A stretch of 64,000 nt of DNA, from positions 53,250 to 117,249 of the forward strand of contig CADBAY010000006.1 in assembly GCA_902792815.1 (NCBI GenBank), given 5' to 3'. Every line of letters begins with the position of its first letter. Position 1 is the stretch's first letter. Positions 1-64,000 of this stretch are shown here, piece after piece. The notes under the pieces were generated by a model. That model was not told the origin of the DNA. It did not search any database and saw only the letters and a list, made by a program, of their open reading frames with translations. Made by a program: the position numbers and the translations under genes. This DNA comes from an uncultured Bacteroidia bacterium (GTDB lineage: Bacteria > Bacteroidota > Bacteroidia > Bacteroidales > UBA932).

Positions 1-16
1 TCCCCGCGCTTGACTA

Positions 17-301
17 ATGGATGTTAAATCGCCTCGTAAGCTGTCGGCGGGGAGCGTTGCGGCTCTGGTGGTTGGGACGGTAGTGCTGGGCGCGGCCGTG
101 TATATAATGGTCCACGGCCTCGGCCTCAACCCCGACCTTGACTTCGGCGCCGGCGCCTATTACTACGCCGACATTCCCGACTACCAGAACACCCTTAACT
201 GGGATACATTCACCGCCCGCCTGCCCTTCTGGGTGTACGTCCTGCTGTTCCTCGGCTGGGGCGCCCTCATGTGGCGCCTGTGTAAGCGGCTGGATAGATA
301 A
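17..301 (+). CDS. small two-helix membrane protein, function unknown
   Basis: The 94-residue product has two hydrophobic segments (about residues 11-34 and 70-88) separated by a polar stretch rich in Tyr, Asp and Asn, so it is probably an inner-membrane protein with a short extracytoplasmic loop. I do not recognise the family. The ATG overlaps a TAA in another frame (TAATG), the arrangement seen when genes are translationally coupled, so the gene is probably the last member of an operon entering from the left edge. A strong terminator-like hairpin follows at 324-369, which supports this being the operon end. Confidence 0.6.
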   Translation: MDVKSPRKLSAGSVAALVVGTVVLGAAVYIMVHGLGLNPDLDFGAGAYYYADIPDYQNTLNWDTFTARLPFWVYVLLFLGWGALMWRLCKRLDR

Positions 302-323
302 GAATCGTAAAATATTTTTAAAG

Positions 324-369
324 AATCCGCAAAATCTGCTTCAGGCCGTTGCCTGGAGCGGATTTTTGC
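324..369 (+). terminator. rho-independent terminator after the first small gene
   Basis: Outer stem AATCCGC (324-330) pairs with GCGGATT (358-364). An inner stem CAGGC/GCCTG lies at 342-355. A T-rich run TTTTTGCTTT follows. It lies 23 bases after the stop of the small membrane protein. Confidence 0.7.
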
Positions 370-401
370 TTTAGTTTTGGGTCGGTCATCAGGCCGCCCT
401 G

Positions 402-470
402 CCGTTTGGTGGTTCTGCCTGGTGCGGGCAAACAGCATTATCGGCTGTTTTTGCTGTTTGCCTAAACATA
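402..470 (+). repeat. REP-like palindrome upstream of RAYT 1
   Basis: It begins with CGTTTGGTGGTT and then holds a perfect 11-bp inverted repeat, GGCAAACAGCA (427-437) against TGCTGTTTGCC (452-462). The CGTTTGGTGGTT start, the GTGCGG and the GCTGTTTGCC segments recur in the same order downstream of the transposase (1349-1436). Matching palindromes on both sides of a RAYT gene are the expected arrangement for its cognate REP sequences. Confidence 0.7.
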
Positions 471-491
471 ATATAACCAGCAAAAGACACT

Positions 492-1346
492 ATGAGATTC
501 TTTTTTATTACAACCGATCACCTTGAAAGCAAGATTTGGTTCAGAGACAAATCGGACTATGTTGTGGGGATGAATTATGTTGCCGTCATTTCGTTCGCCA
601 AAAAGATAAAAGTAATAACGTTTATCTTGATGTCCAATCATGTTCATTTTTTGCTTCAGTGCACCAAAGAGGAGGCACGAGAGTTTATCTCGGCCTTTAA
701 AGCGTTATACGGTAAATACTACTGCCAAAAATATGGAACCAAGCGGTTTATGTGCCGTAATAAAATAGATATCAGAGAAATAACATTTGAGAACGAAGCC
801 CTGGAAAGAGTGGTTGCATATATACAAATGAATAGCGTTGCGGCCAGGATAAGTTTGGAGGCGGGCGGATATAAATGGGGAACCGGAGCCTGTTTCTTCA
901 ACGACAACCGGCCTTTGGGAAAGCGCCTCGGGGACTTTTCCCGCCGCTCGCAGATACGATTGCTGAAAAGCAATGTGAAATTACCACAGGACTGGCGAAT
1001 AAGCGAAGACGGCTATGTCTTGCCGGAATCGTATGTATGCATAGAGTTTGTGCAGAGGCTTTTCAAAACGCCTTCAAGAATGATGTATTTCTTGCATAAT
1101 TCTTCTAAAGCCAAGTTGGTATTGGGAAAGGTAGCGCCATCATTCAAAGATGAAATCGTTCTGGAGGTGGCAAAAGATTTATGCCGCACTCTATATTTTA
1201 AAAAGACCTTCACATATTTAACCGAAGAAGAACTGACAGACTTGGTAAAGCAACTAAGCCGCCGCTTAAGTGCCGATGCCCATCAAATATGCCGGGTTCT
1301 GGGCCTGTCATATGTGGAAGTTACCCGCCTGCTTGACAGAGTATAA
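492..1346 (+). CDS. REP-associated tyrosine transposase (RAYT 1, Y1/HUH family)
   Basis: The 284-residue protein has the Y1 (IS200/TnpA-REP) fold signatures: the HUH metal-binding motif SNHVHFLL (His50, His52) and the presumed catalytic Tyr110 in RVVAYIQMNSVA. RAYTs are single-copy, usually non-self-mobile endonucleases that recognise REP palindromes. Here matching palindromes lie immediately upstream and 3 nt downstream of the gene. The C-terminal third carries a helix-turn-helix-like segment (DAHQICRVLGLSYVEVTRLL). A paralogue with the same motifs lies at 32713-33570 on the other strand. AT content is higher than in the neighbours, which suggests horizontal acquisition. The reading frame is intact. 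Confidence 0.9.
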   Translation: MRFFFITTDHLESKIWFRDKSDYVVGMNYVAVISFAKKIKVITFILMSNHVHFLLQCTKEEAREFISAFKALYGKYYCQKYGTKRFMCRNKIDIREITFENEALERVVAYIQMNSVAARISLEAGGYKWGTGACFFNDNRPLGKRLGDFSRRSQIRLLKSNVKLPQDWRISEDGYVLPESYVCIEFVQRLFKTPSRMMYFLHNSSKAKLVLGKVAPSFKDEIVLEVAKDLCRTLYFKKTFTYLTEEELTDLVKQLSRRLSADAHQICRVLGLSYVEVTRLLDRV

Positions 1347-1348
1347 AC

Positions 1349-1436
1349 GTCGTTTGGTGGTTGTCTAATGTGCGGCCAAACGTCAAAATGGGCCCCAAAT
1401 GCTGTTTGCCCACACATCTTCAAACCACTTAACGAC
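1349..1436 (+). repeat. REP-like long inverted repeat downstream of RAYT 1
   Basis: The left arm starts GTCGTTTGGTGGTTGTC at 1349. The right arm (1404-1436) ends CTTCAAACCACTTAACGAC and is its imperfect reverse complement over about 32 nt. The left half is a direct match to the repeat upstream of RAYT 1. It also separates the transposase from the mutS promoter. Confidence 0.7.
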
Positions 1437-1468
1437 ACCGTAGTTGCCGGGCGGGCGCCTTTCCGCGG

Positions 1469-1501
1469 TTTTGCCAAATTCGGCAAAAATCGCTATATTT
1501 G
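1469..1501 (+). promoter_or_regulatory. mutS promoter, with palindrome over the -33 box
   Basis: The -33 element TTTTG is at 1469-1473, followed by a 20-nt spacer and the -7 element TATATTTG at 1494-1501. TTTTGCC and GGCAAAA (1469-1475 and 1482-1488) form a perfect 7-bp inverted repeat around a 6-nt centre, covering the -33 box and part of the spacer. The -7 box ends 6 nt before the ATG, so transcription is expected to begin at or next to the start codon. Confidence 0.65.
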
Positions 1502-1507
1502 AAAGCT

Positions 1508-4117
1508 ATGGCAAAATCAGCGGAAGATACCCCACTGCTTAAGCAGTACTTCTCTATAAAGGCGCAACATCCCGAGGCCCTGCTGCTCTATCGCGTCGGG
1601 GATTTCTACGAGTGTTACTCCGACGATGCGGTAACCCTCAGCAAGGTGCTGGGAATCGTGCTTACTCGCCGCTCCAACGGCGACAAAGGGGACACGCCCA
1701 TGGCCGGCTTCCCCCATCACGCCATCGACACCTATCTTCCCAAACTCGTCCGCGCCGGCTTCAAAGTAGCCATCTGCGACCAGCTCGAAGACCCTAAACT
1801 ATCCCAATCAAAACTTGTCAAAAGGGGAGTCACCGAGATCCTCACTCCCGGCGTAGCCTTCGGCGAAACCATGCTCGAGGGCAAGGAACACAACTGGCTC
1901 GCCGGCCTGAACTTCGACGGTCCGGAGTGCGGAGCCGCCTTCCTGGACGCCTCTACCGGCACTTTCAAAGTGGCCCAGGGCAGCCCCGAATACATTGCCA
2001 CCCTCCTTTACAGTTTCCGTCCCAAGGAGCTCGTGGTTCAGCGCGATATCTACCGCAAGGTCAAAGAGCGCTTCCCCGACTTTTACATAACTTCCCTTGA
2101 CGAATGGGCGTTCGTGCAGGACGCCGCCACCGAAAAGCTCTGCCGCCAGATGGGCACCCAGAGCCTAAAAGGCTTTGCCATCGACCGCTATCCCCTGGCC
2201 GTGCAGGCCGCCGGCGCCCTCATTTATTATCTCGAACAAACCCACCACGAAGGCCTCAAGAACATCTGCAGCATAGGACGCATCGACGAAGGCAGCTTTG
2301 TGTGGATGGACCGCTTCACCTTCCGTAACCTAGAGATTTTTCAGTCCAACGCAGGGGTGGAAGGCACAAGCCTGGTGGACGTTCTGGACCGCTGCTCTTC
2401 CCCCATGGGAAGCCGCCTGCTGCGTGAATGGCTCTCGCTCCCCATAATCGATATCCAGGCCCTGAACGGCCGCTACGATGTGGTACAGTTCTTCTTTGAC
2501 AACGAAGAGGCCCTGCAGGATGTCCGCACCCGCATCGGCGATATCGGCGACCTGGACCGCATAACGGCACGCGCCGCCACGGGTAAGATCAACCCGCGCG
2601 AGATGATGCAGCTTGCCCGTTCGCTCTCCCAGATGACCCCGGTCCGCACCATCTGCGACGGCACCGGTATCCCCGCCCTGGACAAGCTCGCCAAGGGCAT
2701 CAAAGATACCGATCCCCTGCTGGAGCGCATCCGCAGCACCATGGCTGAAAATCCTGCCGTGCAGCTGGGCAAGGGCGACGTCATCGCCGCCGGCGTAAAC
2801 AAAGAGCTGGACGAGCTGCGCGCCATATCGCGCGGCGGCAAAGAATACCTCCTGCAGATGCAGCAGAGGGAGATAGAACGCACCGGCATCAGCTCTCTTA
2901 AGATAGGCTACAACAACGTATTCGGCTATTACATAGAGGTACGCAACACTTTCCGCGACCAGGTTCCTCCCGAATGGATACGCAAGCAGACCCTTGTGTC
3001 GGCTGAGCGATACATTACCGAGGAACTCAAGGAGTACGAGAGCCGCATCCTCACCGCCGAGGATTCCATCTACGCCCTTGAATCGCAACTCTACGCCAGG
3101 CTCGTCTCCGACATCCAGAAGCGCATCAAGGACATCCAGGCCAACTGCCGCATCATATCAACCCTCGACGTGCTCCAGGGCTTCGCGCTCCAGGCCATCG
3201 AGAAGAGCTACTGCCGCCCGGTGATGGACAAGAGTCTCTCGTTCGACATAAAGGCGGGCCGCCATCCGGTTATCGAAACCATGATGGGCCCGGGCGAGGA
3301 GTACGTTCCCAACGACATTTCGATGGACAGCCGCCGCGAGCAGATAATGGTGCTCACGGGACCCAATATGGCCGGTAAATCGGCCCTGCTGCGCCAGACG
3401 GCCCTTATAGTGCTTATGGCCCAGTGCGGATCTTGGGTGCCGGCGCGGGAGGCCCGCATAGGCGTATTCGATAAAATCTTCACACGCGTTGGCGCCACCG
3501 ACAATATCTCACGGGGCGAGTCCACGTTCATGGTGGAGATGCTGGAGACGTCGATGATCATGCACAATCTTTCCGAGCGTTCGCTGGTGCTGATGGACGA
3601 GATCGGCCGCGGTACATCCACCTACGACGGCATGTCAATAGCCCGCGCCCTCATAGAGTATGTACACGAAAAAGGGCATGGCGCCAAGACTCTCTTCGCC
3701 ACTCATTACCATGAGCTCAACGACATGGAAAACCGCTTCCCGCGCGTGCATAACTGGCATATTGCCGTAAAGGAAGAGGGGCACGACGTAGTGTTCCTGC
3801 GCAAGCTCGAGAGGGGAGGCGTGGCCCACAGCTTCGGTATCCACGTGGCCCGTATGGCCGGAATGCCGCAGGAGGTCATACACTCCGCCGAGAGGACTCT
3901 GCGCGAGCTTGAAAGGCGCGAAAAAACTTCTGACGCCCTGTCCAAAGACACCGCCGAGGACGGCAGCGTGCAGCTTTCTTTCTTCCAGCTTGACGACCCC
4001 ACGCTCAGCTCCGTCAAAGAACAGCTCGAGAAGGCCGACCTCGACAACATGACCCCCCTCCAGGCCTTCGACCTCCTGCGAAAACTAAAGGAGGAAGTGG
4101 GGGCCGCCCAAAATTGA
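1508..4117 (+). CDS. mutS: DNA mismatch repair protein MutS
   Basis: The 869-residue protein recognises mismatches and small loops and starts methyl-independent repair with MutL. The N-terminal mismatch-wedge motif is present as GDFYECY (Phe33, Glu35). The ATPase has Walker A GPNMAGKS near residue 620, and DEIGRGTSTYDG (Walker B and signature) near residue 700. It ends with the usual C-terminal dimerisation tail. I chose ATG 1508 over the in-frame TTG at 1499 because that TTG is part of the -7 promoter box. The gene heads a long co-directional cluster; the next gene starts 7 nt after its stop. Confidence 0.97.
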   Translation: MAKSAEDTPLLKQYFSIKAQHPEALLLYRVGDFYECYSDDAVTLSKVLGIVLTRRSNGDKGDTPMAGFPHHAIDTYLPKLVRAGFKVAICDQLEDPKLSQSKLVKRGVTEILTPGVAFGETMLEGKEHNWLAGLNFDGPECGAAFLDASTGTFKVAQGSPEYIATLLYSFRPKELVVQRDIYRKVKERFPDFYITSLDEWAFVQDAATEKLCRQMGTQSLKGFAIDRYPLAVQAAGALIYYLEQTHHEGLKNICSIGRIDEGSFVWMDRFTFRNLEIFQSNAGVEGTSLVDVLDRCSSPMGSRLLREWLSLPIIDIQALNGRYDVVQFFFDNEEALQDVRTRIGDIGDLDRITARAATGKINPREMMQLARSLSQMTPVRTICDGTGIPALDKLAKGIKDTDPLLERIRSTMAENPAVQLGKGDVIAAGVNKELDELRAISRGGKEYLLQMQQREIERTGISSLKIGYNNVFGYYIEVRNTFRDQVPPEWIRKQTLVSAERYITEELKEYESRILTAEDSIYALESQLYARLVSDIQKRIKDIQANCRIISTLDVLQGFALQAIEKSYCRPVMDKSLSFDIKAGRHPVIETMMGPGEEYVPNDISMDSRREQIMVLTGPNMAGKSALLRQTALIVLMAQCGSWVPAREARIGVFDKIFTRVGATDNISRGESTFMVEMLETSMIMHNLSERSLVLMDEIGRGTSTYDGMSIARALIEYVHEKGHGAKTLFATHYHELNDMENRFPRVHNWHIAVKEEGHDVVFLRKLERGGVAHSFGIHVARMAGMPQEVIHSAERTLRELERREKTSDALSKDTAEDGSVQLSFFQLDDPTLSSVKEQLEKADLDNMTPLQAFDLLRKLKEEVGAAQN

Positions 4118-4124
4118 TAGCACC

Positions 4125-5396
4125 ATGAGACGAATTCTTGCTCTATGCGCCCTGGCGCTCTGTCTGCTGCCCGCCGCCGGACAGAACTGGACCCACGACC
4201 CCGCCCTTGAGGCCGCCCTCAAGGAAGATATACTCCGCGCAGGCAACAACAACTACACCTACCATCACGGCGACTTGCGTGACACGCCTCCGCCGGCAGG
4301 TTATAAGCCATTCTACATCAGCCATTACTCCCGTCACGGAAGCCGTCACACCTGGGGAAGCGACTACTATGTCCTTATCCTGGACGTGCTGCACAAGGCC
4401 GACAGCCTGGGCATATTGAGCGACGGTGGACGCGCCGCCTTGGAAGAGACGCAGCAGGTGTTCGATGCTTGGGGCGGAATGGACGCCCGGCTTTCGCAGC
4501 GCGGTGTAAGGGAGCACTCAGGTATTGGAGCGAGGATGGTAAAACGCTTCCCCGCAGTGTTCCGCGGGAGCCCCGAGATCCGCGCCATCGCCAGCGTATC
4601 GCAGCGCTGCATCATCAGCATGAACGCTTTTACCACGGCCGTATCGGCGGCGCGCCCCAAGACGCGGTGGTATCTCGATACGGGCGAGGCCCTTATGGAA
4701 TATATAGGCGCCACGGGCCACAAACTGCCCATCTGCAAGGAGCTGGCCGTGCCTATGAAGGAGCATCTCTGGGACGCTCCGTGCGACAGCACCTATATCC
4801 TTGGCTCCTTGTTCACCGATGCGGCCGCGGCCCGTGGGCTTATCACGGATCTTGCCCGCTTCAACAAGGCCCTCTACCGCACCGCCACCATAGCGCCCTG
4901 CTGGGACATAGAGGAACGCATCCTGCCGCTTATGCAGTTTGAGTACCTCTACCGCTACTGCGCTTATGAGGCAAGTTCCCAGTACGCCAATTACGGCAGC
5001 GTTGAGGAAATCGATCCCCAGCGGCTTGATTCGGCCCATCAGCTGGTGGACGATATAGTGGCCAAGGCCGACGAGGCCATAGCGGGCGGCAAATATGCGG
5101 TGGACCTTCGTTTCGGGCACGATTATCCTCTCCTCACGCTCGTCTCATACCTTGGCGTTGAGGGGCCCGGCAGCCGCATGCCGTTCAGCGAGATTGCCTC
5201 GCGCTGGTGGTGCTGGCGCGAGCTGTGCATGGGATCCAACCTTCAGATGATATTCTACCGCAACCGGGCCGGCTGCGTGCTGGTGAAGTTCCTTTACCAG
5301 GAGCAGGAGAGGAGCCTGAGGAACCTCCAGAGCGTGAGCGGACCTTACTATGACTGGGAGACTGTAAAGGCAAACATTCAGGGTTACAGGCGATGA
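4125..5396 (+). CDS. secreted histidine-type phosphatase
   Basis: The 423-residue protein has a signal peptide (hydrophobic core LALCALALCLLPAAG), so it should be periplasmic or surface-exposed. The catalytic RHGSR of the histidine acid phosphatase superfamily (phytase/MINPP-like) is at residues 70-74, and the acid/base HD dipeptide is in RFGHDYPLL near residue 332. Family members hydrolyse phosphomonoesters such as inositol phosphates; the actual substrate here is unknown. It overlaps the next gene by 4 nt (ATGA). Confidence 0.85.
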   Translation: MRRILALCALALCLLPAAGQNWTHDPALEAALKEDILRAGNNNYTYHHGDLRDTPPPAGYKPFYISHYSRHGSRHTWGSDYYVLILDVLHKADSLGILSDGGRAALEETQQVFDAWGGMDARLSQRGVREHSGIGARMVKRFPAVFRGSPEIRAIASVSQRCIISMNAFTTAVSAARPKTRWYLDTGEALMEYIGATGHKLPICKELAVPMKEHLWDAPCDSTYILGSLFTDAAAARGLITDLARFNKALYRTATIAPCWDIEERILPLMQFEYLYRYCAYEASSQYANYGSVEEIDPQRLDSAHQLVDDIVAKADEAIAGGKYAVDLRFGHDYPLLTLVSYLGVEGPGSRMPFSEIASRWWCWRELCMGSNLQMIFYRNRAGCVLVKFLYQEQERSLRNLQSVSGPYYDWETVKANIQGYRR

Positions 5397-6673
5397 AGAA
5401 AGTTTTGATAATCAGTTACTACTGGCCTCCTACCGGGGGCAGCGGAGTGCAGCGCTGGGTCAAGTTCACCAAGTATCTGCGCGAGTTCGGCTGGGAGCCT
5501 GTGATCTACACCCCCGAGAATCCCGAGCAGCTGGCCGTGGACGAGAGTCTGCTGGAAGAGATTCCCGCCGGCGTTACCGTGCTCAAGCGCCACATCACCG
5601 AGCCATACGCTATCTATCATAAATTCTTCGGCGCTTCCGACAAAGGTGCCGGAGTGAATCCGCTCAACCAGCAGAAGAAGACCTTCAAGCAGCGCCTGGT
5701 GGTGGGCCTGAGGGGCAATCTGTTCGTTCCCGATCCGCGTGCCGGATGGGTTGGCCCGAGTGTGAGGTATCTGCGTAAATATCTGAAAGAGAATCCTGTA
5801 GATGCAGTGGTCACTACCGGTCCGCCCCATTCGATGCATCTGATAGGTATGCGCTTGAAGCGCCTTACGGGAGTGAGGTGGATTGCCGACTTCCGTGACC
5901 CTTGGACGGAGATGCATTACTTCAAGCACATGGGACTGCTGCCCTGGACGGCGGCGGAACACAGGAGGATGGAGCAGAAAGTGCTCGAGAGCGCCGATGC
6001 CGTAATAGCCGTGTCGGCGCCCGTACGTGACGACTTCCAAGCCCGTACCGCTACGCCGGTGCACCTGATTACCAACGGCTTTGACGAATGCGACTTCGCC
6101 GCGTTCCCCAATCCCCTGCCGCGCAACGAGTTCAGCCTTGTGCATACCGGCCTTTTTGCTTCCGACGGCAACCCGCTGCGCCTTTGGGATGTGCTCTCTG
6201 GCAAATGTGCCGCCGACCGCTCCTTTAAGGAGCAGCTGCGCATACGCCTCGCCGGCAAGACCGACACCGAAATTCTTGAGGCGCTCCGCATAAGGGGCCT
6301 CTCGGACAACGTGGAGAACCTTGGCTACCTGCCTCACAATCAGACTACTGCGCTGCAGCAGTCGGCATCCGTGCTGTTGCTTCCGCTGCGTGACGAGCCG
6401 GAGTATGCCAAGGCCCTTCCGGGCAAGATATTCGAGTATATGGCAGCCCGCCGTCCTGTGCTCGGCATAGGGCAGGAAGGGGGCGCCGCCGCGCGCATGC
6501 TCTCCGAAACCGGTTCCGGAGTAATGTACGGCTGGGACAAGGTTGAGCCGCTTGAAAACTATATCCAGGCCGCCTGGGAGAAGCATCTCGCGGGCGAAGA
6601 AGAACCTCTCCGTGGGGACGTTTCACAGTATTCCCGCAGGGCTCTCACCGAAAAACTATCCAAAGTGCTATGA
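5393..6673 (+). CDS. glycosyltransferase, family 4-like (GT-B fold)
   Basis: The 426-residue protein has the Gly-rich N-terminal donor-fold start YYWPPTGGSGVQRWVKF, typical of Bacteroidetes family-4 glycosyltransferases. A C-terminal nucleotide-sugar domain contains EYAKALPGKIFEYMAARRPVLGIG, the usual donor-binding region. No membrane segment is evident, so it should be cytoplasmic or peripheral. The sugar donor and acceptor cannot be read from the sequence. It overlaps both neighbours by 4 nt. Confidence 0.85.
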   Translation: MKKVLIISYYWPPTGGSGVQRWVKFTKYLREFGWEPVIYTPENPEQLAVDESLLEEIPAGVTVLKRHITEPYAIYHKFFGASDKGAGVNPLNQQKKTFKQRLVVGLRGNLFVPDPRAGWVGPSVRYLRKYLKENPVDAVVTTGPPHSMHLIGMRLKRLTGVRWIADFRDPWTEMHYFKHMGLLPWTAAEHRRMEQKVLESADAVIAVSAPVRDDFQARTATPVHLITNGFDECDFAAFPNPLPRNEFSLVHTGLFASDGNPLRLWDVLSGKCAADRSFKEQLRIRLAGKTDTEILEALRIRGLSDNVENLGYLPHNQTTALQQSASVLLLPLRDEPEYAKALPGKIFEYMAARRPVLGIGQEGGAAARMLSETGSGVMYGWDKVEPLENYIQAAWEKHLAGEEEPLRGDVSQYSRRALTEKLSKVL

Positions 6674-7257
6674 GTTCGGTTTCGGCAATTTCGGCTTTCC
6701 GTTGCTCCCGCTGCGGCAGGGAGTATGAGGCCCTCGTTTACAGGATGATTGACGCTGAGGCGGAACCATCTCTGAAGGAGAGGGTCAAAGACGGCAGCCT
6801 GTTCGTGCGCGAGTGCCCTTCCTGCGGATGCAAGGAGCTTATTTTAAGCCCGGTTATTTACCGTGATTCCCACCTGCTGCTGTGCCTTTCGGACCGTCCC
6901 ATTGCGGTTGAGGGCCTGGAGGGCGTTCAGGGGCGGCTGGTTTCCGACGTGGGTTCGCTCATCGAAAAGGTAAAGGTTTTCGATGCGGGCCTTGACGATG
7001 TGCCGCTGGAGATTTGCAAGTACGTTACCCGTCAGGAATTAGGCAAGAGAGTCGATCTGAAATTCCTGCGCCTTGAGGGGGCAGACCACGATATCATATT
7101 CACTTATCCCGAGGGAGGGCAGATGCAACTGCTGAGCGTAGGCTTCAATGTGTACGAAGATTGCTGCGCAATAGTGGGGCGGAACCCTTCTTTGACAGCG
7201 GGCCTCCAGGGGCTTGTGAAGATCGACCGCGAGTGGGTGGAACAATTTATTGCTTAG
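6670..7257 (+). CDS. CpXC-domain protein
   Basis: The 195-residue protein has two N-terminal Cys pairs, CSRC and CPSCGCKE (residues about 12-15 and 40-45), the pattern of the CpXC zinc-ribbon-like family. The family has no established function. The rest is a mixed alpha/beta region without recognisable catalytic motif. Translational coupling to the glycosyltransferase (4-nt overlap) is clear. Confidence 0.7.
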   Translation: MSSVSAISAFRCSRCGREYEALVYRMIDAEAEPSLKERVKDGSLFVRECPSCGCKELILSPVIYRDSHLLLCLSDRPIAVEGLEGVQGRLVSDVGSLIEKVKVFDAGLDDVPLEICKYVTRQELGKRVDLKFLRLEGADHDIIFTYPEGGQMQLLSVGFNVYEDCCAIVGRNPSLTAGLQGLVKIDREWVEQFIA

Positions 7258-7263
7258 AGCGTT

Positions 7264-9951
7264 ATGAAGAAGAATCTGTTGATATGCTTGGGGATTGTGC
7301 TGGGTTTCCTGGTACTTTCGTACGCATTTGTGCCCGAGGTGCTGGAAGGTAAGGTTGTCAACCAGGGAGATATCTCCGGCTGGCAGGGAATGGCTCACGA
7401 AAAGATCAGCTGGGACAAGGCGCACCCAGGGGAGAGCGCGGCCTGGACCGGCTCCATGTTCAGCGGCATGCCCACCGCATCCATCCAGAGTTCCACCAAA
7501 GGCGACTGGACGCAGCCCCTCTATGACTTGCTGCTCACCGGCAAGCGCCCCGCTACATATCTGTTCATATCGCTCCTGGGAGCATTCCTTATGTTCCTGG
7601 CTTTCGGTGTGCACCCTCTGGTAGCGGCCGGCGGCGCCATAGCCGTCACGTTCTGCTCCTACAATATCCAGATCATACAAGTCGGCCACAACACCAAGAT
7701 GCAGGCCCTCTCATTCCTGCCTTGGGTTTTTGCCGCCGTGGTGTTTACTTACCGTAAGGCCTGCGGGGCGGGCAGCGGTAGAATTCCAGTTGTCGGAAGT
7801 GCTTCCGCTGCGACTTTGGCTGCCGGCGGAGATGCCGCCGCCGCGACTTTGGCCCTTACGAACAGGAGCGGCGGTGGCATCTCCGCGGCAAATTCAGAGC
7901 CCCGAACTGCCGGGCCCCGCTGGCCAGAGGTAGTATTAGGCGCCGCCCTGTTCGGCCTTGCCGTAAGCTTCCAGGTCAAAGCCAACCACCCCCAGATATC
8001 CTACTATCTGGCCCTGATGATCCTGATCTACGTAGTAGTTCTCTTTGTGTCGCTACTGCGCCGCAAACAGTCCCTCAAAGGCTTCTGGATAGCATCTGCT
8101 CTACTGCTCGTAATGGGCCTCGCCGGCATAGGCACCAACGCCATCAAACTCCTTCCTACATGGGAATACACTCCATACTCGATGCGTGGCGGCACCTCCG
8201 CAGGCTCGTCCGAGGGTGCCCGCAAGGGGCTTGACATCGATTACGCCACCGCATGGTCATACGGATGGGAAGAACTCCCCAACCTGGCCATTCCCAATTA
8301 CAACGGCGGCTCTTCCTCGGGCCCGCTGAGTATGAAATCCGAGACCGTACAGTTGCTGCGCCGCGCCGGTCAGGGCAACCTCCAGCAAGTACGCAAGCAT
8401 CTTCCCCTCTACTGGGGACCCCAACCTTTCACCGCAGGCCCTATGTACATGGGCGCGGTCACTATCTTCCTGTTTATCCTTGGCTTGCTGTACTGGAAGG
8501 GCCGGGAGAAATGGTGGGCCGTGGCCGCATCGCTCCTGGCCGTGCTGCTGGCACTTGGCAGCCATTTCCTGTGGTTTACCAAGCTCTTCTACGATATTGC
8601 GCCGCTGTACAATAAGTTCCGTACCGTGTCCATGGCTCTGGTGGTGCTGCAGTTTACCCTTCCTGTGCTGGGATTCCTTATGCTTGATAAGATTGTGAGG
8701 AGCGGCGCGCCGTCCCGCGAACTGCGTAAGAAGGTGCTTGTCAGCGGAGGCATTTCGCTTGGGCTGCTGCTCGTTCTGGCTCTGCTTCAGAGTGTGCTGG
8801 GAACGTTCAGCGGCGGTGCCGATGCGGGGCAGCCGGATATTCTCCGCGAGGCCCTGGCGGCAGACCGTTATTCGTTGCTTTGGAGCGATACCCTTCGTTC
8901 GCTTCTGCTGGTGGCCGCTGCCGTGGCGCTGCTGGTCTGGGGCGTGTCCGGCGGTAGTGCCCGCGGCGTTAGTGCCCCCCTCGCTCCTGTTCGTAAGGGC
9001 CAAAGTCGCTCGGGGGACACTTCCGCCGATGCTCCCGTCAGCGGCAGGAGACTGGCTGCGGCTGTCTGCATCGGTGTGCTGGTGCTGGTTGACCTGTTTC
9101 TGGTGGGCAAACGATACCTGGGGCCGGACGACTTTGTGACACCCAAGGCCTTCAACAGCCAGTTCAACAAGCGTCCGGTTGACGAATTGATTCTTGCCGA
9201 CACCGACCCCTCGTACCGGGTGCTGGACCTTACGGTTAACGTTTTCAACGATTCTCACCCCTCCTATTGGCATAAGAATATCGGCGGATATTCACCCGCC
9301 AAGCTCCAGCGCTATCAGGAGTATATCGACAGGCAGCTGGCTCCGGATATCCAGACTCTTAGCAAAGCCATAAGCGGCGCCGCCACCGTGCAGGAAGCCG
9401 AGGCCGCACTGCCGTATCTGGAGAGTCTCGCTTCGCTTAACTGCCGCTATATCATCGTAGGAGAAGACAATCCCCCGCTGCGCTACAGTTTTGCCCGCGG
9501 CAACGCCTGGTTCGAGCAAACAAGCGATGATTCTATTGAGTTGACTTCTTACGCTCCGGACCGGCTGGAATATAGCTATACTTCATCTGAAGGCGGCCGG
9601 GCGGTGTTCAGCGAGGTTTATTATCCTGCCGGATGGGTGGCCCGCCTGGAAGACGGAACCGAGCTGCCCATTGAGCTTTATGAAGGATGTAAGATGGAGA
9701 TAGAACCCGGGCTTCAGCCTGCCGAAGGAGAGGTCATCAACGATATCTGCCGGCGCATAACCAAGTGGCCCGTAGCTTCGGACCTGCTGCGCTGCGTGGA
9801 CCTTCCTGCCGGATCGCACACCCTGGTTATGAGCTTCGAGCCGGCCTCCTACCGCCGCGGCGAGGCCCTCTCCCGCGCCAACTCAATCCTCCTCCTGCTC
9901 CTTGTCCTCGGTGCCATAGGCCTTAAAATCTTTCCTAAAAAACAGCAGTAA
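7264..9951 (+). CDS. YfhO-family polytopic membrane protein carrying two repeat insertions
   Basis: The 895-residue protein has a dozen or so membrane segments and a C-terminal soluble domain, as in the YfhO family. That family is thought to include lipid-linked sugar transferases for teichoic or glycan modification; its role in Bacteroidetes is not settled. Two stretches look foreign: about residues 168-218 (between TYRKA and WPEVVLGAAL) and about residues 562-598 (after LLVWGVSGG). Both fall in loops between helices, are Ala/Gly/Ser/Arg-rich and correspond to palindromic elements at 7822-7889 and 8964-9027. The frame is preserved through both. The stop overlaps the next start (TAATG). Confidence 0.88.
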   Translation: MKKNLLICLGIVLGFLVLSYAFVPEVLEGKVVNQGDISGWQGMAHEKISWDKAHPGESAAWTGSMFSGMPTASIQSSTKGDWTQPLYDLLLTGKRPATYLFISLLGAFLMFLAFGVHPLVAAGGAIAVTFCSYNIQIIQVGHNTKMQALSFLPWVFAAVVFTYRKACGAGSGRIPVVGSASAATLAAGGDAAAATLALTNRSGGGISAANSEPRTAGPRWPEVVLGAALFGLAVSFQVKANHPQISYYLALMILIYVVVLFVSLLRRKQSLKGFWIASALLLVMGLAGIGTNAIKLLPTWEYTPYSMRGGTSAGSSEGARKGLDIDYATAWSYGWEELPNLAIPNYNGGSSSGPLSMKSETVQLLRRAGQGNLQQVRKHLPLYWGPQPFTAGPMYMGAVTIFLFILGLLYWKGREKWWAVAASLLAVLLALGSHFLWFTKLFYDIAPLYNKFRTVSMALVVLQFTLPVLGFLMLDKIVRSGAPSRELRKKVLVSGGISLGLLLVLALLQSVLGTFSGGADAGQPDILREALAADRYSLLWSDTLRSLLLVAAAVALLVWGVSGGSARGVSAPLAPVRKGQSRSGDTSADAPVSGRRLAAAVCIGVLVLVDLFLVGKRYLGPDDFVTPKAFNSQFNKRPVDELILADTDPSYRVLDLTVNVFNDSHPSYWHKNIGGYSPAKLQRYQEYIDRQLAPDIQTLSKAISGAATVQEAEAALPYLESLASLNCRYIIVGEDNPPLRYSFARGNAWFEQTSDDSIELTSYAPDRLEYSYTSSEGGRAVFSEVYYPAGWVARLEDGTELPIELYEGCKMEIEPGLQPAEGEVINDICRRITKWPVASDLLRCVDLPAGSHTLVMSFEPASYRRGEALSRANSILLLLLVLGAIGLKIFPKKQQ
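7822..7889 (+). repeat. in-frame palindromic element A in the yfhO-like gene
   Basis: Arms 7822-7844 and 7868-7889 are nearly perfect inverted repeats (both contain CGGAGATGCC or its complement). They enclose a 24-nt core at 7845-7868 that starts GACTTTGGCCCTTACGAAC. The core is identical, in reverse orientation, to 8984-9007 in the same gene, and has 22 of 24 matches to 59353-59376. The arms share nothing with the arms at those sites. A partial duplicate of the core start (GCGACTTTGGC) lies at 7810-7820. Confidence 0.75.
8964..9027 (-). repeat. in-frame palindromic element B in the yfhO-like gene
   Basis: The core at 8984-9007 is the exact reverse complement of the element A core. The flanks 8964-8983 and 9008-9027 form an imperfect inverted repeat (CGGCG..AGTG.CCCC type) unrelated to the arms of A. 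The insertion encodes a short charged loop, VRKGQSRSG, between two membrane helices. Confidence 0.7.
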
Positions 9952-10295
9952 TGTCCGATAACGATTGGAAATCACGTCTGGGGGTGGTTTATTCCACCAA
10001 TCCTGACTTTCAATATCAGCAGGCCGCCGAAGAGGAGCCTGCCACACTGCCGCCGGAGCGGCAGAGGCTGATTGTGCGTATCGACCGCTCTCACCGTGCC
10101 GGCAAGCAGGTCACGCTGGTGGACGGCTTTGTGGGCACGGGGGATGATCTTGCCGCCCTTGCCAAAACCCTCAAAACCAAGTGCGGGGTCGGCGGTACGG
10201 CCAAGGACGGCCAGATTACCATCCAGGGAGACCTGCGTGACAAAGTTACTGCCCTCCTTCAATCTATGGGCTATAACGCCAAAAGAGGAAACTGA
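9951..10295 (+). CDS. SUI1/YciH-family translation factor homologue
   Basis: The 114-residue protein has a C-terminal SUI1 (eIF1-like) fold: RIDRSHRAGKQVTLVDGF, then TKCGVGGTAKDGQITIQGD with the typical basic Gly-rich loop. Bacterial homologues (YciH) are small cytoplasmic proteins that can influence start-site selection in vitro; their in vivo role is uncertain. It is coupled on both sides (TAATG and TGATG). Confidence 0.9.
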   Translation: MSDNDWKSRLGVVYSTNPDFQYQQAAEEEPATLPPERQRLIVRIDRSHRAGKQVTLVDGFVGTGDDLAALAKTLKTKCGVGGTAKDGQITIQGDLRDKVTALLQSMGYNAKRGN

Positions 10296-10999
10296 TGCCG
10301 GAGCTGTTCAAAGGAGGATTTCTGCATATGGCCACCGATCCTTTGGCCCAAAGCGGCGCGCCCCAGCTGTGGGCCGACTGCACCGTGAACCGCTGGGCCG
10401 TGGTGGTCGCCCTTATCCTCCTTATCATAGAACTGTCCGAAATACTCCGCATTTATCCTCATCTGCTCCGCTGCCTGAGCCGCTGGAAAGGCAATGCCGA
10501 CCTTGAGCACAGCGTGAGCCTCGCCCGCACCCGAAATACCGTAGCCTTCGTGTTCGGTATTATTTTCTGCATCATCGCCGACCGTTGCGGCCTCGTGGCC
10601 CCTACATTCAAACTCCGTCTTCCGCCCGGCTGGCAGCTCGCCGTAACCACCGGCCTGATTGCCGGCGCCACCCTTATAAGACGCATCGCTTACTTGTGCT
10701 CCAAGTTCCGCAGCAGCACAAGCGAGTATGCCATGACCGTACGCCACTCAATTTATAACTACCTGATTCTTTTAACCACGCTGATTTTTTTAAGCGTGCT
10801 CGTGATGGTGCCTCTTCACGCCCCCGACACGCTTGCAAGGGCTGTTTTGTATGCCGAATGCGCCGTTTTCTTCTTGCTGTTCCTCATAAGGCAAGGACAA
10901 ATTTTGCGCTCACGTTGCGGTACTTTGGCAACAATTTTGTATCTTTGCGCCCTTGAAATTTTGCCGGTAGGCATACTGATATTTGCGTGTACACTATGA
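10295..10999 (+). CDS. DUF4271-type membrane protein
   Basis: The 234-residue protein has about six hydrophobic helices. Position directly before hemD, then rnpA and yidD, is the conserved Bacteroidetes location of DUF4271 proteins, and the size and helix count fit. No function is established. It overlaps the hemD start by 4 nt. Assignment rests partly on context. Confidence 0.7.
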   Translation: MPELFKGGFLHMATDPLAQSGAPQLWADCTVNRWAVVVALILLIIELSEILRIYPHLLRCLSRWKGNADLEHSVSLARTRNTVAFVFGIIFCIIADRCGLVAPTFKLRLPPGWQLAVTTGLIAGATLIRRIAYLCSKFRSSTSEYAMTVRHSIYNYLILLTTLIFLSVLVMVPLHAPDTLARAVLYAECAVFFLLFLIRQGQILRSRCGTLATILYLCALEILPVGILIFACTL

Positions 11000-11739
11000 A
11001 GATACTGGTATCCCAGAAAGCACCCTCTAACCTCAACGCTTACAATGCGTTGGAGGAGAAGTACGGTGTAACCCTCGAGTTTCATCCCTTTTTCCTTATA
11101 GAGCCCCTTACAGCCAAAGAATTCCGCAGCCAGAGACTCAATCTGCCGGACTATACGGCCATTGTTTTTTCCTCGCGCCACGCCATCGATGCGTACTTCA
11201 AACTCTGCGAGGAAAACCGCTTCAAGGTTCCCGAAACCATGAAGTACTTTTGCACCACCGAGTTGGTGGCACTGTACCTTCAGAAGCATGTCGTGTACCG
11301 TAAGCGCAAGATATTCTTCGGCGACGGCACCCCCCAGAGCATCGTGGCCCAGATCGGTCCCAAGCACCGCGGAGAGAAATTCCTTATCACCACCTCCGCC
11401 GAGGCCAATACCGGTCCGATATCCGCTCTCTTCGAGAAGGCGGGGCTCGACTTTACCGTGTCGGTGATGGTCAAATCGGTCCTTCAGGACATCTCGGCCC
11501 TCAATCTTTCCGACTACGGCGCCATAGTGATGTACAACCCTAACGACCTTAAGTCGCTCCACGCCAGTTTCCCCGACTTCGAGCAAGGCGGCACCGCCTT
11601 TATCTCCTATGGTCGCGGGATTGCGGAAGCCCTTAAGAACGAGGGTCTCAGCATAGCGGTCCAGGGTCCTTCCGAGGAAATCCAGTCCGCAGCCAAAGCA
11701 CTCGACGTATTTTTAAAGAGCCAAAATATCTGTCAGTAA
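10996..11739 (+). CDS. hemD: uroporphyrinogen-III synthase
   Basis: The 247-residue two-lobed protein has low-complexity-free alpha/beta repeats. Conserved points include TAIVFSSRHAIDAYF in the first lobe and YGAIVMYNPNDLKSL in the second, where the HemD family binds its linear tetrapyrrole. It would cyclise hydroxymethylbilane to uroporphyrinogen III in tetrapyrrole synthesis. I take ATG 10996, which overlaps the preceding stop as ATGA, rather than the in-frame GTG at 10987. Confidence 0.85.
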   Translation: MKILVSQKAPSNLNAYNALEEKYGVTLEFHPFFLIEPLTAKEFRSQRLNLPDYTAIVFSSRHAIDAYFKLCEENRFKVPETMKYFCTTELVALYLQKHVVYRKRKIFFGDGTPQSIVAQIGPKHRGEKFLITTSAEANTGPISALFEKAGLDFTVSVMVKSVLQDISALNLSDYGAIVMYNPNDLKSLHASFPDFEQGGTAFISYGRGIAEALKNEGLSIAVQGPSEEIQSAAKALDVFLKSQNICQ

Positions 11740-11741
11740 CA

Positions 11742-12083
11742 TTGACCAGAAGCGAGAGGCTGCGCGGCAAGACCACGATAGCCACTCTTATGAACAAAGG
11801 CCGGTGGAGGTCGACCCTCCATCTGAGATGTTGCTGCCTTTCGTCTAACGGCTTGGAGATCAACCGTATAATGGTGTCGGTGCCCAAGCGTCACTTCAAA
11901 CGCGCCGTCAAGCGCAATCTTCTCAAAAGACGCATGCGCGAGGCTTACCGCCTGAACAAAGAACTCGCAGGAGCAGGCGGTCACGACATGCTTTTCGTTT
12001 ACAACTCTCCGGAGATTGTCCCTTACGCCGACATCTGCGAAGAACTCAAGTCCCTCCTGAGCAGCATAGCAGCCGAGCGATGA
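11742..12083 (+). CDS. rnpA: ribonuclease P protein component
   Basis: The 113-residue basic protein holds the RnpA signature [18 protein letters not shown] (the RNR motif) at about residues 53-70, preceded by [10 protein letters not shown]. It assists the RNA subunit in removing tRNA 5' leaders. The start appears to be TTG at 11742, since no ATG lies upstream in frame before the hemD stop. It overlaps yidD by 4 nt, the usual gene order. Confidence 0.93.
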
Positions 12084-12319
12084 AGGTCACGGACATCATA
12101 AAGCGGGTGCTCTCGGCGCCGTTCATTCTGCTGATCCATTTCTACCGGTTCTGCATATCGCCGTTCACGCCTCCCAGCTGCCGCTTCACTCCTACCTGCT
12201 CGCAGTACGCCCTTGAGGCCTTCCGCAAGTATGGCCCCTTCAAAGGCGGCTGGCTTGCCCTCAAGCGTATCCTCCGCTGCCACCCTTGGGGCGGCTCCGG
12301 CTATGACCCCGTACCGTAA
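12080..12319 (+). CDS. yidD: membrane protein insertion efficiency factor YidD
   Basis: The 79-residue protein carries the YidD hallmarks [15 protein letters not shown] and [19 protein letters not shown], with an N-terminal amphipathic/hydrophobic segment. It is a peripheral inner-membrane protein that assists YidC-dependent insertion. It follows rnpA with a 4-nt overlap. Confidence 0.96.
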
Positions 12320-12342
12320 CCCCGCAAAACATTATCAACCAT

Positions 12343-13575
12343 ATGATTAAGAAACTACTACTTGCCCTGGGCCTGGCCGCCGCTCTGTGCTTAAGTGTCA
12401 ATGGCCAGAACAACCGCCCGCCCCTTCCTATCGAATACCGCGTGCCTTCAGACGGAAGCGGACTGTGGTTAATTGACAAAAAGAACGAAGTTACTTTCCA
12501 GGGCCTGACGGGCTGGTCTACCATAACTTTCAGCCTCCCCGTGCAGGAAGAACTACCTGCCGGCAGTTATGTCCAGTTCTGCGTGTGCCTTGAGAACAAA
12601 GGCGCCAAGGCCCCCCAGGACTATATCGTCGAAATCAACGAGGGCGACGCCTGGCGCACCGAGGCCGGCTGCACCTTCGAGACGGTTGACTCCAAAGTCA
12701 AGCATCCGTCCACTTTCCTGCATATTTTCAAGCTTCAAAAGGCAGTATCCGATACCTTGTTCGTGCGCTGCAGGGTGAACAGCCCGCTGACCACCGGAGG
12801 CGAAAGGCTGCAGCGTACCGAGCCCGAAAACGAAGTGGCATTGAAGTGCCGCGGCTATGTGGGCGCGCGCCTCACCAGCCTCGGGAACACCGAGCCCGCC
12901 GAGGAAAAGAACCTTCTGCTGATAGGTAATTCGTTCACCTATTATTTCGGCGAACCCATTATCCTGCAGGAAATTGCATTCTCGCAGGGCCTCCGCCTCA
13001 ATATCACCGCATCGCTCAAGGGGGGCCAGACATTCCGCCAGCACTGCGGCCTGAGGATGACAAGCCTTAGCATTAAAAAAAGCGTGTACGACTATGCCAT
13101 CATTCAGGGACAGAGCCAGGAGCCTGCCCGCTGGGCCGCCGACCGCAAGACAAATGCCGACGTAAAGGCGGCTTTCGGCGAACTCTGCGACAAGATCCGC
13201 CTCTGCAGCCCCGACTGCAAGATATACATCGAGAAAACCTGGTCTTATCCGGGAGCAGACAACGGCGGCTTTGCCACGGAAGACAAGTTCTTCAATCTGC
13301 TTGAAAAAGGCTCGAAAAAGCTTGCCCGCGGCGCCAAGACATCGCGCACGCTGGTGGGAGATGCGTTCCGTATGGCTCGTCGCGAATGCCCCGGCATAGA
13401 TATTCTCGACAAAGATTCCAAGCATCAGGCCCTCGCCGGCTCATACCTTAAGGCCTGCGTGACCTATCTTACCTTTAGCGGAAAGCCCTTCGAGGGCGAA
13501 GTTCCCTCCTGCGGCCTGCCCGATGAGGAAGCCGCTGCCCTTCGCGATATAGCTGAATATATCGTCCTGCGTTAA
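12343..13575 (+). CDS. exported SGNH-like (DUF4886) protein
   Basis: The 410-residue protein has a signal peptide (residues 1-21). A first domain of about 160 residues looks like a beta-sandwich. The second begins LLLIGNSFTYYF, the block I motif of DUF4886 SGNH-hydrolase-like proteins, followed by YDYAIIQGQSQEP and a C-terminal D..H-containing segment (LDKDSKHQALAGSYL) where the family places its His. It is probably a periplasmic esterase or carbohydrate-active hydrolase of unknown substrate. Its stop overlaps the convergent GH144 stop by 4 nt. Confidence 0.75.
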   Translation: MIKKLLLALGLAAALCLSVNGQNNRPPLPIEYRVPSDGSGLWLIDKKNEVTFQGLTGWSTITFSLPVQEELPAGSYVQFCVCLENKGAKAPQDYIVEINEGDAWRTEAGCTFETVDSKVKHPSTFLHIFKLQKAVSDTLFVRCRVNSPLTTGGERLQRTEPENEVALKCRGYVGARLTSLGNTEPAEEKNLLLIGNSFTYYFGEPIILQEIAFSQGLRLNITASLKGGQTFRQHCGLRMTSLSIKKSVYDYAIIQGQSQEPARWAADRKTNADVKAAFGELCDKIRLCSPDCKIYIEKTWSYPGADNGGFATEDKFFNLLEKGSKKLARGAKTSRTLVGDAFRMARRECPGIDILDKDSKHQALAGSYLKACVTYLTFSGKPFEGEVPSCGLPDEEAAALRDIAEYIVLR

Positions 13576-15227
13576 CGGCTGAAACCAAGGATTTTAAGCC
13601 CCTTGAGCACGTCGGGATGCTTCATGAAGCAGTCCCACAGGAGTCCTGTGCGTCCGTTTTCAATCATCACCACTATCGGCCCCTGGTCGATGGCGATGTA
13701 AGACGGCGCGAACCAGGCCTTGTCGAGGCACATAGCGTCGAAGAAGCCGTACTCTCCCCACATACGGTCGCCGTACATATAGTAGAAAGTGCGCATTGCC
13801 GCAAGGCTCTCTTCCGGCACATACGGGTATGAGGCCAAGGCGGCGGTAGGCGCTATAACGCCCTTGTCGTTGGTGGGCGACGATGCCGAATAACCCCCGG
13901 GAATATCGCTGGCGGTAAGTCCCCAGCAAACATCGGAGTAGCCGGCGTGCGCTTTGGGATTGGCGCGGCAGTACTCAAAATTGATGCGTGCGTGCGCCGT
14001 GTTCTGCTCCCAATACGATGCGTAAGCATCCTTCAGCCCTCTCGGATCGAGGCCCATGAATGAATAGTGGGCGAAGAACATAGGTCCGCCGTAGTCGCTG
14101 CCCAGGGGCAGGGTTACGCCGTAGAACTTGCGCCCGTTGCGGATGCCGCCTCCTCTGGCCCATCCTTGCTCATAAACATCCTTGGAAACGGGATGGGTGG
14201 GCGACGAAGCTGCAAGCACATACACAATAAGTCCTTCGTTCCAGCCGCTGATGCTCATGTTCATGGCCCATTCCTGCGATGGAGACCAGTGCCAGTAAAG
14301 CGACTTGCCGCCGCGGGTGTACCAGTCCCATTCGACATCTCTCCAGATAGCGTCGATGGCGCTCCGGATATCCGCCTCTTCGGGACGGTCGAAGTATCCC
14401 GCCACCGCCAGCAGACCCTGGATAAGGAAGGCAGTTTCTACCAGGTCGCCGCCGTTATCTTTGGCGCTGAAAGGAATCACCGCGCCGCTGCCTCCGTCGA
14501 TCCAGTGGGGGTATGCGCCGTGGAAACGCTGGGCCTTGCCGCCCAGGAACCCCAAAATCTTGCGCATACGTTCTACTGCCTGTTCACGGCTTATGAATCC
14601 TCTCTCCACGGCCACGGGAATGCCCATAATGCCGAATCCCGAGCCTCCGATGGCCACGGTGTTCTCCGATCCGAGCCGCTCCCGGGCAAGCCCGCAGAGG
14701 GGGTGGGCGTAGTCCCAGAAATACTTGAAAGTCTGGCGCTGTACAAGGGTGAGCAGTTCCTCGTCCGGCAGGCGCTCGAACTTGTCGGCGGGGTTGTAGG
14801 CCGTTGTGAATTCCACACGGCTCGACTCCAGCAGGTTCACGCCGAAGTGCTCGCCCGCACCTATGGAGATGCTGTATTTGGTAAAATGGGAGAGCTTGCC
14901 CTCGGGGCGAAGCACCAGAACGCTCTTGTCTTTACCGTACGATGCGCTCAGGGCGCCGCCGGAAAAGCTTACGTCGGCGGAAATGTTATCGGGCAGGATT
15001 ATCTCCCGGGTAAATTCGAAAGATATTTCCACTCCCTCCACCGGCACTTCGGCCAGCGACCCCGATACGGGCACCATTACCCCGCATACCGAGGCGTTAA
15101 CTATTACCGCCTTGGGTGCTGCGGCCTCTTCCGGGCGCGACGCCTCGCAGCCGGAAAAAAAGGAAAGCAAAAAGGCAAGGAGAACTATGCTCCTTGCCTT
15201 TGCGGTTTTAAAACTGAAATTACTCAA
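13572..15227 (-). CDS. GH144-type endo-beta-1,2-glucanase lipoprotein (PUL gene 6)
   Basis: The roughly 551-residue product has a lipoprotein signal (ending FFSGC), an Ig-like N-terminal domain of about 110 residues, then an (alpha/alpha)6-barrel 'glucoamylase-like' domain. The latter shows RQTFKYFWDYAHP, GGSGFGIMGIPVAVERGFI, WDWYTRGGKSLYWHWSP and the final AIDQGPIVVMIENGRTGLLW. These are the motifs of the GH144 family, whose characterised members cut beta-1,2-glucan. No good ATG exists: I chose TTG at 15227, which overlaps the stop of the LamG gene and gives a normal lipoprotein leader. It is last in the operon. Confidence 0.82.
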   Translation of the reverse strand: MSNFSFKTAKARSIVLLAFLLSFFSGCEASRPEEAAAPKAVIVNASVCGVMVPVSGSLAEVPVEGVEISFEFTREIILPDNISADVSFSGGALSASYGKDKSVLVLRPEGKLSHFTKYSISIGAGEHFGVNLLESSRVEFTTAYNPADKFERLPDEELLTLVQRQTFKYFWDYAHPLCGLARERLGSENTVAIGGSGFGIMGIPVAVERGFISREQAVERMRKILGFLGGKAQRFHGAYPHWIDGGSGAVIPFSAKDNGGDLVETAFLIQGLLAVAGYFDRPEEADIRSAIDAIWRDVEWDWYTRGGKSLYWHWSPSQEWAMNMSISGWNEGLIVYVLAASSPTHPVSKDVYEQGWARGGGIRNGRKFYGVTLPLGSDYGGPMFFAHYSFMGLDPRGLKDAYASYWEQNTAHARINFEYCRANPKAHAGYSDVCWGLTASDIPGGYSASSPTNDKGVIAPTAALASYPYVPEESLAAMRTFYYMYGDRMWGEYGFFDAMCLDKAWFAPSYIAIDQGPIVVMIENGRTGLLWDCFMKHPDVLKGLKILGFSR

Positions 15228-16092
15228 GAGAAATAGCCAGTTCCTCTTTGTAGAGGGCGTTGATCTCGGTCTCGGAGAGAGCCTTGTTGAAGAAACGGAT
15301 CTCGTCGATGGAGCCGCAGAAGTAGTTCTGCCATGCATCGCTTGACTTACCCTCGACCCTGGATGCCCATGCACCCACGTAAAGGGCGTTGCAGTCTGAT
15401 GCGAAAGCGGCCTTGATGCCACCCACGACCTTGTCGTTAGGAGTGAATACACCGTCGTTGACCTTTACACCGTTGGCGAAGTTTGCCCATGTACCGGTGG
15501 AGGCGTCGTAGGTACGTGCAATGTGGAACCAGACATCCTTCTTGGCATACTCGGGCGACTGGGCGTTGGGCCACATAGCGGGCTTGCCGTCAACGGAAAG
15601 GAAGTCGATACGGCCGTTGAACTGCTGGCCGGCTTCTTCGCTGAAGTTGTCGAACAGATATACGAAGGAAGGCCAGATGTCTTCAACCCCGGTACCGTTG
15701 AAAGAAATCAGAGCGCCCTTGGCCTCTTTGCCGGCGGGGAGTTTTACCCAGCAGGAGAAGGTCATGCTCTCGAGTTTGGTGAAGGCGTTGCCGGCTGCGA
15801 GTTTGAGCTTGAGGAAAGCCTCGCTGTTGTTGTCGGCTGCGCTGTTGGTGTAGCCCTTGCCAATGAAACCGGCAGCAAAGGAGCCTGCGCCCTTGGTGGC
15901 ATCGGCGCTGATACCGGCACCAACTTTAACGGCATCGGCGGCTGATTCGAGAGGCAGGTGAACTACCAGGTTCTCGGCAGCGGTCTTGACCTCGGGGGTC
16001 TTGGGCTGGTCTTTACCGGGACCGTCAGGGGTGCAGGAAGCAAATGCTGCAAGCATCAAAGCGGATGCTGCGAAAAAGAAAAATTTTTTCAT
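15220..16092 (-). CDS. LamG/concanavalin-like surface lipoprotein (PUL gene 5)
   Basis: The 290-residue protein has a lipoprotein signal (ALMLAAFASC) and a single LamG/concanavalin A-like jelly-roll domain ending in the characteristic GSIDEIRFFNKALSETEINALYKEE. In a SusC/SusD operon at this position it is expected to be a surface glycan-binding protein, replacing SusE/SusF; an enzymatic role is less likely. It lies 55 nt after susD. Confidence 0.85.
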   Translation of the reverse strand: MKKFFFFAASALMLAAFASCTPDGPGKDQPKTPEVKTAAENLVVHLPLESAADAVKVGAGISADATKGAGSFAAGFIGKGYTNSAADNNSEAFLKLKLAAGNAFTKLESMTFSCWVKLPAGKEAKGALISFNGTGVEDIWPSFVYLFDNFSEEAGQQFNGRIDFLSVDGKPAMWPNAQSPEYAKKDVWFHIARTYDASTGTWANFANGVKVNDGVFTPNDKVVGGIKAAFASDCNALYVGAWASRVEGKSSDAWQNYFCGSIDEIRFFNKALSETEINALYKEELAISLE

Positions 16093-16147
16093 TCTTTTGA
16101 ATTGATTGGTTATAAACAGTAAATACAATATGTTGCAAAATCTTGCA

Positions 16148-17623
16148 TTAGTAGGTGTATCCCGGGCTTGCGGGCAGGTTGGGGTTAAGCTGCCTCTGCG
16201 AGGTGGGGATGGGGAAATGCTCGTGCTTTCCGGCCTTGAAGCCAAGGGGGCCGAGCACCTCGGCGGCCTTGCCCCAGCGCACCAGGTCGAAGAACCGCTG
16301 CTCTTCCATCGCCAGCTCGGCGTGGCGCTCCTCGTAGATATTGTCCAGAGTGGCGCTTACGCTTGCCAGCCCGGCCCTTGCCCTCACGGCGTCCAGAGCT
16401 GTCTGGGCCGTCATGCCGGAGGCGGGGGCGAAGCTTGCTCCGTTGGCCATGGCCTCTGCAAAGTTAAGCAGAATTTCCGAGTAACGGATGAGCCTCATAT
16501 CGTAGTCCCGCCCATAGGCGTTGAACGACCATTTGTTGTAGCGCGAAGGAGTGTACACCTTGCCGTTGTAGTACGGATTGGTGCATTTGTCGGTCAGTAC
16601 GTCGCCCTCGGGCGTGGTGGTGCCGCGGACCAGGATCGTGGCGGCCTTGCGGTCGGCATCGCCGCGGGCGTCAAAGAAATCCACCAGTTTCTGGCTGGGC
16701 ACGTTGAAACCCCATCCCTGGAAAGGCTCCGGATTGTTGCGGGGGCCCTGGATGAAGGCGTAGTAGCACATAGGGGCGTCGCCGGCTTCCTGTCCGAGAG
16801 TGGAGCTCTGGATGGACATAAGGATCTCCGGGGAGTTTTCGCCCTTCATGAGGAATGCGTCACGGAACTTGGGTTGCAGGCTGAATTCGTCCGAAGCCAT
16901 AATGGCGTCGGCCTGTGCCGCGGCCTCTTTCCAGTCTTTGCGGTACAGGGCCACCCTCGACTTGAGGGCGCGGGCGGTCCAGCAGGTGTAGCGGCCCGGA
17001 TACTCCTCCCATGACGATTCTACGGTGCGTATGGCGGCGTCCAGGTCGTCGTAGATGAACTTGTATATCTGCTCTTCGCTTGCGGGCTTGGCGGATGAGA
17101 GCTCTTCGGATGTCATGCTCTTGTCGATGATGGGCACGCTGCCGAAGATGCGGACCAGGTTGAAGTAAGCCCAGGCGCGGATGATGCGGGCTTCGCCGCG
17201 GCATTCTTCCACTTGCTTGAGAGCGTCCTCGGCGGTGATGGACTCCTTGAACTTGTCCATGGATTCGATGGCGTAGTTGGCCGCCGACGACATATTGTAG
17301 AAGTAGGTCCAGACGGTGTTGACGCAGTCGTTGGCGGGGTCGAGGGTGAATTCGTCCACCTGCTTGGCGGGGGCGCCGTCGTCGGGCGAAGAACCCTTGT
17401 CGGCATCGTCGGAGACGATCTCCATCACGGAAACATAGTGGAACGACTCTCCCTCTCCGAGGCGCATGCTGGCGTATGCGGCGCTCAGCGGCATAATGAT
17501 ATTCTCGGTCTTGGTGTAGTCAAAACCGTAGGTGGGCATGGTGGCCTCGGTGCGTATGTTCAGAAAATCGGAGCAGCTGCAGAGCAGTGCCAGAAGGGCG
17601 GTGAGTATAAATATCTTTTTCAT
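16148..17623 (-). CDS. SusD/RagB-family glycan-binding lipoprotein (PUL gene 4)
   Basis: The 491-residue lipoprotein (LLCSC) has SusD features: helix-rich TPR-like N-terminal half (WTYFYNMSSAANYAIESMDKF, EARIIRAWAYFNLVRIFGSVPI) and the C-terminal SusD region ending RQLNPNLPASPGYTY. It caps the SusC channel on the cell surface and binds the glycan. The start lies 12 nt after the susC stop. Confidence 0.95.
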   Translation of the reverse strand: MKKIFILTALLALLCSCSDFLNIRTEATMPTYGFDYTKTENIIMPLSAAYASMRLGEGESFHYVSVMEIVSDDADKGSSPDDGAPAKQVDEFTLDPANDCVNTVWTYFYNMSSAANYAIESMDKFKESITAEDALKQVEECRGEARIIRAWAYFNLVRIFGSVPIIDKSMTSEELSSAKPASEEQIYKFIYDDLDAAIRTVESSWEEYPGRYTCWTARALKSRVALYRKDWKEAAAQADAIMASDEFSLQPKFRDAFLMKGENSPEILMSIQSSTLGQEAGDAPMCYYAFIQGPRNNPEPFQGWGFNVPSQKLVDFFDARGDADRKAATILVRGTTTPEGDVLTDKCTNPYYNGKVYTPSRYNKWSFNAYGRDYDMRLIRYSEILLNFAEAMANGASFAPASGMTAQTALDAVRARAGLASVSATLDNIYEERHAELAMEEQRFFDLVRWGKAAEVLGPLGFKAGKHEHFPIPTSQRQLNPNLPASPGYTY

Positions 17624-17635
17624 ATCCGTAGCTCC

Positions 17636-20632
17636 TTAAAAGTTGATGTTGACGCCTGCGGTGTAGATGGCCTGCATGGGATAAACCGCCGAGCCGTCGA
17701 TTCCGGTCTCGGTAGGCGAACCGCCGATCTGGGTGGTAAATCCGTTGTAGCCGAACAGGTTAAGCGGCCGCTGCGCGGAGATGTAAGCCCTTATGCGTCC
17801 AGAGCCGAACACGTTGCGGAAGGTGTAGCCCAGCTGTACGTTCTGTATGCTGAACGCCGAGCCGTCCTCCACGAAGAAGCTGTTGCTCTGGGCCATAAGC
17901 GACTCGTTGAGAGCCCTGGGGCTGGGGTAGGTAGTGCTCTTGGCGTCTTTGCGCCAGGCGTTCTTGTAGAATGCCAGGTCGTAGTTGCCGTCGGGGAACA
18001 CCTGCTTGTTGATGCGCTTGGCATTGAAAATCTTGTTTCCGATGTTGGCGTTCATCACCATCGAGAAGTCCCAGTTCTTCCAGTCGAAGCCCAGGTTGAG
18101 GCCTAGCAGGAGCCAGGGAAGAGGAGAGCCCAGATAGGTGCGGTCGTCCTCTTTAATGATGCCGTCGGGATTGACGTCCTTGTACTTGAAGTAGCCCTCG
18201 TCGGCGGTAGTCTGGGTGACGTCGCCGAGCAGCGCTTCTTTCTTGTTGGGGAAGATGCCCTCCACCTGGTAGCCCCAGAAGGCGCCGATGGGGTAGCCAA
18301 CTTGGGTAAGGGTGGAGTAAACGCCGTTCACCATTGCTCCGGGGATGTTGTCGCGGCCCTCGAGGGCAAGCACGGTGTTGTAGTTGAACGTGGCGTTGAG
18401 TCCGGCGTAGTAGTTGAATTCTTCAGCTATGCTGTCGGCCCATTTGAGCGAGAGCTCGGCACCGGCGTTAAGCACCTTGCCGTTGTTGGCAAGCAGGGTG
18501 GCCACACCGCCGCCGGAAGCTATGGGGGCGTAGAATACCACCTTGTCGGTAACGCGGTGATACAAATCGACTTCACCGCTCAGGCGGCTGCCGAACATGG
18601 CGAAGTCGGCGCCCACGTTGGTCTCGGTCACCACCTCCCAGCGGAGATAGTTCTGATACACGGTCTGTGCTCCTATGCCGTCCACCACGGTGTTGCCGAA
18701 CACGGCCGAGCTGCCGATTCCGGAAGCGCCGGCGATGTTCACGTCGTTGGCAGGCACGTTGTCGTTACCGAGCATACCCCAGCTGGCGCGCAGCTTGAGG
18801 AAGTCGAGCACCTTGCGGCCCTGCATGAACGGCTCGTCGGAAATGTTCCATCCCAGACCGACGGAGGGGAAGATGCCCCACTTCTGCTGGTACTTGGAGC
18901 TTCCGTCGGCGCGCAGCGTAACGGTGGCGAGGTATTTTTCTTTGTAGTTGTAAGTGCCGCGGGTAAAGAACGACAGTCCGTTGTAGCGGGAGGCCCCGTC
19001 GGAGGTCTGCTGGTTCTTGTACGAACCGTTGCGCAGGTAGAGCGACTGCAAGTCGAAGTCGGGCACGCTGCGGGCCGTACCGCTCAGGTCAGCGTTGTAC
19101 TGCATACGGGTCGACTGGCCCAGCATGGCGGTGAATGCGTGGTCGCCGACGCGGTCGGAATAAGTGAGGGTGTTGTCGAGGATGTGATAGGTGCCGTAGC
19201 TGAAAGTCTTGCTCAGGCTCGACACTTTGGTGCCCTGCGAGCCTCCCACCATGTGCTCGGGGGTGTAGCTCTTGCCGTCGTTGAAACTGAAGTCAAGGTT
19301 GTAGGAGGTCTTGAACTTGAGTTTTTCGGGGATGATGGTGGCCTCGGCGTAGGCGGAGAATACCGTCCTGTAGCCGTTGCCCCAGCTGCGGTTGTAGTAG
19401 GCGCTGGCGGCGGGGTTGCCGTAGGAGTTGCCGTAGCCGTAGCGCTGGGGCGAGTCGAAAGGCTCGGGATAGGCCACTGTATTGGCGTCGTTGTAAACTC
19501 CGTACACAGGAGGATTGACGAACGCCTGGTAGTAAACGCCGGAGTTGGCGTAGTTTGCGTCAATCTTGGACACCACGGTGTTGAATCCCACCTTGAGCCA
19601 TGAGCTCATGGTCTGGTCCAGGCGGGCGCGCAGGTTGAGGCGTCCGTAGTTGTTCTTGGTGAAATTCATGATACCGTCCTGGAAGAAGTAGCTCAGACCC
19701 ACCGAGTAATTGGTCTTCTCGGTGCCGCCGCTGAGGTCCAGCGAATGGCTGTGGGTAAGGGCCGGATGCACCAGGGTGGCGTACCAGTCGGTGCTCACTC
19801 CATTGTAATTGGCGGGATCTTTGGGAACGAAGCCCGTGGTACCGTCGAAGGCCAGGTTGTAAAGCTCGCAGTACTGATCGGTGTTGGCGAGCTTCATGAT
19901 GTTGGTAGGCACCTGCACACCTGCGTAACCGTCGTAGCTCACGCGGGCGTGCCCCATCTCACCCTTGCGGGTGGTTACGATGATGACGCCGTTGGCGGCC
20001 CTCACGCCGTAGATGGCCGATGCCGAAGCGTCCTTGAGCACGGTCAGCGACTCGATGTCGGAACTGGCGAGGAAGTCGATGTTGTCCATGAAGGCGCCGT
20101 CAACCACATACAGGGGCTTGGCATAGTCGCCGATGGAGCCCACGCCGCGGATCTTCACGCTGGGACCTGCGCCCGGAGCGCCGCTCTGGGTAATCTGCAC
20201 GCCGCTCACCATGCCTGCGAGTGCCGACATAGGGTTGGCGGTAGCCTGCTTGGAGAGTTCGTCTCCCTTGATATTGACGATGGGGGCGGTGAGGTCCTTG
20301 GCCTTTTGGGTGCCGTAACCCACCACCACAACCTCTTCAAGGAAGGTCTGGTCTTCGGAGAGATTGATCAGCGCGGGCACTTCGGAAGCCTTGAAGCTCT
20401 GTGTGGCGTAGCCCATGCAGCTGATGTCGATCAGGGCGTCGGGACCGGACACCGTGAGCAGGAAGTCACCGTCCAGCCCGGTGGATGTGCCGTTGGACGT
20501 TCCGGCCTCCATGACGGTGGCGCCTATTACGGGCCCCAGGTCGTCCTGTACCACACCCTTTATCTGATAAGCCTGGGCGGAGGCCGCGAGGCTGATCAGC
20601 AGGGCGCATGTAAAAATGAGTAATCTTTTCAT
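17636..20632 (-). CDS. SusC/RagA-family TonB-linked outer membrane transporter (PUL gene 3)
   Basis: The 998-residue protein has a signal peptide, a CarboxypepD_reg-like domain (about residues 22-95), a TonB-box-like segment EEVVVVGYGTQ, a plug domain with SusC signatures (GMVSGVQIT, LYVVDGAFMDNID, ASASAIYGVRAANGVIIVTTRKG), and a beta-barrel ending in the aromatic residue of GVNINF. It imports oligosaccharides captured by SusD. The start ATG at 20632 begins MKRLLIFTCALL, a clean signal peptide; an upstream in-frame ATG at 20677 would add 15 unlikely residues and overlap the previous gene. Confidence 0.96.
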   Translation of the reverse strand: MKRLLIFTCALLISLAASAQAYQIKGVVQDDLGPVIGATVMEAGTSNGTSTGLDGDFLLTVSGPDALIDISCMGYATQSFKASEVPALINLSEDQTFLEEVVVVGYGTQKAKDLTAPIVNIKGDELSKQATANPMSALAGMVSGVQITQSGAPGAGPSVKIRGVGSIGDYAKPLYVVDGAFMDNIDFLASSDIESLTVLKDASASAIYGVRAANGVIIVTTRKGEMGHARVSYDGYAGVQVPTNIMKLANTDQYCELYNLAFDGTTGFVPKDPANYNGVSTDWYATLVHPALTHSHSLDLSGGTEKTNYSVGLSYFFQDGIMNFTKNNYGRLNLRARLDQTMSSWLKVGFNTVVSKIDANYANSGVYYQAFVNPPVYGVYNDANTVAYPEPFDSPQRYGYGNSYGNPAASAYYNRSWGNGYRTVFSAYAEATIIPEKLKFKTSYNLDFSFNDGKSYTPEHMVGGSQGTKVSSLSKTFSYGTYHILDNTLTYSDRVGDHAFTAMLGQSTRMQYNADLSGTARSVPDFDLQSLYLRNGSYKNQQTSDGASRYNGLSFFTRGTYNYKEKYLATVTLRADGSSKYQQKWGIFPSVGLGWNISDEPFMQGRKVLDFLKLRASWGMLGNDNVPANDVNIAGASGIGSSAVFGNTVVDGIGAQTVYQNYLRWEVVTETNVGADFAMFGSRLSGEVDLYHRVTDKVVFYAPIASGGGVATLLANNGKVLNAGAELSLKWADSIAEEFNYYAGLNATFNYNTVLALEGRDNIPGAMVNGVYSTLTQVGYPIGAFWGYQVEGIFPNKKEALLGDVTQTTADEGYFKYKDVNPDGIIKEDDRTYLGSPLPWLLLGLNLGFDWKNWDFSMVMNANIGNKIFNAKRINKQVFPDGNYDLAFYKNAWRKDAKSTTYPSPRALNESLMAQSNSFFVEDGSAFSIQNVQLGYTFRNVFGSGRIRAYISAQRPLNLFGYNGFTTQIGGSPTETGIDGSAVYPMQAIYTAGVNINF

Positions 20633-20645
20633 ATATGCTTGGTTG

Positions 20646-21938
20646 TTAGTTTTTGTAACGGAATCCCAGTTTTTCAAGACCGGGGATTATTTCGGGGGAA
20701 CTCATGAAGAGCTTCCAAAGCAGGCCGCTCCGGTAGTTCTCGATCATCACCGCTTCGGGGCCCTGGTCGATGGCCAGGTAGTGGTCGACGACCGGATTGT
20801 CTTTGGACGGATTGTATGCGTCGTAGAAGCCGTAAGGGCCGAACATTTCTGTCTCGTAGAACAAGTAGCGCATCACCTGCAGCGACTCCGTGGGGGTATA
20901 GACTATGGAGCTTATGGCCGCGGTGGGCGATACGGTGCCGTTCTCGTCGGCGGTCCCGGGATGATGCGAGCTGTAGCCGACGTCCGGATCGTCCGAGGAG
21001 GTGAAGCCCCAAAGGTGCGCCCCGTATCCCTTGTGGCCCTTTGGATTGTCGATGGCGTATGCGCGATGGATGAGGGTGTGTGCTGTATTGCGCTCGAAGT
21101 AGTCGGTCTTGTCGTCAATCAGCCCGCGCGGGTCGAGCCCCAGGTAGGAATAATGGCAGAAGAACAGCGGCCCGCCAAGCTCCATGCCGAGAGGCAGGGT
21201 GATGCCGTAGTACTGCTTGCCGTTGTAATAGTAGTTGGAGGTCTTGTACGAGGCCTCGTAGCACTCGCGGCTGATGGGGTGGGTGGGGGAACTGCCGGCC
21301 AGGATGTAAGTGATAAGGGTCTCGTCGTATCCTTTGATGCGGTGGTTCATCTTCCACTCGTAATTCTTGGACCAGTGCCAGTAGAGCGAGTCTGTGCCGC
21401 GGGTGTACCAATCCCATTCTACGTCTTTCCAGAGCTGGTCGCAGCGGTCGGAGAGCGCCTCGTCCTTGCCGCGCAGCCACTGCCGCGCCGTCAGCAGGCC
21501 CTGCACCATGAAGGCTGTCTCCACCAGGTCGCCGCCGTCGTCGTACTGGCTGAAACTGAAGGTCTCGCCGGTGTCGGCGTCGTACCAGTGAGCCCAAGCC
21601 CCGTGGAAGCGCTCGAACTTCTCAAGGCTCCCCACCATCTTCTCGATGCGGTCGATGCCTTCTTGCTGAGGGTAATATCCCCTTTCGGCTCCGGCAATCA
21701 CCGCCATCATTCCGAATCCGCTGCCACCTATGGTTACAATGGCTCCGTTGCGGTCGTTGTTGCGCTCGCGGGCAAGGCCGGTGGCGGGGTCGGCAAAATC
21801 GGTAAAATACTTAATCGTGCAGCGTTCTACCGTGTCCAGCAGTGCCTCGTCGCTCATTTGCTTTGCGGGCCTTGGGCCGCAAGAACCAAGCAGCAGGGCG
21901 AGCAACAGGACCGCCGCTGCAGTAATGCTATTCTTCAT
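20646..21938 (-). CDS. GH144-type beta-1,2-glucan hydrolase lipoprotein (PUL gene 2)
   Basis: The 430-residue lipoprotein (LLLGSC) is a compact GH144-type enzyme lacking the N-terminal Ig-like domain of its partner at 13572-15227. It shares the same ordered motifs: CTIKYFTDFADP, GGSGFGMMAVIAGAERGYY, WDWYTRGTDSLYWHWSK, GLDPRG and AIDQGPEAVMIENYRSGLLW. Two enzymes of one family but different architecture suggest division into surface endo-cleavage and trimming of shorter products, though which does what cannot be told. It overlaps the GH3 gene by 11 nt. Confidence 0.87.
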   Translation of the reverse strand: MKNSITAAAVLLLALLLGSCGPRPAKQMSDEALLDTVERCTIKYFTDFADPATGLARERNNDRNGAIVTIGGSGFGMMAVIAGAERGYYPQQEGIDRIEKMVGSLEKFERFHGAWAHWYDADTGETFSFSQYDDGGDLVETAFMVQGLLTARQWLRGKDEALSDRCDQLWKDVEWDWYTRGTDSLYWHWSKNYEWKMNHRIKGYDETLITYILAGSSPTHPISRECYEASYKTSNYYYNGKQYYGITLPLGMELGGPLFFCHYSYLGLDPRGLIDDKTDYFERNTAHTLIHRAYAIDNPKGHKGYGAHLWGFTSSDDPDVGYSSHHPGTADENGTVSPTAAISSIVYTPTESLQVMRYLFYETEMFGPYGFYDAYNPSKDNPVVDHYLAIDQGPEAVMIENYRSGLLWKLFMSSPEIIPGLEKLGFRYKN

Positions 21939-24129
21939 AACTGAAAGAGGCTTCTTTTACATTGTCGGAGGCTCCTCCGATGAATACTTTGAACTCGCCG
22001 CTCTCGGGACCGAAGCTCATGTCGGCACGGTAGAACGAGAGGGTCTCTTTGTCGATGCTGAAACTCACCTCCTTGCTCTCGCCGGGGCCAAGGTTTACTT
22101 TGCGGAAGCCCTTGAGCTGCTTGACGGGGCGGGTGACGCTGCCCACAAGGTCGCGGATGTAGAGCTGTACGGTCTCTTCGCCCTCCCTGTCCCCTGTGTT
22201 GGTAAGGGTAACGGTGGCCTCGATGGAGCCGTCGGCGGAGAATCTGTCGTCCGACAGGGTGATGTCGGAATAGCTGAAGGTGGTGTAGCTCAGGCCGTGG
22301 CCGAATGCGTACAGAGGCTCGTTGGGCACATCCAGGTAGCGCGATTCGTACTTGGCCTCGGGGTGCACGTAGGGGCGTCCGGTGTTCTTGGCGTAATGGT
22401 AGATGGGGACCTGGCCGAGATTGCGGGGGAAAGTGATGCAGAGCTTGCCCGAGGGGTTGACGTCTCCGAAGAGCAGGTCGGCAACGGCGTAGCCTCCCAT
22501 GGTACCGGGATACCAGGCCTCCAGCAGGGCTCCGGCGGTGACACTTTCCGCGCTCAGGTCAAGCGGGCGTCCGTTGAGGAGCACTACCACGAGGGGCTTT
22601 CCGAGCGCGGCTATCTTTTCAAGCAGTTCGCTCTGGACTCCGGGGATGCGTATGTCGGAGCGGCTGGCTGCCTCTCCGCTCCACTGGCAATCTTCGCCTA
22701 GCACCATCACTATCTGTTCGGCGCCGCGGGCGGCGGCAAGTGCTGCGCCGAATCCGCTGCGGTCTTCGCCCATCTCCTTGCAGCCCTCGGCGTACACTGC
22801 GGGCGTGACTTCACGTATGGCGTCGAGTATGCTGGCGGGTACGGACCTCACCTCGCTGGCGCCTCTCCACGAGCCCAGAAGGTCATCCTTGGAGTCGGCG
22901 AGGGCTCCTATAACTGCGGTGCGTGCACCTTTGCGTAGCGGCAGCACGCCCTCGTTTTTGAGAAGGACGCAGCTTTGGGCGGCGGTCAGGCGGGCTTCCT
23001 GCTTGTTGGACTCGGTGAGGGTTTCAGAGGCCTCACGCTCGGGAGAGCAGTATTTGAAGGGGTCGTCAAAGAGGCCCAGGGCGGCCTTGACGTTGAGGAT
23101 ACGGCGCACAGCCTCGTCCAGGGTGCTTTCCTTGACGGCGCCGCTGCGCACCAGATCCACCATATAGTTGAAGTACGAGGCGCTCTGCATATCCATGTCT
23201 ATGCCTGCGTTCATGGCAAGGCGGCCCGCGTCTTTCTCGTCGGCGGCATAGCCGTGGCACACCATCTCGTTGATGCCGGTGTAGTCGGTCACCACAAAGC
23301 CCCTGAAACCCCACTCGTCGCGGAGAATTTCCTGCATGAGGTGCTTGTTGGCGGTGGCGGGTACGCCGTCCAGCTCGTTGAACGATGCCATGACGCTGAG
23401 AGCTCCGGCATCGACGGCGGCCTTATACGGAGGGAGATAGAACTCCCGCAGCCATCTTTCCGACATATCTACGGTATTGTAGTCCCTTCCGGCCTGGGGA
23501 GCGCCGTAAGCAGCGTAGTGCTTGATGCAGGCGAGCAGGGTGCTCTCGTCTTTAAGGTCTTCTCCCTGATAGCCGCGGGTGAGGGCCGCCGCTACGGCGC
23601 TGCCCAGGTACGGGTCTTCGCCCGCGCCTTCAGAAACCCTTCCCCAGCGGGGCTCGACGCAAATATCGCACATTGGCGAGTAGGTCCAGTGCAGGCCGGC
23701 CGCAGCTGCTTCGTGGGCGGCCACCCGGGCGGAACGCTCTATGGCTTCGGGGTCCCAGGTGCAGGCCATTCCCAGGTTGATGGGGAAAATGGTGCGGAAG
23801 CCGTGTATGACATCATAGCCGAAGAGCAGAGGAATACCGAGGCGGGTTTCGTTAACCGCGATTTCCTGGAGCTTGCGGGTGTACTCGGCCGTGTAGGCGT
23901 TGAAGATGTTGCCGCAGCGTCCCTGGCGTATGTCGTCGATATAGCCTTCGCGCATGCTGGGGCCGGTTACCGACCAGTCGCTGGTGAACAGGACGGTCTG
24001 CCCGACTTTCTCCTCGAGAGTCATTTTACGCAGCAGTTTTTCTACGCGGGGATCCGACCCTTCGGGGCCGCGGGAGCAGGCGCACAAGGCTATGGCGCCG
24101 GCAAGCAGGAGGTATAAGAATTGTTTCAT
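21928..24129 (-). CDS. GH3 beta-glucosidase lipoprotein (PUL gene 1)
   Basis: The 733-residue protein has a lipoprotein signal (ALCAC), the GH3 TIM-barrel with nucleophile Asp near residue 282 in [11 protein letters not shown], the [16 protein letters not shown] loop, the alpha/beta sandwich domain and a C-terminal fibronectin III-like domain (BglX-like architecture). In this operon it should release glucose from beta-1,2-linked oligosaccharides in the periplasm. It is the first gene of the PUL, with its own promoter at 24150-24178. Confidence 0.92.
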
Positions 24130-24149
24130 CGGCTATTAGTGTTAGTTTA

Positions 24150-24178
24150 CAAATATAATAATATATTTCAATTATCAA
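24150..24178 (-). promoter_or_regulatory. promoter of the GH3-GH144-susCD operon
   Basis: On the minus strand, TTG at 24178-24176 is followed by an 18-nt spacer and TATATTTG at 24157-24150, 20 nt before the GH3 ATG. The 149-nt intergenic region to ychF is AT-rich and carries a divergent -7 box for ychF. No regulator gene lies beside the PUL. Confidence 0.5.
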
Positions 24179-24232
24179 TTGTTTGCGAAGGTATGCTTTG
24201 CGCTGAATACAAAAAGATAACGAAAATAATCG

Positions 24233-24240
24233 TATATTTG
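24233..24240 (+). promoter_or_regulatory. -7 promoter element of ychF
   Basis: TATATTTG lies 38 nt before the ychF ATG. No clear -33 box is at the right distance. Confidence 0.4.
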
Positions 24241-24278
24241 TCTCTTGCCCTCGGGCAGAAACACTAAAAACAGCTAAT

Positions 24279-25379
24279 ATGAGTTTAAAATGCGGTATAG
24301 TAGGCCTTCCTAATGTGGGTAAATCCACTCTCTTCAACTGCGTGAGCAGCGGCAAGGCCCAAAGTGCCAACTTTCCCTTCTGCACTATCGAGCCCAATCT
24401 TGGCTCCACCAATGTTCCGGACCGCCGTCTGGAGGTCCTCACCGAAATATGCCATCCCCAGCGCACCATCCCGGCCACCGTCGACATTGTTGACATAGCT
24501 GGTCTGGTTAAGGGTGCTAGCCGGGGTGAAGGCCTTGGCAATCAATTCCTTGCGAATATCCGCGAGTGCGATGCCATCCTGCATGTGCTGCGTTGCTTTG
24601 ACGACGGAAACGTAGTTCACGTGGACGGTTCGGTCGACCCCGTTCGCGATAAGGAAGTGGTTGATACAGAGCTCCAGATAAAAGACCTCGAGACCGTCCA
24701 GGCGCGCCTTGGCAAATGCATCAAGGCCGCGCAGGCAGGCGACAAGGAGTCCCGCAAGCTGGCCGATCTGCTGACGCGCTACAAGGAGGCTCTTGAGCAG
24801 GGTAAGTCTTGCCGCAGCGTCAAGCTCCTCAACGAAGAGGAAGAGCATCTTGCCCACGACCTTTTCCTGCTCACCAACAAGCCGGTGCTCTATGTGTGCA
24901 ACGTCGACGACGCATCGGCCGCCGCCGGCAACGCTTACGTGGATGCCGTCAAGGAGGCGGTAAAAGACGAGGATGCCGGCATTCTTATCATTTCCGCCCG
25001 CACCGAGTCGGAGATTGCCGAGATGGAAGAATACGAAGACCGCAAGATGTTCCTCGAAGAGATGGGCCTCGAAGAGTCTGGCGTGGTGCGGCTTGTTCAG
25101 GGAGCATATAAGCTCCTGGGCCTCAGGACTTTCTTCACCGCCGGAGCGGATGAGTGCCGCGCCTGGACCATTCACGCCGGCGACAAGGCCCCCAAGGCCG
25201 CCGGAGTCATACATACCGACTTTGAAAAGGGTTTCATCAGGGCCGAGGTCATAAAATACGACGATTTTGTGGCGTATCGTACCGAGGCCGCCGTGCGCGC
25301 CGCCGGCAAGATGGGTGTCGAGGGCAAGGATTATGTGGTGCAGGACGGAGATATCATGCATTTTTTGTTCAACGTATAA
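24279..25379 (+). CDS. ychF: YchF/Ola1-family ATPase
   Basis: The 366-residue protein has an N-terminal P-loop GLPNVGKST (residues 8-16), the switch region [22 protein letters not shown] typical of YchF, a coiled-coil insertion (about residues 130-200) and the C-terminal TGS domain ([21 protein letters not shown]). YchF is an Obg-related P-loop protein that prefers ATP, associates with ribosomes and takes part in oxidative stress responses. The gene lies 12 nt upstream of galK. Confidence 0.97.
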
Positions 25380-25391
25380 TACTGATAACCA

Positions 25392-26534
25392 ATGAAAGAG
25401 AAAATTCACAGCAAATTTACCAGCCTCTTTGGCGAGGGTGGCGTTTTTTACGCAGCCGCAGGCCGTATCAACCTGATAGGCGAGCACACCGACTACAACG
25501 GCGGTTATGTGTTCCCCGGAGCCATCGACAAGGGAATTATGGCTGAAATCAAACCCAACGGTACCGATAAAGTGCGTCTGTTCGCCATCGACCGCGACGA
25601 GTTCGCCGAGTTCTCGCTCGCCGAGGACGCCCTTCCCGGACAGCACTGGCCCCGCTATATTTACGGAGTCTGCCGCGAGATAGAGAAGCGCGGAGGCAAG
25701 GTGGCCGGCTTTGACGCCGTGTTTGCAGGCGACGTGCCTCTTGGCGCCGGCCTCAGCTCGTCGGCAGCCCTGGAGAGCTGCTTCGCGTATGCTCTTAACG
25801 ACTTGAACGGCAACGGCATGGACCTCTTTACCCTGGCCCGCATAGGCCAGAGCACCGAGCATAACTACTGTGGCGTGAAGTGCGGAATCATGGATCAGTT
25901 TGCCTCTTGCTTCGGCAAGGCCGGCCAGCTTATCCGCCTGAACTGCAAGACTTTGGAGTATCAGTATTTCCCCTTCAACCCCGAGGGCTACAAACTCGTC
26001 CTGCTGGATACCTGCGTCAAGCACCTGCTCGCCGACAGCGCCTATAACAAGCGCCGCGAGTCTTGCGAGAGAGCCGCCGCCGCCATCAGGGAGAACCACC
26101 CCGAGGTGGAATTCCTTTCCGACGCCAAGAGGGTGTGGCTCGACGAGGTGCGCGACCGCATCCCCGAGGAAGACTTTATCCGCGCGGAGTACGTAATCGG
26201 CGAGGTGCAGAGGGTTCTGGACGTCTGCGACGCTCTTGATAGAGGCGATTATGAGACCGTCGGTGAAATGATGTACCAGACTCATTTCGGCTTGAGCCGC
26301 CTCTACGAGGTGAGCTGCCCCGAGCTTGACTTCCTCGCCCGTCTGGCCCGCAAGATGGACGTCACCGGCTCCCGCGTTATGGGCGGAGGCTTTGGCGGAT
26401 GCACCATCAACCTGGTAAAAGACGAACTTTACGACAGCTTTGTGGCGGCTGCTGCAGAGCAGTACAAAGAGAAGTTCGGCCACGAACTCAAAGTTTACGA
26501 CGTAGTTATTTCCGACGGAGCACGAAAACTTTAG
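25392..26534 (+). CDS. galK: galactokinase
   Basis: The 380-residue GHMP kinase has the galactokinase signature GRINLIGEHTDYNGGYV (residues 25-41), the ATP-binding VPLGAGLSSSAALES motif and a C-terminal MGGGFGGCTINLV motif. It phosphorylates galactose to galactose-1-phosphate, first step of the Leloir pathway. galE is in the window at 46202, but no galT or galM adjoins it. Confidence 0.97.
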   Translation: MKEKIHSKFTSLFGEGGVFYAAAGRINLIGEHTDYNGGYVFPGAIDKGIMAEIKPNGTDKVRLFAIDRDEFAEFSLAEDALPGQHWPRYIYGVCREIEKRGGKVAGFDAVFAGDVPLGAGLSSSAALESCFAYALNDLNGNGMDLFTLARIGQSTEHNYCGVKCGIMDQFASCFGKAGQLIRLNCKTLEYQYFPFNPEGYKLVLLDTCVKHLLADSAYNKRRESCERAAAAIRENHPEVEFLSDAKRVWLDEVRDRIPEEDFIRAEYVIGEVQRVLDVCDALDRGDYETVGEMMYQTHFGLSRLYEVSCPELDFLARLARKMDVTGSRVMGGGFGGCTINLVKDELYDSFVAAAAEQYKEKFGHELKVYDVVISDGARKL

Positions 26535-26537
26535 CAG

Positions 26538-29471
26538 GTGAGACGTCTCCTTTCGCTTGTCGCGGCTATCTTCATGGCCCTGCCGGCCGCCGCCCAGTTC
26601 TATTCGCTGGGCAGCGAGCCGGCAGGCGTCAAATGGTATCACCTGCGCACGGCGGATTTTGACGTCATCTACCCCAAAGGGCTGGATTCGCTCGCCAGGG
26701 TTTATGCATCTACCCTCGAGCGGTATAAAATGCCCGTGGGAGCTACTGCAGGCTATTATCCCAACCAGCTTTACAGCAAGCGCCTGCCCGTAATCCTGCA
26801 CCCCTGGACAGCCAATTCCAACGGTATGGTGGCCTGGACTCCCCGCCGTATGGAACTGCTCACCACCCCCACGTCAGTGGCTCCCATGCCTCAGCCCTGG
26901 GAGGAGCATCTCGTGAGCCACGAGAGCCGGCACGTGGCGCAGATGCAGTTTGTCAACGAAAAGCCCTACAGGGTTGCATCGTGGTTTCTGGGCGAGCTTA
27001 CAGCCGGCGCCGTTTCGGCCATCTACTGCGGCCCGTCGTTCTTCGAGGGCGACGCAGTTGCCGCCGAGACGGAACTGAGCACTACCGGCCGCGGGCGCAA
27101 CGCATCGTTCTTGGAATACTACCGGGCGGCCTTCCGTGAGGGGGACACGCGCGACTTCTGGCGATGGCGCTACGGCTCACTTAAGTACTATACGCCGGAC
27201 TACTATAAAGTGGGCTACATCACCATGGCCGGTTTGCGCAGCGTGTACGGTTGTCCCGATTTTACCGCCCGCTACTACGAGCGGCTCTTCCGGGGCAAGT
27301 GGCCTCTGCCGTTCTTCAATATGCAGGGCACCGTAAAGGAAGTGTCCGGCAAGCGTTTCCGCGATGCGTTCACCGAGATCTGCGATACCCTGCAGGGGCG
27401 CTGGGCCCGTGACGAGGCTGCGCGCGCTCCGTTCATGCCTTCCCGCCCTCTTACATTCGACAGCCGTCATTTTACGGAGTACACCAGCACATGCTACATG
27501 GACAGCGTGCTCTACTGCGTCCGCGGCGGGGTGACCGCTCCTCCCGCACTGGTGAGGGTCGACACTGCGGGCCAGGTTTCCCGCGTGGCGCCTTTTGCTT
27601 ACAGCACATCGGCTCTCAAAGGGGACGATAACCTGCGGCGTATCTATTGGAGCGAGGTGGTGCCCGATGCCCGATGGGAGCTCAAATCGTACTCGGAGCT
27701 GTGGTACACCAAGATGGACGGCCGCCGGCAGCGCTTCAGCCGCCGTACCCGCTGGTACAACCCTTCCCCGTCGTGCGACGGAATGGTGGTGTCGGCAACC
27801 GAGTATCCTTTCAGCGGCGGCTCCGCCCTGGTGCTGGTCGATGCCCTGAAAGGCAAGGTGCTGCGGCGTATCAAGGCACCCGACGGCATGCAGATTTCGG
27901 AGAGCGAGTGGATAGGAGACGACGTGTACGTGACAGCCGTTACCTCCGGGGGGCTGGGTATCTGGCGCCTGGACGGGGAAGGTTTCAAACTTGTTCTCGA
28001 CTGCGGGAGCGTGAATGTCAAGGGCCTTTTCCGCCGTGGCGGCGAACTGTGCTTTACCGCCGACCTGACAGGTGTTGATGAATTGTATGCTCTTGATCCT
28101 GAAGGAGGAAGCGTGATGCGGCTGAGTTCTTCGCCTCAGGGCGGCGGGTCATACCGCTTCAGTCCCGACGGGCGCTATCTGGTGTCCTCGAGCCTCGGCA
28201 CCGGCGGGCGCAACCTGCAATTGACCTGCACGGATTCGCTTCCCTCCCCGGCGCAGGCTGATTTTACCCGCACCCACCGTTACGAATTTGCCGAGGATCT
28301 TAAAAGTTCGGCCGCGGAAGTTCCTGAAGTGCTTCCGGATGGTGTCGAAGACTCGCCCCTTCCGTACAACCGCCTTGGGCATCTATTCCGCTTCCACTCA
28401 TGGGCTCCCGTGTACGTCGATTACGACGCCATCGAGGATATGAGCTTCGAGACGCTCACAACTACCGCCGGCCTGGGCGCCACGGCATTCTTCCAGAATC
28501 ATCTTAATACCATGACGGGAGTCGTGGCCTACAACGCTGCTCCCGGCAAGGAGGCCTGGTCTCACAGGGGAGAGGTAAGGTTCACATATTCAGGTTTTTA
28601 TCCCGTTATCGAAGCCAATTTCAGCATAAGCAGCGTTCCTCCCAGCCTGTATTTCCTCAAGACTCAGTTCAGCGACTTTGGCTACTATATTACCCTCTCC
28701 AGCGAGCAGATGACCGGCCGCCCTTCGGTCAATACCGGCCTTACGATGTATGTTCCGCTGCGAGGCTCATCGGGAGGATGGTACAGGGGCCTGGTGCCGC
28801 AGCTTAAGTGGACCGTCTCCAACAGCTTCTTCACTCACGGCAGCTTTGCTCCAATGAACCGCGTGACGGCCAGCCTGAGGGCGTACATTATGGAATCTAC
28901 TCCGCCTGCCCGCATTTATCCCCGCTTCGGCATCGGCCTGGAAGGAGGATGGAGCGGCCGGCCCTGGGCGCAGAACATCCTCACATCCTGCGCCTACTTG
29001 TATGGCTACGGATACCTGCCCGGGTTTATGGATACCCACGGCATAAGGCTTTCGGCAATCGCCCAGATGCCTACTTCCGATGCTCTCTTTAACGAACGTT
29101 ACGCCGCCGTTCTGCCGCGTGGTATGGCGGGATATGCCTCGCTGGCGAATAAAGTTGCAAATTACTCGCTTCAGACTCGTTTTACTGCCGACTATGCCTT
29201 CCCCTTCGCTCCCCTCGACTGGTCCGGGATGGGGCCTGTGGCTTATCTGAGGAATTTTGAATGCACCCTGCACGGCGACTATTCGTATTTATACAACAGG
29301 CACGAATCCAAGGTTCTCGCAAGTGTGGGAGCCGACCTTTGCGCTGTGCTGGGGAATCTTTTGTGGATACCCGAAGATACCCGCCTGGGCATCAGTTACT
29401 ACTACAATATCGGCGCGCCTGCAGGCGAGAGTCCCCATTACTGGGGAGCGGTATTCAACGTGAGTTTTTAG
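26538..29471 (+). CDS. large exported protein with HExxH motif, propeller-like repeats and C-terminal barrel
   Basis: The 977-residue protein starts at GTG with a good signal peptide (MRRLLSLVAAIFMALPAAAQ). The N-terminal part (about residues 25-300) resembles peptidase MA/gluzincin-like modules: HESRH near residue 130 fits HExxH, and FFEGDAVAAE about 40 residues later could supply the third ligand. Residues about 300-600 contain TolB/WD40-like segments (YRFSPDGRYLVSSS). The last 350 residues are amphipathic beta-strands ending in NVSF, as expected of an outer-membrane barrel. I infer an outer-membrane-anchored metallopeptidase-like protein; catalytic activity is unproven. It starts 4 nt after the galK stop. 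Confidence 0.65.
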   Translation: MRRLLSLVAAIFMALPAAAQFYSLGSEPAGVKWYHLRTADFDVIYPKGLDSLARVYASTLERYKMPVGATAGYYPNQLYSKRLPVILHPWTANSNGMVAWTPRRMELLTTPTSVAPMPQPWEEHLVSHESRHVAQMQFVNEKPYRVASWFLGELTAGAVSAIYCGPSFFEGDAVAAETELSTTGRGRNASFLEYYRAAFREGDTRDFWRWRYGSLKYYTPDYYKVGYITMAGLRSVYGCPDFTARYYERLFRGKWPLPFFNMQGTVKEVSGKRFRDAFTEICDTLQGRWARDEAARAPFMPSRPLTFDSRHFTEYTSTCYMDSVLYCVRGGVTAPPALVRVDTAGQVSRVAPFAYSTSALKGDDNLRRIYWSEVVPDARWELKSYSELWYTKMDGRRQRFSRRTRWYNPSPSCDGMVVSATEYPFSGGSALVLVDALKGKVLRRIKAPDGMQISESEWIGDDVYVTAVTSGGLGIWRLDGEGFKLVLDCGSVNVKGLFRRGGELCFTADLTGVDELYALDPEGGSVMRLSSSPQGGGSYRFSPDGRYLVSSSLGTGGRNLQLTCTDSLPSPAQADFTRTHRYEFAEDLKSSAAEVPEVLPDGVEDSPLPYNRLGHLFRFHSWAPVYVDYDAIEDMSFETLTTTAGLGATAFFQNHLNTMTGVVAYNAAPGKEAWSHRGEVRFTYSGFYPVIEANFSISSVPPSLYFLKTQFSDFGYYITLSSEQMTGRPSVNTGLTMYVPLRGSSGGWYRGLVPQLKWTVSNSFFTHGSFAPMNRVTASLRAYIMESTPPARIYPRFGIGLEGGWSGRPWAQNILTSCAYLYGYGYLPGFMDTHGIRLSAIAQMPTSDALFNERYAAVLPRGMAGYASLANKVANYSLQTRFTADYAFPFAPLDWSGMGPVAYLRNFECTLHGDYSYLYNRHESKVLASVGADLCAVLGNLLWIPEDTRLGISYYYNIGAPAGESPHYWGAVFNVSF

Positions 29472-30424
29472 TCTTTTTTGTGGGAGCGCTGGTAGAGCTG
29501 CCAGCTGTTAAACAAGTTCTGCCATATAGCATAAAGGCCTCCGGCTACCGATGTGACGGGGGTTAAGTAATTGTACCCCAGCCAGATGAGGAAGCCGGTG
29601 TTCTTCTGCCCCAGGGCCTGGCCGGCGGTGATTGAGGTCTCGGCTCCGGCCCGCTTGCCGAACATCTTTCCGACGGCAAACTGCAGGGCGCAGGTGGCGA
29701 GCGACACAAGCACTATGCACCAAATGGCGCCTGCCGATAGGTGGCTCAGCACCAGGGCCCGGGCCGACAGAAGCATGGCCAGCGTGAGCCCCACACCCCA
29801 GACATAGAAGGCATAACGGCTCAGCCGCATCATTATGCGCTGCAGTTTGTGAGTGGTATATCTGATGAGCCAGGCAAGGGCGCCGGGCAGCACCAGCACC
29901 GGAAACACCTTGCCGGCTATGTGCCCCACATACGACCAGAACCCCAGCTCGGCAGAGGGCCTTACCATAGGTATAACGGTGGGAATCAGCAGGGTAGCTG
30001 CAACGTTAATAAGTCCGAGATATGTTACGGTCTCGGCCAGCGAGCCCCCGAGTTTGTCGGTTATAACGCCCGAGGCCGATGCTGTGGGGCAGATAAGGCA
30101 GAGCATGGCGCACTCCAGGAGGATACGCTTTTCCCCTTCGAAACGCGACAGCACGAAGGCTATGCCCACGAACAGCAGCACCTGGAAGATGAGGGCCAGC
30201 AAGTGCCAGCGCCGCAGCTTAAGGTCGTGGGGCGATATCTTCACAAACTGGAAGAACATCAGCAGGGCGATCACGAGCCTCTGCCCTTCGCTTGCCCACA
30301 CACCCAGCGTGTGCCCATAAGGATGCAGGACGGGCAGTCCGCGGTACAGAAAATACAAACTGATGCCCAGCACGATAGCGCCGGGCAACATCCAATCTTG
30401 AATTATTCTTTCTGCTTTTCCCAC
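29468..30424 (-). CDS. BASS-family (bile acid:sodium symporter-like) transporter
   Basis: The 318-residue protein has nine or ten hydrophobic helices. Conserved features of the BASS superfamily include CPTASASGVITDKLGGS and the unwound-helix region SITAGQALGQKNTGFLIWLGYNYL. The substrate is unknown; bile acid transport should not be assumed. It is convergent with the preceding gene (stops overlap) and starts 1 nt after the stop of the exported protein at 30426-31241, so the two may be co-transcribed. Confidence 0.8.
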   Translation of the reverse strand: MGKAERIIQDWMLPGAIVLGISLYFLYRGLPVLHPYGHTLGVWASEGQRLVIALLMFFQFVKISPHDLKLRRWHLLALIFQVLLFVGIAFVLSRFEGEKRILLECAMLCLICPTASASGVITDKLGGSLAETVTYLGLINVAATLLIPTVIPMVRPSAELGFWSYVGHIAGKVFPVLVLPGALAWLIRYTTHKLQRIMMRLSRYAFYVWGVGLTLAMLLSARALVLSHLSAGAIWCIVLVSLATCALQFAVGKMFGKRAGAETSITAGQALGQKNTGFLIWLGYNYLTPVTSVAGGLYAIWQNLFNSWQLYQRSHKKD

Positions 30425-30425
30425 T

Positions 30426-31241
30426 TTAGAACTTCACGCTCAGCGAGAAACCGGCCGTAGGAACTACCGCTCCCGATACGTTGGGCACAAGGGCCAGGTT
30501 CGGCTCCAGCTTCATGCTTACGCTGCTCAGGTTGCCGGTAAAGTCTTGGTAGAACATGTTTTTGACCTTGGCAATGCGTACCGCATCGCAGATGTTCCAG
30601 ATGTTCAGGGCTGCGTGTCCGATCAGGGTAAGGATCAGAGCTCCGCTGCCGCCATAGAGGTACGAATTGTCGCTGAAATAGGCGCTTCCGTTATAATAAT
30701 CATAATTATATACCTTGGCGCCATATCCTATGGCTGAGAATTCTATAAGTTCCAGAACGCCCAGACCCACGTTGGCGGCAAATATCCCGAGGCCGCGTCC
30801 CCATTCTCCGTCAACGCATTGTCCAAGGCCAGGGATGAGGAAAGAGCATACTCCTCCGATCCACGGCTCATAAGGGTCGCCTTCCCAGGGAACATAGTAG
30901 GAGGGGTTGTAGTCGTGCTTGATATCGGCGTAGCGCACCTCCGGATGATTCAGGATGTAATTGTAGCTGTCGGGGATGTCCTTGGGGCCAGGGATGCTGA
31001 TCTTCCTGCCGAAATCCTCAAAAGTGCCGTTCTCGTACTGAATCGATTTGACCTCGTCTATATCCAGCACGTAGACGGGGCCGTTGGGATTGTCCGCCCG
31101 CTTGTACTTGATGATTTCGGAACTTACTTCCAGTACCTTTCCGTTGATTTCATCTCCGTTGCGGGTCACGATATGGTCCTGTGCATTAGCCGCTGCACAA
31201 TATGCCAGCGCCAACGCAATAATTGCGAGTATCTTCTTCAT
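30426..31241 (-). CDS. conserved exported protein, function unknown
   Basis: The 271-residue protein has a signal peptide (residues 1-20) and a short beta-rich N-terminal module (VTRNGDEINGKVLEVSSEIIKY) of a kind common in Bacteroidetes exported proteins. It then has a hydrophobic region starting FLIPGLGQCVDGEWGRG, similar to the DUF5683/TM2-like 'PGLGQ' motif, and two further membrane segments. The C-terminal strand ends SLSVKF. It is probably membrane-associated in the envelope. Confidence 0.65.
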   Translation of the reverse strand: MKKILAIIALALAYCAAANAQDHIVTRNGDEINGKVLEVSSEIIKYKRADNPNGPVYVLDIDEVKSIQYENGTFEDFGRKISIPGPKDIPDSYNYILNHPEVRYADIKHDYNPSYYVPWEGDPYEPWIGGVCSFLIPGLGQCVDGEWGRGLGIFAANVGLGVLELIEFSAIGYGAKVYNYDYYNGSAYFSDNSYLYGGSGALILTLIGHAALNIWNICDAVRIAKVKNMFYQDFTGNLSSVSMKLEPNLALVPNVSGAVVPTAGFSLSVKF

Positions 31242-31249
31242 AGCGTTTG

Positions 31250-31280
31250 CAAATATAGTCCGAATGCCTGTTTATTGCAA
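31250..31280 (-). promoter_or_regulatory. promoter of the exported-protein/BASS transporter pair
   Basis: TTG (31280-31278), 20-nt spacer, TATATTTG (31257-31250). The -7 box ends 8 nt before the ATG at 31241, leaving at most one or two bases of leader. Confidence 0.6.
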
Positions 31281-31322
31281 AAAATGTTCCGTGAATCTTC
31301 TAGTGTAATTAACAATAATACT

Positions 31323-31330
31323 TATATTTG
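31323..31330 (+). promoter_or_regulatory. -7 promoter element of the acyltransferase gene
   Basis: TATATTTG ends 5 nt before the ATG at 31336, again predicting an essentially leaderless transcript. No convincing -33 box at the right spacing. Confidence 0.45.
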
Positions 31331-31335
31331 TAACT

Positions 31336-32601
31336 ATGACACCACGTTTTGACATGGCCAAGGCGCCCATCCGTACCCGCTGGTACCTGCGACCCCTTAC
31401 GCTCATGCTGAGCCTGCCCGACGTTATAGCTCATAAGACCATCATTCATTATGAGGGTACCAAGGAGCTCAAGCCGCCCTACCTGCTGCTGAGCAACCAC
31501 AACGCCTTCATGGATTTCAAGGTGCTCACAAAGGCCATCTATCCCAAACGGGCAAACTATGTGGTGGCGATTGACGGTTTCATAGGCCGGGAATGGCTGC
31601 TGCGCAACGTGGGGTGCATATGCAAACGCAAATTCACCAATGACCTCACCCTGGTGCGGCACCTTGCTAAAGTGGTTGAAAACGGCGATATCGCCGTGGT
31701 CTATCCCGAGGCTCGCTATTCTCTTTGCGGTACCACCGCCGTACTGCCCGAGTCGCTGGGAAAGCTCTGCCGCCTTCTGGGAGTGCCGGTGGCTGTGCTC
31801 ATCTGCCACGGCCATCATGTCAATTCCCCCTTCTGGAACCTTCACTCGCGCGGCATCAAACCTACCGAGGCCGACTTCAAGTTGCTCTTCACGCCCGAAG
31901 ACCTGAAGAGCCTTCCGCTGGACGAAATTAACTCGCGCCTTGTGGATGCATTCCAGTATGACGACTACGCCTGGCTGCAGTCCAAGGGCCTTGAGATGCA
32001 CTACGACAAGCGCGCCGAGGGCCTCGAAAAGGTGCTCTACCAATGCCCCCACTGCGGAACGGAGTATGAGATGGACAGCAAGGCTAACCAGTTGATTTGT
32101 AAGCACTGCGGCAAGACATGGACCATGCTGCCCGACGGCTCGCTGCAGGCCGGCGGGGGCGCTCCCACCGAGTTCTCCCGCGTGCCCGACTGGTACGAGT
32201 GGGAAAGGGCCAATGTGCGCGCGGAAGTGGAAGCCGGCACCTACGATAGCGGAGAGCTGCCCGTAGAGGTGCGCAGCCTGCCCAACGCCAAGCGCTTCAT
32301 CGCCCTCGGGTCCGGCACCATGCGGCACAATATGGACGGATTTGCGGTGAAAGTCCGCAGCCTTCTGGGCAAGGAATATGAGATGATAATCCCCGTTCCG
32401 TCCGCCTACTCCTGTCACATCGAATACAACTATCTGGGCAAATGGGGCGACTGCGTAGACCTTAACACGCTGGAAGACACCTGGTACACCTATCCCAAGG
32501 TGCCCAATTGCTCTGTCACCAAAATGGCCCTCGCCACAGAAGAACTGTACTTTGCCTGGCGCCGCTCCATCGGCAAGCCCTGCAAACCCGGATTGGCATA
32601 G
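31336..32601 (+). CDS. PlsC-like acyltransferase with zinc ribbon
   Basis: The 421-residue protein has the glycerolphosphate acyltransferase catalytic motif SNHNAFMDF (HX4D, near residue 53) and a PEARYS motif in place of the usual substrate-binding PEGT/S. A four-Cys zinc ribbon, CPHC...CKHC, lies at about residues 235-258, followed by a C-terminal domain of unknown role. Members of the superfamily acylate lysophosphatidic acid or other lipids. The acceptor is not predictable. Confidence 0.75.
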   Translation: MTPRFDMAKAPIRTRWYLRPLTLMLSLPDVIAHKTIIHYEGTKELKPPYLLLSNHNAFMDFKVLTKAIYPKRANYVVAIDGFIGREWLLRNVGCICKRKFTNDLTLVRHLAKVVENGDIAVVYPEARYSLCGTTAVLPESLGKLCRLLGVPVAVLICHGHHVNSPFWNLHSRGIKPTEADFKLLFTPEDLKSLPLDEINSRLVDAFQYDDYAWLQSKGLEMHYDKRAEGLEKVLYQCPHCGTEYEMDSKANQLICKHCGKTWTMLPDGSLQAGGGAPTEFSRVPDWYEWERANVRAEVEAGTYDSGELPVEVRSLPNAKRFIALGSGTMRHNMDGFAVKVRSLLGKEYEMIIPVPSAYSCHIEYNYLGKWGDCVDLNTLEDTWYTYPKVPNCSVTKMALATEELYFAWRRSIGKPCKPGLA

Positions 32602-32637
32602 CAAGAGTGAATACTTGACGGTAGTGCTCCATTAAGC

Positions 32638-32709
32638 GGGAGGGTTACCGTCAAAAAGGGCCTAATTTGACGGTGACCATCCCAAGTTTTGTATGGTTAC
32701 CTACAGGCA
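32638..32709 (-). repeat. RAYT 2 flanking palindrome, copy 1
   Basis: GGGAGGGTTACCGTCAAA (32638-32655) pairs with 32666-32683 with two mismatches around a 10-nt loop. The first 37 nt are identical to 33693-33729. Similarity continues to a CAGGC..CTA end that abuts the RAYT 2 stop codon. Confidence 0.8.
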
Positions 32710-32712
32710 TTG

Positions 32713-33570
32713 CTACAACTTGTTTAGCATTTCTGTGACTTTTTCATATGGAATGCCCGATACGCGGCTAATTTGGTGGACATCAGCTCCGAATCGCCAT
32801 CTAAGTTGTTTGAGTGCCTCTGCTTTTTCATCGTTACTGAGGTCGCCGAAAGTTTTTTTCTTGAAAATAGATTGACACAAGTCTTCGAGCGATCCGCTAA
32901 GAATCTGGTCCCTGAATGCAACACCTTCCAGATTTCGGTTTCTTTTTGCTTTTGAAGAAGAGTTGAGATGGTATAGCATCCGGGCGGGTGTTTTGAAAAC
33001 CTTTTCAACTATATCTATTCTTACATAAGATTCTGGAAGTACATAACCTTCAGAACCAATAATCCAGTCACCCGGAAGAGCGGTTTCGCTGTGAACCAGG
33101 CGGCTGACTGCTCTCGCCGAGAAGGAACTTATTGGTTTGCCGGATTCTTTTTTATCATTGAAATAACACGATCCGCTGCCCCATCTGTATCCCGAGGGGG
33201 TGAGGCAAATCTTTGCAGCCACACTGTTCATTAATATATAAGCTACAACCCTCTCAAAGCCCTCATTTTCCAGGTCGATTTCACGGATATCCACATCGTT
33301 TCTACGCAGAAACCTAACCTCCCCGTATTTTTTACGGCAGTAAGAAGAGTATAGTTTTTTAAAATAATCAATGAACTTTCTCGCTTCTTTGATGTTCCAG
33401 CACATAAGGAAAAAATGTACGTGGTTGGACATCAAGATAAAGGCGATTACATCAATTTTAAGAGCTGCTGCAGTGACTGCAACGTAGTTCATTCCGACGC
33501 GGAAGTCCTCTTCGTCCCTAAACCAGATCTTTGTCTCAAGATGGTCGGTTGTTACAAAATAAAATTTCAT
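32713..33570 (-). CDS. REP-associated tyrosine transposase (RAYT 2, Y1/HUH family)
   Basis: The 285-residue protein is a divergent paralogue of RAYT 1 with the same motifs: SNHVHFFL (His50, His52) and presumed catalytic Tyr111 in RVVAYILMNSVA. It also keeps YRWGSGSCYFND and the C-terminal helix-turn-helix-like segment DVHQISRVSGIPYEKVTEML. The gene sits between two nearly identical palindromes (32638-32709, 33693-33763), unlike in sequence to those of RAYT 1. Base composition is more AT-rich than its neighbours, consistent with transfer. It has a full promoter of its own (33612-33643) and an intact frame. Confidence 0.9.
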   Translation of the reverse strand: MKFYFVTTDHLETKIWFRDEEDFRVGMNYVAVTAAALKIDVIAFILMSNHVHFFLMCWNIKEARKFIDYFKKLYSSYCRKKYGEVRFLRRNDVDIREIDLENEGFERVVAYILMNSVAAKICLTPSGYRWGSGSCYFNDKKESGKPISSFSARAVSRLVHSETALPGDWIIGSEGYVLPESYVRIDIVEKVFKTPARMLYHLNSSSKAKRNRNLEGVAFRDQILSGSLEDLCQSIFKKKTFGDLSNDEKAEALKQLRWRFGADVHQISRVSGIPYEKVTEMLNKL

Positions 33571-33611
33571 AGTTTACTTTTAAGTTTATCAAACATCTCA
33601 GACCAACGTAG

Positions 33612-33643
33612 CAAACATAATAAAGATTTTAAAATGTCACAAA
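33612..33643 (-). promoter_or_regulatory. promoter of RAYT 2
   Basis: TTTG (33643-33640), 20-nt spacer, TATGTTTG (33619-33612), about 40 nt before the ATG. The spacing matches the Bacteroidetes consensus. Confidence 0.6.
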
Positions 33644-33692
33644 TAAAACGTTCAGGTGATGAAACATACGTGTCGGTGACATGACATAAGGT

Positions 33693-33763
33693 GGGAGGGT
33701 TACCGTCAAAAAGGGCCTAATTTGACGGTAACCCTCCCAGGTAATGTACGGTCGCCTGCAGGC
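33693..33763 (-). repeat. RAYT 2 flanking palindrome, copy 2 (also after aspA stop)
   Basis: A perfect 18-bp inverted repeat, GGGAGGGTTACCGTCAAA (33693-33710) and its complement (33721-33738), with a 10-nt loop. It directly follows the aspA stop on the transcribed strand and could end aspA transcripts, although no T-run follows. Confidence 0.8.
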
Positions 33764-35175
33764 TACTTGATAAACTCGTGCGAGGCGGTCATGAGCGACG
33801 GGTCGAGGGCCTCGTCAAGCTTGTCTTTGGTCATGTAACCGTGCTCAAGCACAAGGTCGTAAACGCTGCGGCCGGTCTCGAGGGCTTCCTTGGCCACCTT
33901 CGTGGAGGCTTTGTAGCCGATGTAAGGGTTGAGGGCGGTGACTATTCCGATAGAGTTCTTTACCATCTCGTAGCAATGGTCGGCATTGACCGTTATTCCG
34001 TCGATGCAGCGGGTGCGCAGGGTGTCGAGCGCGTTCTTCAGCCAAGTCACGCTCTCCAGGATAGACTGGGCGATTACGGGCTCCATAACGTTGAGCTGCA
34101 GCTGGCCGGCCTCGGCAGCGAAAGCCACCGTAGTATCGTTACCTATTACTTTGAAGCATACCTGGTTGGTGACCTCGGGGATGACCGGGTTCACCTTGCC
34201 GGGCATGATGGACGAACCGGGTGCCATGGGCGGCAGGTTGATCTCGTGCAGGCCGCAGCGGGGACCGGAAGCCATAAGGCGGAGGTCGTTGCAGATCTTG
34301 GAAAGTTTGATGGCGAGCCTCTTGAGGGCGGCCGAATAGCTTACGTACGCACCTGTGTCGGGTGTCGCCTCCACCAGGTCGGGAGCCTTGAGGAAGGTCT
34401 CTCCGGTAAACTCCGAAAGCCTGCGGGTACAAAGCTCAGCAAAGCCGGGCACGGCGTTGAGGCCGGTGCCGATGGCGGTACCGCCCATATTGATTTCTTT
34501 GAGCAGCACCACGTTGCGCTCGAGGTTGGCAATCTCTTCTTCCAGGTTGTTGGCGAAGGCATTGAACTCCTGGCCGGATGTCATGGGCACAGCGTCCTGC
34601 AACTGGGTGCGCCCCATCTTGATGATGTCCTTGAACTCCTCGCCTTTCTTGCGCAGCGAGGCTATAAGCGCCTGGAGCGAGGCCACCAGGTGCTTGTTCA
34701 TGCGCACGAAAGTATAGCGGAATGCGGTAGGATAGGCATCGTTGGTGGACTGGGCGCAGTTGACGTGGTCGTTGGGCGAGCAGTACTGATACTCCCCTTT
34801 ATTGTGTCCCATAAGTTCCAGGGCGCGGTTGGCGATAACCTCGTTGGCATTCATGTTGACGGATGTGCCGGCTCCGCCCTGCATCATATCCACCGGGAAC
34901 TGGTCGTGGAACTTGCCGTCCACGATCTCGCGGCAGGCTGCCACGATGGCGTCCGCGATATTGCGGTCAAGTGCTCCCAGCTCGGCGTTTGCCTCCGCTG
35001 CGGCCATCTTGACATAGGCAATGGCAATGATGTACTCGGGGTAGTGATACATTTTAGTGGTGGAGATTTGGTAATTCTCCAATGCCCTCTGGGTTTGAAC
35101 TCCGTAGTAGGCTTCGGCAGGAACTTTAAGCTCGCCGATAAGGTCGCTTTCGACCCTGAATTTCTGTTCTGACAT
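33763..35175 (-). CDS. aspA: aspartate ammonia-lyase
   Basis: The 470-residue protein belongs to the aspartase/fumarase superfamily. The signature loop reads GSSIMPGKVNPVIPEVTNQ (near residue 318), which is the aspartase form rather than the class II fumarase form. Other motifs are the TSVNMNANEVIANRA and GRTQLQDAVPMTSGQEF substrate-site segments. It interconverts aspartate and fumarate plus ammonia. I start at ATG 35175 (MSEQKFRVESD); a longer in-frame reading has no family support and crosses the promoter. A -7 box TATCTTTG lies at 35206-35199. Confidence 0.95.
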   Translation of the reverse strand: MSEQKFRVESDLIGELKVPAEAYYGVQTQRALENYQISTTKMYHYPEYIIAIAYVKMAAAEANAELGALDRNIADAIVAACREIVDGKFHDQFPVDMMQGGAGTSVNMNANEVIANRALELMGHNKGEYQYCSPNDHVNCAQSTNDAYPTAFRYTFVRMNKHLVASLQALIASLRKKGEEFKDIIKMGRTQLQDAVPMTSGQEFNAFANNLEEEIANLERNVVLLKEINMGGTAIGTGLNAVPGFAELCTRRLSEFTGETFLKAPDLVEATPDTGAYVSYSAALKRLAIKLSKICNDLRLMASGPRCGLHEINLPPMAPGSSIMPGKVNPVIPEVTNQVCFKVIGNDTTVAFAAEAGQLQLNVMEPVIAQSILESVTWLKNALDTLRTRCIDGITVNADHCYEMVKNSIGIVTALNPYIGYKASTKVAKEALETGRSVYDLVLEHGYMTKDKLDEALDPSLMTASHEFIK

Positions 35176-35198
35176 TTTAATTATGTGTTCTGATAGCA

Positions 35199-35206
35199 CA
35201 AAGATA
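35199..35206 (-). promoter_or_regulatory. -7 promoter element of aspA
   Basis: TATCTTTG on the minus strand, 23 nt before the aspA ATG. A TTTTG lies only 14 nt upstream, so the -33 box is uncertain. Confidence 0.45.
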
Positions 35207-35240
35207 ACAACTTTGGCACGCAAAATGTAATAATAATTGC

Positions 35241-35248
35241 TAAATTTG
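35241..35248 (+). promoter_or_regulatory. -7 promoter element of the TPR protein gene
   Basis: TAAATTTG, 24 nt before ATG 35273. A TTTG at 35212-35215 is 25 nt upstream, somewhat beyond normal spacing. Confidence 0.4.
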
Positions 35249-35272
35249 CAATCCGTAAACAAAAGAAGAGAT

Positions 35273-36205
35273 ATGAAAAAGATTTTAGTATCCATTGCGG
35301 CCCTCTTTGCCGCGGCCGCCATGCTGTCAGCCCAGAACATGTCTGAGGCAACCGAAACAGCCAAGCTGGCCAACGAGTCGCTTTCTGCAGGTAACTATGA
35401 GACTGCGCTCGCCGGCTTCCAAGAGGCTCTCAAGATGGCTGAGGCCTGCGGAGACGAAGGTCTTGAGCTGGTAGCAACTTGCAAAGAAATTATCCCCAAG
35501 ACAGTTAACGCTATTGCCAAGCAGCTCCTCCAGGAGGACAACCTTGACGGTGCAATCGCCAAGTTCGGCGAGGCTGTAGCAATCGCAAATGAATATGGCG
35601 ACGAAGAGACCGCAGCCAAGGCTGCCGCGCTCATTCCTCAGGTTTATATGAAGAAGGGCGGCACTCTCATCAACGCCAAAGACTTCGCCGCAGCCGCCGA
35701 GGCTTATGCCAAGGTGCTCGAGCTCGATCCTGCCAACGGCAATGCCGCCATCCGCTATGGCCAGTGCCTGGAGAACTCCGGCAAGGGCGAGGAAGCCGTC
35801 GAGGCTTACAAGCTTGCCGCTGCCAACGGCCAGGAGAAGAACGCAAATGCCCTGCTGGGCAAGTTCTATCTCAAGCGTTCGGTCGATGAGCTCAAGGCCA
35901 AGAAGTATGCAGATGCTGTTAAGGACGCCAACGAGAGCAATTCCTACACCCCCAACGCCCAGTGCCTCCAGATTGCAGGCCAGGCTTCCCAGCTCGCAGG
36001 CAAGAACAACGACGCTATCAACTACTTCGAGCAGTATCTCGAGGCAGCTCCCAACGCCAAGAACGCCGGCCAGGTAGCTTACACCGTAGGCGCCCTGTAT
36101 CAGCAGGCCAAGAACAACGCCAAGGCTAAGGAGTTCTTCGCCAAGGCAGTTAACGATCCTAAGTACGGAGCCGACGCCAAGAAGGCTCTCGCCGCACTCA
36201 AGTAA
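35273..36205 (+). CDS. exported TPR-repeat protein
   Basis: The 310-residue protein has a signal peptide (MKKILVSIAALFAAAAMLSAQ) and is otherwise built of helical tetratricopeptide-like repeats, e.g. AGNYETALAGFQEALKMA, KDFAAAAEAYAKVLELDPAN and KNNDAINYFEQYLEAAPN. It should be a periplasmic scaffold. The Ala/Lys/Asn-rich composition and strongly biased codons (AAG, GAG, GCC) suggest high expression. ATG 35273 is chosen because it opens the signal peptide. The stop overlaps the U32 start (TAATG). Confidence 0.85.
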   Translation: MKKILVSIAALFAAAAMLSAQNMSEATETAKLANESLSAGNYETALAGFQEALKMAEACGDEGLELVATCKEIIPKTVNAIAKQLLQEDNLDGAIAKFGEAVAIANEYGDEETAAKAAALIPQVYMKKGGTLINAKDFAAAAEAYAKVLELDPANGNAAIRYGQCLENSGKGEEAVEAYKLAAANGQEKNANALLGKFYLKRSVDELKAKKYADAVKDANESNSYTPNAQCLQIAGQASQLAGKNNDAINYFEQYLEAAPNAKNAGQVAYTVGALYQQAKNNAKAKEFFAKAVNDPKYGADAKKALAALK

Positions 36206-38001
36206 TGTTGGAGCTGGAGCTACTTTCTCCGGCAAAAGATAAGGCTGTCGGCATCGCGGCAATAGACTGCGGTGCCGATGCCGTTTACATTGCAGGTCCC
36301 GGCTGGGGCAACCGTAAGGCTGCCGGCAACAGCATTGACGATATAAGGGAACTCTGCACTTATGCGCACCGGTTCGGCGTGCGTATTTATCTGACAGTCA
36401 ATACTATCATCTACCCCGACGAGTGGCCCGCCGTGCATTCCATGATGCTTGAGGCCCAGGACGCCGGGGTCGATGCGTTTATCATCCGGGAGGAGCGCCT
36501 GTTAAGTCTCCCGGACATCAGGGTGCCGATGCACGCCTCCACCCAGTGCGCCATCCGCACGCCCGAGGCGGCGCGCCGCTTCGAAGCTCTCGGATGCAGC
36601 CGCATCATACTCGAGCGGGCGCTAAGCCTGCAGGAGGTCCGCGCCATACGCGAGGCGGTCAGCTGTGAACTTGAGTTCTTCGTGCACGGAGCCCTGTGCG
36701 TGTGCTACAGCGGCGACTGCCGCCTGTCGGAGTATCTGGACGGGCGGAGCGCCGACAGGGGCGACTGTATCCAGGCCTGCCGTTCCCTTTATGACTTGGT
36801 AGATGAGAGCGGACGTACGCTTGTGCGCGGCCGGGCTTTGCTCTCGATGCGCGATTTCAAGCTCCTCGACCGCCTGGAAGATCTTGCCGGGGCCGGAATA
36901 TGCTCATTCAAAATCGAAGGACGGCTCAAGAGCGCCTCGTACGTTAAGAACGTGGTGCGCGAGTACAGCCTGGCACTTGATGCGCTTGTGGCAAAACATC
37001 CCGGAGAGTACCGCAGGGCCTCGTTCGGCAAGGTTAGCGGCGGCTTCACGCCCAATTCCGACCTCACCTTCAACCGCGGCTACACCCAGTGGTGGCTCGA
37101 CGGCGTGAGGGGTCGCTGGTCGTCGATGGATACTGCCAATGGTGAGTTCGTAGGCGAAGTGCAGGCCGTGCGCCCTTCCGGCGGGGGGTTGATGTTAACG
37201 CTCAAGCCTGCCGGCGCCGGCTTGCAACTATCCAACGGAGACGGATTCGCTTTTTTCGAGCCCGGGCGCGGTGTGACCGGCTTCAGGGCCGACCGCTGCG
37301 AGGGTCGGCAAATCTTCTGCAAACGGGTGGATGGCCTGCGTGCCGGCGTGCGCCTGTACCGGAACATCAATGCCGCTTTCGAGCGGGAGCTTGAGTCGGG
37401 GAGTCCACGGCGTGAGATCGGCGTCGATGTGGACGTGGCCGTAAGCGGCTCGTTCGTAATTGAACTGAAGGCCGAGACGGAAGACGGACGCTGCGTGGTA
37501 AGCCGTTTCAACGCCGATGTAGACAAAGCCGAGAACCGCGAGCGCAGCGAGGCTATGCTCCGCGAGCAGCTTTCCAAGCGCAGCGGCGTTTACGCCTTTA
37601 AGGTGCGGTCGGTCAGCGCTCCCGGCGCCCTTCCGCTGCTCAGTGCCGGCACCATCAATTCCATGCGGCGCCTGCTTGCAGAGGATATAGATTCTTACGT
37701 CGGGCTTCGCCCTCCTCAGAATGACAAAGGGACAGCCGTCCCGTCGGGTTCTGCAGCCGTCCAGGCCGATTCTTCTGCCGTGCCGTCAGGCACTTCTGTC
37801 ATTTCGAGCGAGCGAAGCGAGCCGAGAAATCTCCCCGCCGAACTGATGCGCACGCGCTACTGCATAAAGTACGAATTGGGCCTTTGCCCGCGCCACCAGA
37901 AGGCAAAGCCCACCGGCGCCCTGTTCCTTGTCAACAACGGACGGCGCCTTGCTCTCGGCTTCGACTGCGCCAAGTGCGAAATGACCGTTAAAGCGGCCTG
38001 A
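36205..38001 (+). CDS. U32-family peptidase/tRNA-hydroxylation-type protein with repeat insertion
   Basis: The 598-residue protein has the U32 N-terminal barrel (ELLSPAKDKAVGIAAIDCGADAVYIAGP, HGALCVCYSGDCRLSE, IQACRSLYDL, FKIEGRLKSASYVKNVVREY) and the Cys residues that bind an iron-sulfur cluster in TrhP/YhbU-type members, which take part in RNA 5-hydroxylation. The C-terminus has the RTRYCIKYELGLC and CAKCEM cysteines. Between RLLAEDIDSY and LMRTRYC about 45 residues of low-complexity Ser/Ala/Pro (about 501-545) do not fit the family and correspond to a repeat element at 37700-37838. The frame is intact. Confidence 0.85.
   Translation: MLELELLSPAKDKAVGIAAIDCGADAVYIAGPGWGNRKAAGNSIDDIRELCTYAHRFGVRIYLTVNTIIYPDEWPAVHSMMLEAQDAGVDAFIIREERLLSLPDIRVPMHASTQCAIRTPEAARRFEALGCSRIILERALSLQEVRAIREAVSCELEFFVHGALCVCYSGDCRLSEYLDGRSADRGDCIQACRSLYDLVDESGRTLVRGRALLSMRDFKLLDRLEDLAGAGICSFKIEGRLKSASYVKNVVREYSLALDALVAKHPGEYRRASFGKVSGGFTPNSDLTFNRGYTQWWLDGVRGRWSSMDTANGEFVGEVQAVRPSGGGLMLTLKPAGAGLQLSNGDGFAFFEPGRGVTGFRADRCEGRQIFCKRVDGLRAGVRLYRNINAAFERELESGSPRREIGVDVDVAVSGSFVIELKAETEDGRCVVSRFNADVDKAENRERSEAMLREQLSKRSGVYAFKVRSVSAPGALPLLSAGTINSMRRLLAEDIDSYVGLRPPQNDKGTAVPSGSAAVQADSSAVPSGTSVISSERSEPRNLPAELMRTRYCIKYELGLCPRHQKAKPTGALFLVNNGRRLALGFDCAKCEMTVKAA
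37700..37838 (+). repeat. in-frame REP-like element in the U32 peptidase gene
   Basis: It starts with CTCAGAATGACAAAGG and ends with TGTCATTTCGAGCGAGCGAA followed by GCGAGCCGAGAAATCTCC. AATGACA and TGTCATT are the inverted ends commonly seen in bacterial REP/MITE-like repeats. Internal hairpins are GGGAC/GTCCC (37729-37742) and GTGCC-GTCA-GGCAC (37780-37793). The GTCA-looped hairpin also occurs in the trmB element. The GAGCGAAGCGA-type motif also recurs in queH and trmB elements. Confidence 0.7.
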
Positions 38002-38006
38002 ATCTT

Positions 38007-38858
38007 CTACTCGAAATTCCTGGAGGCGAAAGGCAGGGCCAGCCTGAGGCCCAGATGCCAGTATTCCCAGTTATGTATGCCGTTGCGCACGCGGAGCTCG
38101 TTGTGCACCCCGGCGGCCTTCATCTTGAAGTGAAACTCCATTGCAAGATGCAGCAGGAAGTCGTCGTCACCGCAATCGACAAACCAGGCCACGGTGCGAA
38201 GCTTCTCGATCGTTTCTTCCGATGCGCGGTCGAGGAAATCAACGGCCGAATTGTCCCTTACAGCCTGGCTCACCAGGTACAGTTTGTCGCGGCTCGTCTC
38301 TTCTCCCTCGACTTCTCTGCCCTTGTCGTCCAGCCAGGGGCTCAGGGCATAGCAGCAGGCGAACATTTCAGGGTGCTTCTGGCAATAGACCACCGAACCT
38401 CCGCCGCCCATTGAAAGTCCCATAACCGCACGCCGCTCTTTGCTTCCGCCGCAGGAGTATTTCTTCTCGACTTCCGGAACCAGCTCCCCGAAGAAGAAGT
38501 CTTCGTAGTGCCAGCCTGGCATGTTAAAGTAGCCGTTATAGGTGTTGTGAACGTCGGGTCCTCCCGCGTTGGGCATGATGATAACCATAGGCTTGGCCTC
38601 GCCGGTGCCGATAAGTTCATCGGTAACCGTCTGCATGCCGCCGCGAACCCTCCAGGCCGTATAGTCGTCGCTAAGGCCGTGCAGCATATACACGACGGGG
38701 TAGGTGCGCTCTGTCTTTCCGTGCCCGTCAGGCAGATATACATTGTACTTAACCGTGGCTCCGAGAGTGCGGCTCCACAGGCTGTCGGTCACTATCTTTC
38801 CGGCCCTCAACGGCAGAAAAGCAAGGGCGGATAGCAAAATGAGGCTTAACTTTTTCAT
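38007..38858 (-). CDS. exported esterase, CE1/esterase D-like
   Basis: The 283-residue protein has a signal peptide and an alpha/beta-hydrolase fold: oxyanion region VVYMLHGLSDDYTAW, nucleophile elbow GLSMGGGGS (Ser near residue 147) and a C-terminal catalytic His in GIHNWEYWHLGL. It resembles the acetyl-esterase/feruloyl-esterase group; the substrate is unknown. ATG 38858 gives the signal peptide MKKLSLILLSALAFLPLRAG and overlaps the AlkD stop by 4 nt; a longer in-frame start at 38939 is not supported. Confidence 0.82.
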   Translation of the reverse strand: MKKLSLILLSALAFLPLRAGKIVTDSLWSRTLGATVKYNVYLPDGHGKTERTYPVVYMLHGLSDDYTAWRVRGGMQTVTDELIGTGEAKPMVIIMPNAGGPDVHNTYNGYFNMPGWHYEDFFFGELVPEVEKKYSCGGSKERRAVMGLSMGGGGSVVYCQKHPEMFACCYALSPWLDDKGREVEGEETSRDKLYLVSQAVRDNSAVDFLDRASEETIEKLRTVAWFVDCGDDDFLLHLAMEFHFKMKAAGVHNELRVRNGIHNWEYWHLGLRLALPFASRNFE

Positions 38859-39550
38859 ATCTTCAGGTACTTTTTTCTTTCTTCTTCGGGGAACATTTCG
38901 ATGGCGTAGCGGAGCATGGTGCGGGGCATGCCGGCACACCGGCCGGCAAGGAACGAGGTCAGGGCCTCTTTGTCCCGCTTGCCTGCTTCGCGAAGCAGCC
39001 AGCCCACCGCCTTTTGGATCAGATCGTGCGGGTGATGCAGCAGTATATCGGCTATGGCAAAGGTGTCGTCAAGCTGGCCGTGGCGGATAAAAGTCATGGT
39101 GCTCACTATGCCTATGCGCTGCTCCCAGATGGTCTTTCCCTCGCGGGCGAGGGAGTACAGAAGGCTGCGGTCTTTGTCGAGCAGCCACTCGCCAAGCAGG
39201 GGGTAGCATGACAAGTCCACCAGGTCCCAGTTGTTGATGCGGGCGGTATGCGCAAGATAGAAATCCACGCACTCCTGGCGCAGGGCTTTCTTGCTGTGGA
39301 ATATCTGTACCAGGGCCAGCAGGGCGGAGAGCCGCAGCTCGTGGTACTCGCTTTCAATGCATTCCCGGATGTCTTCCATGGATGTGCCTCGCCAGCAGGC
39401 CTTTACCACTTCGCGAGTCACAGGGACCTTGATGCCGAGGAATTTGTCTCCCTCGCCGTACTGTCCCGGGCCCGTTTTGAAAAAGCGCGACAAGCCGCTG
39501 ACCTGGGAAGGGTCGGCGCGTTTAATCATGTCAGACATAAGGCGATTCAT
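38855..39550 (-). CDS. DNA alkylation repair protein, AlkD-type
   Basis: The 231-residue all-helical HEAT-like protein matches the AlkD family: KFLGIKVPVTREV, NNWDLVDLSCYPLLGEWLL and IQKAVGWLLREAGKRD. The last two hold the conserved Trp/Asp residues that contact damaged DNA. It excises cationic alkylated bases without flipping them. A near-consensus -7 box (TATCTTTA, 39562-39555) with a TTG 19 nt upstream ends 4 nt before the ATG, so the transcript may be leaderless. Confidence 0.9.
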   Translation of the reverse strand: MNRLMSDMIKRADPSQVSGLSRFFKTGPGQYGEGDKFLGIKVPVTREVVKACWRGTSMEDIRECIESEYHELRLSALLALVQIFHSKKALRQECVDFYLAHTARINNWDLVDLSCYPLLGEWLLDKDRSLLYSLAREGKTIWEQRIGIVSTMTFIRHGQLDDTFAIADILLHHPHDLIQKAVGWLLREAGKRDKEALTSFLAGRCAGMPRTMLRYAIEMFPEEERKKYLKI

Positions 39551-39616
39551 ATGCTAAAGATAGCGCTTTTTGGGGACAAAACAATTTCTTTATTTTAATT
39601 AAAGCAGAATTATCAC

Positions 39617-39624
39617 TATTTTTG
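39617..39624 (+). promoter_or_regulatory. -7 promoter element of the DUF2723 gene
   Basis: TATTTTTG, 22 nt before ATG 39647. The -33 box is not obvious. Confidence 0.4.
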
Positions 39625-39646
39625 AAGATTGATTCGAAACATTTGT

Positions 39647-42600
39647 ATGAACGATAAGAAATTCAATCTTTGGAACAGGATAGCGGCCCTGGCTGCTTTC
39701 GTCATTTCCGCCATCACATACTTGCTCACCATAGAGCCCTCGGCTTCTTTCTGGGACTGCGGCGAGTTCATCGCCTCGTCCTATAAACTGGAGGTGGGGC
39801 ATCCCCCGGGAAACCCGGTATTCCAGCTCATCGCCCGCTTCTTCACAATGTTCGGCGACAATATGCACGCCGCCATCCTGGTCAACGCCATGAGCGCCAT
39901 CTGTTCGGCGCTTACCATATTCTTCCTGTATCTGACCATAGTCTGGCTCACCAAGAGGGTGGTTAGCACCAAAACCGCCGGAGGTGCGCTTGCAGTCATA
40001 GGTTCGGGCCTTGTGGGCGCCCTGGCATATTGTTTCTCCGATACTTTCTGGTTCTCCGCTGTGGAGGGCGAGGTTTACGCAATGTCGTCGCTCTTTACGG
40101 CCGTGGTGTTCTGGGCCATGACCATGTGGTACGACCGGGCCGATTCTCCCCACGCCCTGCGCTGGGTGGTGCTGATCGCCTTCCTCATGGGCTTGAGTAT
40201 CGGCGTGCACCTGCTTAACCTGCTGGCTATCCCGGCCCTTGTGTTCCTGTTCTACTACCGCAAGAGAGAGAACGGACGCTTCGGCTTCTGGGAGTTTGTC
40301 AAGATATTCTTGATCGGCATCGTCATCCTGGGCTTCCTGGTGTTCCTGTATGTGCCTTACCTGCCCAAGATCGCGGCTTACGTCGACCTGTTCTTCGTTA
40401 ACGTTCTCGGGCTTCCGTACAATAGCGGCGCGGCATTCTTCCTGGCCGCACTCCTGGCGCTGTGCTTCTGGGGCATCTTTGTGACCGAGCGCAGGCAGAA
40501 AGTGCTCCTGAACACCATCCTGCTGTGCTTCACCGTCATTACCATAGGCTTCTCGGTTTTCAGCATCGATATCATCCGCTCCTGCGCCAAGACGCCCACC
40601 AACGAGTATCAGCCCGACAATGCTTTTACCCTGGTGCGCTACCTCAGCCGCGAGCAGTACGGCAGCACGCCGCTGCTCTACGGGCAGTATTACGATGCTC
40701 CTTACGACCTCAAATCATCGACCTACTGGGCTCCGCTGGACGGCAAGTACAAGAAGGTCGAGGGCCCCGTGGACGCCAAGTACCGTGCTTCCGGAAAGAT
40801 GCTGTTCCCCCGCATGTGGAGCAGTTCGCCGGACGGTAAGAACGAGGAGTTCTACCGTGCCTATACCGGCGGCAAGGGCAAGAAGATTGCCGGCGCCACC
40901 GACCGCAAGCCTACCATGATTGCTAACCTGTACTTCTTCTTCGACTATCAGCTTGGATGGATGTACTGGCGCTACTTTATGTGGAACTTCGTGGGGCGGC
41001 AGAACGAGATACATTCCCCGACGCCCGGCGATATCTTCCACGGCAACTGGGAGAGCGGTATAGGATTCATTGATGAGTTCCGCCTGGGCGACCAGAGCAA
41101 CGCTCCATCCACGCTTGCCGACAACAAGGGAAAGAACCACTATTTCTTCCTCCCGCTCCTCCTTGGCCTTCTTGGTCTCTTCTTCCAGTTCGACCGCGAC
41201 AAGAGAGGATGCTGGCTTACCTTCCTGATGTTCTTCATGACGGGTATAGCCATCGTGATCTACCTCAACCAGCCGCCTTACCAGGTGAGGGAGAGGGATT
41301 ATGCCTACGCGGGATCGTTCTATTTCTTCTGCGTGTGGATAGGTATGGCTGTGGCGGCTCTTTACAGCTGGCTCCAGAGTGCCCTCAAGAAGCGCTACTC
41401 CGTGGCTACGGCCGCCCTGCTTACGGGTGCGTGCCTGTGTGTGCCAGCTCTTATGGCGGCCCAGAACTGGGACGACCACGACCGCTCCGGCCGCCGCACC
41501 GCGGTCGAAATGGCCCGCAATTATCTGAACTCCGTAGGCCCGAACGGCATCCTCATAACTCACGGCGACAACGATACCTTCCCTGTGTGGTATGCGCAGG
41601 AAGTCGAGAATGTGCGCACCGACGTACGTATCTGCAACACCTCCCTGCTGGGCACCGACTGGCACATCGACCAGATGAAATGGGCTTGCAACGAGAGCGC
41701 CCCTCTGCCCCTGAGCGTGGGTCCGGAGCAATACCTCTACGGCACCAACGAATATGTGCCTATTGTTGACACCCGCGAGCAGGAGATGCCCATCGCCGAT
41801 GTGATGAAGCTGTTCCGCGATACGCGCGTGAGGGTTCCTATGAGCAGCGGCCGCAAGATGGACTACATTCCTTCCCGCAAGATAGTGGTGCCCGTCAACA
41901 AAGAGAACGTCATAGCCTCCGGTATACTTGACAAGCGCTTTGAGGATATGATTCCCGAGAGCATAGTGCTGCAGATCCCCAAGGGCAAGGATTATCTTAC
42001 CAAGCCCGAAATCTTCATGCTCGACCTGCTGTCGGGATACCAGTGGGACCGCCCCATCCATATGCTTAACATGGGAGGCGACCTGAACGTGGGCGTAAAG
42101 GATTATCTGGTGTACGAGGGCTACTCCTATAAGTTTGTTCCTATCAAGAACAAGATAAGCACGACCGACATTGGCTTCGTTGATACCGACGAGCTGTACC
42201 GCAAGATGACACAGGTGTATTCCTGGGACGCCGTTGCCGCCGACGGGTGGTTCATCGACTACCAGAACATCTACACCAACCTTGGCGTAATGGCCCCCAG
42301 AAGCATATTCCTCAACTGCGCCAAGGCCTTCATGAAGGCCGGGGAGAATGATCGCGCCGTAGAGATGCTCGACCGGGGCTGCGAGGTTATGAAGCGCTTC
42401 CCGATAGAGTCGATTCCGCTTGGCATGTCCACCAACGACTACCTGGTAATCAGTATGATCGAGTGCTATTATAAGCTCGGACAGACCGACAAGGCCCGCG
42501 CTCTTGGCGCCCAGATGGCGGCCGACCTGCTTGAGACCTCCCGCTTCTATCTTGAATTCTTCGAGTTCGGAAAGAGCGAGTTCGACATGTGCGGCAGCTA

Positions 42601-42751
42601 TATTTATTTCCTTGCCGACGTATTGAGGGAGAACGGAGACGAGGATATCGCCAACAAGTTCACCGGCGCCTTCACCAAACTCATAGACTGGGCTGCCGGA
42701 GAGAGCGACGAGGAGGCAGATGCACCCGCCGGTGAGGTTGCTGCCGGATAG
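39647..42751 (+). CDS. DUF2723 (GT117-type) membrane glycosyltransferase-like protein
   Basis: The 1034-residue protein has about a dozen transmembrane helices in its first 600 residues and a soluble C-terminal part with TPR-like helices. The N-terminal motif TIEPSASFWDCGEFIASSYKLEVGHPPG, here given only in outline as SFWDCGEF...HPPG near residues 30-52, is diagnostic of DUF2723/GT117. The fold resembles protein O-mannosyltransferases, and Asp/Glu in this loop are the likely catalytic residues. It may glycosylate exported proteins, a process known in Bacteroidetes, but that is inference. ATG 39647 starts MNDKKFNLW. Confidence 0.85.
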   Translation: MNDKKFNLWNRIAALAAFVISAITYLLTIEPSASFWDCGEFIASSYKLEVGHPPGNPVFQLIARFFTMFGDNMHAAILVNAMSAICSALTIFFLYLTIVWLTKRVVSTKTAGGALAVIGSGLVGALAYCFSDTFWFSAVEGEVYAMSSLFTAVVFWAMTMWYDRADSPHALRWVVLIAFLMGLSIGVHLLNLLAIPALVFLFYYRKRENGRFGFWEFVKIFLIGIVILGFLVFLYVPYLPKIAAYVDLFFVNVLGLPYNSGAAFFLAALLALCFWGIFVTERRQKVLLNTILLCFTVITIGFSVFSIDIIRSCAKTPTNEYQPDNAFTLVRYLSREQYGSTPLLYGQYYDAPYDLKSSTYWAPLDGKYKKVEGPVDAKYRASGKMLFPRMWSSSPDGKNEEFYRAYTGGKGKKIAGATDRKPTMIANLYFFFDYQLGWMYWRYFMWNFVGRQNEIHSPTPGDIFHGNWESGIGFIDEFRLGDQSNAPSTLADNKGKNHYFFLPLLLGLLGLFFQFDRDKRGCWLTFLMFFMTGIAIVIYLNQPPYQVRERDYAYAGSFYFFCVWIGMAVAALYSWLQSALKKRYSVATAALLTGACLCVPALMAAQNWDDHDRSGRRTAVEMARNYLNSVGPNGILITHGDNDTFPVWYAQEVENVRTDVRICNTSLLGTDWHIDQMKWACNESAPLPLSVGPEQYLYGTNEYVPIVDTREQEMPIADVMKLFRDTRVRVPMSSGRKMDYIPSRKIVVPVNKENVIASGILDKRFEDMIPESIVLQIPKGKDYLTKPEIFMLDLLSGYQWDRPIHMLNMGGDLNVGVKDYLVYEGYSYKFVPIKNKISTTDIGFVDTDELYRKMTQVYSWDAVAADGWFIDYQNIYTNLGVMAPRSIFLNCAKAFMKAGENDRAVEMLDRGCEVMKRFPIESIPLGMSTNDYLVISMIECYYKLGQTDKARALGAQMAADLLETSRFYLEFFEFGKSEFDMCGSYIYFLADVLRENGDEDIANKFTGAFTKLIDWAAGESDEEADAPAGEVAAG

Positions 42752-42752
42752 C

Positions 42753-43688
42753 CTATTCGAACGAATTTATATCTACCAATCCGTTGAGGAGAGCATAAAC
42801 CGTAAGGCCGGGAGTTGTTTTGATACCGGTCTTGCGGGTTATGTTTTTACGGTGGGTTATAACGGTGTTTATGGAGATGTTGAGGCGGTCGGCAATCTCT
42901 TTGTTGAGGTATCCGCGCGCCACTTCCGCCAGGACTTCCTTCTCACGGTCGCTCAGCACATCGCCATCGCTCTCGCCCGGTACCGGGGCTACGAATGAGG
43001 GGCTGGGCTCACGGCCTTCCAGCATTTCGACCATTGGCACCAGAATGTTATCTTCGATGTAGGTATGGTGTTCCAGGTCTTCCTGAAGGTGGAAGATGTT
43101 GGACAGCACGTCCAGGCGCCCCTCGCCGTCGCACTCAGGCGGCAGCGACTTCATTATCAGGTTCTTAAGGTCGGAGAGCGACTCTTCTATGTTGGAGTGG
43201 TTCTCTTTGAATACCGCCATTGAAAAGTCGGATGGGGCGTGCCCGGCGAGCAGCCGCTTGACATATGGGATTACGGTGTCTTCTTCGTAGGCGAAGTGCT
43301 TGACCAGCTCCGTTTTGTAGCTGTCGAAAAAGTGCCTGATGACCTTTTGCTGCACCTGGCTTGTGGGCTCCGTCATCTGCTCCAGAGCCGGCGAGAGTCT
43401 CTTGAGGGCCGAGTTGAGGTAGAAGTCGTGGCTGCTGTGCAGATAGCGCAGGATGTCGGCCACGCTGCAGCGGCGCAGCTCTTCCTCGGTGGGTTTGTAA
43501 CCTTTGGTGGAGTAAACGGTGCAGATGAGTACGAAAGTATCGGCGTCCAGGCTGTATCGGGCGCAGATTTCTTCGACGGTGTGCTCCGAGAAGCTACCGT
43601 TAATACCCAGGCGTGACATTATGCCGAGCAGGTGATAGTTACTTTCCACCAGCTCCGACATCTTCATATTTTTGTGGAGGTGTACCAT
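42753..43688 (-). CDS. hemerythrin-like sensor fused to LuxR-type DNA-binding domain
   Basis: The 311-residue protein combines an N-terminal DUF542/ScdA-N-like segment (residues about 10-60), a hemerythrin HHE four-helix bundle (about 80-225) and a C-terminal LuxR HTH (LSDREKEVLAEVARGYLNKEI...NISINTVITHRKNI, about 245-311). Probable diiron ligands are His in SSHDFY, HFAYEED, KENHSN and HHTYIEDN. The conserved Cys of ScdA-type proteins is not at its usual place. I infer a transcription factor sensing O2, NO or iron-sulfur damage. The flavodiiron gene at 60953 is a plausible but untested target. Confidence 0.82.
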   Translation of the reverse strand: MVHLHKNMKMSELVESNYHLLGIMSRLGINGSFSEHTVEEICARYSLDADTFVLICTVYSTKGYKPTEEELRRCSVADILRYLHSSHDFYLNSALKRLSPALEQMTEPTSQVQQKVIRHFFDSYKTELVKHFAYEEDTVIPYVKRLLAGHAPSDFSMAVFKENHSNIEESLSDLKNLIMKSLPPECDGEGRLDVLSNIFHLQEDLEHHTYIEDNILVPMVEMLEGREPSPSFVAPVPGESDGDVLSDREKEVLAEVARGYLNKEIADRLNISINTVITHRKNITRKTGIKTTPGLTVYALLNGLVDINSFE

Positions 43689-43694
43689 TCTGTT

Positions 43695-44540
43695 TTACAA
43701 ATGTTTAGAGAATTCGCAGCCGCAGAAGTCCTGGTTGTAGAAATTCTGCTCTTTGATAATTTCGGAGCGGCGGGGCTGGAGGCCGCCTTTGCGCCAGTTT
43801 TGGGGCCACCAGTGAACTGGTGTCCCTGGTCTAATCCCCCTGCACCCCCAGGGGACGGGGGAAGGTTCCCCCGGAACCCCCTCTGTCGCTTCGCTCCGAA
43901 CCGTTGGCCCCAAAACTGGCGCTGAAGCGCCTTCCGATCCCCCTGCGCCCCCAGGGGATTGAGGGGAGGGCCCCTCAAACACCCCCGGTCGGGCCGAGCC
44001 CTCCGAGGCCACCGCTGGCCCCAAAACTGGCGCTGAAGCGCTTTCCGATCCCCCTGCGCCCTCAGGGGATTGAGGGGAGGCCGAGCAGACCCAGGAGCCG
44101 GCCTCATCGACCTGCTCGAGACTCTTCCAGCGTGAAGAGGCAAGGGTAGTGGTCAGCACCGGAATATGGTTTTGGGCTGCATACCGTGCCGCCCTCATCA
44201 GGCGGAATTTAAAGCAACGCAAGCACCTGGGGCCGCGTTCGGGAGCAGCCGCCAGTTCTTCTTTGGTCAGACCTTCGCTCTCATCAAGAACAAATCGCAG
44301 CCAAGCCTGATGGTCGTATTCATCTTCCACCAGCTCAACGCCGAGAGCCTTGCAGTACCGCCGGAGTTCACCGAGCCTTAATTCGTATTCTTCGAAGGGA
44401 ACTATATTCGAGTTACTGAAAAACACCACAGGGCGTATGTCATTGGCCACCATGCACTCCAGAACAGCGCCCGAACAAGGCGCACAGCAGCTGTGCAACA
44501 ACACTTTGGATTCACCTCCGGGAACTTCTAACTTCAGCAT
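43695..44540 (-). CDS. queH: epoxyqueuosine reductase QueH with a long repeat insertion
   Basis: The 281-residue protein carries the QueH cysteines: HSCCAPCSG near the N-terminus, CLRCF at about 110 and CGCEF at the C-terminus. It would reduce epoxyqueuosine to queuosine in tRNA. Between SRWKSLEQVDEAG (to about residue 149) and PQNWRKGGLQPRR (from about 249) lie some 95 residues of Ser/Pro/Gly-rich repeats in place of the short loop usual in this family, whose members are around 180-200 residues. All motifs are intact on both sides and the frame is open, so the gene may still work with a surface insertion. Start ATG 44540. Confidence 0.88.
   Translation of the reverse strand: MLKLEVPGGESKVLLHSCCAPCSGAVLECMVANDIRPVVFFSNSNIVPFEEYELRLGELRRYCKALGVELVEDEYDHQAWLRFVLDESEGLTKEELAAAPERGPRCLRCFKFRLMRAARYAAQNHIPVLTTTLASSRWKSLEQVDEAGSWVCSASPQSPEGAGGSESASAPVLGPAVASEGSARPGVFEGPSPQSPGGAGGSEGASAPVLGPTVRSEATEGVPGEPSPVPWGCRGIRPGTPVHWWPQNWRKGGLQPRRSEIIKEQNFYNQDFCGCEFSKHL
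43791..44105 (-). repeat. tandem palindromic elements inside queH with inverted host-gene copies
   Basis: Three copies of a core ATCCCCCTGC(A/G)CCC(C/T)CAGGGGA start at 43834, 43937 and 44048. The host segment 43791-43808, which codes for the conserved QNWR motif, recurs as its exact 18-nt reverse complement TGGCCCCAAAACTGGCGC at 43905-43922 and 44016-44033. Each inverted copy is followed by TGAAGCGC, forming a GGCGC-TGAA-GCGC(C) hairpin. A fourth related element lies at 46034-46146. Confidence 0.8.
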
Positions 44541-44556
44541 TTAGGCACGATTTATA

Positions 44557-44564
44557 CAAAGATA
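44557..44564 (-). promoter_or_regulatory. -7 promoter element of queH
   Basis: TATCTTTG on the minus strand, 16 nt before the queH ATG. The -33 box is unclear. Confidence 0.4.
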
Positions 44565-44573
44565 TCAAAAAAA

Positions 44574-44605
44574 TTTTGCGATTCTGCTAAATATGCTTAA
44601 TTTTG
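44574..44605 (+). promoter_or_regulatory. promoter of tRNA-Leu(GAG)
   Basis: TTTTG (44574-44578), 19-nt spacer, TAATTTTG (44598-44605), 11 nt before the mature tRNA 5' end. Confidence 0.6.
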
Positions 44606-44616
44606 CAGTCCCAACA

Positions 44617-44700
44617 GCGGCAGTGGTGAAATGGTAGACACGCTACTTTGAGGGGGTAGTGGGCATTTGGCCTGTGTGAGTTCGAGTCTCACCTGCCGCA
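44617..44700 (+). tRNA. tRNA-Leu (anticodon GAG)
   Basis: Acceptor stem GCGGCAG (44617-44623) pairs with CTGCCGC (44693-44699), discriminator A at 44700. The anticodon stem CTACT/GGTAG encloses the loop TTGAGGG, giving anticodon GAG, which reads CTC/CTT leucine codons. A long variable arm (class II) and T-arm GTGAG-TTCGAGT-CTCAC are present. CCA is not encoded. A hairpin terminator follows at 44705. Confidence 0.95.
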
Positions 44701-44704
44701 CCGA

Positions 44705-44740
44705 GAGGCAAGTTCGAAAGAGCTTGCCTCTTTTATTTTT
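44705..44740 (+). terminator. terminator after tRNA-Leu
   Basis: GAGGCAAG (44705-44712) pairs with CTTGCCTC (44723-44730) around a 10-nt loop and is followed by TTTTATTTTT. It overlaps the 3' end of the convergent trmB by a few bases. Confidence 0.8.
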
Positions 44741-45845
44741 CTTTAAGTTTCTGGCGGCGGGTCTCGGCGGTGTCGCGGCCGAAAAGGGTCCGGTGACCTT
44801 CTACGCTCCGCCAGTAGTCCGGATCAAAATCTGTCGGACTCACAAAGCTCCTCCCGTGTGCAGAAGGCTCCTTTTTGCCCCCGGCGCCGTCGGAAACCAC
44901 CTCCCCGTGTGCAGGAAGGCCCGTTTTGCCCCCGGCGCCGTCGGAAACCACCTCCCCGTGTGCAGAAAGGCCCGATTTGCCCCCGGCTCCGTCGGAAACC
45001 ACCGTCCCGTGTGCAGAAGGCCCCATTTTGCCCCCCGTTTCGGCTCCGGAGACCCCGGGGGCGGGAGACCGTAGCCGCCCGTGGCTACGTGAACGGGAGG
45101 GGCCCGCGCCGTCAGGCGTGGGAGGGATGAGCGAAGCGAAGTCTTCCGCCCCCGGGACCTCCGAGAGTCGGAAGCAGAGATACTTTATGGGATACCCCTG
45201 CTCACGGAACATGTGCTCGTAAAAAGTCTGAACCTGCGTCAGGCAAGGATCAAAGCGCTCCGCCTCGGCATACAAATTTTCAGAACAAGCCACAATTTCC
45301 AGCGAGTTGGCCCGGCAAACCGCCAGGGTGTATTGATAAAGGAACTGCGAATCGGTCTTGAGATGCACCAGCCCGCCCGGAGCAAGAAATTTAGAGTATC
45401 TTTCCAGAAAAACGGGCGACGTAAGGCGGGAATTCTCGCTCCGCACCTGCGGGTCGGAGAAAGTAAGCCAGATTTCCGAAACTTCCCCCGGAGCGAAGAA
45501 AGCCGTGATGAACTCGATACGCGTTCTCAGGAAACCGACATTGCCCAGGGCGTGCTGTGTGGCGTATTTAGCCCCTTTCCATAGCCTCGCGCCCTTGATG
45601 TCCACGCCAACGTAGTTCTTGCCGGGGTCTCGCAGGGCAAGATCGATGGTGTACTCGCCCTTGCCGCAGCCCAACTCCAGCACCAGCGGCGCACCGGCAC
45701 TCTCAAACCTCTCGCCCCAATGCCCCTTTACCTCGTGGTCCCGAAGGGCGAAATACCCGTTGGCGAGAAGCTCCTGAGCCGATGGCTGCAGCAGGCAGGA
45801 AAACGTCTCGTTCTCTGCAAACTTCCGTAATTTATCGTGTCCCAT
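44733..45845 (-). CDS. trmB: tRNA (guanine-N7-)-methyltransferase with repeat-derived insertion
   Basis: The 370-residue protein is much longer than the usual 220-255 residues. The core is TrmB: SAM-binding LELGCGKGEYTIDLA, VGVDIKGARLWKGA, then EIWLTFSDPQ and HLKTDS. It forms m7G46 in tRNA. The motif after FSDPQ reads VRSENSRLTSP, less basic than usual. About residues 240-333 are inserted, containing a palindromic element (45044-45167) followed by 17-residue tandem repeats of the type GGK.GLSAHGEVVSDGA. The normal-looking tail TDFDPDYWRSVEGHR follows. Frame intact. Its leader holds another element (45861-45999). Confidence 0.88.
   Translation of the reverse strand: MGHDKLRKFAENETFSCLLQPSAQELLANGYFALRDHEVKGHWGERFESAGAPLVLELGCGKGEYTIDLALRDPGKNYVGVDIKGARLWKGAKYATQHALGNVGFLRTRIEFITAFFAPGEVSEIWLTFSDPQVRSENSRLTSPVFLERYSKFLAPGGLVHLKTDSQFLYQYTLAVCRANSLEIVACSENLYAEAERFDPCLTQVQTFYEHMFREQGYPIKYLCFRLSEVPGAEDFASLIPPTPDGAGPSRSRSHGRLRSPAPGVSGAETGGKMGPSAHGTVVSDGAGGKSGLSAHGEVVSDGAGGKTGLPAHGEVVSDGAGGKKEPSAHGRSFVSPTDFDPDYWRSVEGHRTLFGRDTAETRRQKLKEK
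44856..45040 (-). repeat. 51-nt tandem repeat, about 3.6 copies, coding within trmB
   Basis: Units start at 44856, 44907 and 44958, each exactly 51 nt, with a partial fourth from 45009. Each begins GTGTGCAG(A/G)A and contains CGGAAACCACC; they differ at only a few positions. On the coding strand each encodes 17 residues, so copy number can change without frameshift. Confidence 0.9.
45044..45167 (+). repeat. in-frame palindromic element in trmB
   Basis: Outer arms 45044-45069 and 45141-45167 form an imperfect inverted repeat of about 26 bp around CCCGGGGGCGG. Inner part: GTAGCC-GCCCGT-GGCTAC hairpin (45071-45088), GTGAACGGGAGGGGCCCG, a CGCC-GTCA-GGCG hairpin, then TGGGAGGGATGAGCGAAGCG. The inner part matches 45895-45967 with paired changes in the stems; the outer arms do not match. 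Confidence 0.75.
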
Positions 45846-45860
45846 TTGTTTCTTGTACGC

Positions 45861-45999
45861 TGCTGCCGGAAGGGATACCCGGACTAGGAAATCCGTGGCC
45901 GCCCGTGGCCACGTGAACGGGAGGGGCCCGGCCGAAGGCTGGGAGGGACGAGGACCGAAGGTCCGAAGGATTTCCAGTCCGGGTGCCCTTCCGGCAGCA
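45861..45999 (+). repeat. palindromic element (REPIN-like) in the trmB leader
   Basis: This occupies most of the left part of the 356-nt trmB-galE intergenic region. Outer arms 45861-45894 and 45968-45999 are near-perfect inverted repeats (TGCTGCCGGAAGGG... with CCCTTCCGGCAGCA). The interior holds three hairpins: GTGGCC/GGCCAC (45895-45912), GGCC-GAA-GGCT and GGACC-GAA-GGTCC. The interior is shared with the trmB element; the arms are site-specific. Confidence 0.75.
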
Positions 46000-46000
46000 C

Positions 46001-46179
46001 AGCTACAAATGTACTAATTTTGTGTCTTCGCGCCAAGAGCAGTCGCTTGGATTTCTGGCGATAAGGTTGGCGGGAGCAGTTCGGAGCGGAGCGACAGAGG
46101 GGGAATCGGGGGACTCTTCCCCCGTCCCCCGGGGGTGCAGGGGGATAGCTACGAATGTACTAATTTTGTGTCTTCGCGC
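46001..46179 (+). repeat. palindromic element between 33-nt direct repeats, upstream of galE
   Basis: Direct repeats 46001-46033 and 46147-46179 differ at one position (AGCTAC(A/G)AATGTACTAA...). The 113-nt segment between them (46034-46146) contains, on the minus strand, the queH-type core (46125-46146) and the CGGAGCG(G)AGCGACAGAGGGGG motif shared with queH 43880-43900. The repeats abut the element exactly at its right end. This looks like insertion with target duplication. Confidence 0.75.
46006..46036 (-). promoter_or_regulatory. presumed trmB promoter (left copy of duplicated divergent promoter)
   Basis: On the minus strand: TTG (46036-46034), 20-nt spacer, TACATTTG (46013-46006). The matching box in the right copy is altered to TACATTCG. 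Transcription from here would put the 139-nt palindromic element in the trmB 5' leader. Confidence 0.5.
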
Positions 46180-46195
46180 AAAATTAGTACATTTG
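46154..46195 (+). promoter_or_regulatory. galE promoter within a perfect 14-bp palindrome
   Basis: TTTTG (46164-46168), 19-nt spacer, TACATTTG (46188-46195), ending 6 nt before the galE ATG. AATGTACTAATTTT (46154-46167) and its exact complement (46180-46193) flank a 12-nt centre, overlapping both promoter boxes. It could serve as an operator, or the symmetry may simply reflect back-to-back promoters. Confidence 0.65.
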
Positions 46196-46201
46196 TAGGT
46201 T

Positions 46202-47227
46202 ATGAAAAAAACAGTACTTGTATCCGGCGGCGCCGGCTTTATAGGCAGTCACGTAACAGTCGAACTCGTGCAGGCGGGATATGACGTGATCATTGCCGAC
46301 AATATGTCCAATTGTGACACCACCAATTACGAAGGAGTATGTGCCATACTCGGCTACAAGCCCCTTTTCATCAAAATGGACTTCTGCGACGCTCCAGCCG
46401 TGGAGAAACTCTTTGCAGAACACAAGATTGACGCTGTAATCCACTTCGCTGCATTCAAGGCTGTCGGCGAGTCGGTAGCCGAGCCCCTGATGTACTACAA
46501 AAACAATCTGGATTCGTTCCTCAACGTACTCGAGGCCTCCCGCAAGAGCGGCACCAACGTGCTCTTCTCCTCGTCCGCCACTGTTTACGGCGAGCCCGAC
46601 CGCACCCCGGTCACCGAGCAGAGCCCCCGCAAGAGCGCCACGTCGCCCTACGGCAACACCAAGCAGATGTGCGAAGATTTCCTCCGCGACTGCGTGGCCG
46701 CTTACGGCATGCACGGAATAGCCCTCCGCTATTTCAACCCCATCGGCGCACACCCGTCCGCACTCATCGGCGAGCTGCCCAGAGGAGTCCCCAATAACCT
46801 TGTCCCCTTCATCACCCAGACCGCCATCGGAAAGAGAGCGTGCCTGAGCATCTTCGGCGACGATTATCCTACCCCCGACGGCACCTGCCTGAGAGACTAC
46901 ATCGACGTTGTGGACCTGGCCAAGGCACACGTTTGCGCCGTGTCGCGTATGGTGGAAGGACGCATGGAAGAGCCCTACGAGATCTACAACATCGGTACCG
47001 GCCGTCCCGAGTCGGTGCTCGAGCTGGTGCAGGCATTCGAAAAGGTCAACGGCCTCAAGCTCAACTACCGCATAGCTCCCAGGCGTCCCGGCGACGTGAC
47101 TGAAGTATGGGCCGACCCTTCGCTTGCCCAGGAAAAGCTCGGCTGGAAGGCCACCCGCACCGTTGAGGAGACCCTTGCCTCCGCATGGGCTTGGGAGAAG
47201 CATCTCGCCGCCAAGGCCGCGGAATAA
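46202..47227 (+). CDS. galE: UDP-glucose 4-epimerase
   Basis: The 341-residue short-chain dehydrogenase/reductase-type epimerase has the NAD-binding GGAGFIGSH (residues 8-16), SSSATVYG with the catalytic Ser, and the YxxxK pair in YGNTK. It interconverts UDP-glucose and UDP-galactose, linking galK-derived galactose to nucleotide sugars. The start is ATG 46202, directly after the promoter. Confidence 0.96.
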   Translation: MKKTVLVSGGAGFIGSHVTVELVQAGYDVIIADNMSNCDTTNYEGVCAILGYKPLFIKMDFCDAPAVEKLFAEHKIDAVIHFAAFKAVGESVAEPLMYYKNNLDSFLNVLEASRKSGTNVLFSSSATVYGEPDRTPVTEQSPRKSATSPYGNTKQMCEDFLRDCVAAYGMHGIALRYFNPIGAHPSALIGELPRGVPNNLVPFITQTAIGKRACLSIFGDDYPTPDGTCLRDYIDVVDLAKAHVCAVSRMVEGRMEEPYEIYNIGTGRPESVLELVQAFEKVNGLKLNYRIAPRRPGDVTEVWADPSLAQEKLGWKATRTVEETLASAWAWEKHLAAKAAE

Positions 47228-47261
47228 TTTTGGAACAAGCTTTGCAAACCATACCGGGCGT

Positions 47262-48638
47262 ATGAAATTCAAAACTGCAATTGTAGCGCTCTCGCTGCTG
47301 GGGAGCTGCCTCTCGGCGTCGGCGCAGAAGTATCAGAACATTATCGATAAGTCCGTCGCCGTGGTGGGCGGCGAGCTTATCACCCTTTCTGAAATAGAGC
47401 AGGAGGTGCAGATGATGAGCGCCCGCGGCTATGCCTCGGACCGTAACATCCGCTGCGAGCTCCTTGAGAATATGATGCGCAGCAAACTCTTCCTGATGCA
47501 AGCCCGCATCGACTCGCTCACCGTCAACCAGGACAATGTGGAGGCCCAGCTGGCCCAGCAGATGGACCAGGTACGCACCGCCCTCGGCGGAGATGACGGG
47601 GTGGCGTCCTATTTCGGGAAGCCGGTGTATAAGCTTCGTCAGGAATGGCGCAAGCAGATCGAAGAAAGCTCCCTCATGCAGGAGGAACAGCAGAACATAG
47701 CCCAGGCAGTGCCGGAGATAACTCCCTATGATGTAAGGCAATACATCGATTCGTCGGCGGTTGACCGCCTGCCCGTGGTGCCTATCAAGTACAAGCTCAG
47801 CCAAATCTGCATCTATCCCGACCGCGAGGCAGCCGCGCTTGCCGTCAAGGAGCGTCTGCTCTCTATCCGCGAGCGTATCATCAACGGCGAGAAGTTCGCG
47901 ACCCTGGCCCGCCTCTACTCCGAAGATCCCGGCAGTGCCCGCAAGGGAGGTGAACTCGGAATGGCCTCCAAATCTATTTTCTGGCCGGCATTCTCCGATG
48001 CAGCCATGTCGCTCAAGCCCGGTGCAATCTCCCAGATAGTGGAGACTCCGGACGGCTTCCACATAATTGAAGTGCTTGAAAAGAAGGGAGATATGTTCAA
48101 TGCACGCCATATCCTCCTCAAGCCCAAGTACACCACCGAAGACCGCGAAAAGGCGTTCAGCAAGCTTGATTCGCTGCGCACGGCCATAGTGGATACCCTC
48201 ATCAGTTTCGAGCTGGCCGCCCGCTTCTACTCACAGGACCCTGCCACCCGTACCAACGGAGGCCAGATGGCCGACCCCAATACCGGATCGGCCTACTTTG
48301 AGATAGACCAGCTCAAGCCTCAGGACTACACTGCCGTCAAGGACCTGGAGCCCGGTCAGATTTCGGAGCCAGTGGAGTCGCTCGACAACGAGGGGCGCGA
48401 CGGCAACCTGGTGTACAAAATCTTAAGGCTCGACGGTATAGTACCGGCACACACGGCAACCTTCGAGCACGACTACACCGAGCTGCTGGGCGAGGTGCGG
48501 CAGGCTAAGCAGATGAAGGCCATAAACGAATTTGTAACAAGCAAGATTAAAGAAACTTACATCAAAATCGATCCATTGTTCCAGGATTGCGAATTCCAGC
48601 TCGAAGAATGGAAATCAAAGTTCACAAAAGCCGACTGA
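47262..48638 (+). CDS. SurA-like periplasmic peptidyl-prolyl isomerase
   Basis: The 458-residue protein has a signal peptide (ALSLLGSCLSASAQ), a SurA-like N-terminal helical chaperone region (VAVVGGELITLSEIEQE, LENMMRSKLFLMQA) and two parvulin PPIase modules: one with SEDPGSARKGGELG and one with ARHILLKPKY...SQDPATRTNGGQM. It helps outer-membrane proteins fold. ATG 47262 opens the signal peptide; upstream in-frame codons run into galE. Overlaps the next gene by 31 nt. Confidence 0.9.
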   Translation: MKFKTAIVALSLLGSCLSASAQKYQNIIDKSVAVVGGELITLSEIEQEVQMMSARGYASDRNIRCELLENMMRSKLFLMQARIDSLTVNQDNVEAQLAQQMDQVRTALGGDDGVASYFGKPVYKLRQEWRKQIEESSLMQEEQQNIAQAVPEITPYDVRQYIDSSAVDRLPVVPIKYKLSQICIYPDREAAALAVKERLLSIRERIINGEKFATLARLYSEDPGSARKGGELGMASKSIFWPAFSDAAMSLKPGAISQIVETPDGFHIIEVLEKKGDMFNARHILLKPKYTTEDREKAFSKLDSLRTAIVDTLISFELAARFYSQDPATRTNGGQMADPNTGSAYFEIDQLKPQDYTAVKDLEPGQISEPVESLDNEGRDGNLVYKILRLDGIVPAHTATFEHDYTELLGEVRQAKQMKAINEFVTSKIKETYIKIDPLFQDCEFQLEEWKSKFTKAD

Positions 48639-51600
48639 TCCTTCTGGCGGTGATGATTCTGGCGGCCCTTCTGGCCGTCCAGCCGCTGGAGTCCGCTCCC
48701 AAGAGACCTAAGAACAAGAAGGAGCGGGCGGACAGTCTTGTGCGCATAATGAAGGCTGAGTCGCTGGAGCAGCTGGAGAAGAACGGGCGGCAGTTCCGAA
48801 AGGCTGTCGCTTCTACTTTCCTGCACAACGGCACTTACCTCATCAGCGACACGGCGCTTTGGGATACCGAGAACAAGATAATCAACTGCTGGGGACACGT
48901 AAAGGTCATCCAGGACGAGACTATCCTTACCTCGGAAAAGCTGGATTACTTTATCAACGACAACCTTGCGCAGTTCCGGGGGACCCTGGTACAGCTCCAG
49001 AACAAGAAGCGCAACACGCTGCGTACCAGGCACTTGGACTATAACACCCAGGACTCTCTGGCGGTGTTCCGCAACGGAGCGTCGATGCGCGACGAGAAGG
49101 GGCAGATCATAGAGAGCAACTCGGGCACCTACTCCTCACGCGAGAAGATATTTACCTTCAACGACGACGTGAACATGTTCTCCGACTCGGTGTTCGTGAA
49201 GACCATACGTCTGGAATACGATACCGAGCGCGAGCTGGCCACGTTCCCCCATTACATCGACTTCTGGAAAGGCGGCAACATGCTTTCGGCATCCGAGGGC
49301 TTCTACGACCGCCGCGCCCAGATGTTTTTCTTCCGCAACCGGGTCCATGGCCTGAGCGAGGAGCAGGAAGTTTGGTCCGATACGCTCTACTACTATCAGG
49401 GCATAGGCGACGTGATACTGCGGGGCAACGCCCAGCTGCAGGATACTACGCGCAGGGTGACTGCCGTGGCGGACTTTATACACTTCCAGGATTCCATCTC
49501 GCAGGTGACCATGCGCATCAATGCGGCCGTGGCGCTTGAGACCAAGAACAAAGGGCAGATGGACACCATCTACCTTGGTGCTGACACCCTGATCTACAGG
49601 GCTATACGCATGTGTGACATCTCCGAGGGCACGGCCAAGGCGTCGGAAACCAGGCTCAGCGACATAATGACCGATGCTGTGACCGAGTACCGCCGCAAGG
49701 CGGCCGAAGAAGCTGCCAGAGCCCGCGAAGAAGCCCTTAACAAGCAGGGAGGTCCGGGTATGGCCGGCGGTAAGGTAGGCGGCAAAGCTGCTGCGGCAGA
49801 TAGTTCGGCCCAAAAAGAAGAAAAGAAAGCTCCTGCTCCGCAGGATGCCCCGGCCCCGGGAAAAGATTCTGTCCCGGCAGCTGTGCAAGACGGCGTTTCG
49901 GCCCCCGGCGCGCTGGTTGACAGTCTTGCTGCCAGGGCGGCACTGGACAGCCTTGCCGCGAAGAGCGACAGCCTTGCCCTCCGTGACTCGCTGATGGCTC
50001 CGCTGCTGGATGCCATTGCCAAGGTTGATTCGCTTGTAAGCGACGGCGGACAGGTATTAGACGAGCCAATGGACGAGCCTGGCGATCCCGAAGCCGATAT
50101 GGACCGGGCGGATTCGCTGCTTAGGGCCGCCTCGGATACGCTTGCCGCAGTAGATTCTGTTGCCCTGAAGGACTCCCTAGCGCTTAAGGACTCGCTTGCC
50201 AAGGCCGACAGCCTGGCTCTTGCCGACAGTCTTGCCGCCAACAGGGACACCACCAAGATGGGCTTCGCGTATGCTATCAGGAACGTCAAGATCTTCCGCC
50301 GGGACATTCAGGCCCGCTGTGACTCAATGGTTTACTGCGACCTCGACTCGGTGGCGCGCTTCTACCTCGACCCGGTGATCTGGAACGAGGGCGACCGCCA
50401 GTATACCGCCGACAGCGTATTCGTGCTGGTGGGTGTCGGCGGCCCCAAGAAGGCTTCGCTCCAGTCGAACGCATTCGTCATTACCCAGCAGGATTCTTCA
50501 TACTACGACCAGATCAAGGGCGCCGAGGTAATGGCGTACTTTGATTCGCTCGATAATTCTCTTAAGCGTTTCGATGCCCTGGGAGGCTCTGCAGCACTCT
50601 TCTACCTAAGGGAGAACGGCGTGCTGGCCACGGTGAATAAAGTGGAATCCAAGATGCTCTCCGCCCTTCTGCTTGACGGCAACATCGACCAGGTCTATTA
50701 CTTCGAACAGCCCAAGAACAACGCCTATCCGGTGGTACAGCTGCCCAAGGTCGATCAAACCATGAAGGGCTTCAAGTGGCGCCCCGACGAGAGGCCTTCC
50801 GACCCTACCGACATCACCTCCCTGCAGGTGCGTCCTTCCGAGCGCAAGCGTTACCTCTCCAAGCCGCGGGCGGAGTTCCGCCAGACCGAGATATACTTCC
50901 CCGGTTATATGCCGCGCATACGCCGCGAAATCGCCATCAGGGACTCTCTGGCTCGTATTCCCAAGCCCAAGGTTGATACCGCAGCCGCCGGAAAGGCTCT
51001 CCGCGACTCTTTGGGCAGGCTCGATTCGCTTGCCAGGGCCGACAGCCTCGCCGTTCTGGATTCGCTGGCGCTGATCGGCAAGGTCGATACGCTGGCAGTG
51101 CGTGATTCTCTTTCGATCAAAGACTCGCTCCCCCTCAAGGATTCTCTTGGCGTGACCCCGGCGCAGCGCGACAGCACCAAGCTTAACCTTACGCCGGACG
51201 AAGATCCGCTTGCAGTTCCTACCGTCGATCCCAAGCAGAAGCGCTTGGAGGAGCGGGAGGCGAAACGCAAGCTGCGCATCGCCAGGCGTGACGCCCGTAT
51301 TGCCGCGCGTGAAAAGCGCTGGGCCGAACTGGACAGGCGCGATTCGCTTAAAGCAGCGAACAAGGCGCAGAAGGCTCTCGAGAAGGAGCGTGCACGCAAG
51401 CTGCGCCGCCTGCAGGCTATCCAGAGGCAGGAGGCCAAAGACCAGGCCAAGCTTGAAAAGTATATTGAGAAATACAAAAAGCAGTATGAAAGAGAACAAA
51501 AACGTGCAGCTGCCCGAAAACGCTCACAGGTCCCTTCAGCCGGGGGAGAAGTACCACCCGATCCTGGGACCGGAGAGGCGCCCGCTGGAAGTGACCCCTT

Positions 51601-51667
51601 ACTCCGTGACGATGGGGCTCTTGATGACCGTATTATTCTCGGCGGCGGCAGCGTACCTGGGCCTTAA
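48608..51667 (+). CDS. OstA/LptA-like envelope protein with DSL-repeat segments
   Basis: The protein of about 1019 residues has an N-terminal signal anchor, then an OstA/LptA-type beta-jelly-roll domain (about residues 50-330; FLHNGTYLISDTALWDTENK, HVKVIQDETILTSEKLDY). A second such domain follows at about 540-700. Between and after them are low-complexity stretches rich in D-S-L-A (DSLAARAALDSLAAKSDSLALRDSL) and then a highly charged KR/E coiled-coil-like tail. The LPS-transport (Lpt) pathway is the likely context. The last 60 residues overlap the OPT gene by 182 nt in another frame and look non-native. Start ATG 48608, inside the previous gene. Confidence 0.75.
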   Translation: MEIKVHKSRLILLAVMILAALLAVQPLESAPKRPKNKKERADSLVRIMKAESLEQLEKNGRQFRKAVASTFLHNGTYLISDTALWDTENKIINCWGHVKVIQDETILTSEKLDYFINDNLAQFRGTLVQLQNKKRNTLRTRHLDYNTQDSLAVFRNGASMRDEKGQIIESNSGTYSSREKIFTFNDDVNMFSDSVFVKTIRLEYDTERELATFPHYIDFWKGGNMLSASEGFYDRRAQMFFFRNRVHGLSEEQEVWSDTLYYYQGIGDVILRGNAQLQDTTRRVTAVADFIHFQDSISQVTMRINAAVALETKNKGQMDTIYLGADTLIYRAIRMCDISEGTAKASETRLSDIMTDAVTEYRRKAAEEAARAREEALNKQGGPGMAGGKVGGKAAAADSSAQKEEKKAPAPQDAPAPGKDSVPAAVQDGVSAPGALVDSLAARAALDSLAAKSDSLALRDSLMAPLLDAIAKVDSLVSDGGQVLDEPMDEPGDPEADMDRADSLLRAASDTLAAVDSVALKDSLALKDSLAKADSLALADSLAANRDTTKMGFAYAIRNVKIFRRDIQARCDSMVYCDLDSVARFYLDPVIWNEGDRQYTADSVFVLVGVGGPKKASLQSNAFVITQQDSSYYDQIKGAEVMAYFDSLDNSLKRFDALGGSAALFYLRENGVLATVNKVESKMLSALLLDGNIDQVYYFEQPKNNAYPVVQLPKVDQTMKGFKWRPDERPSDPTDITSLQVRPSERKRYLSKPRAEFRQTEIYFPGYMPRIRREIAIRDSLARIPKPKVDTAAAGKALRDSLGRLDSLARADSLAVLDSLALIGKVDTLAVRDSLSIKDSLPLKDSLGVTPAQRDSTKLNLTPDEDPLAVPTVDPKQKRLEEREAKRKLRIARRDARIAAREKRWAELDRRDSLKAANKAQKALEKERARKLRRLQAIQRQEAKDQAKLEKYIEKYKKQYEREQKRAAARKRSQVPSAGGEVPPDPGTGEAPAGSDPLLRDDGALDDRIILGGGSVPGP

Positions 51668-53480
51668 GGTCGGCCAGGTCTTCGAGGCCGCAATCCCTAT
51701 CGCCATCATTGCGGTCGGCGTGACGGGAGTCCTTAAAAAGAATGACGGACTGGCGCAGAATGTCATTATCCAAAGCATCGGTGCCTGCTCCGGTGTGGTA
51801 GTGGCCGGCGCCATTTTCACTCTTCCTGCAATCTACATCCTGGGGCTTGAGGTCAATTTCTGGCAGATGTGCCTCAGCTCGCTGCTGGGCGGCGTGATAG
51901 GCATCCTGTTCCTGATTCCGTTCCGCAAATACTTTGTGCAGGAGATGCACGGCAAGTATCCCTTCCCCGAAGCTACCGCCACCACCCAGGTGCTGGTCAG
52001 CGGAGAGGCGGGCGGAAGCAGCGCCAAGACTCTCGTGCTGGCCGGTCTTATAGGCGGTCTGTACGACTTTGTAGTGGCCACTTTCGGCGCCTGGGCCGAG
52101 ACCATCAGCACAACGGTTATGCACTGGGGCCAGGTGGTTGCCGACAAAGCCAAGCTTGTGCTCAAGCTCAACACCGGCGCCGCAGTGCTCGGACTTGGCT
52201 ACATCATAGGCCTTAAGTATGCATTCGTGATTTGCTGCGGTTCGTTCCTGGTCTGGCTCCTCATAATCCCGCTGATGAATCTTATCTGGGGCGGGCAGGT
52301 CATCGACCTTATGGGTACCGGTATCGCAACTACGGTGGGCCAGATGGCTCCCGAGCAGATTTTCAAGGAATATGCCCGCCACATCGGTATAGGCGGTATC
52401 GCTACCGCCGGCATCATCGGTATCATCAAGAGCGCAGGCGTCATCAAGAGCGCCGTGGGCCTTGCCGTTGGGGAGTTCAAACGTAAAGGAGGCCAGGGTG
52501 CCGCCGCCACAGAGCGCACGCAGGAAGATCTGCCCATGCGTACCGTCATTACCGGCATCATCATCGCCCTGCTCGGCATCTTCGCTTTCTTTGCTTTCGG
52601 CGGTGTGGTCCACAACGTGTGGCAGGCACTCATAGCGCTTGTTATTGTGGCGCTGATAGCCTTCCTCTTTACCACCGTAGCCGCCAACGCCATTGCCATC
52701 GTGGGCAGCAACCCGGTGAGCGGAATGACCATAATGACGCTCATTATCACTGCTTTGGTTCTGGTGGCCGTCGGCCTTAAGGGCAACGCCGGAATGGTGG
52801 CCGCAATGGTTATCGGCGGCGTGGTCTGCACGGCTTTGAGTACTGCCGGAGGCCTTATTACCGACTTTAAAATAGGTTACTGGATAGGTACAACGCCGCG
52901 CAAGCAGGAAGCCTGGAAGTTTGTAGGCGTGGCGGTTGCTGCCGCCACCGTGGGCGGCGTTATGCTGGTGCTCAACAAGACCTATGGATTCACTGGCGAG
53001 GGCGCTCTGGTGGCGCCTCAGGCCAATGCCATGGCGGCGGTAATCCAGCCCATGATGAACGGAGGAAGCGCCCCCTGGCTGCTGTACGGGATAGGCGCCC
53101 TGATTGCCATAGCCCTCACCGTCTTCAAGGTGCCGGCGCTTGCCTTCTGCCTTGGAATGTTCATCCCCATCGACCTTAACCTGCCACTGCTCGTGGGCGG
53201 TGCCATTTCGTGGTTCGTAGGCTCACGCAGCAAAGACGCCTCCGTTAACCGCGCCAGGGTTGAAAAAGGCACCCTGATTGCCAGCGGATTCATTGCCGGC
53301 GGTGCTCTTATGGGTGTTGTTTCGGCTATTCTTAAGTTTGCGGGCGTCGATTGGTTCCTCTCCGGCTGGAACGCCGTGGGCGCCTCGGGTGCTTCCGGTG
53401 CCGAGATGATTGCCATCGTTCCATTCCTTGCCCTCTGCGGCTATATGATTTACGCTTCTATTAAAAAATCCGACAAATGA
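51486..53480 (+). CDS. OPT-family oligopeptide transporter
   Basis: The 664-residue protein has about 16 hydrophobic helices and the OPT signatures SAAAAYLGLKVGQVFEAAIPIAI and LIPFRKYFVQEMHGKYPFPEATATTQV, here noted as GLKVGQVFEA and KYPFPEATA. It imports peptides or metal chelates. The start ATG 51486 is supported by the conserved family N-terminus (LPENAHRSLQPGEKYHPIL), so the 182-nt overlap with the upstream gene is real. It is coupled to pepT by an ATGA overlap, a pairing that points to peptide uptake followed by hydrolysis. Confidence 0.92.
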   Translation: MKENKNVQLPENAHRSLQPGEKYHPILGPERRPLEVTPYSVTMGLLMTVLFSAAAAYLGLKVGQVFEAAIPIAIIAVGVTGVLKKNDGLAQNVIIQSIGACSGVVVAGAIFTLPAIYILGLEVNFWQMCLSSLLGGVIGILFLIPFRKYFVQEMHGKYPFPEATATTQVLVSGEAGGSSAKTLVLAGLIGGLYDFVVATFGAWAETISTTVMHWGQVVADKAKLVLKLNTGAAVLGLGYIIGLKYAFVICCGSFLVWLLIIPLMNLIWGGQVIDLMGTGIATTVGQMAPEQIFKEYARHIGIGGIATAGIIGIIKSAGVIKSAVGLAVGEFKRKGGQGAAATERTQEDLPMRTVITGIIIALLGIFAFFAFGGVVHNVWQALIALVIVALIAFLFTTVAANAIAIVGSNPVSGMTIMTLIITALVLVAVGLKGNAGMVAAMVIGGVVCTALSTAGGLITDFKIGYWIGTTPRKQEAWKFVGVAVAAATVGGVMLVLNKTYGFTGEGALVAPQANAMAAVIQPMMNGGSAPWLLYGIGALIAIALTVFKVPALAFCLGMFIPIDLNLPLLVGGAISWFVGSRSKDASVNRARVEKGTLIASGFIAGGALMGVVSAILKFAGVDWFLSGWNAVGASGASGAEMIAIVPFLALCGYMIYASIKKSDK

Positions 53481-54697
53481 TTAGCATTCTTGACCGTTTT
53501 TTACGCTACGTGGCGGTGGATACCCAGTCCAACGAGGAGTCAGAGTCACAGCCTTCCGCCGAGAAGGAGTTGGTGCTGCTGCAGATGCTCCGCGACGAGC
53601 TTATGGCAATGGGCGTGGAGGCTACGCTCGATGAATACGGATATGTCATGGCCACCATCCCCTCCAATGTTGAGGGCGACGTGCCGGCGGTTGGCTTCAT
53701 TGCGCACGTAGATACCGCTCCCGATGCCAGTGGCGCCGGGGTTAAACCTCAGATAATCAAGGACTACGACGGCGGAGCCATTGCCCTTGAGGGCGTGCCC
53801 GGACTGAAGCTCGACCCGGCCGATTTCCCCGAGCTGCTCGCTCATAAGGGCGAGACAATCATAACTACCGACGGTACTACCCTGCTGGGCGCCGACGACA
53901 AGGCCGGCGTGGCGGAAATTATGGATGCGGTGCAGTACATAGTGGAGCATCCGGAGTTCAAGCACGGAACAATCAAGATCGGCTTTACTCCCGACGAGGA
54001 AATAGGGCGTGGAGTGGTGAAGTTCGATGTGAGCCGCTTCGGAGCCGATTACGCCTACACTATGGACGGCGGCGAGGTCGGCGAACTGGAGTTTGAGAAT
54101 TTCAATGCGGCGTCGGCCGTAGTTCATATCCAGGGCCGCAATGTCCACCCGGGCTATGCCAAGGGCAAGATGCTGAATGCCATCCTGATAGGTCAGGAAC
54201 TAACGGCCCTTCTGCCGGTCGGGCAGAGGCCGGAACTGACGCAGGACTACGAAGGGTTCTTCCATATCATAGGCTTCAAGGGAACGGTAGAAGAGGCCAC
54301 CCTGACCTGGATTATCCGCGACCACGACCGCGCCGAGTTCGAGCGCAAAAAGGTTGTGATGCGCGAGTGCTGCGACTTTATCAACGCCAAATACGGCACC
54401 GGTACGGTCTCGCCTGTCATCAAAGACCAGTATTATAACATGCGGGAGATGGTTGAGCCGCACTATCATGTAGTGGAGAAGGCGGTCAAGGCCATGGAGA
54501 TGGCCGGCGTCAAGCCTCATATCCAGCCCATACGCGGCGGTACCGACGGCGCCAACCTCTCGTTCAAGGGTCTCCCTTGCCCGAATATCTTTGCCGGCGG
54601 CCTTAACTTCCACGGCAAGTTCGAGTGGATTCCGCTCGAGAGTATGGAAAAGGCGTCTGCCGTAATCCTGAACCTTATCCGGCTGTACGCCGAATAA
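53477..54697 (+). CDS. pepT: peptidase T (tripeptide aminopeptidase)
   Basis: The 406-residue M20 metallopeptidase has HVDTAPDASG with the first zinc ligand, GADDKAGVAEIM with the bridging Asp, and TPDEEIGRG with the catalytic Glu. It cleaves N-terminal residues from tripeptides in the cytoplasm. The 4-nt overlap with the OPT transporter supports a peptide-use operon. Confidence 0.96.
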   Translation: MISILDRFLRYVAVDTQSNEESESQPSAEKELVLLQMLRDELMAMGVEATLDEYGYVMATIPSNVEGDVPAVGFIAHVDTAPDASGAGVKPQIIKDYDGGAIALEGVPGLKLDPADFPELLAHKGETIITTDGTTLLGADDKAGVAEIMDAVQYIVEHPEFKHGTIKIGFTPDEEIGRGVVKFDVSRFGADYAYTMDGGEVGELEFENFNAASAVVHIQGRNVHPGYAKGKMLNAILIGQELTALLPVGQRPELTQDYEGFFHIIGFKGTVEEATLTWIIRDHDRAEFERKKVVMRECCDFINAKYGTGTVSPVIKDQYYNMREMVEPHYHVVEKAVKAMEMAGVKPHIQPIRGGTDGANLSFKGLPCPNIFAGGLNFHGKFEWIPLESMEKASAVILNLIRLYAE

Positions 54698-54703
54698 GGT
54701 TTT

Positions 54704-56227
54704 TTACCATCCCAGAACAGCCTCCCGTGAAGAGTAGGGGGCGGCCTCCTCGGCGCTAAGGTATTTTCCTTGTGCGCTGTGGCCGCTCAGCGGCTTTCCT
54801 GCATAGTCGGTGCTGCCGTATTCTTTCCATCCGGAAGTAGCGGTGGGCGTAGCGGGAGTGGGAGCGGGCGAGGAGTACCAGCCCTTAGGCGATATGACGC
54901 TTGACATAGTGCACCCGATAAATGTCACATTATCAAATACTTTGCTATCGCCTCCAGAGCGTGCCAGGTACATGCTTCCGTCTTTGACTCCGTCCTCTGC
55001 GCTAAGGTCGCAGTTGAGGAATACGAAGCCCTTGTCGGAGGCATTCTGGATGCGTGCCTGAACTATGTAGCCGGCGGCGCGGGCGCGGATTTCGCAATTC
55101 TCGAACAGGCAGGCCTTCGGGTAGCCCCATATAAAGTCGCAGTGCCCTGCGATGAGGCTTTTGTGCACCCACACCACTCCCTTGCAAAGGAAAGTATCCT
55201 GGTACGACAGGAGCCTGCAGTTCTCTATGGTGAGCCGGTGCTGGTTGGTGCCGGAATTAAAGTAGATGGCTTCTGCCTGTCCCTTTAGCTCTCCGAAGCT
55301 GTTCTCGAGGGTTAAGTTGCTGAGCGTGAGAGCATCGCAGTTCTCTACAAGCATCAGCGAGCGCCCGCCGGCAGTGTTGACGGCAGTACCTGCAACCGGC
55401 CTGCTGCTGCGTGATCCGCCGCTTCCGGGGCACCAGCTTTCGTTGTTGGGATACGATATTACGGTGGCTGTGCGTGAAGCGCCTTTGATGGTGACTTTGT
55501 TCTTGTCCCGCAGGAAGAGGGGCTCGTTGTATGTGCCTGCTCCCACATCTACAGTGACTTCCGTGTCTTTTCCCAATGTGGATGCATAGCTGAGAGCCCC
55601 CTGGACGGTGCAGAAATCGCCGCTGCCGTCGGGACGCACTTTCAAGGTGTTGCCGGATGGCTTTGACTTGACCGTGAAGCTCCATTCGTCTTTGGCCACG
55701 CCCTTGTGCCCTTTGACCACGCCCTCGTCGATGGTTACATAGTATGAGCCCTCCCAGTTGAGCGCATCGTTGTGCAGATTGATAATGAGCGACTTATCTT
55801 TGATCCGGAGGGGAGTGTAATGCACAACCCTGTACCGGCTTCCCGACTTTAGGGCGTCCATTGTGGTGTTGAACTTTGCGTCGGCGTTGATGGGGGAAAG
55901 TGGAATCATTTCTCCATCTGCCCTGGTGCTGACCGAAGCGAGGTCGGAAAGGTCGATGCGGTCCACTTCCTTGCCGTCAGAAGACCACACGGCTATCACC
56001 CCCGCGCTGCCAAGCTCGGGGACGGCCTCCAGGGAAAGCACCAGCGGAGCATCGATGCACTGCCCCTTGACTTCGGGTTCCGGCTCGGGCTCCGGTTCGG
56101 GTTCGGGCTCAGGCTTTGGAACTACGGGCGTAGTAGGGTCGTCTGTTTTGCCGGGATCGGGGTCCGCGGCGGGTTTGCAGCATATTGCAAGGCTGGCAAG
56201 CAGCAACAGGGTAATTGTGCGTTTCAT
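54704..56227 (-). CDS. CE8 pectin methylesterase lipoprotein
   Basis: The 507-residue lipoprotein (LAICC) has a Pro-Glu repeat linker (EPEP... near residues 40-52), an Ig-like domain and a C-terminal right-handed beta-helix. Pectinesterase motifs are recognisable: VRPDGSGDFCTVQGAL at the domain start, YQDTFLC, GHCDFIWGYPKACLFENC with the catalytic Asp, and a later Arg in VQAR. It would remove methyl groups from homogalacturonan on the cell surface. No other pectin genes adjoin it. It starts 3 nt after the miaA stop, so it may be co-transcribed with miaA. Confidence 0.85.
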   Translation of the reverse strand: MKRTITLLLLASLAICCKPAADPDPGKTDDPTTPVVPKPEPEPEPEPEPEPEVKGQCIDAPLVLSLEAVPELGSAGVIAVWSSDGKEVDRIDLSDLASVSTRADGEMIPLSPINADAKFNTTMDALKSGSRYRVVHYTPLRIKDKSLIINLHNDALNWEGSYYVTIDEGVVKGHKGVAKDEWSFTVKSKPSGNTLKVRPDGSGDFCTVQGALSYASTLGKDTEVTVDVGAGTYNEPLFLRDKNKVTIKGASRTATVISYPNNESWCPGSGGSRSSRPVAGTAVNTAGGRSLMLVENCDALTLSNLTLENSFGELKGQAEAIYFNSGTNQHRLTIENCRLLSYQDTFLCKGVVWVHKSLIAGHCDFIWGYPKACLFENCEIRARAAGYIVQARIQNASDKGFVFLNCDLSAEDGVKDGSMYLARSGGDSKVFDNVTFIGCTMSSVISPKGWYSSPAPTPATPTATSGWKEYGSTDYAGKPLSGHSAQGKYLSAEEAAPYSSREAVLGW

Positions 56228-56230
56228 ATC

Positions 56231-57181
56231 TTATACTTCTGTCCAGTGTATGCAGATGCCGCTGCGTTCCATTCCGCGGAACCATGTCATCTGGCGTTTT
56301 GCAAATTGGTGAATGGCTATAGAGAGGCGCTCGCGCATGGTGGAATAGTCCATCTGCCCGAGCAGGTAGAGGGTTACGAACTTGTACTCAAGTCCATAGC
56401 TTATAAGTGTTTGGGCTGGTATGCCTCGCTCCAGCAGACCACGTATCTCATCTATCATCCCCTCCTTCAGGCGGGCGTCAAGCCGGGCGTCTATGCGGGC
56501 GTTCCTGACTTCCCTGCTGACGAGGGTCCCAATGAAGTAGGTCCGCAGCGCCGTCCCGAGGGCGGAGGGCTCCCCTTCCGTTTCGTACAGGTCAAGGTCG
56601 GCTGCGCTGGGGTACGTGGTTACCGGAGAGGAGAGAGGCTTTTTGGTGAGGAAGTCGTAGCTGCAGGTTACTGCGCTGATGTACAGGCCGGTGCCTCCGC
56701 ACAGGAGGGGGAAGGCGCCGCGGCTGCGGATGTCTGCCATTGCGCGTGCGAAGTCTTGCTGGAAGCGGTACACGTTGTATTGTGTGCCGGGTTCGGCGAT
56801 GTCGATCAGGTGGTATGGTATCTCTCCGTATTCGCAGAGGTCCTTGCCTGTTCCGATGTCCATCCCCCGGTACACCTGCCTCGAGTCGGCGGAGATAATC
56901 TCGCACCGGACGGCGCCGGAAGGGCCCTGCGACCCCGGAGCGACCCTCCCCGCAAGCGGGTCCCCTCCCTCTTCGGGAGTCAAAGTCGCTCCGTGGGTGC
57001 CGGGCCCTTCAAGGCCAAGCTCCCGGGCGAGCTTGACGGCATATTTGGTCTTCCCCGACGCCGTGGGCCCCAACACGCATATCAAGTCAATCGAGCCTGA
57101 CAGGATGGCGTTGCGAAGCCCTTCGACATCGATTACCTCGGCCGAAGGCAACGCGGCGACTATGTTCTTAACTCTTTGCAT
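56231..57181 (-). CDS. miaA: tRNA dimethylallyltransferase with in-frame repeat insertion
   Basis: The 316-residue protein has the MiaA P-loop LGPTASGKTKYAVKLA near residue 37, EIISADSRQVYRGMDIGTGK (given in part: ISADSRQVYRG) and CGGTGLYISA. It adds dimethylallyl to A37 of tRNAs reading UNN codons. Between ARELG and EIISADSRQ, normally almost adjacent, there are about 36 extra residues (Gly/Pro/Ala/Thr-rich) encoded by a palindromic element at 56912-57016. The N-terminus is also longer than usual. The frame is intact, so the protein is probably made; activity is uncertain. Overlaps nth by 14 nt. Confidence 0.88.
   Translation of the reverse strand: MQRVKNIVAALPSAEVIDVEGLRNAILSGSIDLICVLGPTASGKTKYAVKLARELGLEGPGTHGATLTPEEGGDPLAGRVAPGSQGPSGAVRCEIISADSRQVYRGMDIGTGKDLCEYGEIPYHLIDIAEPGTQYNVYRFQQDFARAMADIRSRGAFPLLCGGTGLYISAVTCSYDFLTKKPLSSPVTTYPSAADLDLYETEGEPSALGTALRTYFIGTLVSREVRNARIDARLDARLKEGMIDEIRGLLERGIPAQTLISYGLEYKFVTLYLLGQMDYSTMRERLSIAIHQFAKRQMTWFRGMERSGICIHWTEV
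56912..57016 (-). repeat. in-frame palindromic element in miaA
   Basis: Arms 56912-56944 and 56985-57016 are inverted repeats (about 75% paired by eye, both ending in GGAGCGAC or its complement). They surround a 40-nt core with CCCGC/GCGGG and CTCCC/GGGAG hairpins. On the coding strand the core begins GAGCGACTTTG, as in the yfhO elements, and contains GGGAGGGG-ACCCG and GGGGAGGGTCG, resembling the trmB elements. Confidence 0.7.
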
Positions 57182-57809
57182 TGCGTGAAAAATAAGCGCA
57201 GAAGCCGCTCAGGCCGCACTCTGAGCATTTGGGAGCGCGGGCGGTGCAGACGTAGCGGCCATGCAGGATTAACCAATGATGCGATACGGCGCGGTCGGCC
57301 ACCGGGATGTGCTTCTCCAGGTCTTTTTCCACGTCATAGGGAGTCTTGCCGCGCGAAAGACCCAGCCTGTGGCTCACGCGGAATACGTGCGTATCCACCG
57401 CGATAACCGGCTCTTGAAACACGATCGACGCCACCACGTTGGCGGTCTTTCGTCCCACTCCGGGCAAGGTCATGAGCTCTTGTACCGTGCCGGGGACCTC
57501 CCCGCCAAAGTCGCTTAGGAGCTTCTCAGCCATTCCTTTAAGGTGCGCCGCCTTGCTGTTGGGATAGGACACGCTGCGTATGCACTCCAGAATGTCTTCT
57601 GTGGAGGCCGCTGCAAGATGCTTCACCGTGGGGAAGCGCCTGAACAGCTCCGGCGTGACCATATTTACCCTCTTGTCGGTGCACTGGGCCGACAGTATCA
57701 CCGACACAATGAGCTGGTAGGGGTCGGCGAAGACCAGTTCGCTCTGCGCCACCGGCACGTTCTCCTTGAACCAGGCCACTATGGCCTCATATCGCTGTGC
57801 TTTAGTCAT
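57168..57809 (-). CDS. nth: endonuclease III
   Basis: The 213-residue helix-hairpin-helix glycosylase has the HhH segment LPGVGRKTANVV with catalytic Lys, the catalytic Asp in AVDTHVFRVSHRLG, and the four-Cys [4Fe-4S] loop C-x6-C-x2-C-x5-C at the C-terminus. It removes oxidised pyrimidines and nicks abasic sites. It sits in an overlapping minus-strand run with miaA downstream. Confidence 0.97.
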   Translation of the reverse strand: MTKAQRYEAIVAWFKENVPVAQSELVFADPYQLIVSVILSAQCTDKRVNMVTPELFRRFPTVKHLAAASTEDILECIRSVSYPNSKAAHLKGMAEKLLSDFGGEVPGTVQELMTLPGVGRKTANVVASIVFQEPVIAVDTHVFRVSHRLGLSRGKTPYDVEKDLEKHIPVADRAVSHHWLILHGRYVCTARAPKCSECGLSGFCAYFSRNAKS

Positions 57810-58599
57810 AATCGTTCAATATATCGCCAAGCAGGGCGCGGAGCCTCTCGCCGAATGCAATAGGGCCGTTTGTATTGTTCTTATGCACCAGGAAGGCGTT
57901 TCTTTCGCGGTTTCCCATCAGGGTGTAATCAAGGGCGATACCGCCGCCCAGAATGCCTGAAATCCAGTATCCGCCCACCAGATTGGCCACGATGATCCCG
58001 ACCGAAGCGGCGTTTAGCCCTGCGGAAAGCAGTCCCTCGCCGTATGCCTCGTTGTAAAAATGGGCGAGCGGCGGCACGAACGAAAGTACCGTGGCGGTTT
58101 TTTCCGATTTTACCCTCGGGTGACCTTCATAAAACTTCAGCAGTTCTCCAAGCCTCGGGTTGGTTCCGTTGAAGCTGATGCAGCGTGCGGCATAAATCTC
58201 CGACTCGTCGTAGCGTCCGCAGTAGGCGAGCGCAAGGGCGTGAAGCAGCAGAACGTCCTGAGATACAGGTTCCACTTCCTCGACCATGGCTGCAGCCTGC
58301 TCGAATTCTCCGCCCATAAACCTGCAAAGCTCCTGCTGGAAAAGCACTTCCTGCCTCTCCTCGGGGGTAAGGGCGAACATCCTTATGCGGGCGAGGGTGG
58401 ATGATGCTTCGGCATAGCGTCCAAGGGCCTTGTAGCAGCGGGCCTTTCCAATCAGGGCAGCATTCGCTTCCTCCAGGGAAGCCCCGGAGTAAACGGCCCG
58501 CTCGTATTCTACGGCGAGTCCTTCCAAGTCCTGCGCCCTACTTGAATACAGAGCGGAGAGGAATATGGATATTATACAGAACAGCCGTATCCTGAGCAT
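57802..58599 (-). CDS. exported TPR-like protein with C-terminal membrane region
   Basis: The 265-residue protein has a signal peptide, about 130 residues of TPR-like helices and, after VLSFVPPLAHFYNEAYGEG, two hydrophobic segments. It resembles in layout the neighbouring 58538-59815 product (helical repeats followed by a PGSG/GKIYAGK-type membrane segment), so the two may work together. Function unknown. It overlaps nth by 8 nt and the upstream gene by 62 nt. Confidence 0.65.
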   Translation of the reverse strand: MLRIRLFCIISIFLSALYSSRAQDLEGLAVEYERAVYSGASLEEANAALIGKARCYKALGRYAEASSTLARIRMFALTPEERQEVLFQQELCRFMGGEFEQAAAMVEEVEPVSQDVLLLHALALAYCGRYDESEIYAARCISFNGTNPRLGELLKFYEGHPRVKSEKTATVLSFVPPLAHFYNEAYGEGLLSAGLNAASVGIIVANLVGGYWISGILGGGIALDYTLMGNRERNAFLVHKNNTNGPIAFGERLRALLGDILNDYD

Positions 58600-59815
58600 C
58601 TTTAAGGTTTGAATTATAAATACTTACCGACATGTAACTGCCGTATATGTTGCCTATGTACAGGAACGCTCCCAGCAGTCCCGGTACTATTGTTTTCCAA
58701 TTGGCGGGCCCGTCTTTGACCCAGTGTTCCGCGGTGATGGCGCCAAATACTCCGGTGAGCAGGAAGGCCGATATTCCCTCGCCCAGTTTGCCGGCGTAGA
58801 TCTTTCCGGAGCCTGGGATTATTGCCGAGGCTATGGCTGCTAATGCTGGGCTTTTGGCGCGTTTGACATAGCGGGAGTTGTATATATCGCAAAGTGTATG
58901 TTCTGCTTCCTGAAGGGCAAAGTCGCTGAATCCGAAACTTTGGCTGGCCTGTTTGAATGCGGCCGGATCGTCCCTCAAGAGGGCGAGGCCGGAGAGTTGA
59001 AGGTCGCGCAGTTCCGTGTGGGGGCCGTTGTAGCCCGTAAGGCTTGCCACGGGGGTGCTGAAGTCGCCCAGATGGGCGGAGACTGCGGTGGAGTAGAAGA
59101 GGGACTGATCGTAGAAACTTGACCCCTTAGGTATCCCCTGGAAATACTCCCTGGCCTGGGGGAGTTGCTTCAGGTTGTAATGGGCCCAGCCGAGGAGGAA
59201 TGTGAGGGTGTCGGAGGGGGTAAAGCAGGGGGACGATACGAGCCGGAGGGCGTCGCGCTTCAGGTCGTTGTCTATCAGGTAGAGCGCAAAGTCGTAGTCG
59301 GCTGCAATGCTCCTGAATTCTGCCTGGCAGCCTCCTGAAACATGCTGGAGCCGACCTTGGCCCTTACGAACGGGAGGCTCCAGCATGTTCCAGGAGACTG
59401 CTGTGCCGGAATCTGTTGCGGCGGCCACGGTCGGTACTTTAATAGCACCGGAATATGCTTCGGGCCCTTCTTCGATTCCGCGGGGCGGACGGGGGAGGCT
59501 ATAATCGGCGGTGCCTATCTTGGAGGCTCTCAGAAGCCTGTCCGAAGTGGCAAGAATGCCGCGAACCGGGCCTATTTCCCTTACTGCTTGCCGCAGGAAC
59601 AGCACGTTGGGCGGGTTGTAGTAATTGTGCCCCAGAAGCTGGCGCCCTATGGTGATGGCGGCCTTTTCAACGCCGTTGGCGCCCTCGGGAAACGGTTCCC
59701 TGACAAGCAGGGAGTCGAAGTCTGCCTGCAGCATAAGAGTCCTGTCCTGCTGGGCGCAAAGTGGCATCGAGGCCAGCAGCATCAGGCATGCGGCAGCTAT
59801 GAGAGGCCTGTTCAT
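58538..59815 (-). CDS. exported TPR/DUF5683-like protein with repeat insertion
   Basis: The 425-residue protein has a signal peptide, TPR-like helices, and a C-terminal SAIIPGSGKIYAGKLGEGISAFLLTG segment, the 'PGxGxxYxG' hydrophobic motif of DUF5683/TM2-like envelope proteins (cited in part as IPGSGKIYAGK). About residues 98-167 are Pro/Gly/Arg-rich and contain the palindromic element at 59333-59395. The function is unknown. It is coupled to the LolA-like gene upstream by 4 nt. Confidence 0.65.
   Translation of the reverse strand: MNRPLIAAACLMLLASMPLCAQQDRTLMLQADFDSLLVREPFPEGANGVEKAAITIGRQLLGHNYYNPPNVLFLRQAVREIGPVRGILATSDRLLRASKIGTADYSLPRPPRGIEEGPEAYSGAIKVPTVAAATDSGTAVSWNMLEPPVRKGQGRLQHVSGGCQAEFRSIAADYDFALYLIDNDLKRDALRLVSSPCFTPSDTLTFLLGWAHYNLKQLPQAREYFQGIPKGSSFYDQSLFYSTAVSAHLGDFSTPVASLTGYNGPHTELRDLQLSGLALLRDDPAAFKQASQSFGFSDFALQEAEHTLCDIYNSRYVKRAKSPALAAIASAIIPGSGKIYAGKLGEGISAFLLTGVFGAITAEHWVKDGPANWKTIVPGLLGAFLYIGNIYGSYMSVSIYNSNLKDAQDTAVLYNIHIPLRSVFK
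59333..59395 (+). repeat. in-frame palindromic element C at 59.4 kb
   Basis: Arms TCCTGAAACATGCTGGAGCC (59333-59352) and 59376-59395 pair at 19 of 20 positions. The core 59353-59376 starts GACCTTGGCCCTTACGAAC and matches the yfhO cores at 22 of 24 positions. The arms are unrelated to those in yfhO. Confidence 0.8.
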
Positions 59816-60513
59816 CGGGAGGCCTCGGGGAGTTTCATGGGGGTGGCGTCAGCGGGCACCTGGAAGGAGAACGCGGGGTCGTCCACATCCACCTTTACGG
59901 AAGAATAGAGGGTCCTGACCACAGAAGAGTCCTTGCCTTCGCCATAATTGATGTCGGTCATGCGCATAGGCATGGTCAAGCGCCCGAAACGCTTATAATC
60001 AGAGAGATATTTCTTGCTGAGAAGCTTCCCGCCGGCGTCGGTGTAGGCGCAATATATGGGGAGATAATCCTCATACACAATCTCAACCGCAGGGCGGGAA
60101 GGGTCTGCTGCGGTGAATTTCTTTTTGATCAAGCCGTCCTCGCGCGTGCTGGACGCTTGTTTGTATCCGTAAGCTCCAAGTCCAAGGTCGTCGATGCGTC
60201 CGCTCAGGAAGAGCCACAGCAGGTCGGTGCTGGAACTAAGGTCGGGGTCTGTCTTGGTCATTACCTCGTTGGAGTTGGGGTAATACGCCTGCATCTCCCC
60301 CTTGGTGTTGGTGACCATATAATAGGCCCTGGGGCTTCGGAAATAAGTCACCAGGCGTCCGTTGCCTGTGCAATAGACGCTCTTGGTGACTGTAGCAACT
60401 TTGCCGCCCGCCACGGACTTTATTTGCACGTCGGCACTTACCTTCCTCTGCGCATGCAGGGGAAGCGCGGCCGCGGCGAGCAGCAAAGTAATTATGATTC
60501 TACGTAACTTCAA
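59812..60513 (-). CDS. LolA-like periplasmic lipoprotein carrier-type protein
   Basis: The 233-residue protein has a signal peptide (ending LPLHAQ) and an open beta-barrel pattern reminiscent of LolA/outer-membrane lipoprotein-sorting proteins: repeated strands such as GRLVTYFRSPRAYYMVTNTKGEMQAYYP and a C-terminal VDVDDPAFSFQVPADA. It may bind lipid or lipoprotein acyl chains in the periplasm. The assignment is by pattern, not by a diagnostic motif. Confidence 0.6.
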   Translation of the reverse strand: MKLRRIIITLLLAAAALPLHAQRKVSADVQIKSVAGGKVATVTKSVYCTGNGRLVTYFRSPRAYYMVTNTKGEMQAYYPNSNEVMTKTDPDLSSSTDLLWLFLSGRIDDLGLGAYGYKQASSTREDGLIKKKFTAADPSRPAVEIVYEDYLPIYCAYTDAGGKLLSKKYLSDYKRFGRLTMPMRMTDINYGEGKDSSVVRTLYSSVKVDVDDPAFSFQVPADATPMKLPEASR

Positions 60514-60516
60514 GGT

Positions 60517-60927
60517 TTAGACCCACATGAAGAATTTACGGTTGCCGATATACCTCGAAATATCGTTGTTGATTGTGCCGATCACAAGCATGACCAGGTC
60601 GACGGTAGGAACGATACCGAAGATACCAAAGAATGTAAATGTGTAGATGGCCCACATAGCAGGTGCGGTGCCCATGTAGTGACGGTGGATACCGAACTCA
60701 CCAAGAAGGAAGTTGAGCACGAGTGCGACGGCAGGCTGGACCTCTTTCTGGCTTACGCTGGGCAGATTGGCTGCGAGGGGAGCTGCCTCTGCAACCTCAA
60801 GGGTGAAGACCTCCTCGGCGTTCTCGATGAGAGCGTCGATAGCGTTGTTGTCAACTTTGTAGTTGGCGGCGTTTGCAGCGATGGCCATGCCAAAGACTGC
60901 GGCGATGATAAGAACTAATTTTTTCAT
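60517..60927 (-). CDS. TM2-domain protein
   Basis: The 136-residue protein has a signal peptide, a short acidic segment and a C-terminal TM2 domain: ALVLNFLLGEFGIHRHYMG followed by two membrane helices. TM2 proteins are widespread, mostly of unknown role. It is 3 nt upstream of the LolA-like gene, so the two are probably co-transcribed. Confidence 0.8.
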   Translation of the reverse strand: MKKLVLIIAAVFGMAIAANAANYKVDNNAIDALIENAEEVFTLEVAEAAPLAANLPSVSQKEVQPAVALVLNFLLGEFGIHRHYMGTAPAMWAIYTFTFFGIFGIVPTVDLVMLVIGTINNDISRYIGNRKFFMWV

Positions 60928-60952
60928 GATATTAATAAAATGAATTAAAGTG

Positions 60953-62137
60953 TTATTTCAGAATAGCTTCCGCCAGCTCGTCCATGGCGGGGAAATCCTC
61001 GCGGTGCATACGGCTGCGTATGGTCACCATAGGCTCCACGATTTCTATATCCTTCATTGCGCCGAGCATTTCTTTCATCACCCTTCCGGCGCTGGGCGCC
61101 CAGGAGCCGTTCTCCAGAAGGCCCACCTTCTTGCGCTGCCAGCCCTTGATCTGCAGGCGGTGCAGGAATTCGTACATAGGGGTGAAAAGGCCGGCGTCGT
61201 ATGATGCTGCGGCAAGAATAATCTTGGGATAGCGGAATGCGTCCTCCACGTTTTCGGCGATGTCGGTACGGCTCAGATCGCTTACCACCACCTTTCCAGC
61301 GCCCTTGGTGCGCAGTATCTGGGCAAGCATCTCTGCGGCGGCAAGAGTGCCTCCGTGGATTGATGCGCAGGCGATGAAGATGCCCTCCGACTCACTGTCG
61401 TAGCGGCTCCAGACATCGTACAGGTGGATGTATTCCTGCAGATTATCTTCCAGCAGTGGGCCGTGCAGGGGGCGTATGGCCTTGATGGGCAGGGCGGCGG
61501 CCTTCTTGAGGAGCTGCTGCACCTGGGCGCCGTATTTGCCCACGATATTGAAGTAGTAGCGCCGTGCCTCGCAGGCCCAGTCGTCGTCATCGCGACCGTA
61601 GAACCCACATTTGCCCAGGGCTCCGAATTTGCCGAATCCGTCGGCGCTGTAAAGCACTCCGTCGGCATCGTCGAAGCTCACCATCACCTCGGGCCAGTGC
61701 ACCATAGGCGCTGCCACAAAGTGCAGGGTGTGGATGCCGAGAGGCAGGGTGTCTCCCTCTTTGATTGCGATGGTGCGGCCTTCCAGCTTGATGTCCTGGA
61801 AGAACTGAGGCAGCATCCTGAGGGCCTGCGCGCTGGCGACCAGTTTAACGGAGGGGTAGAGATGAAGTGCTTTGGCGATGAGTGCCGAATGGTCAGGTTC
61901 CATGTGGTGGACTACCAGATAGTCGGGCTCGCGTCCGGCGAGGGCCTCGTTCAGGCTGGCGAGCCACTCCTCGCCCTTGCGGGCGTCGGAGGTGTCGAGA
62001 ACGGCTATCTTGGAGTCACGGATAAGGTAGGAGTTGTAAGACACTCCTTCCGGCACTATATATTGACTTTCAAACAGATCGATATCCAGATCGTCTGAAC
62101 CGATGTAGAATACTTTTTCGCTTAGCTGGCGTACCAT
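60953..62137 (-). CDS. flavodiiron protein (A-type flavoprotein)
   Basis: The 394-residue protein has the N-terminal metallo-beta-lactamase diiron domain with HHMEPDHSALI (HxExDH) and HWPEVMVSF, and a C-terminal flavodoxin domain binding FMN (FIACASIHGGTLAAAEMLAQIL). Such enzymes reduce O2 to water or NO to N2O and protect anaerobes. It has its own consensus promoter. Regulation by the hemerythrin-LuxR protein at 42753 is possible but not shown. Confidence 0.95.
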   Translation of the reverse strand: MVRQLSEKVFYIGSDDLDIDLFESQYIVPEGVSYNSYLIRDSKIAVLDTSDARKGEEWLASLNEALAGREPDYLVVHHMEPDHSALIAKALHLYPSVKLVASAQALRMLPQFFQDIKLEGRTIAIKEGDTLPLGIHTLHFVAAPMVHWPEVMVSFDDADGVLYSADGFGKFGALGKCGFYGRDDDDWACEARRYYFNIVGKYGAQVQQLLKKAAALPIKAIRPLHGPLLEDNLQEYIHLYDVWSRYDSESEGIFIACASIHGGTLAAAEMLAQILRTKGAGKVVVSDLSRTDIAENVEDAFRYPKIILAAASYDAGLFTPMYEFLHRLQIKGWQRKKVGLLENGSWAPSAGRVMKEMLGAMKDIEIVEPMVTIRSRMHREDFPAMDELAEAILK

Positions 62138-62166
62138 TAGTGGTTAATTGCTTATAGTCTGAAAAA

Positions 62167-62197
62167 CAAAAGTACGGAAAAATTGATACAATCACAA
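62167..62197 (-). promoter_or_regulatory. promoter of the flavodiiron gene
   Basis: TTG (62197-62195), 20-nt spacer, TACTTTTG (62174-62167), 29 nt before the ATG. Spacing is ideal. Confidence 0.65.
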
Positions 62198-62221
62198 TAA
62201 TACTGCCAAGAAACCTCTTTT

Positions 62222-62245
62222 AGCGTCTGCCCGGGGGCAGTCGCT
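62222..62245 (-). terminator. hairpin after the CocE-type gene, possible terminator
   Basis: AGCGTCTGCC (62222-62231) pairs with GGCAGTCGCT (62236-62245) at 9 of 10 positions, starting just after the stop of the CocE-type gene. There is no T-run on the transcribed strand, so termination is uncertain. Confidence 0.35.
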
Positions 62246-62247
62246 GG

Positions 62248-64000
62248 CTATAGTCCGGAAACGACGGGGATGCCCACCCGGGAGTCGCTCCATACCTTTA
62301 TGCTGCAGGGGCGGTAGTCCGCCGCACGCACGGTATAGGGGTTTTCCTGGAAGAACTGCGGCGACATGGCCATTATGGGGAACCAGCTTGATTGCACCTG
62401 CACTACTATACGGTGGCCTTTCTGGAAAAAATGTGCTATGTCGTTGAGGGTGAAGTCAATAGCCGTCCTTTCGCCCGGCGTTACGGGCTCCGGGTCCGAC
62501 AGGCTGTTCCGGTAGCGGGCGCGGAAGGCGTCGCCCCTCACCAGCATACGGTACCCGTCAGGCCTCTCGTCGATTATCTTCACAATAAAATCGGCATCGG
62601 TAGTGGACAGAGATACCATCAGGTGCACCGGAACCGGACCCTCGGCGAGCAAATCCTCCTTCAGGGGCTCTCCACGGAAGGTCAGGACATCTTTTCGAGA
62701 GTCTGTAAAGCGCTGGTCTGCAGCCATATAGTTCTTGCTTCGGCCGTTTGTTATCTTTTCCATATAAGGCACGGGATCCGCGGGGTCGGAGACATATTGC
62801 CTTGCCTTGGGAGAGCAGCACGGGCGCTTCTTTGAAAGCTTGTTTCCCTTCAGATAGAATGAGACCTCCTTGCGCTCGCTCAGCGGCCACTCGGAGTACA
62901 CTTTCCAGTCGATATTGGCATCATATTGACTCTTTCCGTCAAGTGCGCGGGAAGGCAGGATATGTACGGGGGCCGGCCTCTTTCCTTTCCCTTCCAGATA
63001 ATACGCAAAGAAGGGATACTCAATCTCTTCCACAAAGTAGTCGGTAGAGCCCTCGCCGAAGTAGGAGTCGCCAAGGCCTTTGTATGTTGATTCCCGCCAG
63101 CCTCCGTGCGACCAAGGGCCGTACACGAAATAAGCTTCAGTATCAGGCGACTGGCGGCGGAGAGCTGCATAGGTCTCAATGGCGCCGTAGCAGTCTTCGG
63201 CATCATAATTTCCGCCAACCACAAGCACTGCCGGGCGCACGTCGTGCAGCTTGTCGGCCACGTTGCGCTCCTTCCACCAGGAGTCGTAATCGGGATGCTG
63301 CAGCATCTCTTCCCAGAAGGGGATACGCTCTCCGAAATTGGCTGTCAGCGACGGAAAATCAGGGAATTGCATGAAGTAGCTGTAGATATCGCGGTCGATG
63401 TTTATGAGTTTCTCGGGCCCTTTTTCGGAAGGCTCAGGGCGCAAGCGGAAGAAAGAACTTGCAAACGAGTATATATCCAGCATCCACACCCCGTTGTGAT
63501 GGGCGTCATCGCCCCGCCACCAGTCGGTTACCGGCGCCTGAGGCGAAACCGCCTTGATGGCCGTATGTCCGCAGAGCCCGGCCATGGTGGAGTAGAATCC
63601 CGGATACGACACACCCTTCACGCCCACGGCACCGTTCGTCCTTGTGTTCTTGACCAGCCATTCCACCGTATCGAAGCAGTCGGTCGCCTCGTCAATCTCC
63701 GACCAGCTTGCCCCTTCAGGCTTCAGAGGGCGTATGTTTTCGTAGGTTCCCTCACTCAGGAATGTCCCCCTGACGCTCTGGAACACAATGATATAGCGAT
63801 TCAGGGCAAACATCTTCATCCAGCTTCTCAAGCTCCCCGGAAGTTGCTCTCCGTAAGGCCCTACGCCGTAGGGCGTGCGGATCATTATCACGGGATGCTG
63901 AAGCGAGTCTTTGGGTTCATACACAGCTGTATGCAGCCGCACGCCGTCCCTGGCCGGTATGTACACTTCCCGCTTGGAGTAATTGTCGTGCAGCCACTCG
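62248..64000 (-). CDS. CocE/NonD-family acyl hydrolase (5' end outside window)
   Basis: At least 583 residues are visible. The alpha/beta-hydrolase has the nucleophile motif GVSYPGFYS, a VFQSVRGTF segment before it, a catalytic His in YGPWSHGG, and the C-terminal jelly-roll of X-Pro dipeptidyl-peptidase/CocE-type enzymes (FFQKGHRIVVQVQSSWFP). The reading frame continues to the right edge (EWLHDNYSKREVYIPARDG precedes the first methionine-compatible codon, a GTG at 63966), so the true start lies beyond the window. Substrate unknown; acylated glycans or peptides are possible. Confidence 0.85.
   Translation of the reverse strand, partial: EWLHDNYSKREVYIPARDGVRLHTAVYEPKDSLQHPVIMIRTPYGVGPYGEQLPGSLRSWMKMFALNRYIIVFQSVRGTFLSEGTYENIRPLKPEGASWSEIDEATDCFDTVEWLVKNTRTNGAVGVKGVSYPGFYSTMAGLCGHTAIKAVSPQAPVTDWWRGDDAHHNGVWMLDIYSFASSFFRLRPEPSEKGPEKLINIDRDIYSYFMQFPDFPSLTANFGERIPFWEEMLQHPDYDSWWKERNVADKLHDVRPAVLVVGGNYDAEDCYGAIETYAALRRQSPDTEAYFVYGPWSHGGWRESTYKGLGDSYFGEGSTDYFVEEIEYPFFAYYLEGKGKRPAPVHILPSRALDGKSQYDANIDWKVYSEWPLSERKEVSFYLKGNKLSKKRPCCSPKARQYVSDPADPVPYMEKITNGRSKNYMAADQRFTDSRKDVLTFRGEPLKEDLLAEGPVPVHLMVSLSTTDADFIVKIIDERPDGYRMLVRGDAFRARYRNSLSDPEPVTPGERTAIDFTLNDIAHFFQKGHRIVVQVQSSWFPIMAMSPQFFQENPYTVRAADYRPCSIKVWSDSRVGIPVVSGL

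Follow-up and report, generated by a model that had tools for sequence, protein, structure and literature searches.

Protein-coding genes of an uncultured Bacteroidales bacterium are interrupted in frame by short GC-rich palindromic elements, which we explain, with somewhat better than even confidence, as dispersed structured cores that each stand within a private inverted repeat and are shaped by template switching during replication. The window is a stretch of 64,000 nucleotides from one contig of this genome (G000), and the comparison set comprised 121 genomes of the same genus, all genomes compared being draft assemblies. The analysis follows three cores, which we call A (about 23 nt), M (about 43 nt) and B (about 70 nt), with CTTTGGCCCTTACGAAC and GAACGGGAGGGG as pieces of the A and B cores. 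The original prediction had placed palindromic insertions at seven sites, all of which (7/7) are present at their positions and within open frames. The features of the window are listed below, where G046 is the genome of a close species and the other G numbers are further genomes compared.

7264..9951, plus strand: yfhO-like gene, an open frame with two A cores
7826..7886, plus strand: A element in the yfhO-like gene; arms of 19 nt with 1 mismatch, 23-nt core GACTTTGGCCCTTACGAACAGGA
8964..9028, minus strand: A element on the opposite strand in the yfhO-like gene; arms of 17 nt with 3 mismatches (coordinates counted by hand)
32713..33570, minus strand: Y1 transposase gene (Pfam "Transposase IS200 like"), which we take to be of the RAYT type; candidate mobiliser
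36205..38001, plus strand: gene of a U32 peptidase, containing two small hairpins of the GTCATTYYGA type
37689..37725, minus strand: hairpin of the GTCATTCTGAGG type within the U32 gene (end counted by hand)
37798..37832, plus strand: hairpin of the GTCATTTCGAGC type within the U32 gene, peptide VISSERSEPRNL (end counted by hand)
43695..44540, minus strand: queH gene, insertion region 43791-44034
43791..43807, minus strand: native-looking queH coding segment (WPQNWRKGG), template of the inverted copies
43834..43901, minus strand: family C element in the loop of the queH hairpin; G046 has the same loop without the element
43906..43922, plus strand: inverted copy of 43791-43807 in queH; another copy near 44018-44034
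44733..45845, minus strand: trmB gene, elongated in its C-terminal region
44853..45035, minus strand: 51-nt tandem repeat within the tail of trmB
45047..45163, minus strand: B element within trmB; G046 has its core inverted
45861..45999, minus strand: B element upstream of trmB; present in G046 in unchanged orientation
46001..46182, no strand assigned: family C insertion with 36-nt direct repeats on both flanks
56231..57181, minus strand: miaA gene
56919..57010, plus strand: M element within miaA; G046 has it inverted
58538..59815, minus strand: gene carrying an A element
59327..59401, plus strand: A element in the preceding gene; arms of 26 nt with 2 mismatches

Pfam recognises the U32, QueH, TrmB and MiaA proteins, NCBIfam names TrmB and MiaA (the latter just below its cut-off) and has no name for QueH, and the yfhO-like protein and the product of 58538..59815 have no Pfam match, "yfhO" being the name given by the original prediction. 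The idea of one superfamily or a few related ones stands in part, as A, M and B, read side by side, follow a common plan and are probably one superfamily, while the U32 hairpins are of another, simpler type. Two of the sites are also more composite than first described: the trmB tail carries the tandem repeat besides its B element, and the queH hairpin consists of inverted copies of the gene's own coding sequence with the family C element inside the loop, the segment 43791..43807 being taken as native from its position beside the C-terminal YNQDFCGC stretch.

Further copies of the cores elsewhere, as the original prediction had expected, were found both in this genome (7 A, 2 M and 23 B, altogether 32) and in its relatives (B in 72 of the 121 genomes, M in 24 and A in 8), the backward-pattern controls of the search giving a single match across the three cores, to A. 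Half of the G000 copies (16 of 32, counted manually) lie within genes, 15 in number. Hairpins scoring at least 15 numbered 18 in 385 kb of G000, nine of them with loops of the A or B type (manual count), and none of three Markov-1 controls had any. A viral scan gave 61 stretches, and among 71 readable matches none had arms scoring at least 12. The cores are not designed to be stop-free, a candidate that was ruled out when their open-frame counts proved no higher than those of shuffles.

The core sequence is nearly invariant among copies and the arms differ, the latter a feature that the original prediction did not mention. For M, 42 nt of the core are identical in G000, G026, G046 and G047, with the host region aligned around it diverging by 15–25% from G000 in G046 and G047. 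The arms, which for the identity and covariation analyses were picked by pairing, are 92.6–95.1% paired, and their identity between copies is near random, mostly 0.2–0.4 past the first base (A and M) or about the first ten bases (B). An arm score of at least 12 was reached by 20 of 23 copies of B, by 31 of 36 of A and by 45 of at most 62 of M, and pairs with more than 18 of 30 identical positions were excluded as likely orthologues (none for B, three for A, nine for M). When a 3.4-kb query containing one element (L133) was used, no third copy of its arm appeared among the six matches listed in its own genome (5 of 44 candidate regions were scored). G136 has perfect arms of 31 nt, and its closest relative found at one locus reached about 83%. 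Recognisably similar arms do occur in five M copies of G143 and one of G090, so that arms can also travel along with the core.

The comparison of G000 with G046 displays how single sites change. Of 13 sites paired between the two, six have the core in opposite orientations. In 12 pairs, with arms bounded by hand, 231 arm positions are paired and unchanged, 50 are changed on both sides with pairing kept, 48 are one-sided or unpaired, and 14 are gaps. Coordinated substitutions numbered 44, against 7.1 expected if the arms changed independently; one-sided changes are overall as common as coordinated ones, and the coordinated excess is concentrated in few loci, with no coordinated change at all at L292, L297, L300 and trmB. 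Wholesale replacement of the arm middle between the two species was rejected, as the alignment has interspersed coordinated changes instead. At four sites (queH, GH92, RlmB and L301) one segment of an arm repeats adjoining host DNA in inverted orientation: 17 nt in queH, the right flank GTCCGAAACC versus the left GGTTTCGGAC in GH92 of G046, the right GCTACA versus the left TGTAGC in RlmB of G000 (the left one is absent in G046), and, at L301, GACTA, which comprises the final codon and the start of the stop of a frame with 412 open codons.

The original prediction took the interruptions for insertions and not for ancestral loops, and the sites are divided on this point. The miaA gene is uninterrupted in G047, G004 and G011, UxaA in 13 of 21 alleles (found by text pattern), and two intergenic loci are empty in relatives (L291 in G004, G011 and G026; L292 in G004 and G026). 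The family C insertion at 46001..46182 is also absent from G046, where a single copy of the 36-mer stands. At the position of the 59327..59401 element, G046 has three A copies and G004 has an M element. RlmB falls on the other side: in 11 of 16 genomes an insertion of the B type (degenerate in one of them) occupies a single position of the gene, and this insertion is ancestral and simply inherited. Both arms are largely missing from the empty miaA and UxaA alleles, which rules out arms that are wholly an inverted duplication of the present target; inverted copying of the present flank therefore explains only part of an arm, namely the segments at queH, RlmB, GH92, L301 and perhaps UxaA. By eye, no clean target-site duplication was found at the flanks of A, M or B. 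With regard to the criteria for MITEs, the arms of A, M and B are not common to copies, and direct repeats (36 nt) occur at one family C site.

The claim that the extra peptides fall at loops was borne out. MiaA as modelled by AlphaFold2 (mean pLDDT 74.8) has values below 50 at residues 1–7, 59–87 (within the insertion) and 199–204. We regard the inserted peptides, of which DFGPYEQE and TLTPEEGG are examples, as most likely tolerated passengers. The hint that hosts tend to modify tRNA held for G000, where 7 of the 15 host genes modify tRNA or rRNA, set against an assumed, not counted, background in which 40 (or 60) of 2000 genes serve RNA modification, but no such excess was found in the host sample from other genomes.

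These observations can be arranged into four steps. Some mobiliser would spread the cores across the genome; polymerase template switching at the hairpin, the traces of which are seen at some sites, would then copy the flank inverted, so that one arm consists in part of host sequence, matched by its reverse complement in the opposite arm; later switches, the results of which are seen between species, would rematch the arms and flip the core between them; and genic copies would persist where whole codons were added at a loop or linker, an outcome that is seen and for which selection is presumed. We propose that the structure works as DNA, not as strand-specific RNA. A more radical version, in which a fork-stalling core inserts armless and writes its arms from the target by template switching, would be a new mode of transposition and is in our judgement unlikely; the G-runs of the core (GGGAGGGG...GGGAGGG) could form a quadruplex. 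If it were true, every copy would gain a private palindrome, could flip, and could land again in the same permissive loops.

A doubtful alternative is that the elements are REP/REPIN-like, moved as single strands by resident Y1 tyrosine transposases (RAYTs), with the variable arms as drifted stems. Relatives of RAYTs occur in 103 of the 121 genomes, with eight matches in G000, and a match is present in 69 of 72 B-positive versus 34 of 49 B-negative genomes (Fisher P = 1.1e-4, uncorrected for relatedness and completeness) as well as in all eight A-positive ones (not significant). This co-occurrence slightly weakens the template-switching reading and strengthens the RAYT one. Hairpins of their own adjoin the RAYT genes at 19 of 30 loci (a subset of all matches), and a REPIN-like pair lies in frame in RlmB of G144 and beside B in G026 and G142. 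However, these adjoining hairpins are other sequences than A, M and B, and no A, M or B core was found in the 30 loci within about 1.5 kb on each side where the sequence extends; in G129, a distance of 486 nt separates one copy of B from a RAYT. M is not associated with RAYTs (19/24), the five M-positive genomes without a match being G013, G029, G040, G090 and G131; other Y1 groups may have escaped the search. In G013, no gene recognisable by eye as a transposase was found in the M neighbourhoods. Within the template-switching explanation, a RAYT could still be the mobiliser.

That the sites are ordinary variable loops, to which no mobile core belongs and which local slippage and template switching produce, fits the inverted duplication of queH's own sequence and the simple inheritance of the RlmB insertions, and seems improbable given that the same cores recur at 32 places in G000 and that the M core stays identical despite the divergence of its hosts in G046 and G047. 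We give still less weight to B as a structured RNA, cis-regulatory or catalytic, whose stem covariation would reflect RNA function. Across 66 B sequences and 26 pairs, pairing is 90.1% canonical, in arms preselected by pairing, and most arm pairs display all four Watson-Crick types; but the cores flip at orthologous sites, the genic B copies are five sense and three antisense to the host frame (n = 8, manual count), and in the window, whose searched stretch holds two B elements, the Rfam gathering score was reached by tRNA only. An origin of the palindromes in assembly or amplification is very improbable: two copies near contig ends in G047 (L338 and L339), with arms of at least 60 nt, do resemble fold-backs, but other arms end at 12–39 nt, frames stay open, and separate assemblies share orthologous elements with the same arms (L292 and L300). 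Overall, we retain dispersed cores in private, template-switched inverted repeats as the preferred explanation.

Rickettsia palindromic elements (RPE-1 and others) are short palindromic repeats that stand in frame in genes, and their copies have a common sequence over the whole palindrome, arms included. The working resemblance to them suggested by the original prediction is supported: by description, the elements of G000 too are many-copy short palindromes found in frame in protein genes. They differ from the Rickettsia elements in occurring in another order, the Bacteroidales, and in combining a constant core with copy-private arms and flipping cores. Rickettsia is not the sole parallel, as the available part of PMC3733652 (Di Nocera et al. 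2013), which summarises in-frame palindromic gene insertions of RPEs, also describes intragenic REPs (GTAG/CGTC) inside genes of several bacteria, DNA polymerase I included, and CGTC repeats in Bacteroidetes. REPs are given there as 20–40 bp with a tag at one end, in contrast to the unrelated arms around a branched core seen here. As a separate observation, one A element (L103) lies in a frame of G047 that we read as a putative PolA. RAYT/REPIN systems, as far as the portions of PMC3116915 and PMC2817692 go, are similar in that palindromes and Y1 transposases occupy the same genomes (B is commoner with RAYTs), and different in the sequences of the RAYT-adjoining hairpins.

Template switching is known to homogenise arms and invert spacers (PMC8604942) and to create hairpins (PMC8794818), and the matched two-arm changes, inverted spacers and new stems in the accessible parts of these accounts resemble ours; their subject is local mutation, in genes of yeast and in RNA genes, whereas here a multi-copy core is dispersed. 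Perfect inverted repeats in protein-coding genes have also been described from the mitochondria of Nematomorpha, animals for which the available part of the account (PMC6649704) mentions no dispersed core, unlike here. The titles and abstract beginnings of part of the open-licence literature yielded no account of such elements in Bacteroidales.

The elements extend in-frame palindromic DNA to the Bacteroidales and, as natural replicates in large number, let one follow between close species how arms stay matched, cores invert and the same loops are used repeatedly. Two questions thereby become testable: how palindromes can spread within genes that nevertheless survive, and how both sides of a stem come to change together. 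They also carry a warning, namely that loops of conserved proteins, and the stem covariation used to call RNAs, can stem from a mutation process of the DNA.

Every palindromic element site claimed for the window in the original prediction was located, and each lies within an open frame. The elements hold recurrent cores of three families, namely A (~23 nt; GACYYTGGCCCTTACGAACRGGA), M (~43 nt; for example CCTCCCCGCAAGCGGGTCCCCTCCCTCTTCGGGAGTCAAA) and B (~70 nt; TACGGCC..TATCCCTCCC-hairpin-GGGCCCCTCCC..GGGCGGCCACG), flanked by paired inverted repeats (arms). The expected additional copies were found elsewhere in the genome that includes the window (G000; 2.37 Mb, 97% complete, 48 contigs), bringing its totals to 7 A, 2 M, and 23 B. 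Of 121 genomes of the genus, an even sample of a larger group, 72 contain B, 24 contain M (62 copies), and 8 contain A (36 copies). Backward-pattern controls matched once for A and never for the other two cores. Read by eye, which is not a homology test, the three cores seem to form one superfamily with a common plan (stem of arms, TCCT or TCCCTCCC, inner hairpin, GGGYCCC(C)TCCC, second hairpin, exit with CCA), of which A would be the short form. A further hairpin type in the same genome (L006:18714, L020:2371, L005:11952) has arms of 21–30 nt, all different, and a T/A-rich loop of 16–17 nt (TTTTTCCCAGGTTTTTT and variants).

By manual count, 16 of the 32 copies in G000 lie within 15 genes, open frames spanning loci L287, L294, L295, L302, and L303 being excluded:

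Host genes of A, M, and B copies in G000
yfhO-like (two)
the gene at 58538-59815 of the window
TsaB
AroD-AroA
IspE
MiaA
GH92
RlmB
RsmA
TilS
histidine phosphatase (element precedes the domain)
TrmB
RsmE
EamA transporter
AroE-AroK

RlmB, IspE, and MiaA score under their NCBIfam cut-offs, yet with E-values of 1e-34 or better. In the AlphaFold2 model of MiaA, the insertion (residues 59–87, pLDDT < 50) is predicted to lie between a helix (44–56) and a strand (93–97). The cores are not unusually stop-free, so the in-frame copies would be those left by selection.

The arms are private, differing at nearly every copy. They were compared in copies with an arm score ≥ 12 (20 of the 23 B in G000, 31 of the 36 A, and 45 of at most 62 M), excluding as likely orthologues 12 copy pairs (3 A, 9 M) that matched at > 18 of 30 bases. 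Arms in copies at this score are 12–39 nt long and 92.6–95.1% paired. Beyond the opening base of A and M arms, and beyond about ten bases of B arms, the between-copy agreement per position is mostly 0.2–0.4. The consensus fold of 66 B sequences has 90.1% canonical pairs, and most arm pairs show all four Watson-Crick types, a result that is descriptive and not proof because the arms were preselected by pairing. Three M copies of one genome (G136) have arms perfect over 31 nt and unrelated in sequence; similar arms in five M copies of G143 and one of G090 indicate that arms sometimes move together with the core. Two B elements close to contig ends (L338 and L339, G047) have inverted arms of at least 60 nt, which are probably assembly fold-backs.

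Comparison with a close species (G046) showed core orientation relative to the flanks to be opposite at 6 of 13 sites (miaA, trmB, L290, L291, L292, L301) and the same at L287, L294, L297, L300, L302, L107, and TsaB. Three sites were kept out as their arrangements differ, and would make the count 8 of 16: in yfhO one site is opposite and the other is not, and the gene at 58538 is opposite, with three copies. L303 and L305 (unreadable) and GH92 (families differ) were also kept out. Arms were aligned for 12 pairs (the 13 sites minus L294), where 231 paired positions were unchanged, 50 had changed in both arms with pairing retained, 48 were one-sided or unpaired, and 14 were gaps. Counting substitutions only, 44 changes were coordinated vs. 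7.1 expected under independent arm change. L301 had nine coordinated changes (eight substitutions) and no one-sided ones at a flank identity of ~86%, and L292, L297, L300, and trmB had no coordinated changes. Core flips and coordinated arm changes are signs of template switching, a process described in yeast genes (PMC8604942) and for RNA hairpins (PMC8794818). Replication template switching on dispersed cores is the best explanation, and we hold it to be somewhat more probable than not.

Alternatively, the elements could be moved by Y1 transposases. The window has one such gene with its own hairpins, which we take to be of the RAYT type, and G000 has eight matches to it. All 8 A-positive genomes had a RAYT match, as did 69 of 72 genomes with B, compared with 34 of 49 without it (Fisher P = 1.1e-4, uncorrected for relatedness), but M was not associated with RAYT (five M-positive genomes had no match), and 30 RAYT loci contained no A, M, or B core, their hairpins being of other kinds. 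The co-occurrence with B led us to rate this alternative slightly higher, though still unlikely, and template switching marginally lower. The hairpins beside the window gene (32638-32683, 33692-33739) have loops inverted between G000 and G046, as in the A, M, and B cores.

Fresh insertion at each site is countered by RlmB, where 11 of 16 genomes have a B-type element at a single linker, inverted in one genome and degenerate in one. The other five have a REPIN-like pair (G144), two VISSE-type hairpins, an element type separate from A/M/B (G088), small hairpins (G113, G095) or nothing (G035), all these classes being assigned partly by eye. In-frame REPIN-like pairs at this linker (L529 in G144, L536 in G026, L537 in G142) suggest that RAYT-type palindromes may enter coding sequence in this genus too. 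As for the source of the arms, queH, GH92, RlmB, and L301 show host flanks copied inverted for part of the arm. In queH, inverted copies (17 nt perfect in G046) adjoin the segment coding WPQNWRKGG, assumed to be native, with an extra element of the separate family C in the loop between them in G000. The outer left arm of GH92 in G046 (GGTTTCGGAC) is complementary to the right flank (GTCCGAAACC), which is exact in G000 and has one change in G026, both lacking the left copy. In RlmB of G000, a left TGTAGC, absent in G046, pairs with a right GCTACA, and the outer GACTA of L301 spans the final codon and the beginning of the stop codon in a frame that stays open over 412 codons, common to G046. Host-flank copying does not account for the inner arm, for which no source was found in the 5 of 44 candidate regions scored with one element. 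A less likely reading has the core make its arms itself.

Sites are found both filled and empty, and loops are reused. MiaA contains M in G000 and G046 and is uninterrupted in G047, G004, and G011; the G004 assembly has two different miaA loci (L025, L062) and may thus combine two strains or species. At the intergenic site L291, G000 and G046 have a B element, G047 has a core-less hairpin, and G004, G011, and G026 have no insertion; G004 and G026 also have none at L292. Among 21 UxaA loop alleles caught by text pattern, 13 have no insertion, three have A (antisense in G046, sense in G047 and G136), two a VISSE-type hairpin, and three other small hairpins (classes by eye). Loops are used by both B and A in RsmE (G000 and G142, respectively) and in YgiQ (G089 and G008 for B, G136 for A), and by both A and M in the gene at 58538 (M being that of G004) and in GH92 (G046 for A, G000 for M, G026 for the two together). 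Other differences between G000 and G046 are a tandem repeat of 51 nt (17 codons) in the tail of trmB (window 44853-45035), which is shorter and repeat-free in G046, and a G000-specific family C insertion with 36-nt direct repeats, an unusual duplication length, in a promoter-like region (46001-46182).

A suggested preference for tRNA-modifying hosts stood in G000, where 7 of 15 host genes modify tRNA or rRNA (TsaB, MiaA, RlmB, RsmA, TilS, TrmB, RsmE), but not among B hosts of other genomes. Hypergeometric probabilities, assuming 40 or 60 modification genes in 2000, were 4e-9 or 8e-8, and 1e-6 or 8e-6 for the 5 of 11 hosts outside the window, the fairer value since the category came from the window. 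Scanning 20 frames gave 12 with a family (2 of them G000 frames), and the B hosts recognised elsewhere were RibF (2), YgiQ (2), MurB, an alanine-racemase-like protein, a radical SAM protein, AroB, a THUMP-like protein, and an S46 peptidase (G046), names such as YgiQ and AroB being presumed from domains. The excess is thus not general.

At least 120 stretches of named genome contigs matched in the scan. Among the 80 matches listed, 63 were labelled Bacteroidales, Bacteroidaceae, Bacteroidia or Cryptobacteroides (including Candidatus Cryptobacteroides caccocaballi) and 17 others, by manual count. Arm scores ≥ 12 were reached, among the matches listed, by 42 of 61 readable Bacteroidia matches and 2 of 17 outside, both Microbacterium; none of 71 viral matches reached them, and at random the rate was 3 in 200 positions. 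The two Microbacterium loci (B-pattern matches L367, L393) have a similar core and 16–18-nt arms unlike each other, possibly a parallel family in Actinobacteria.

In-frame palindromes are already known in Rickettsia. Our literature search found no description of the Bacteroidales families, private arms, flipping cores or reused protein loops. In-frame palindromes are an established phenomenon (PMC3733652), and we rate the Bacteroidales elements as a variation on it.
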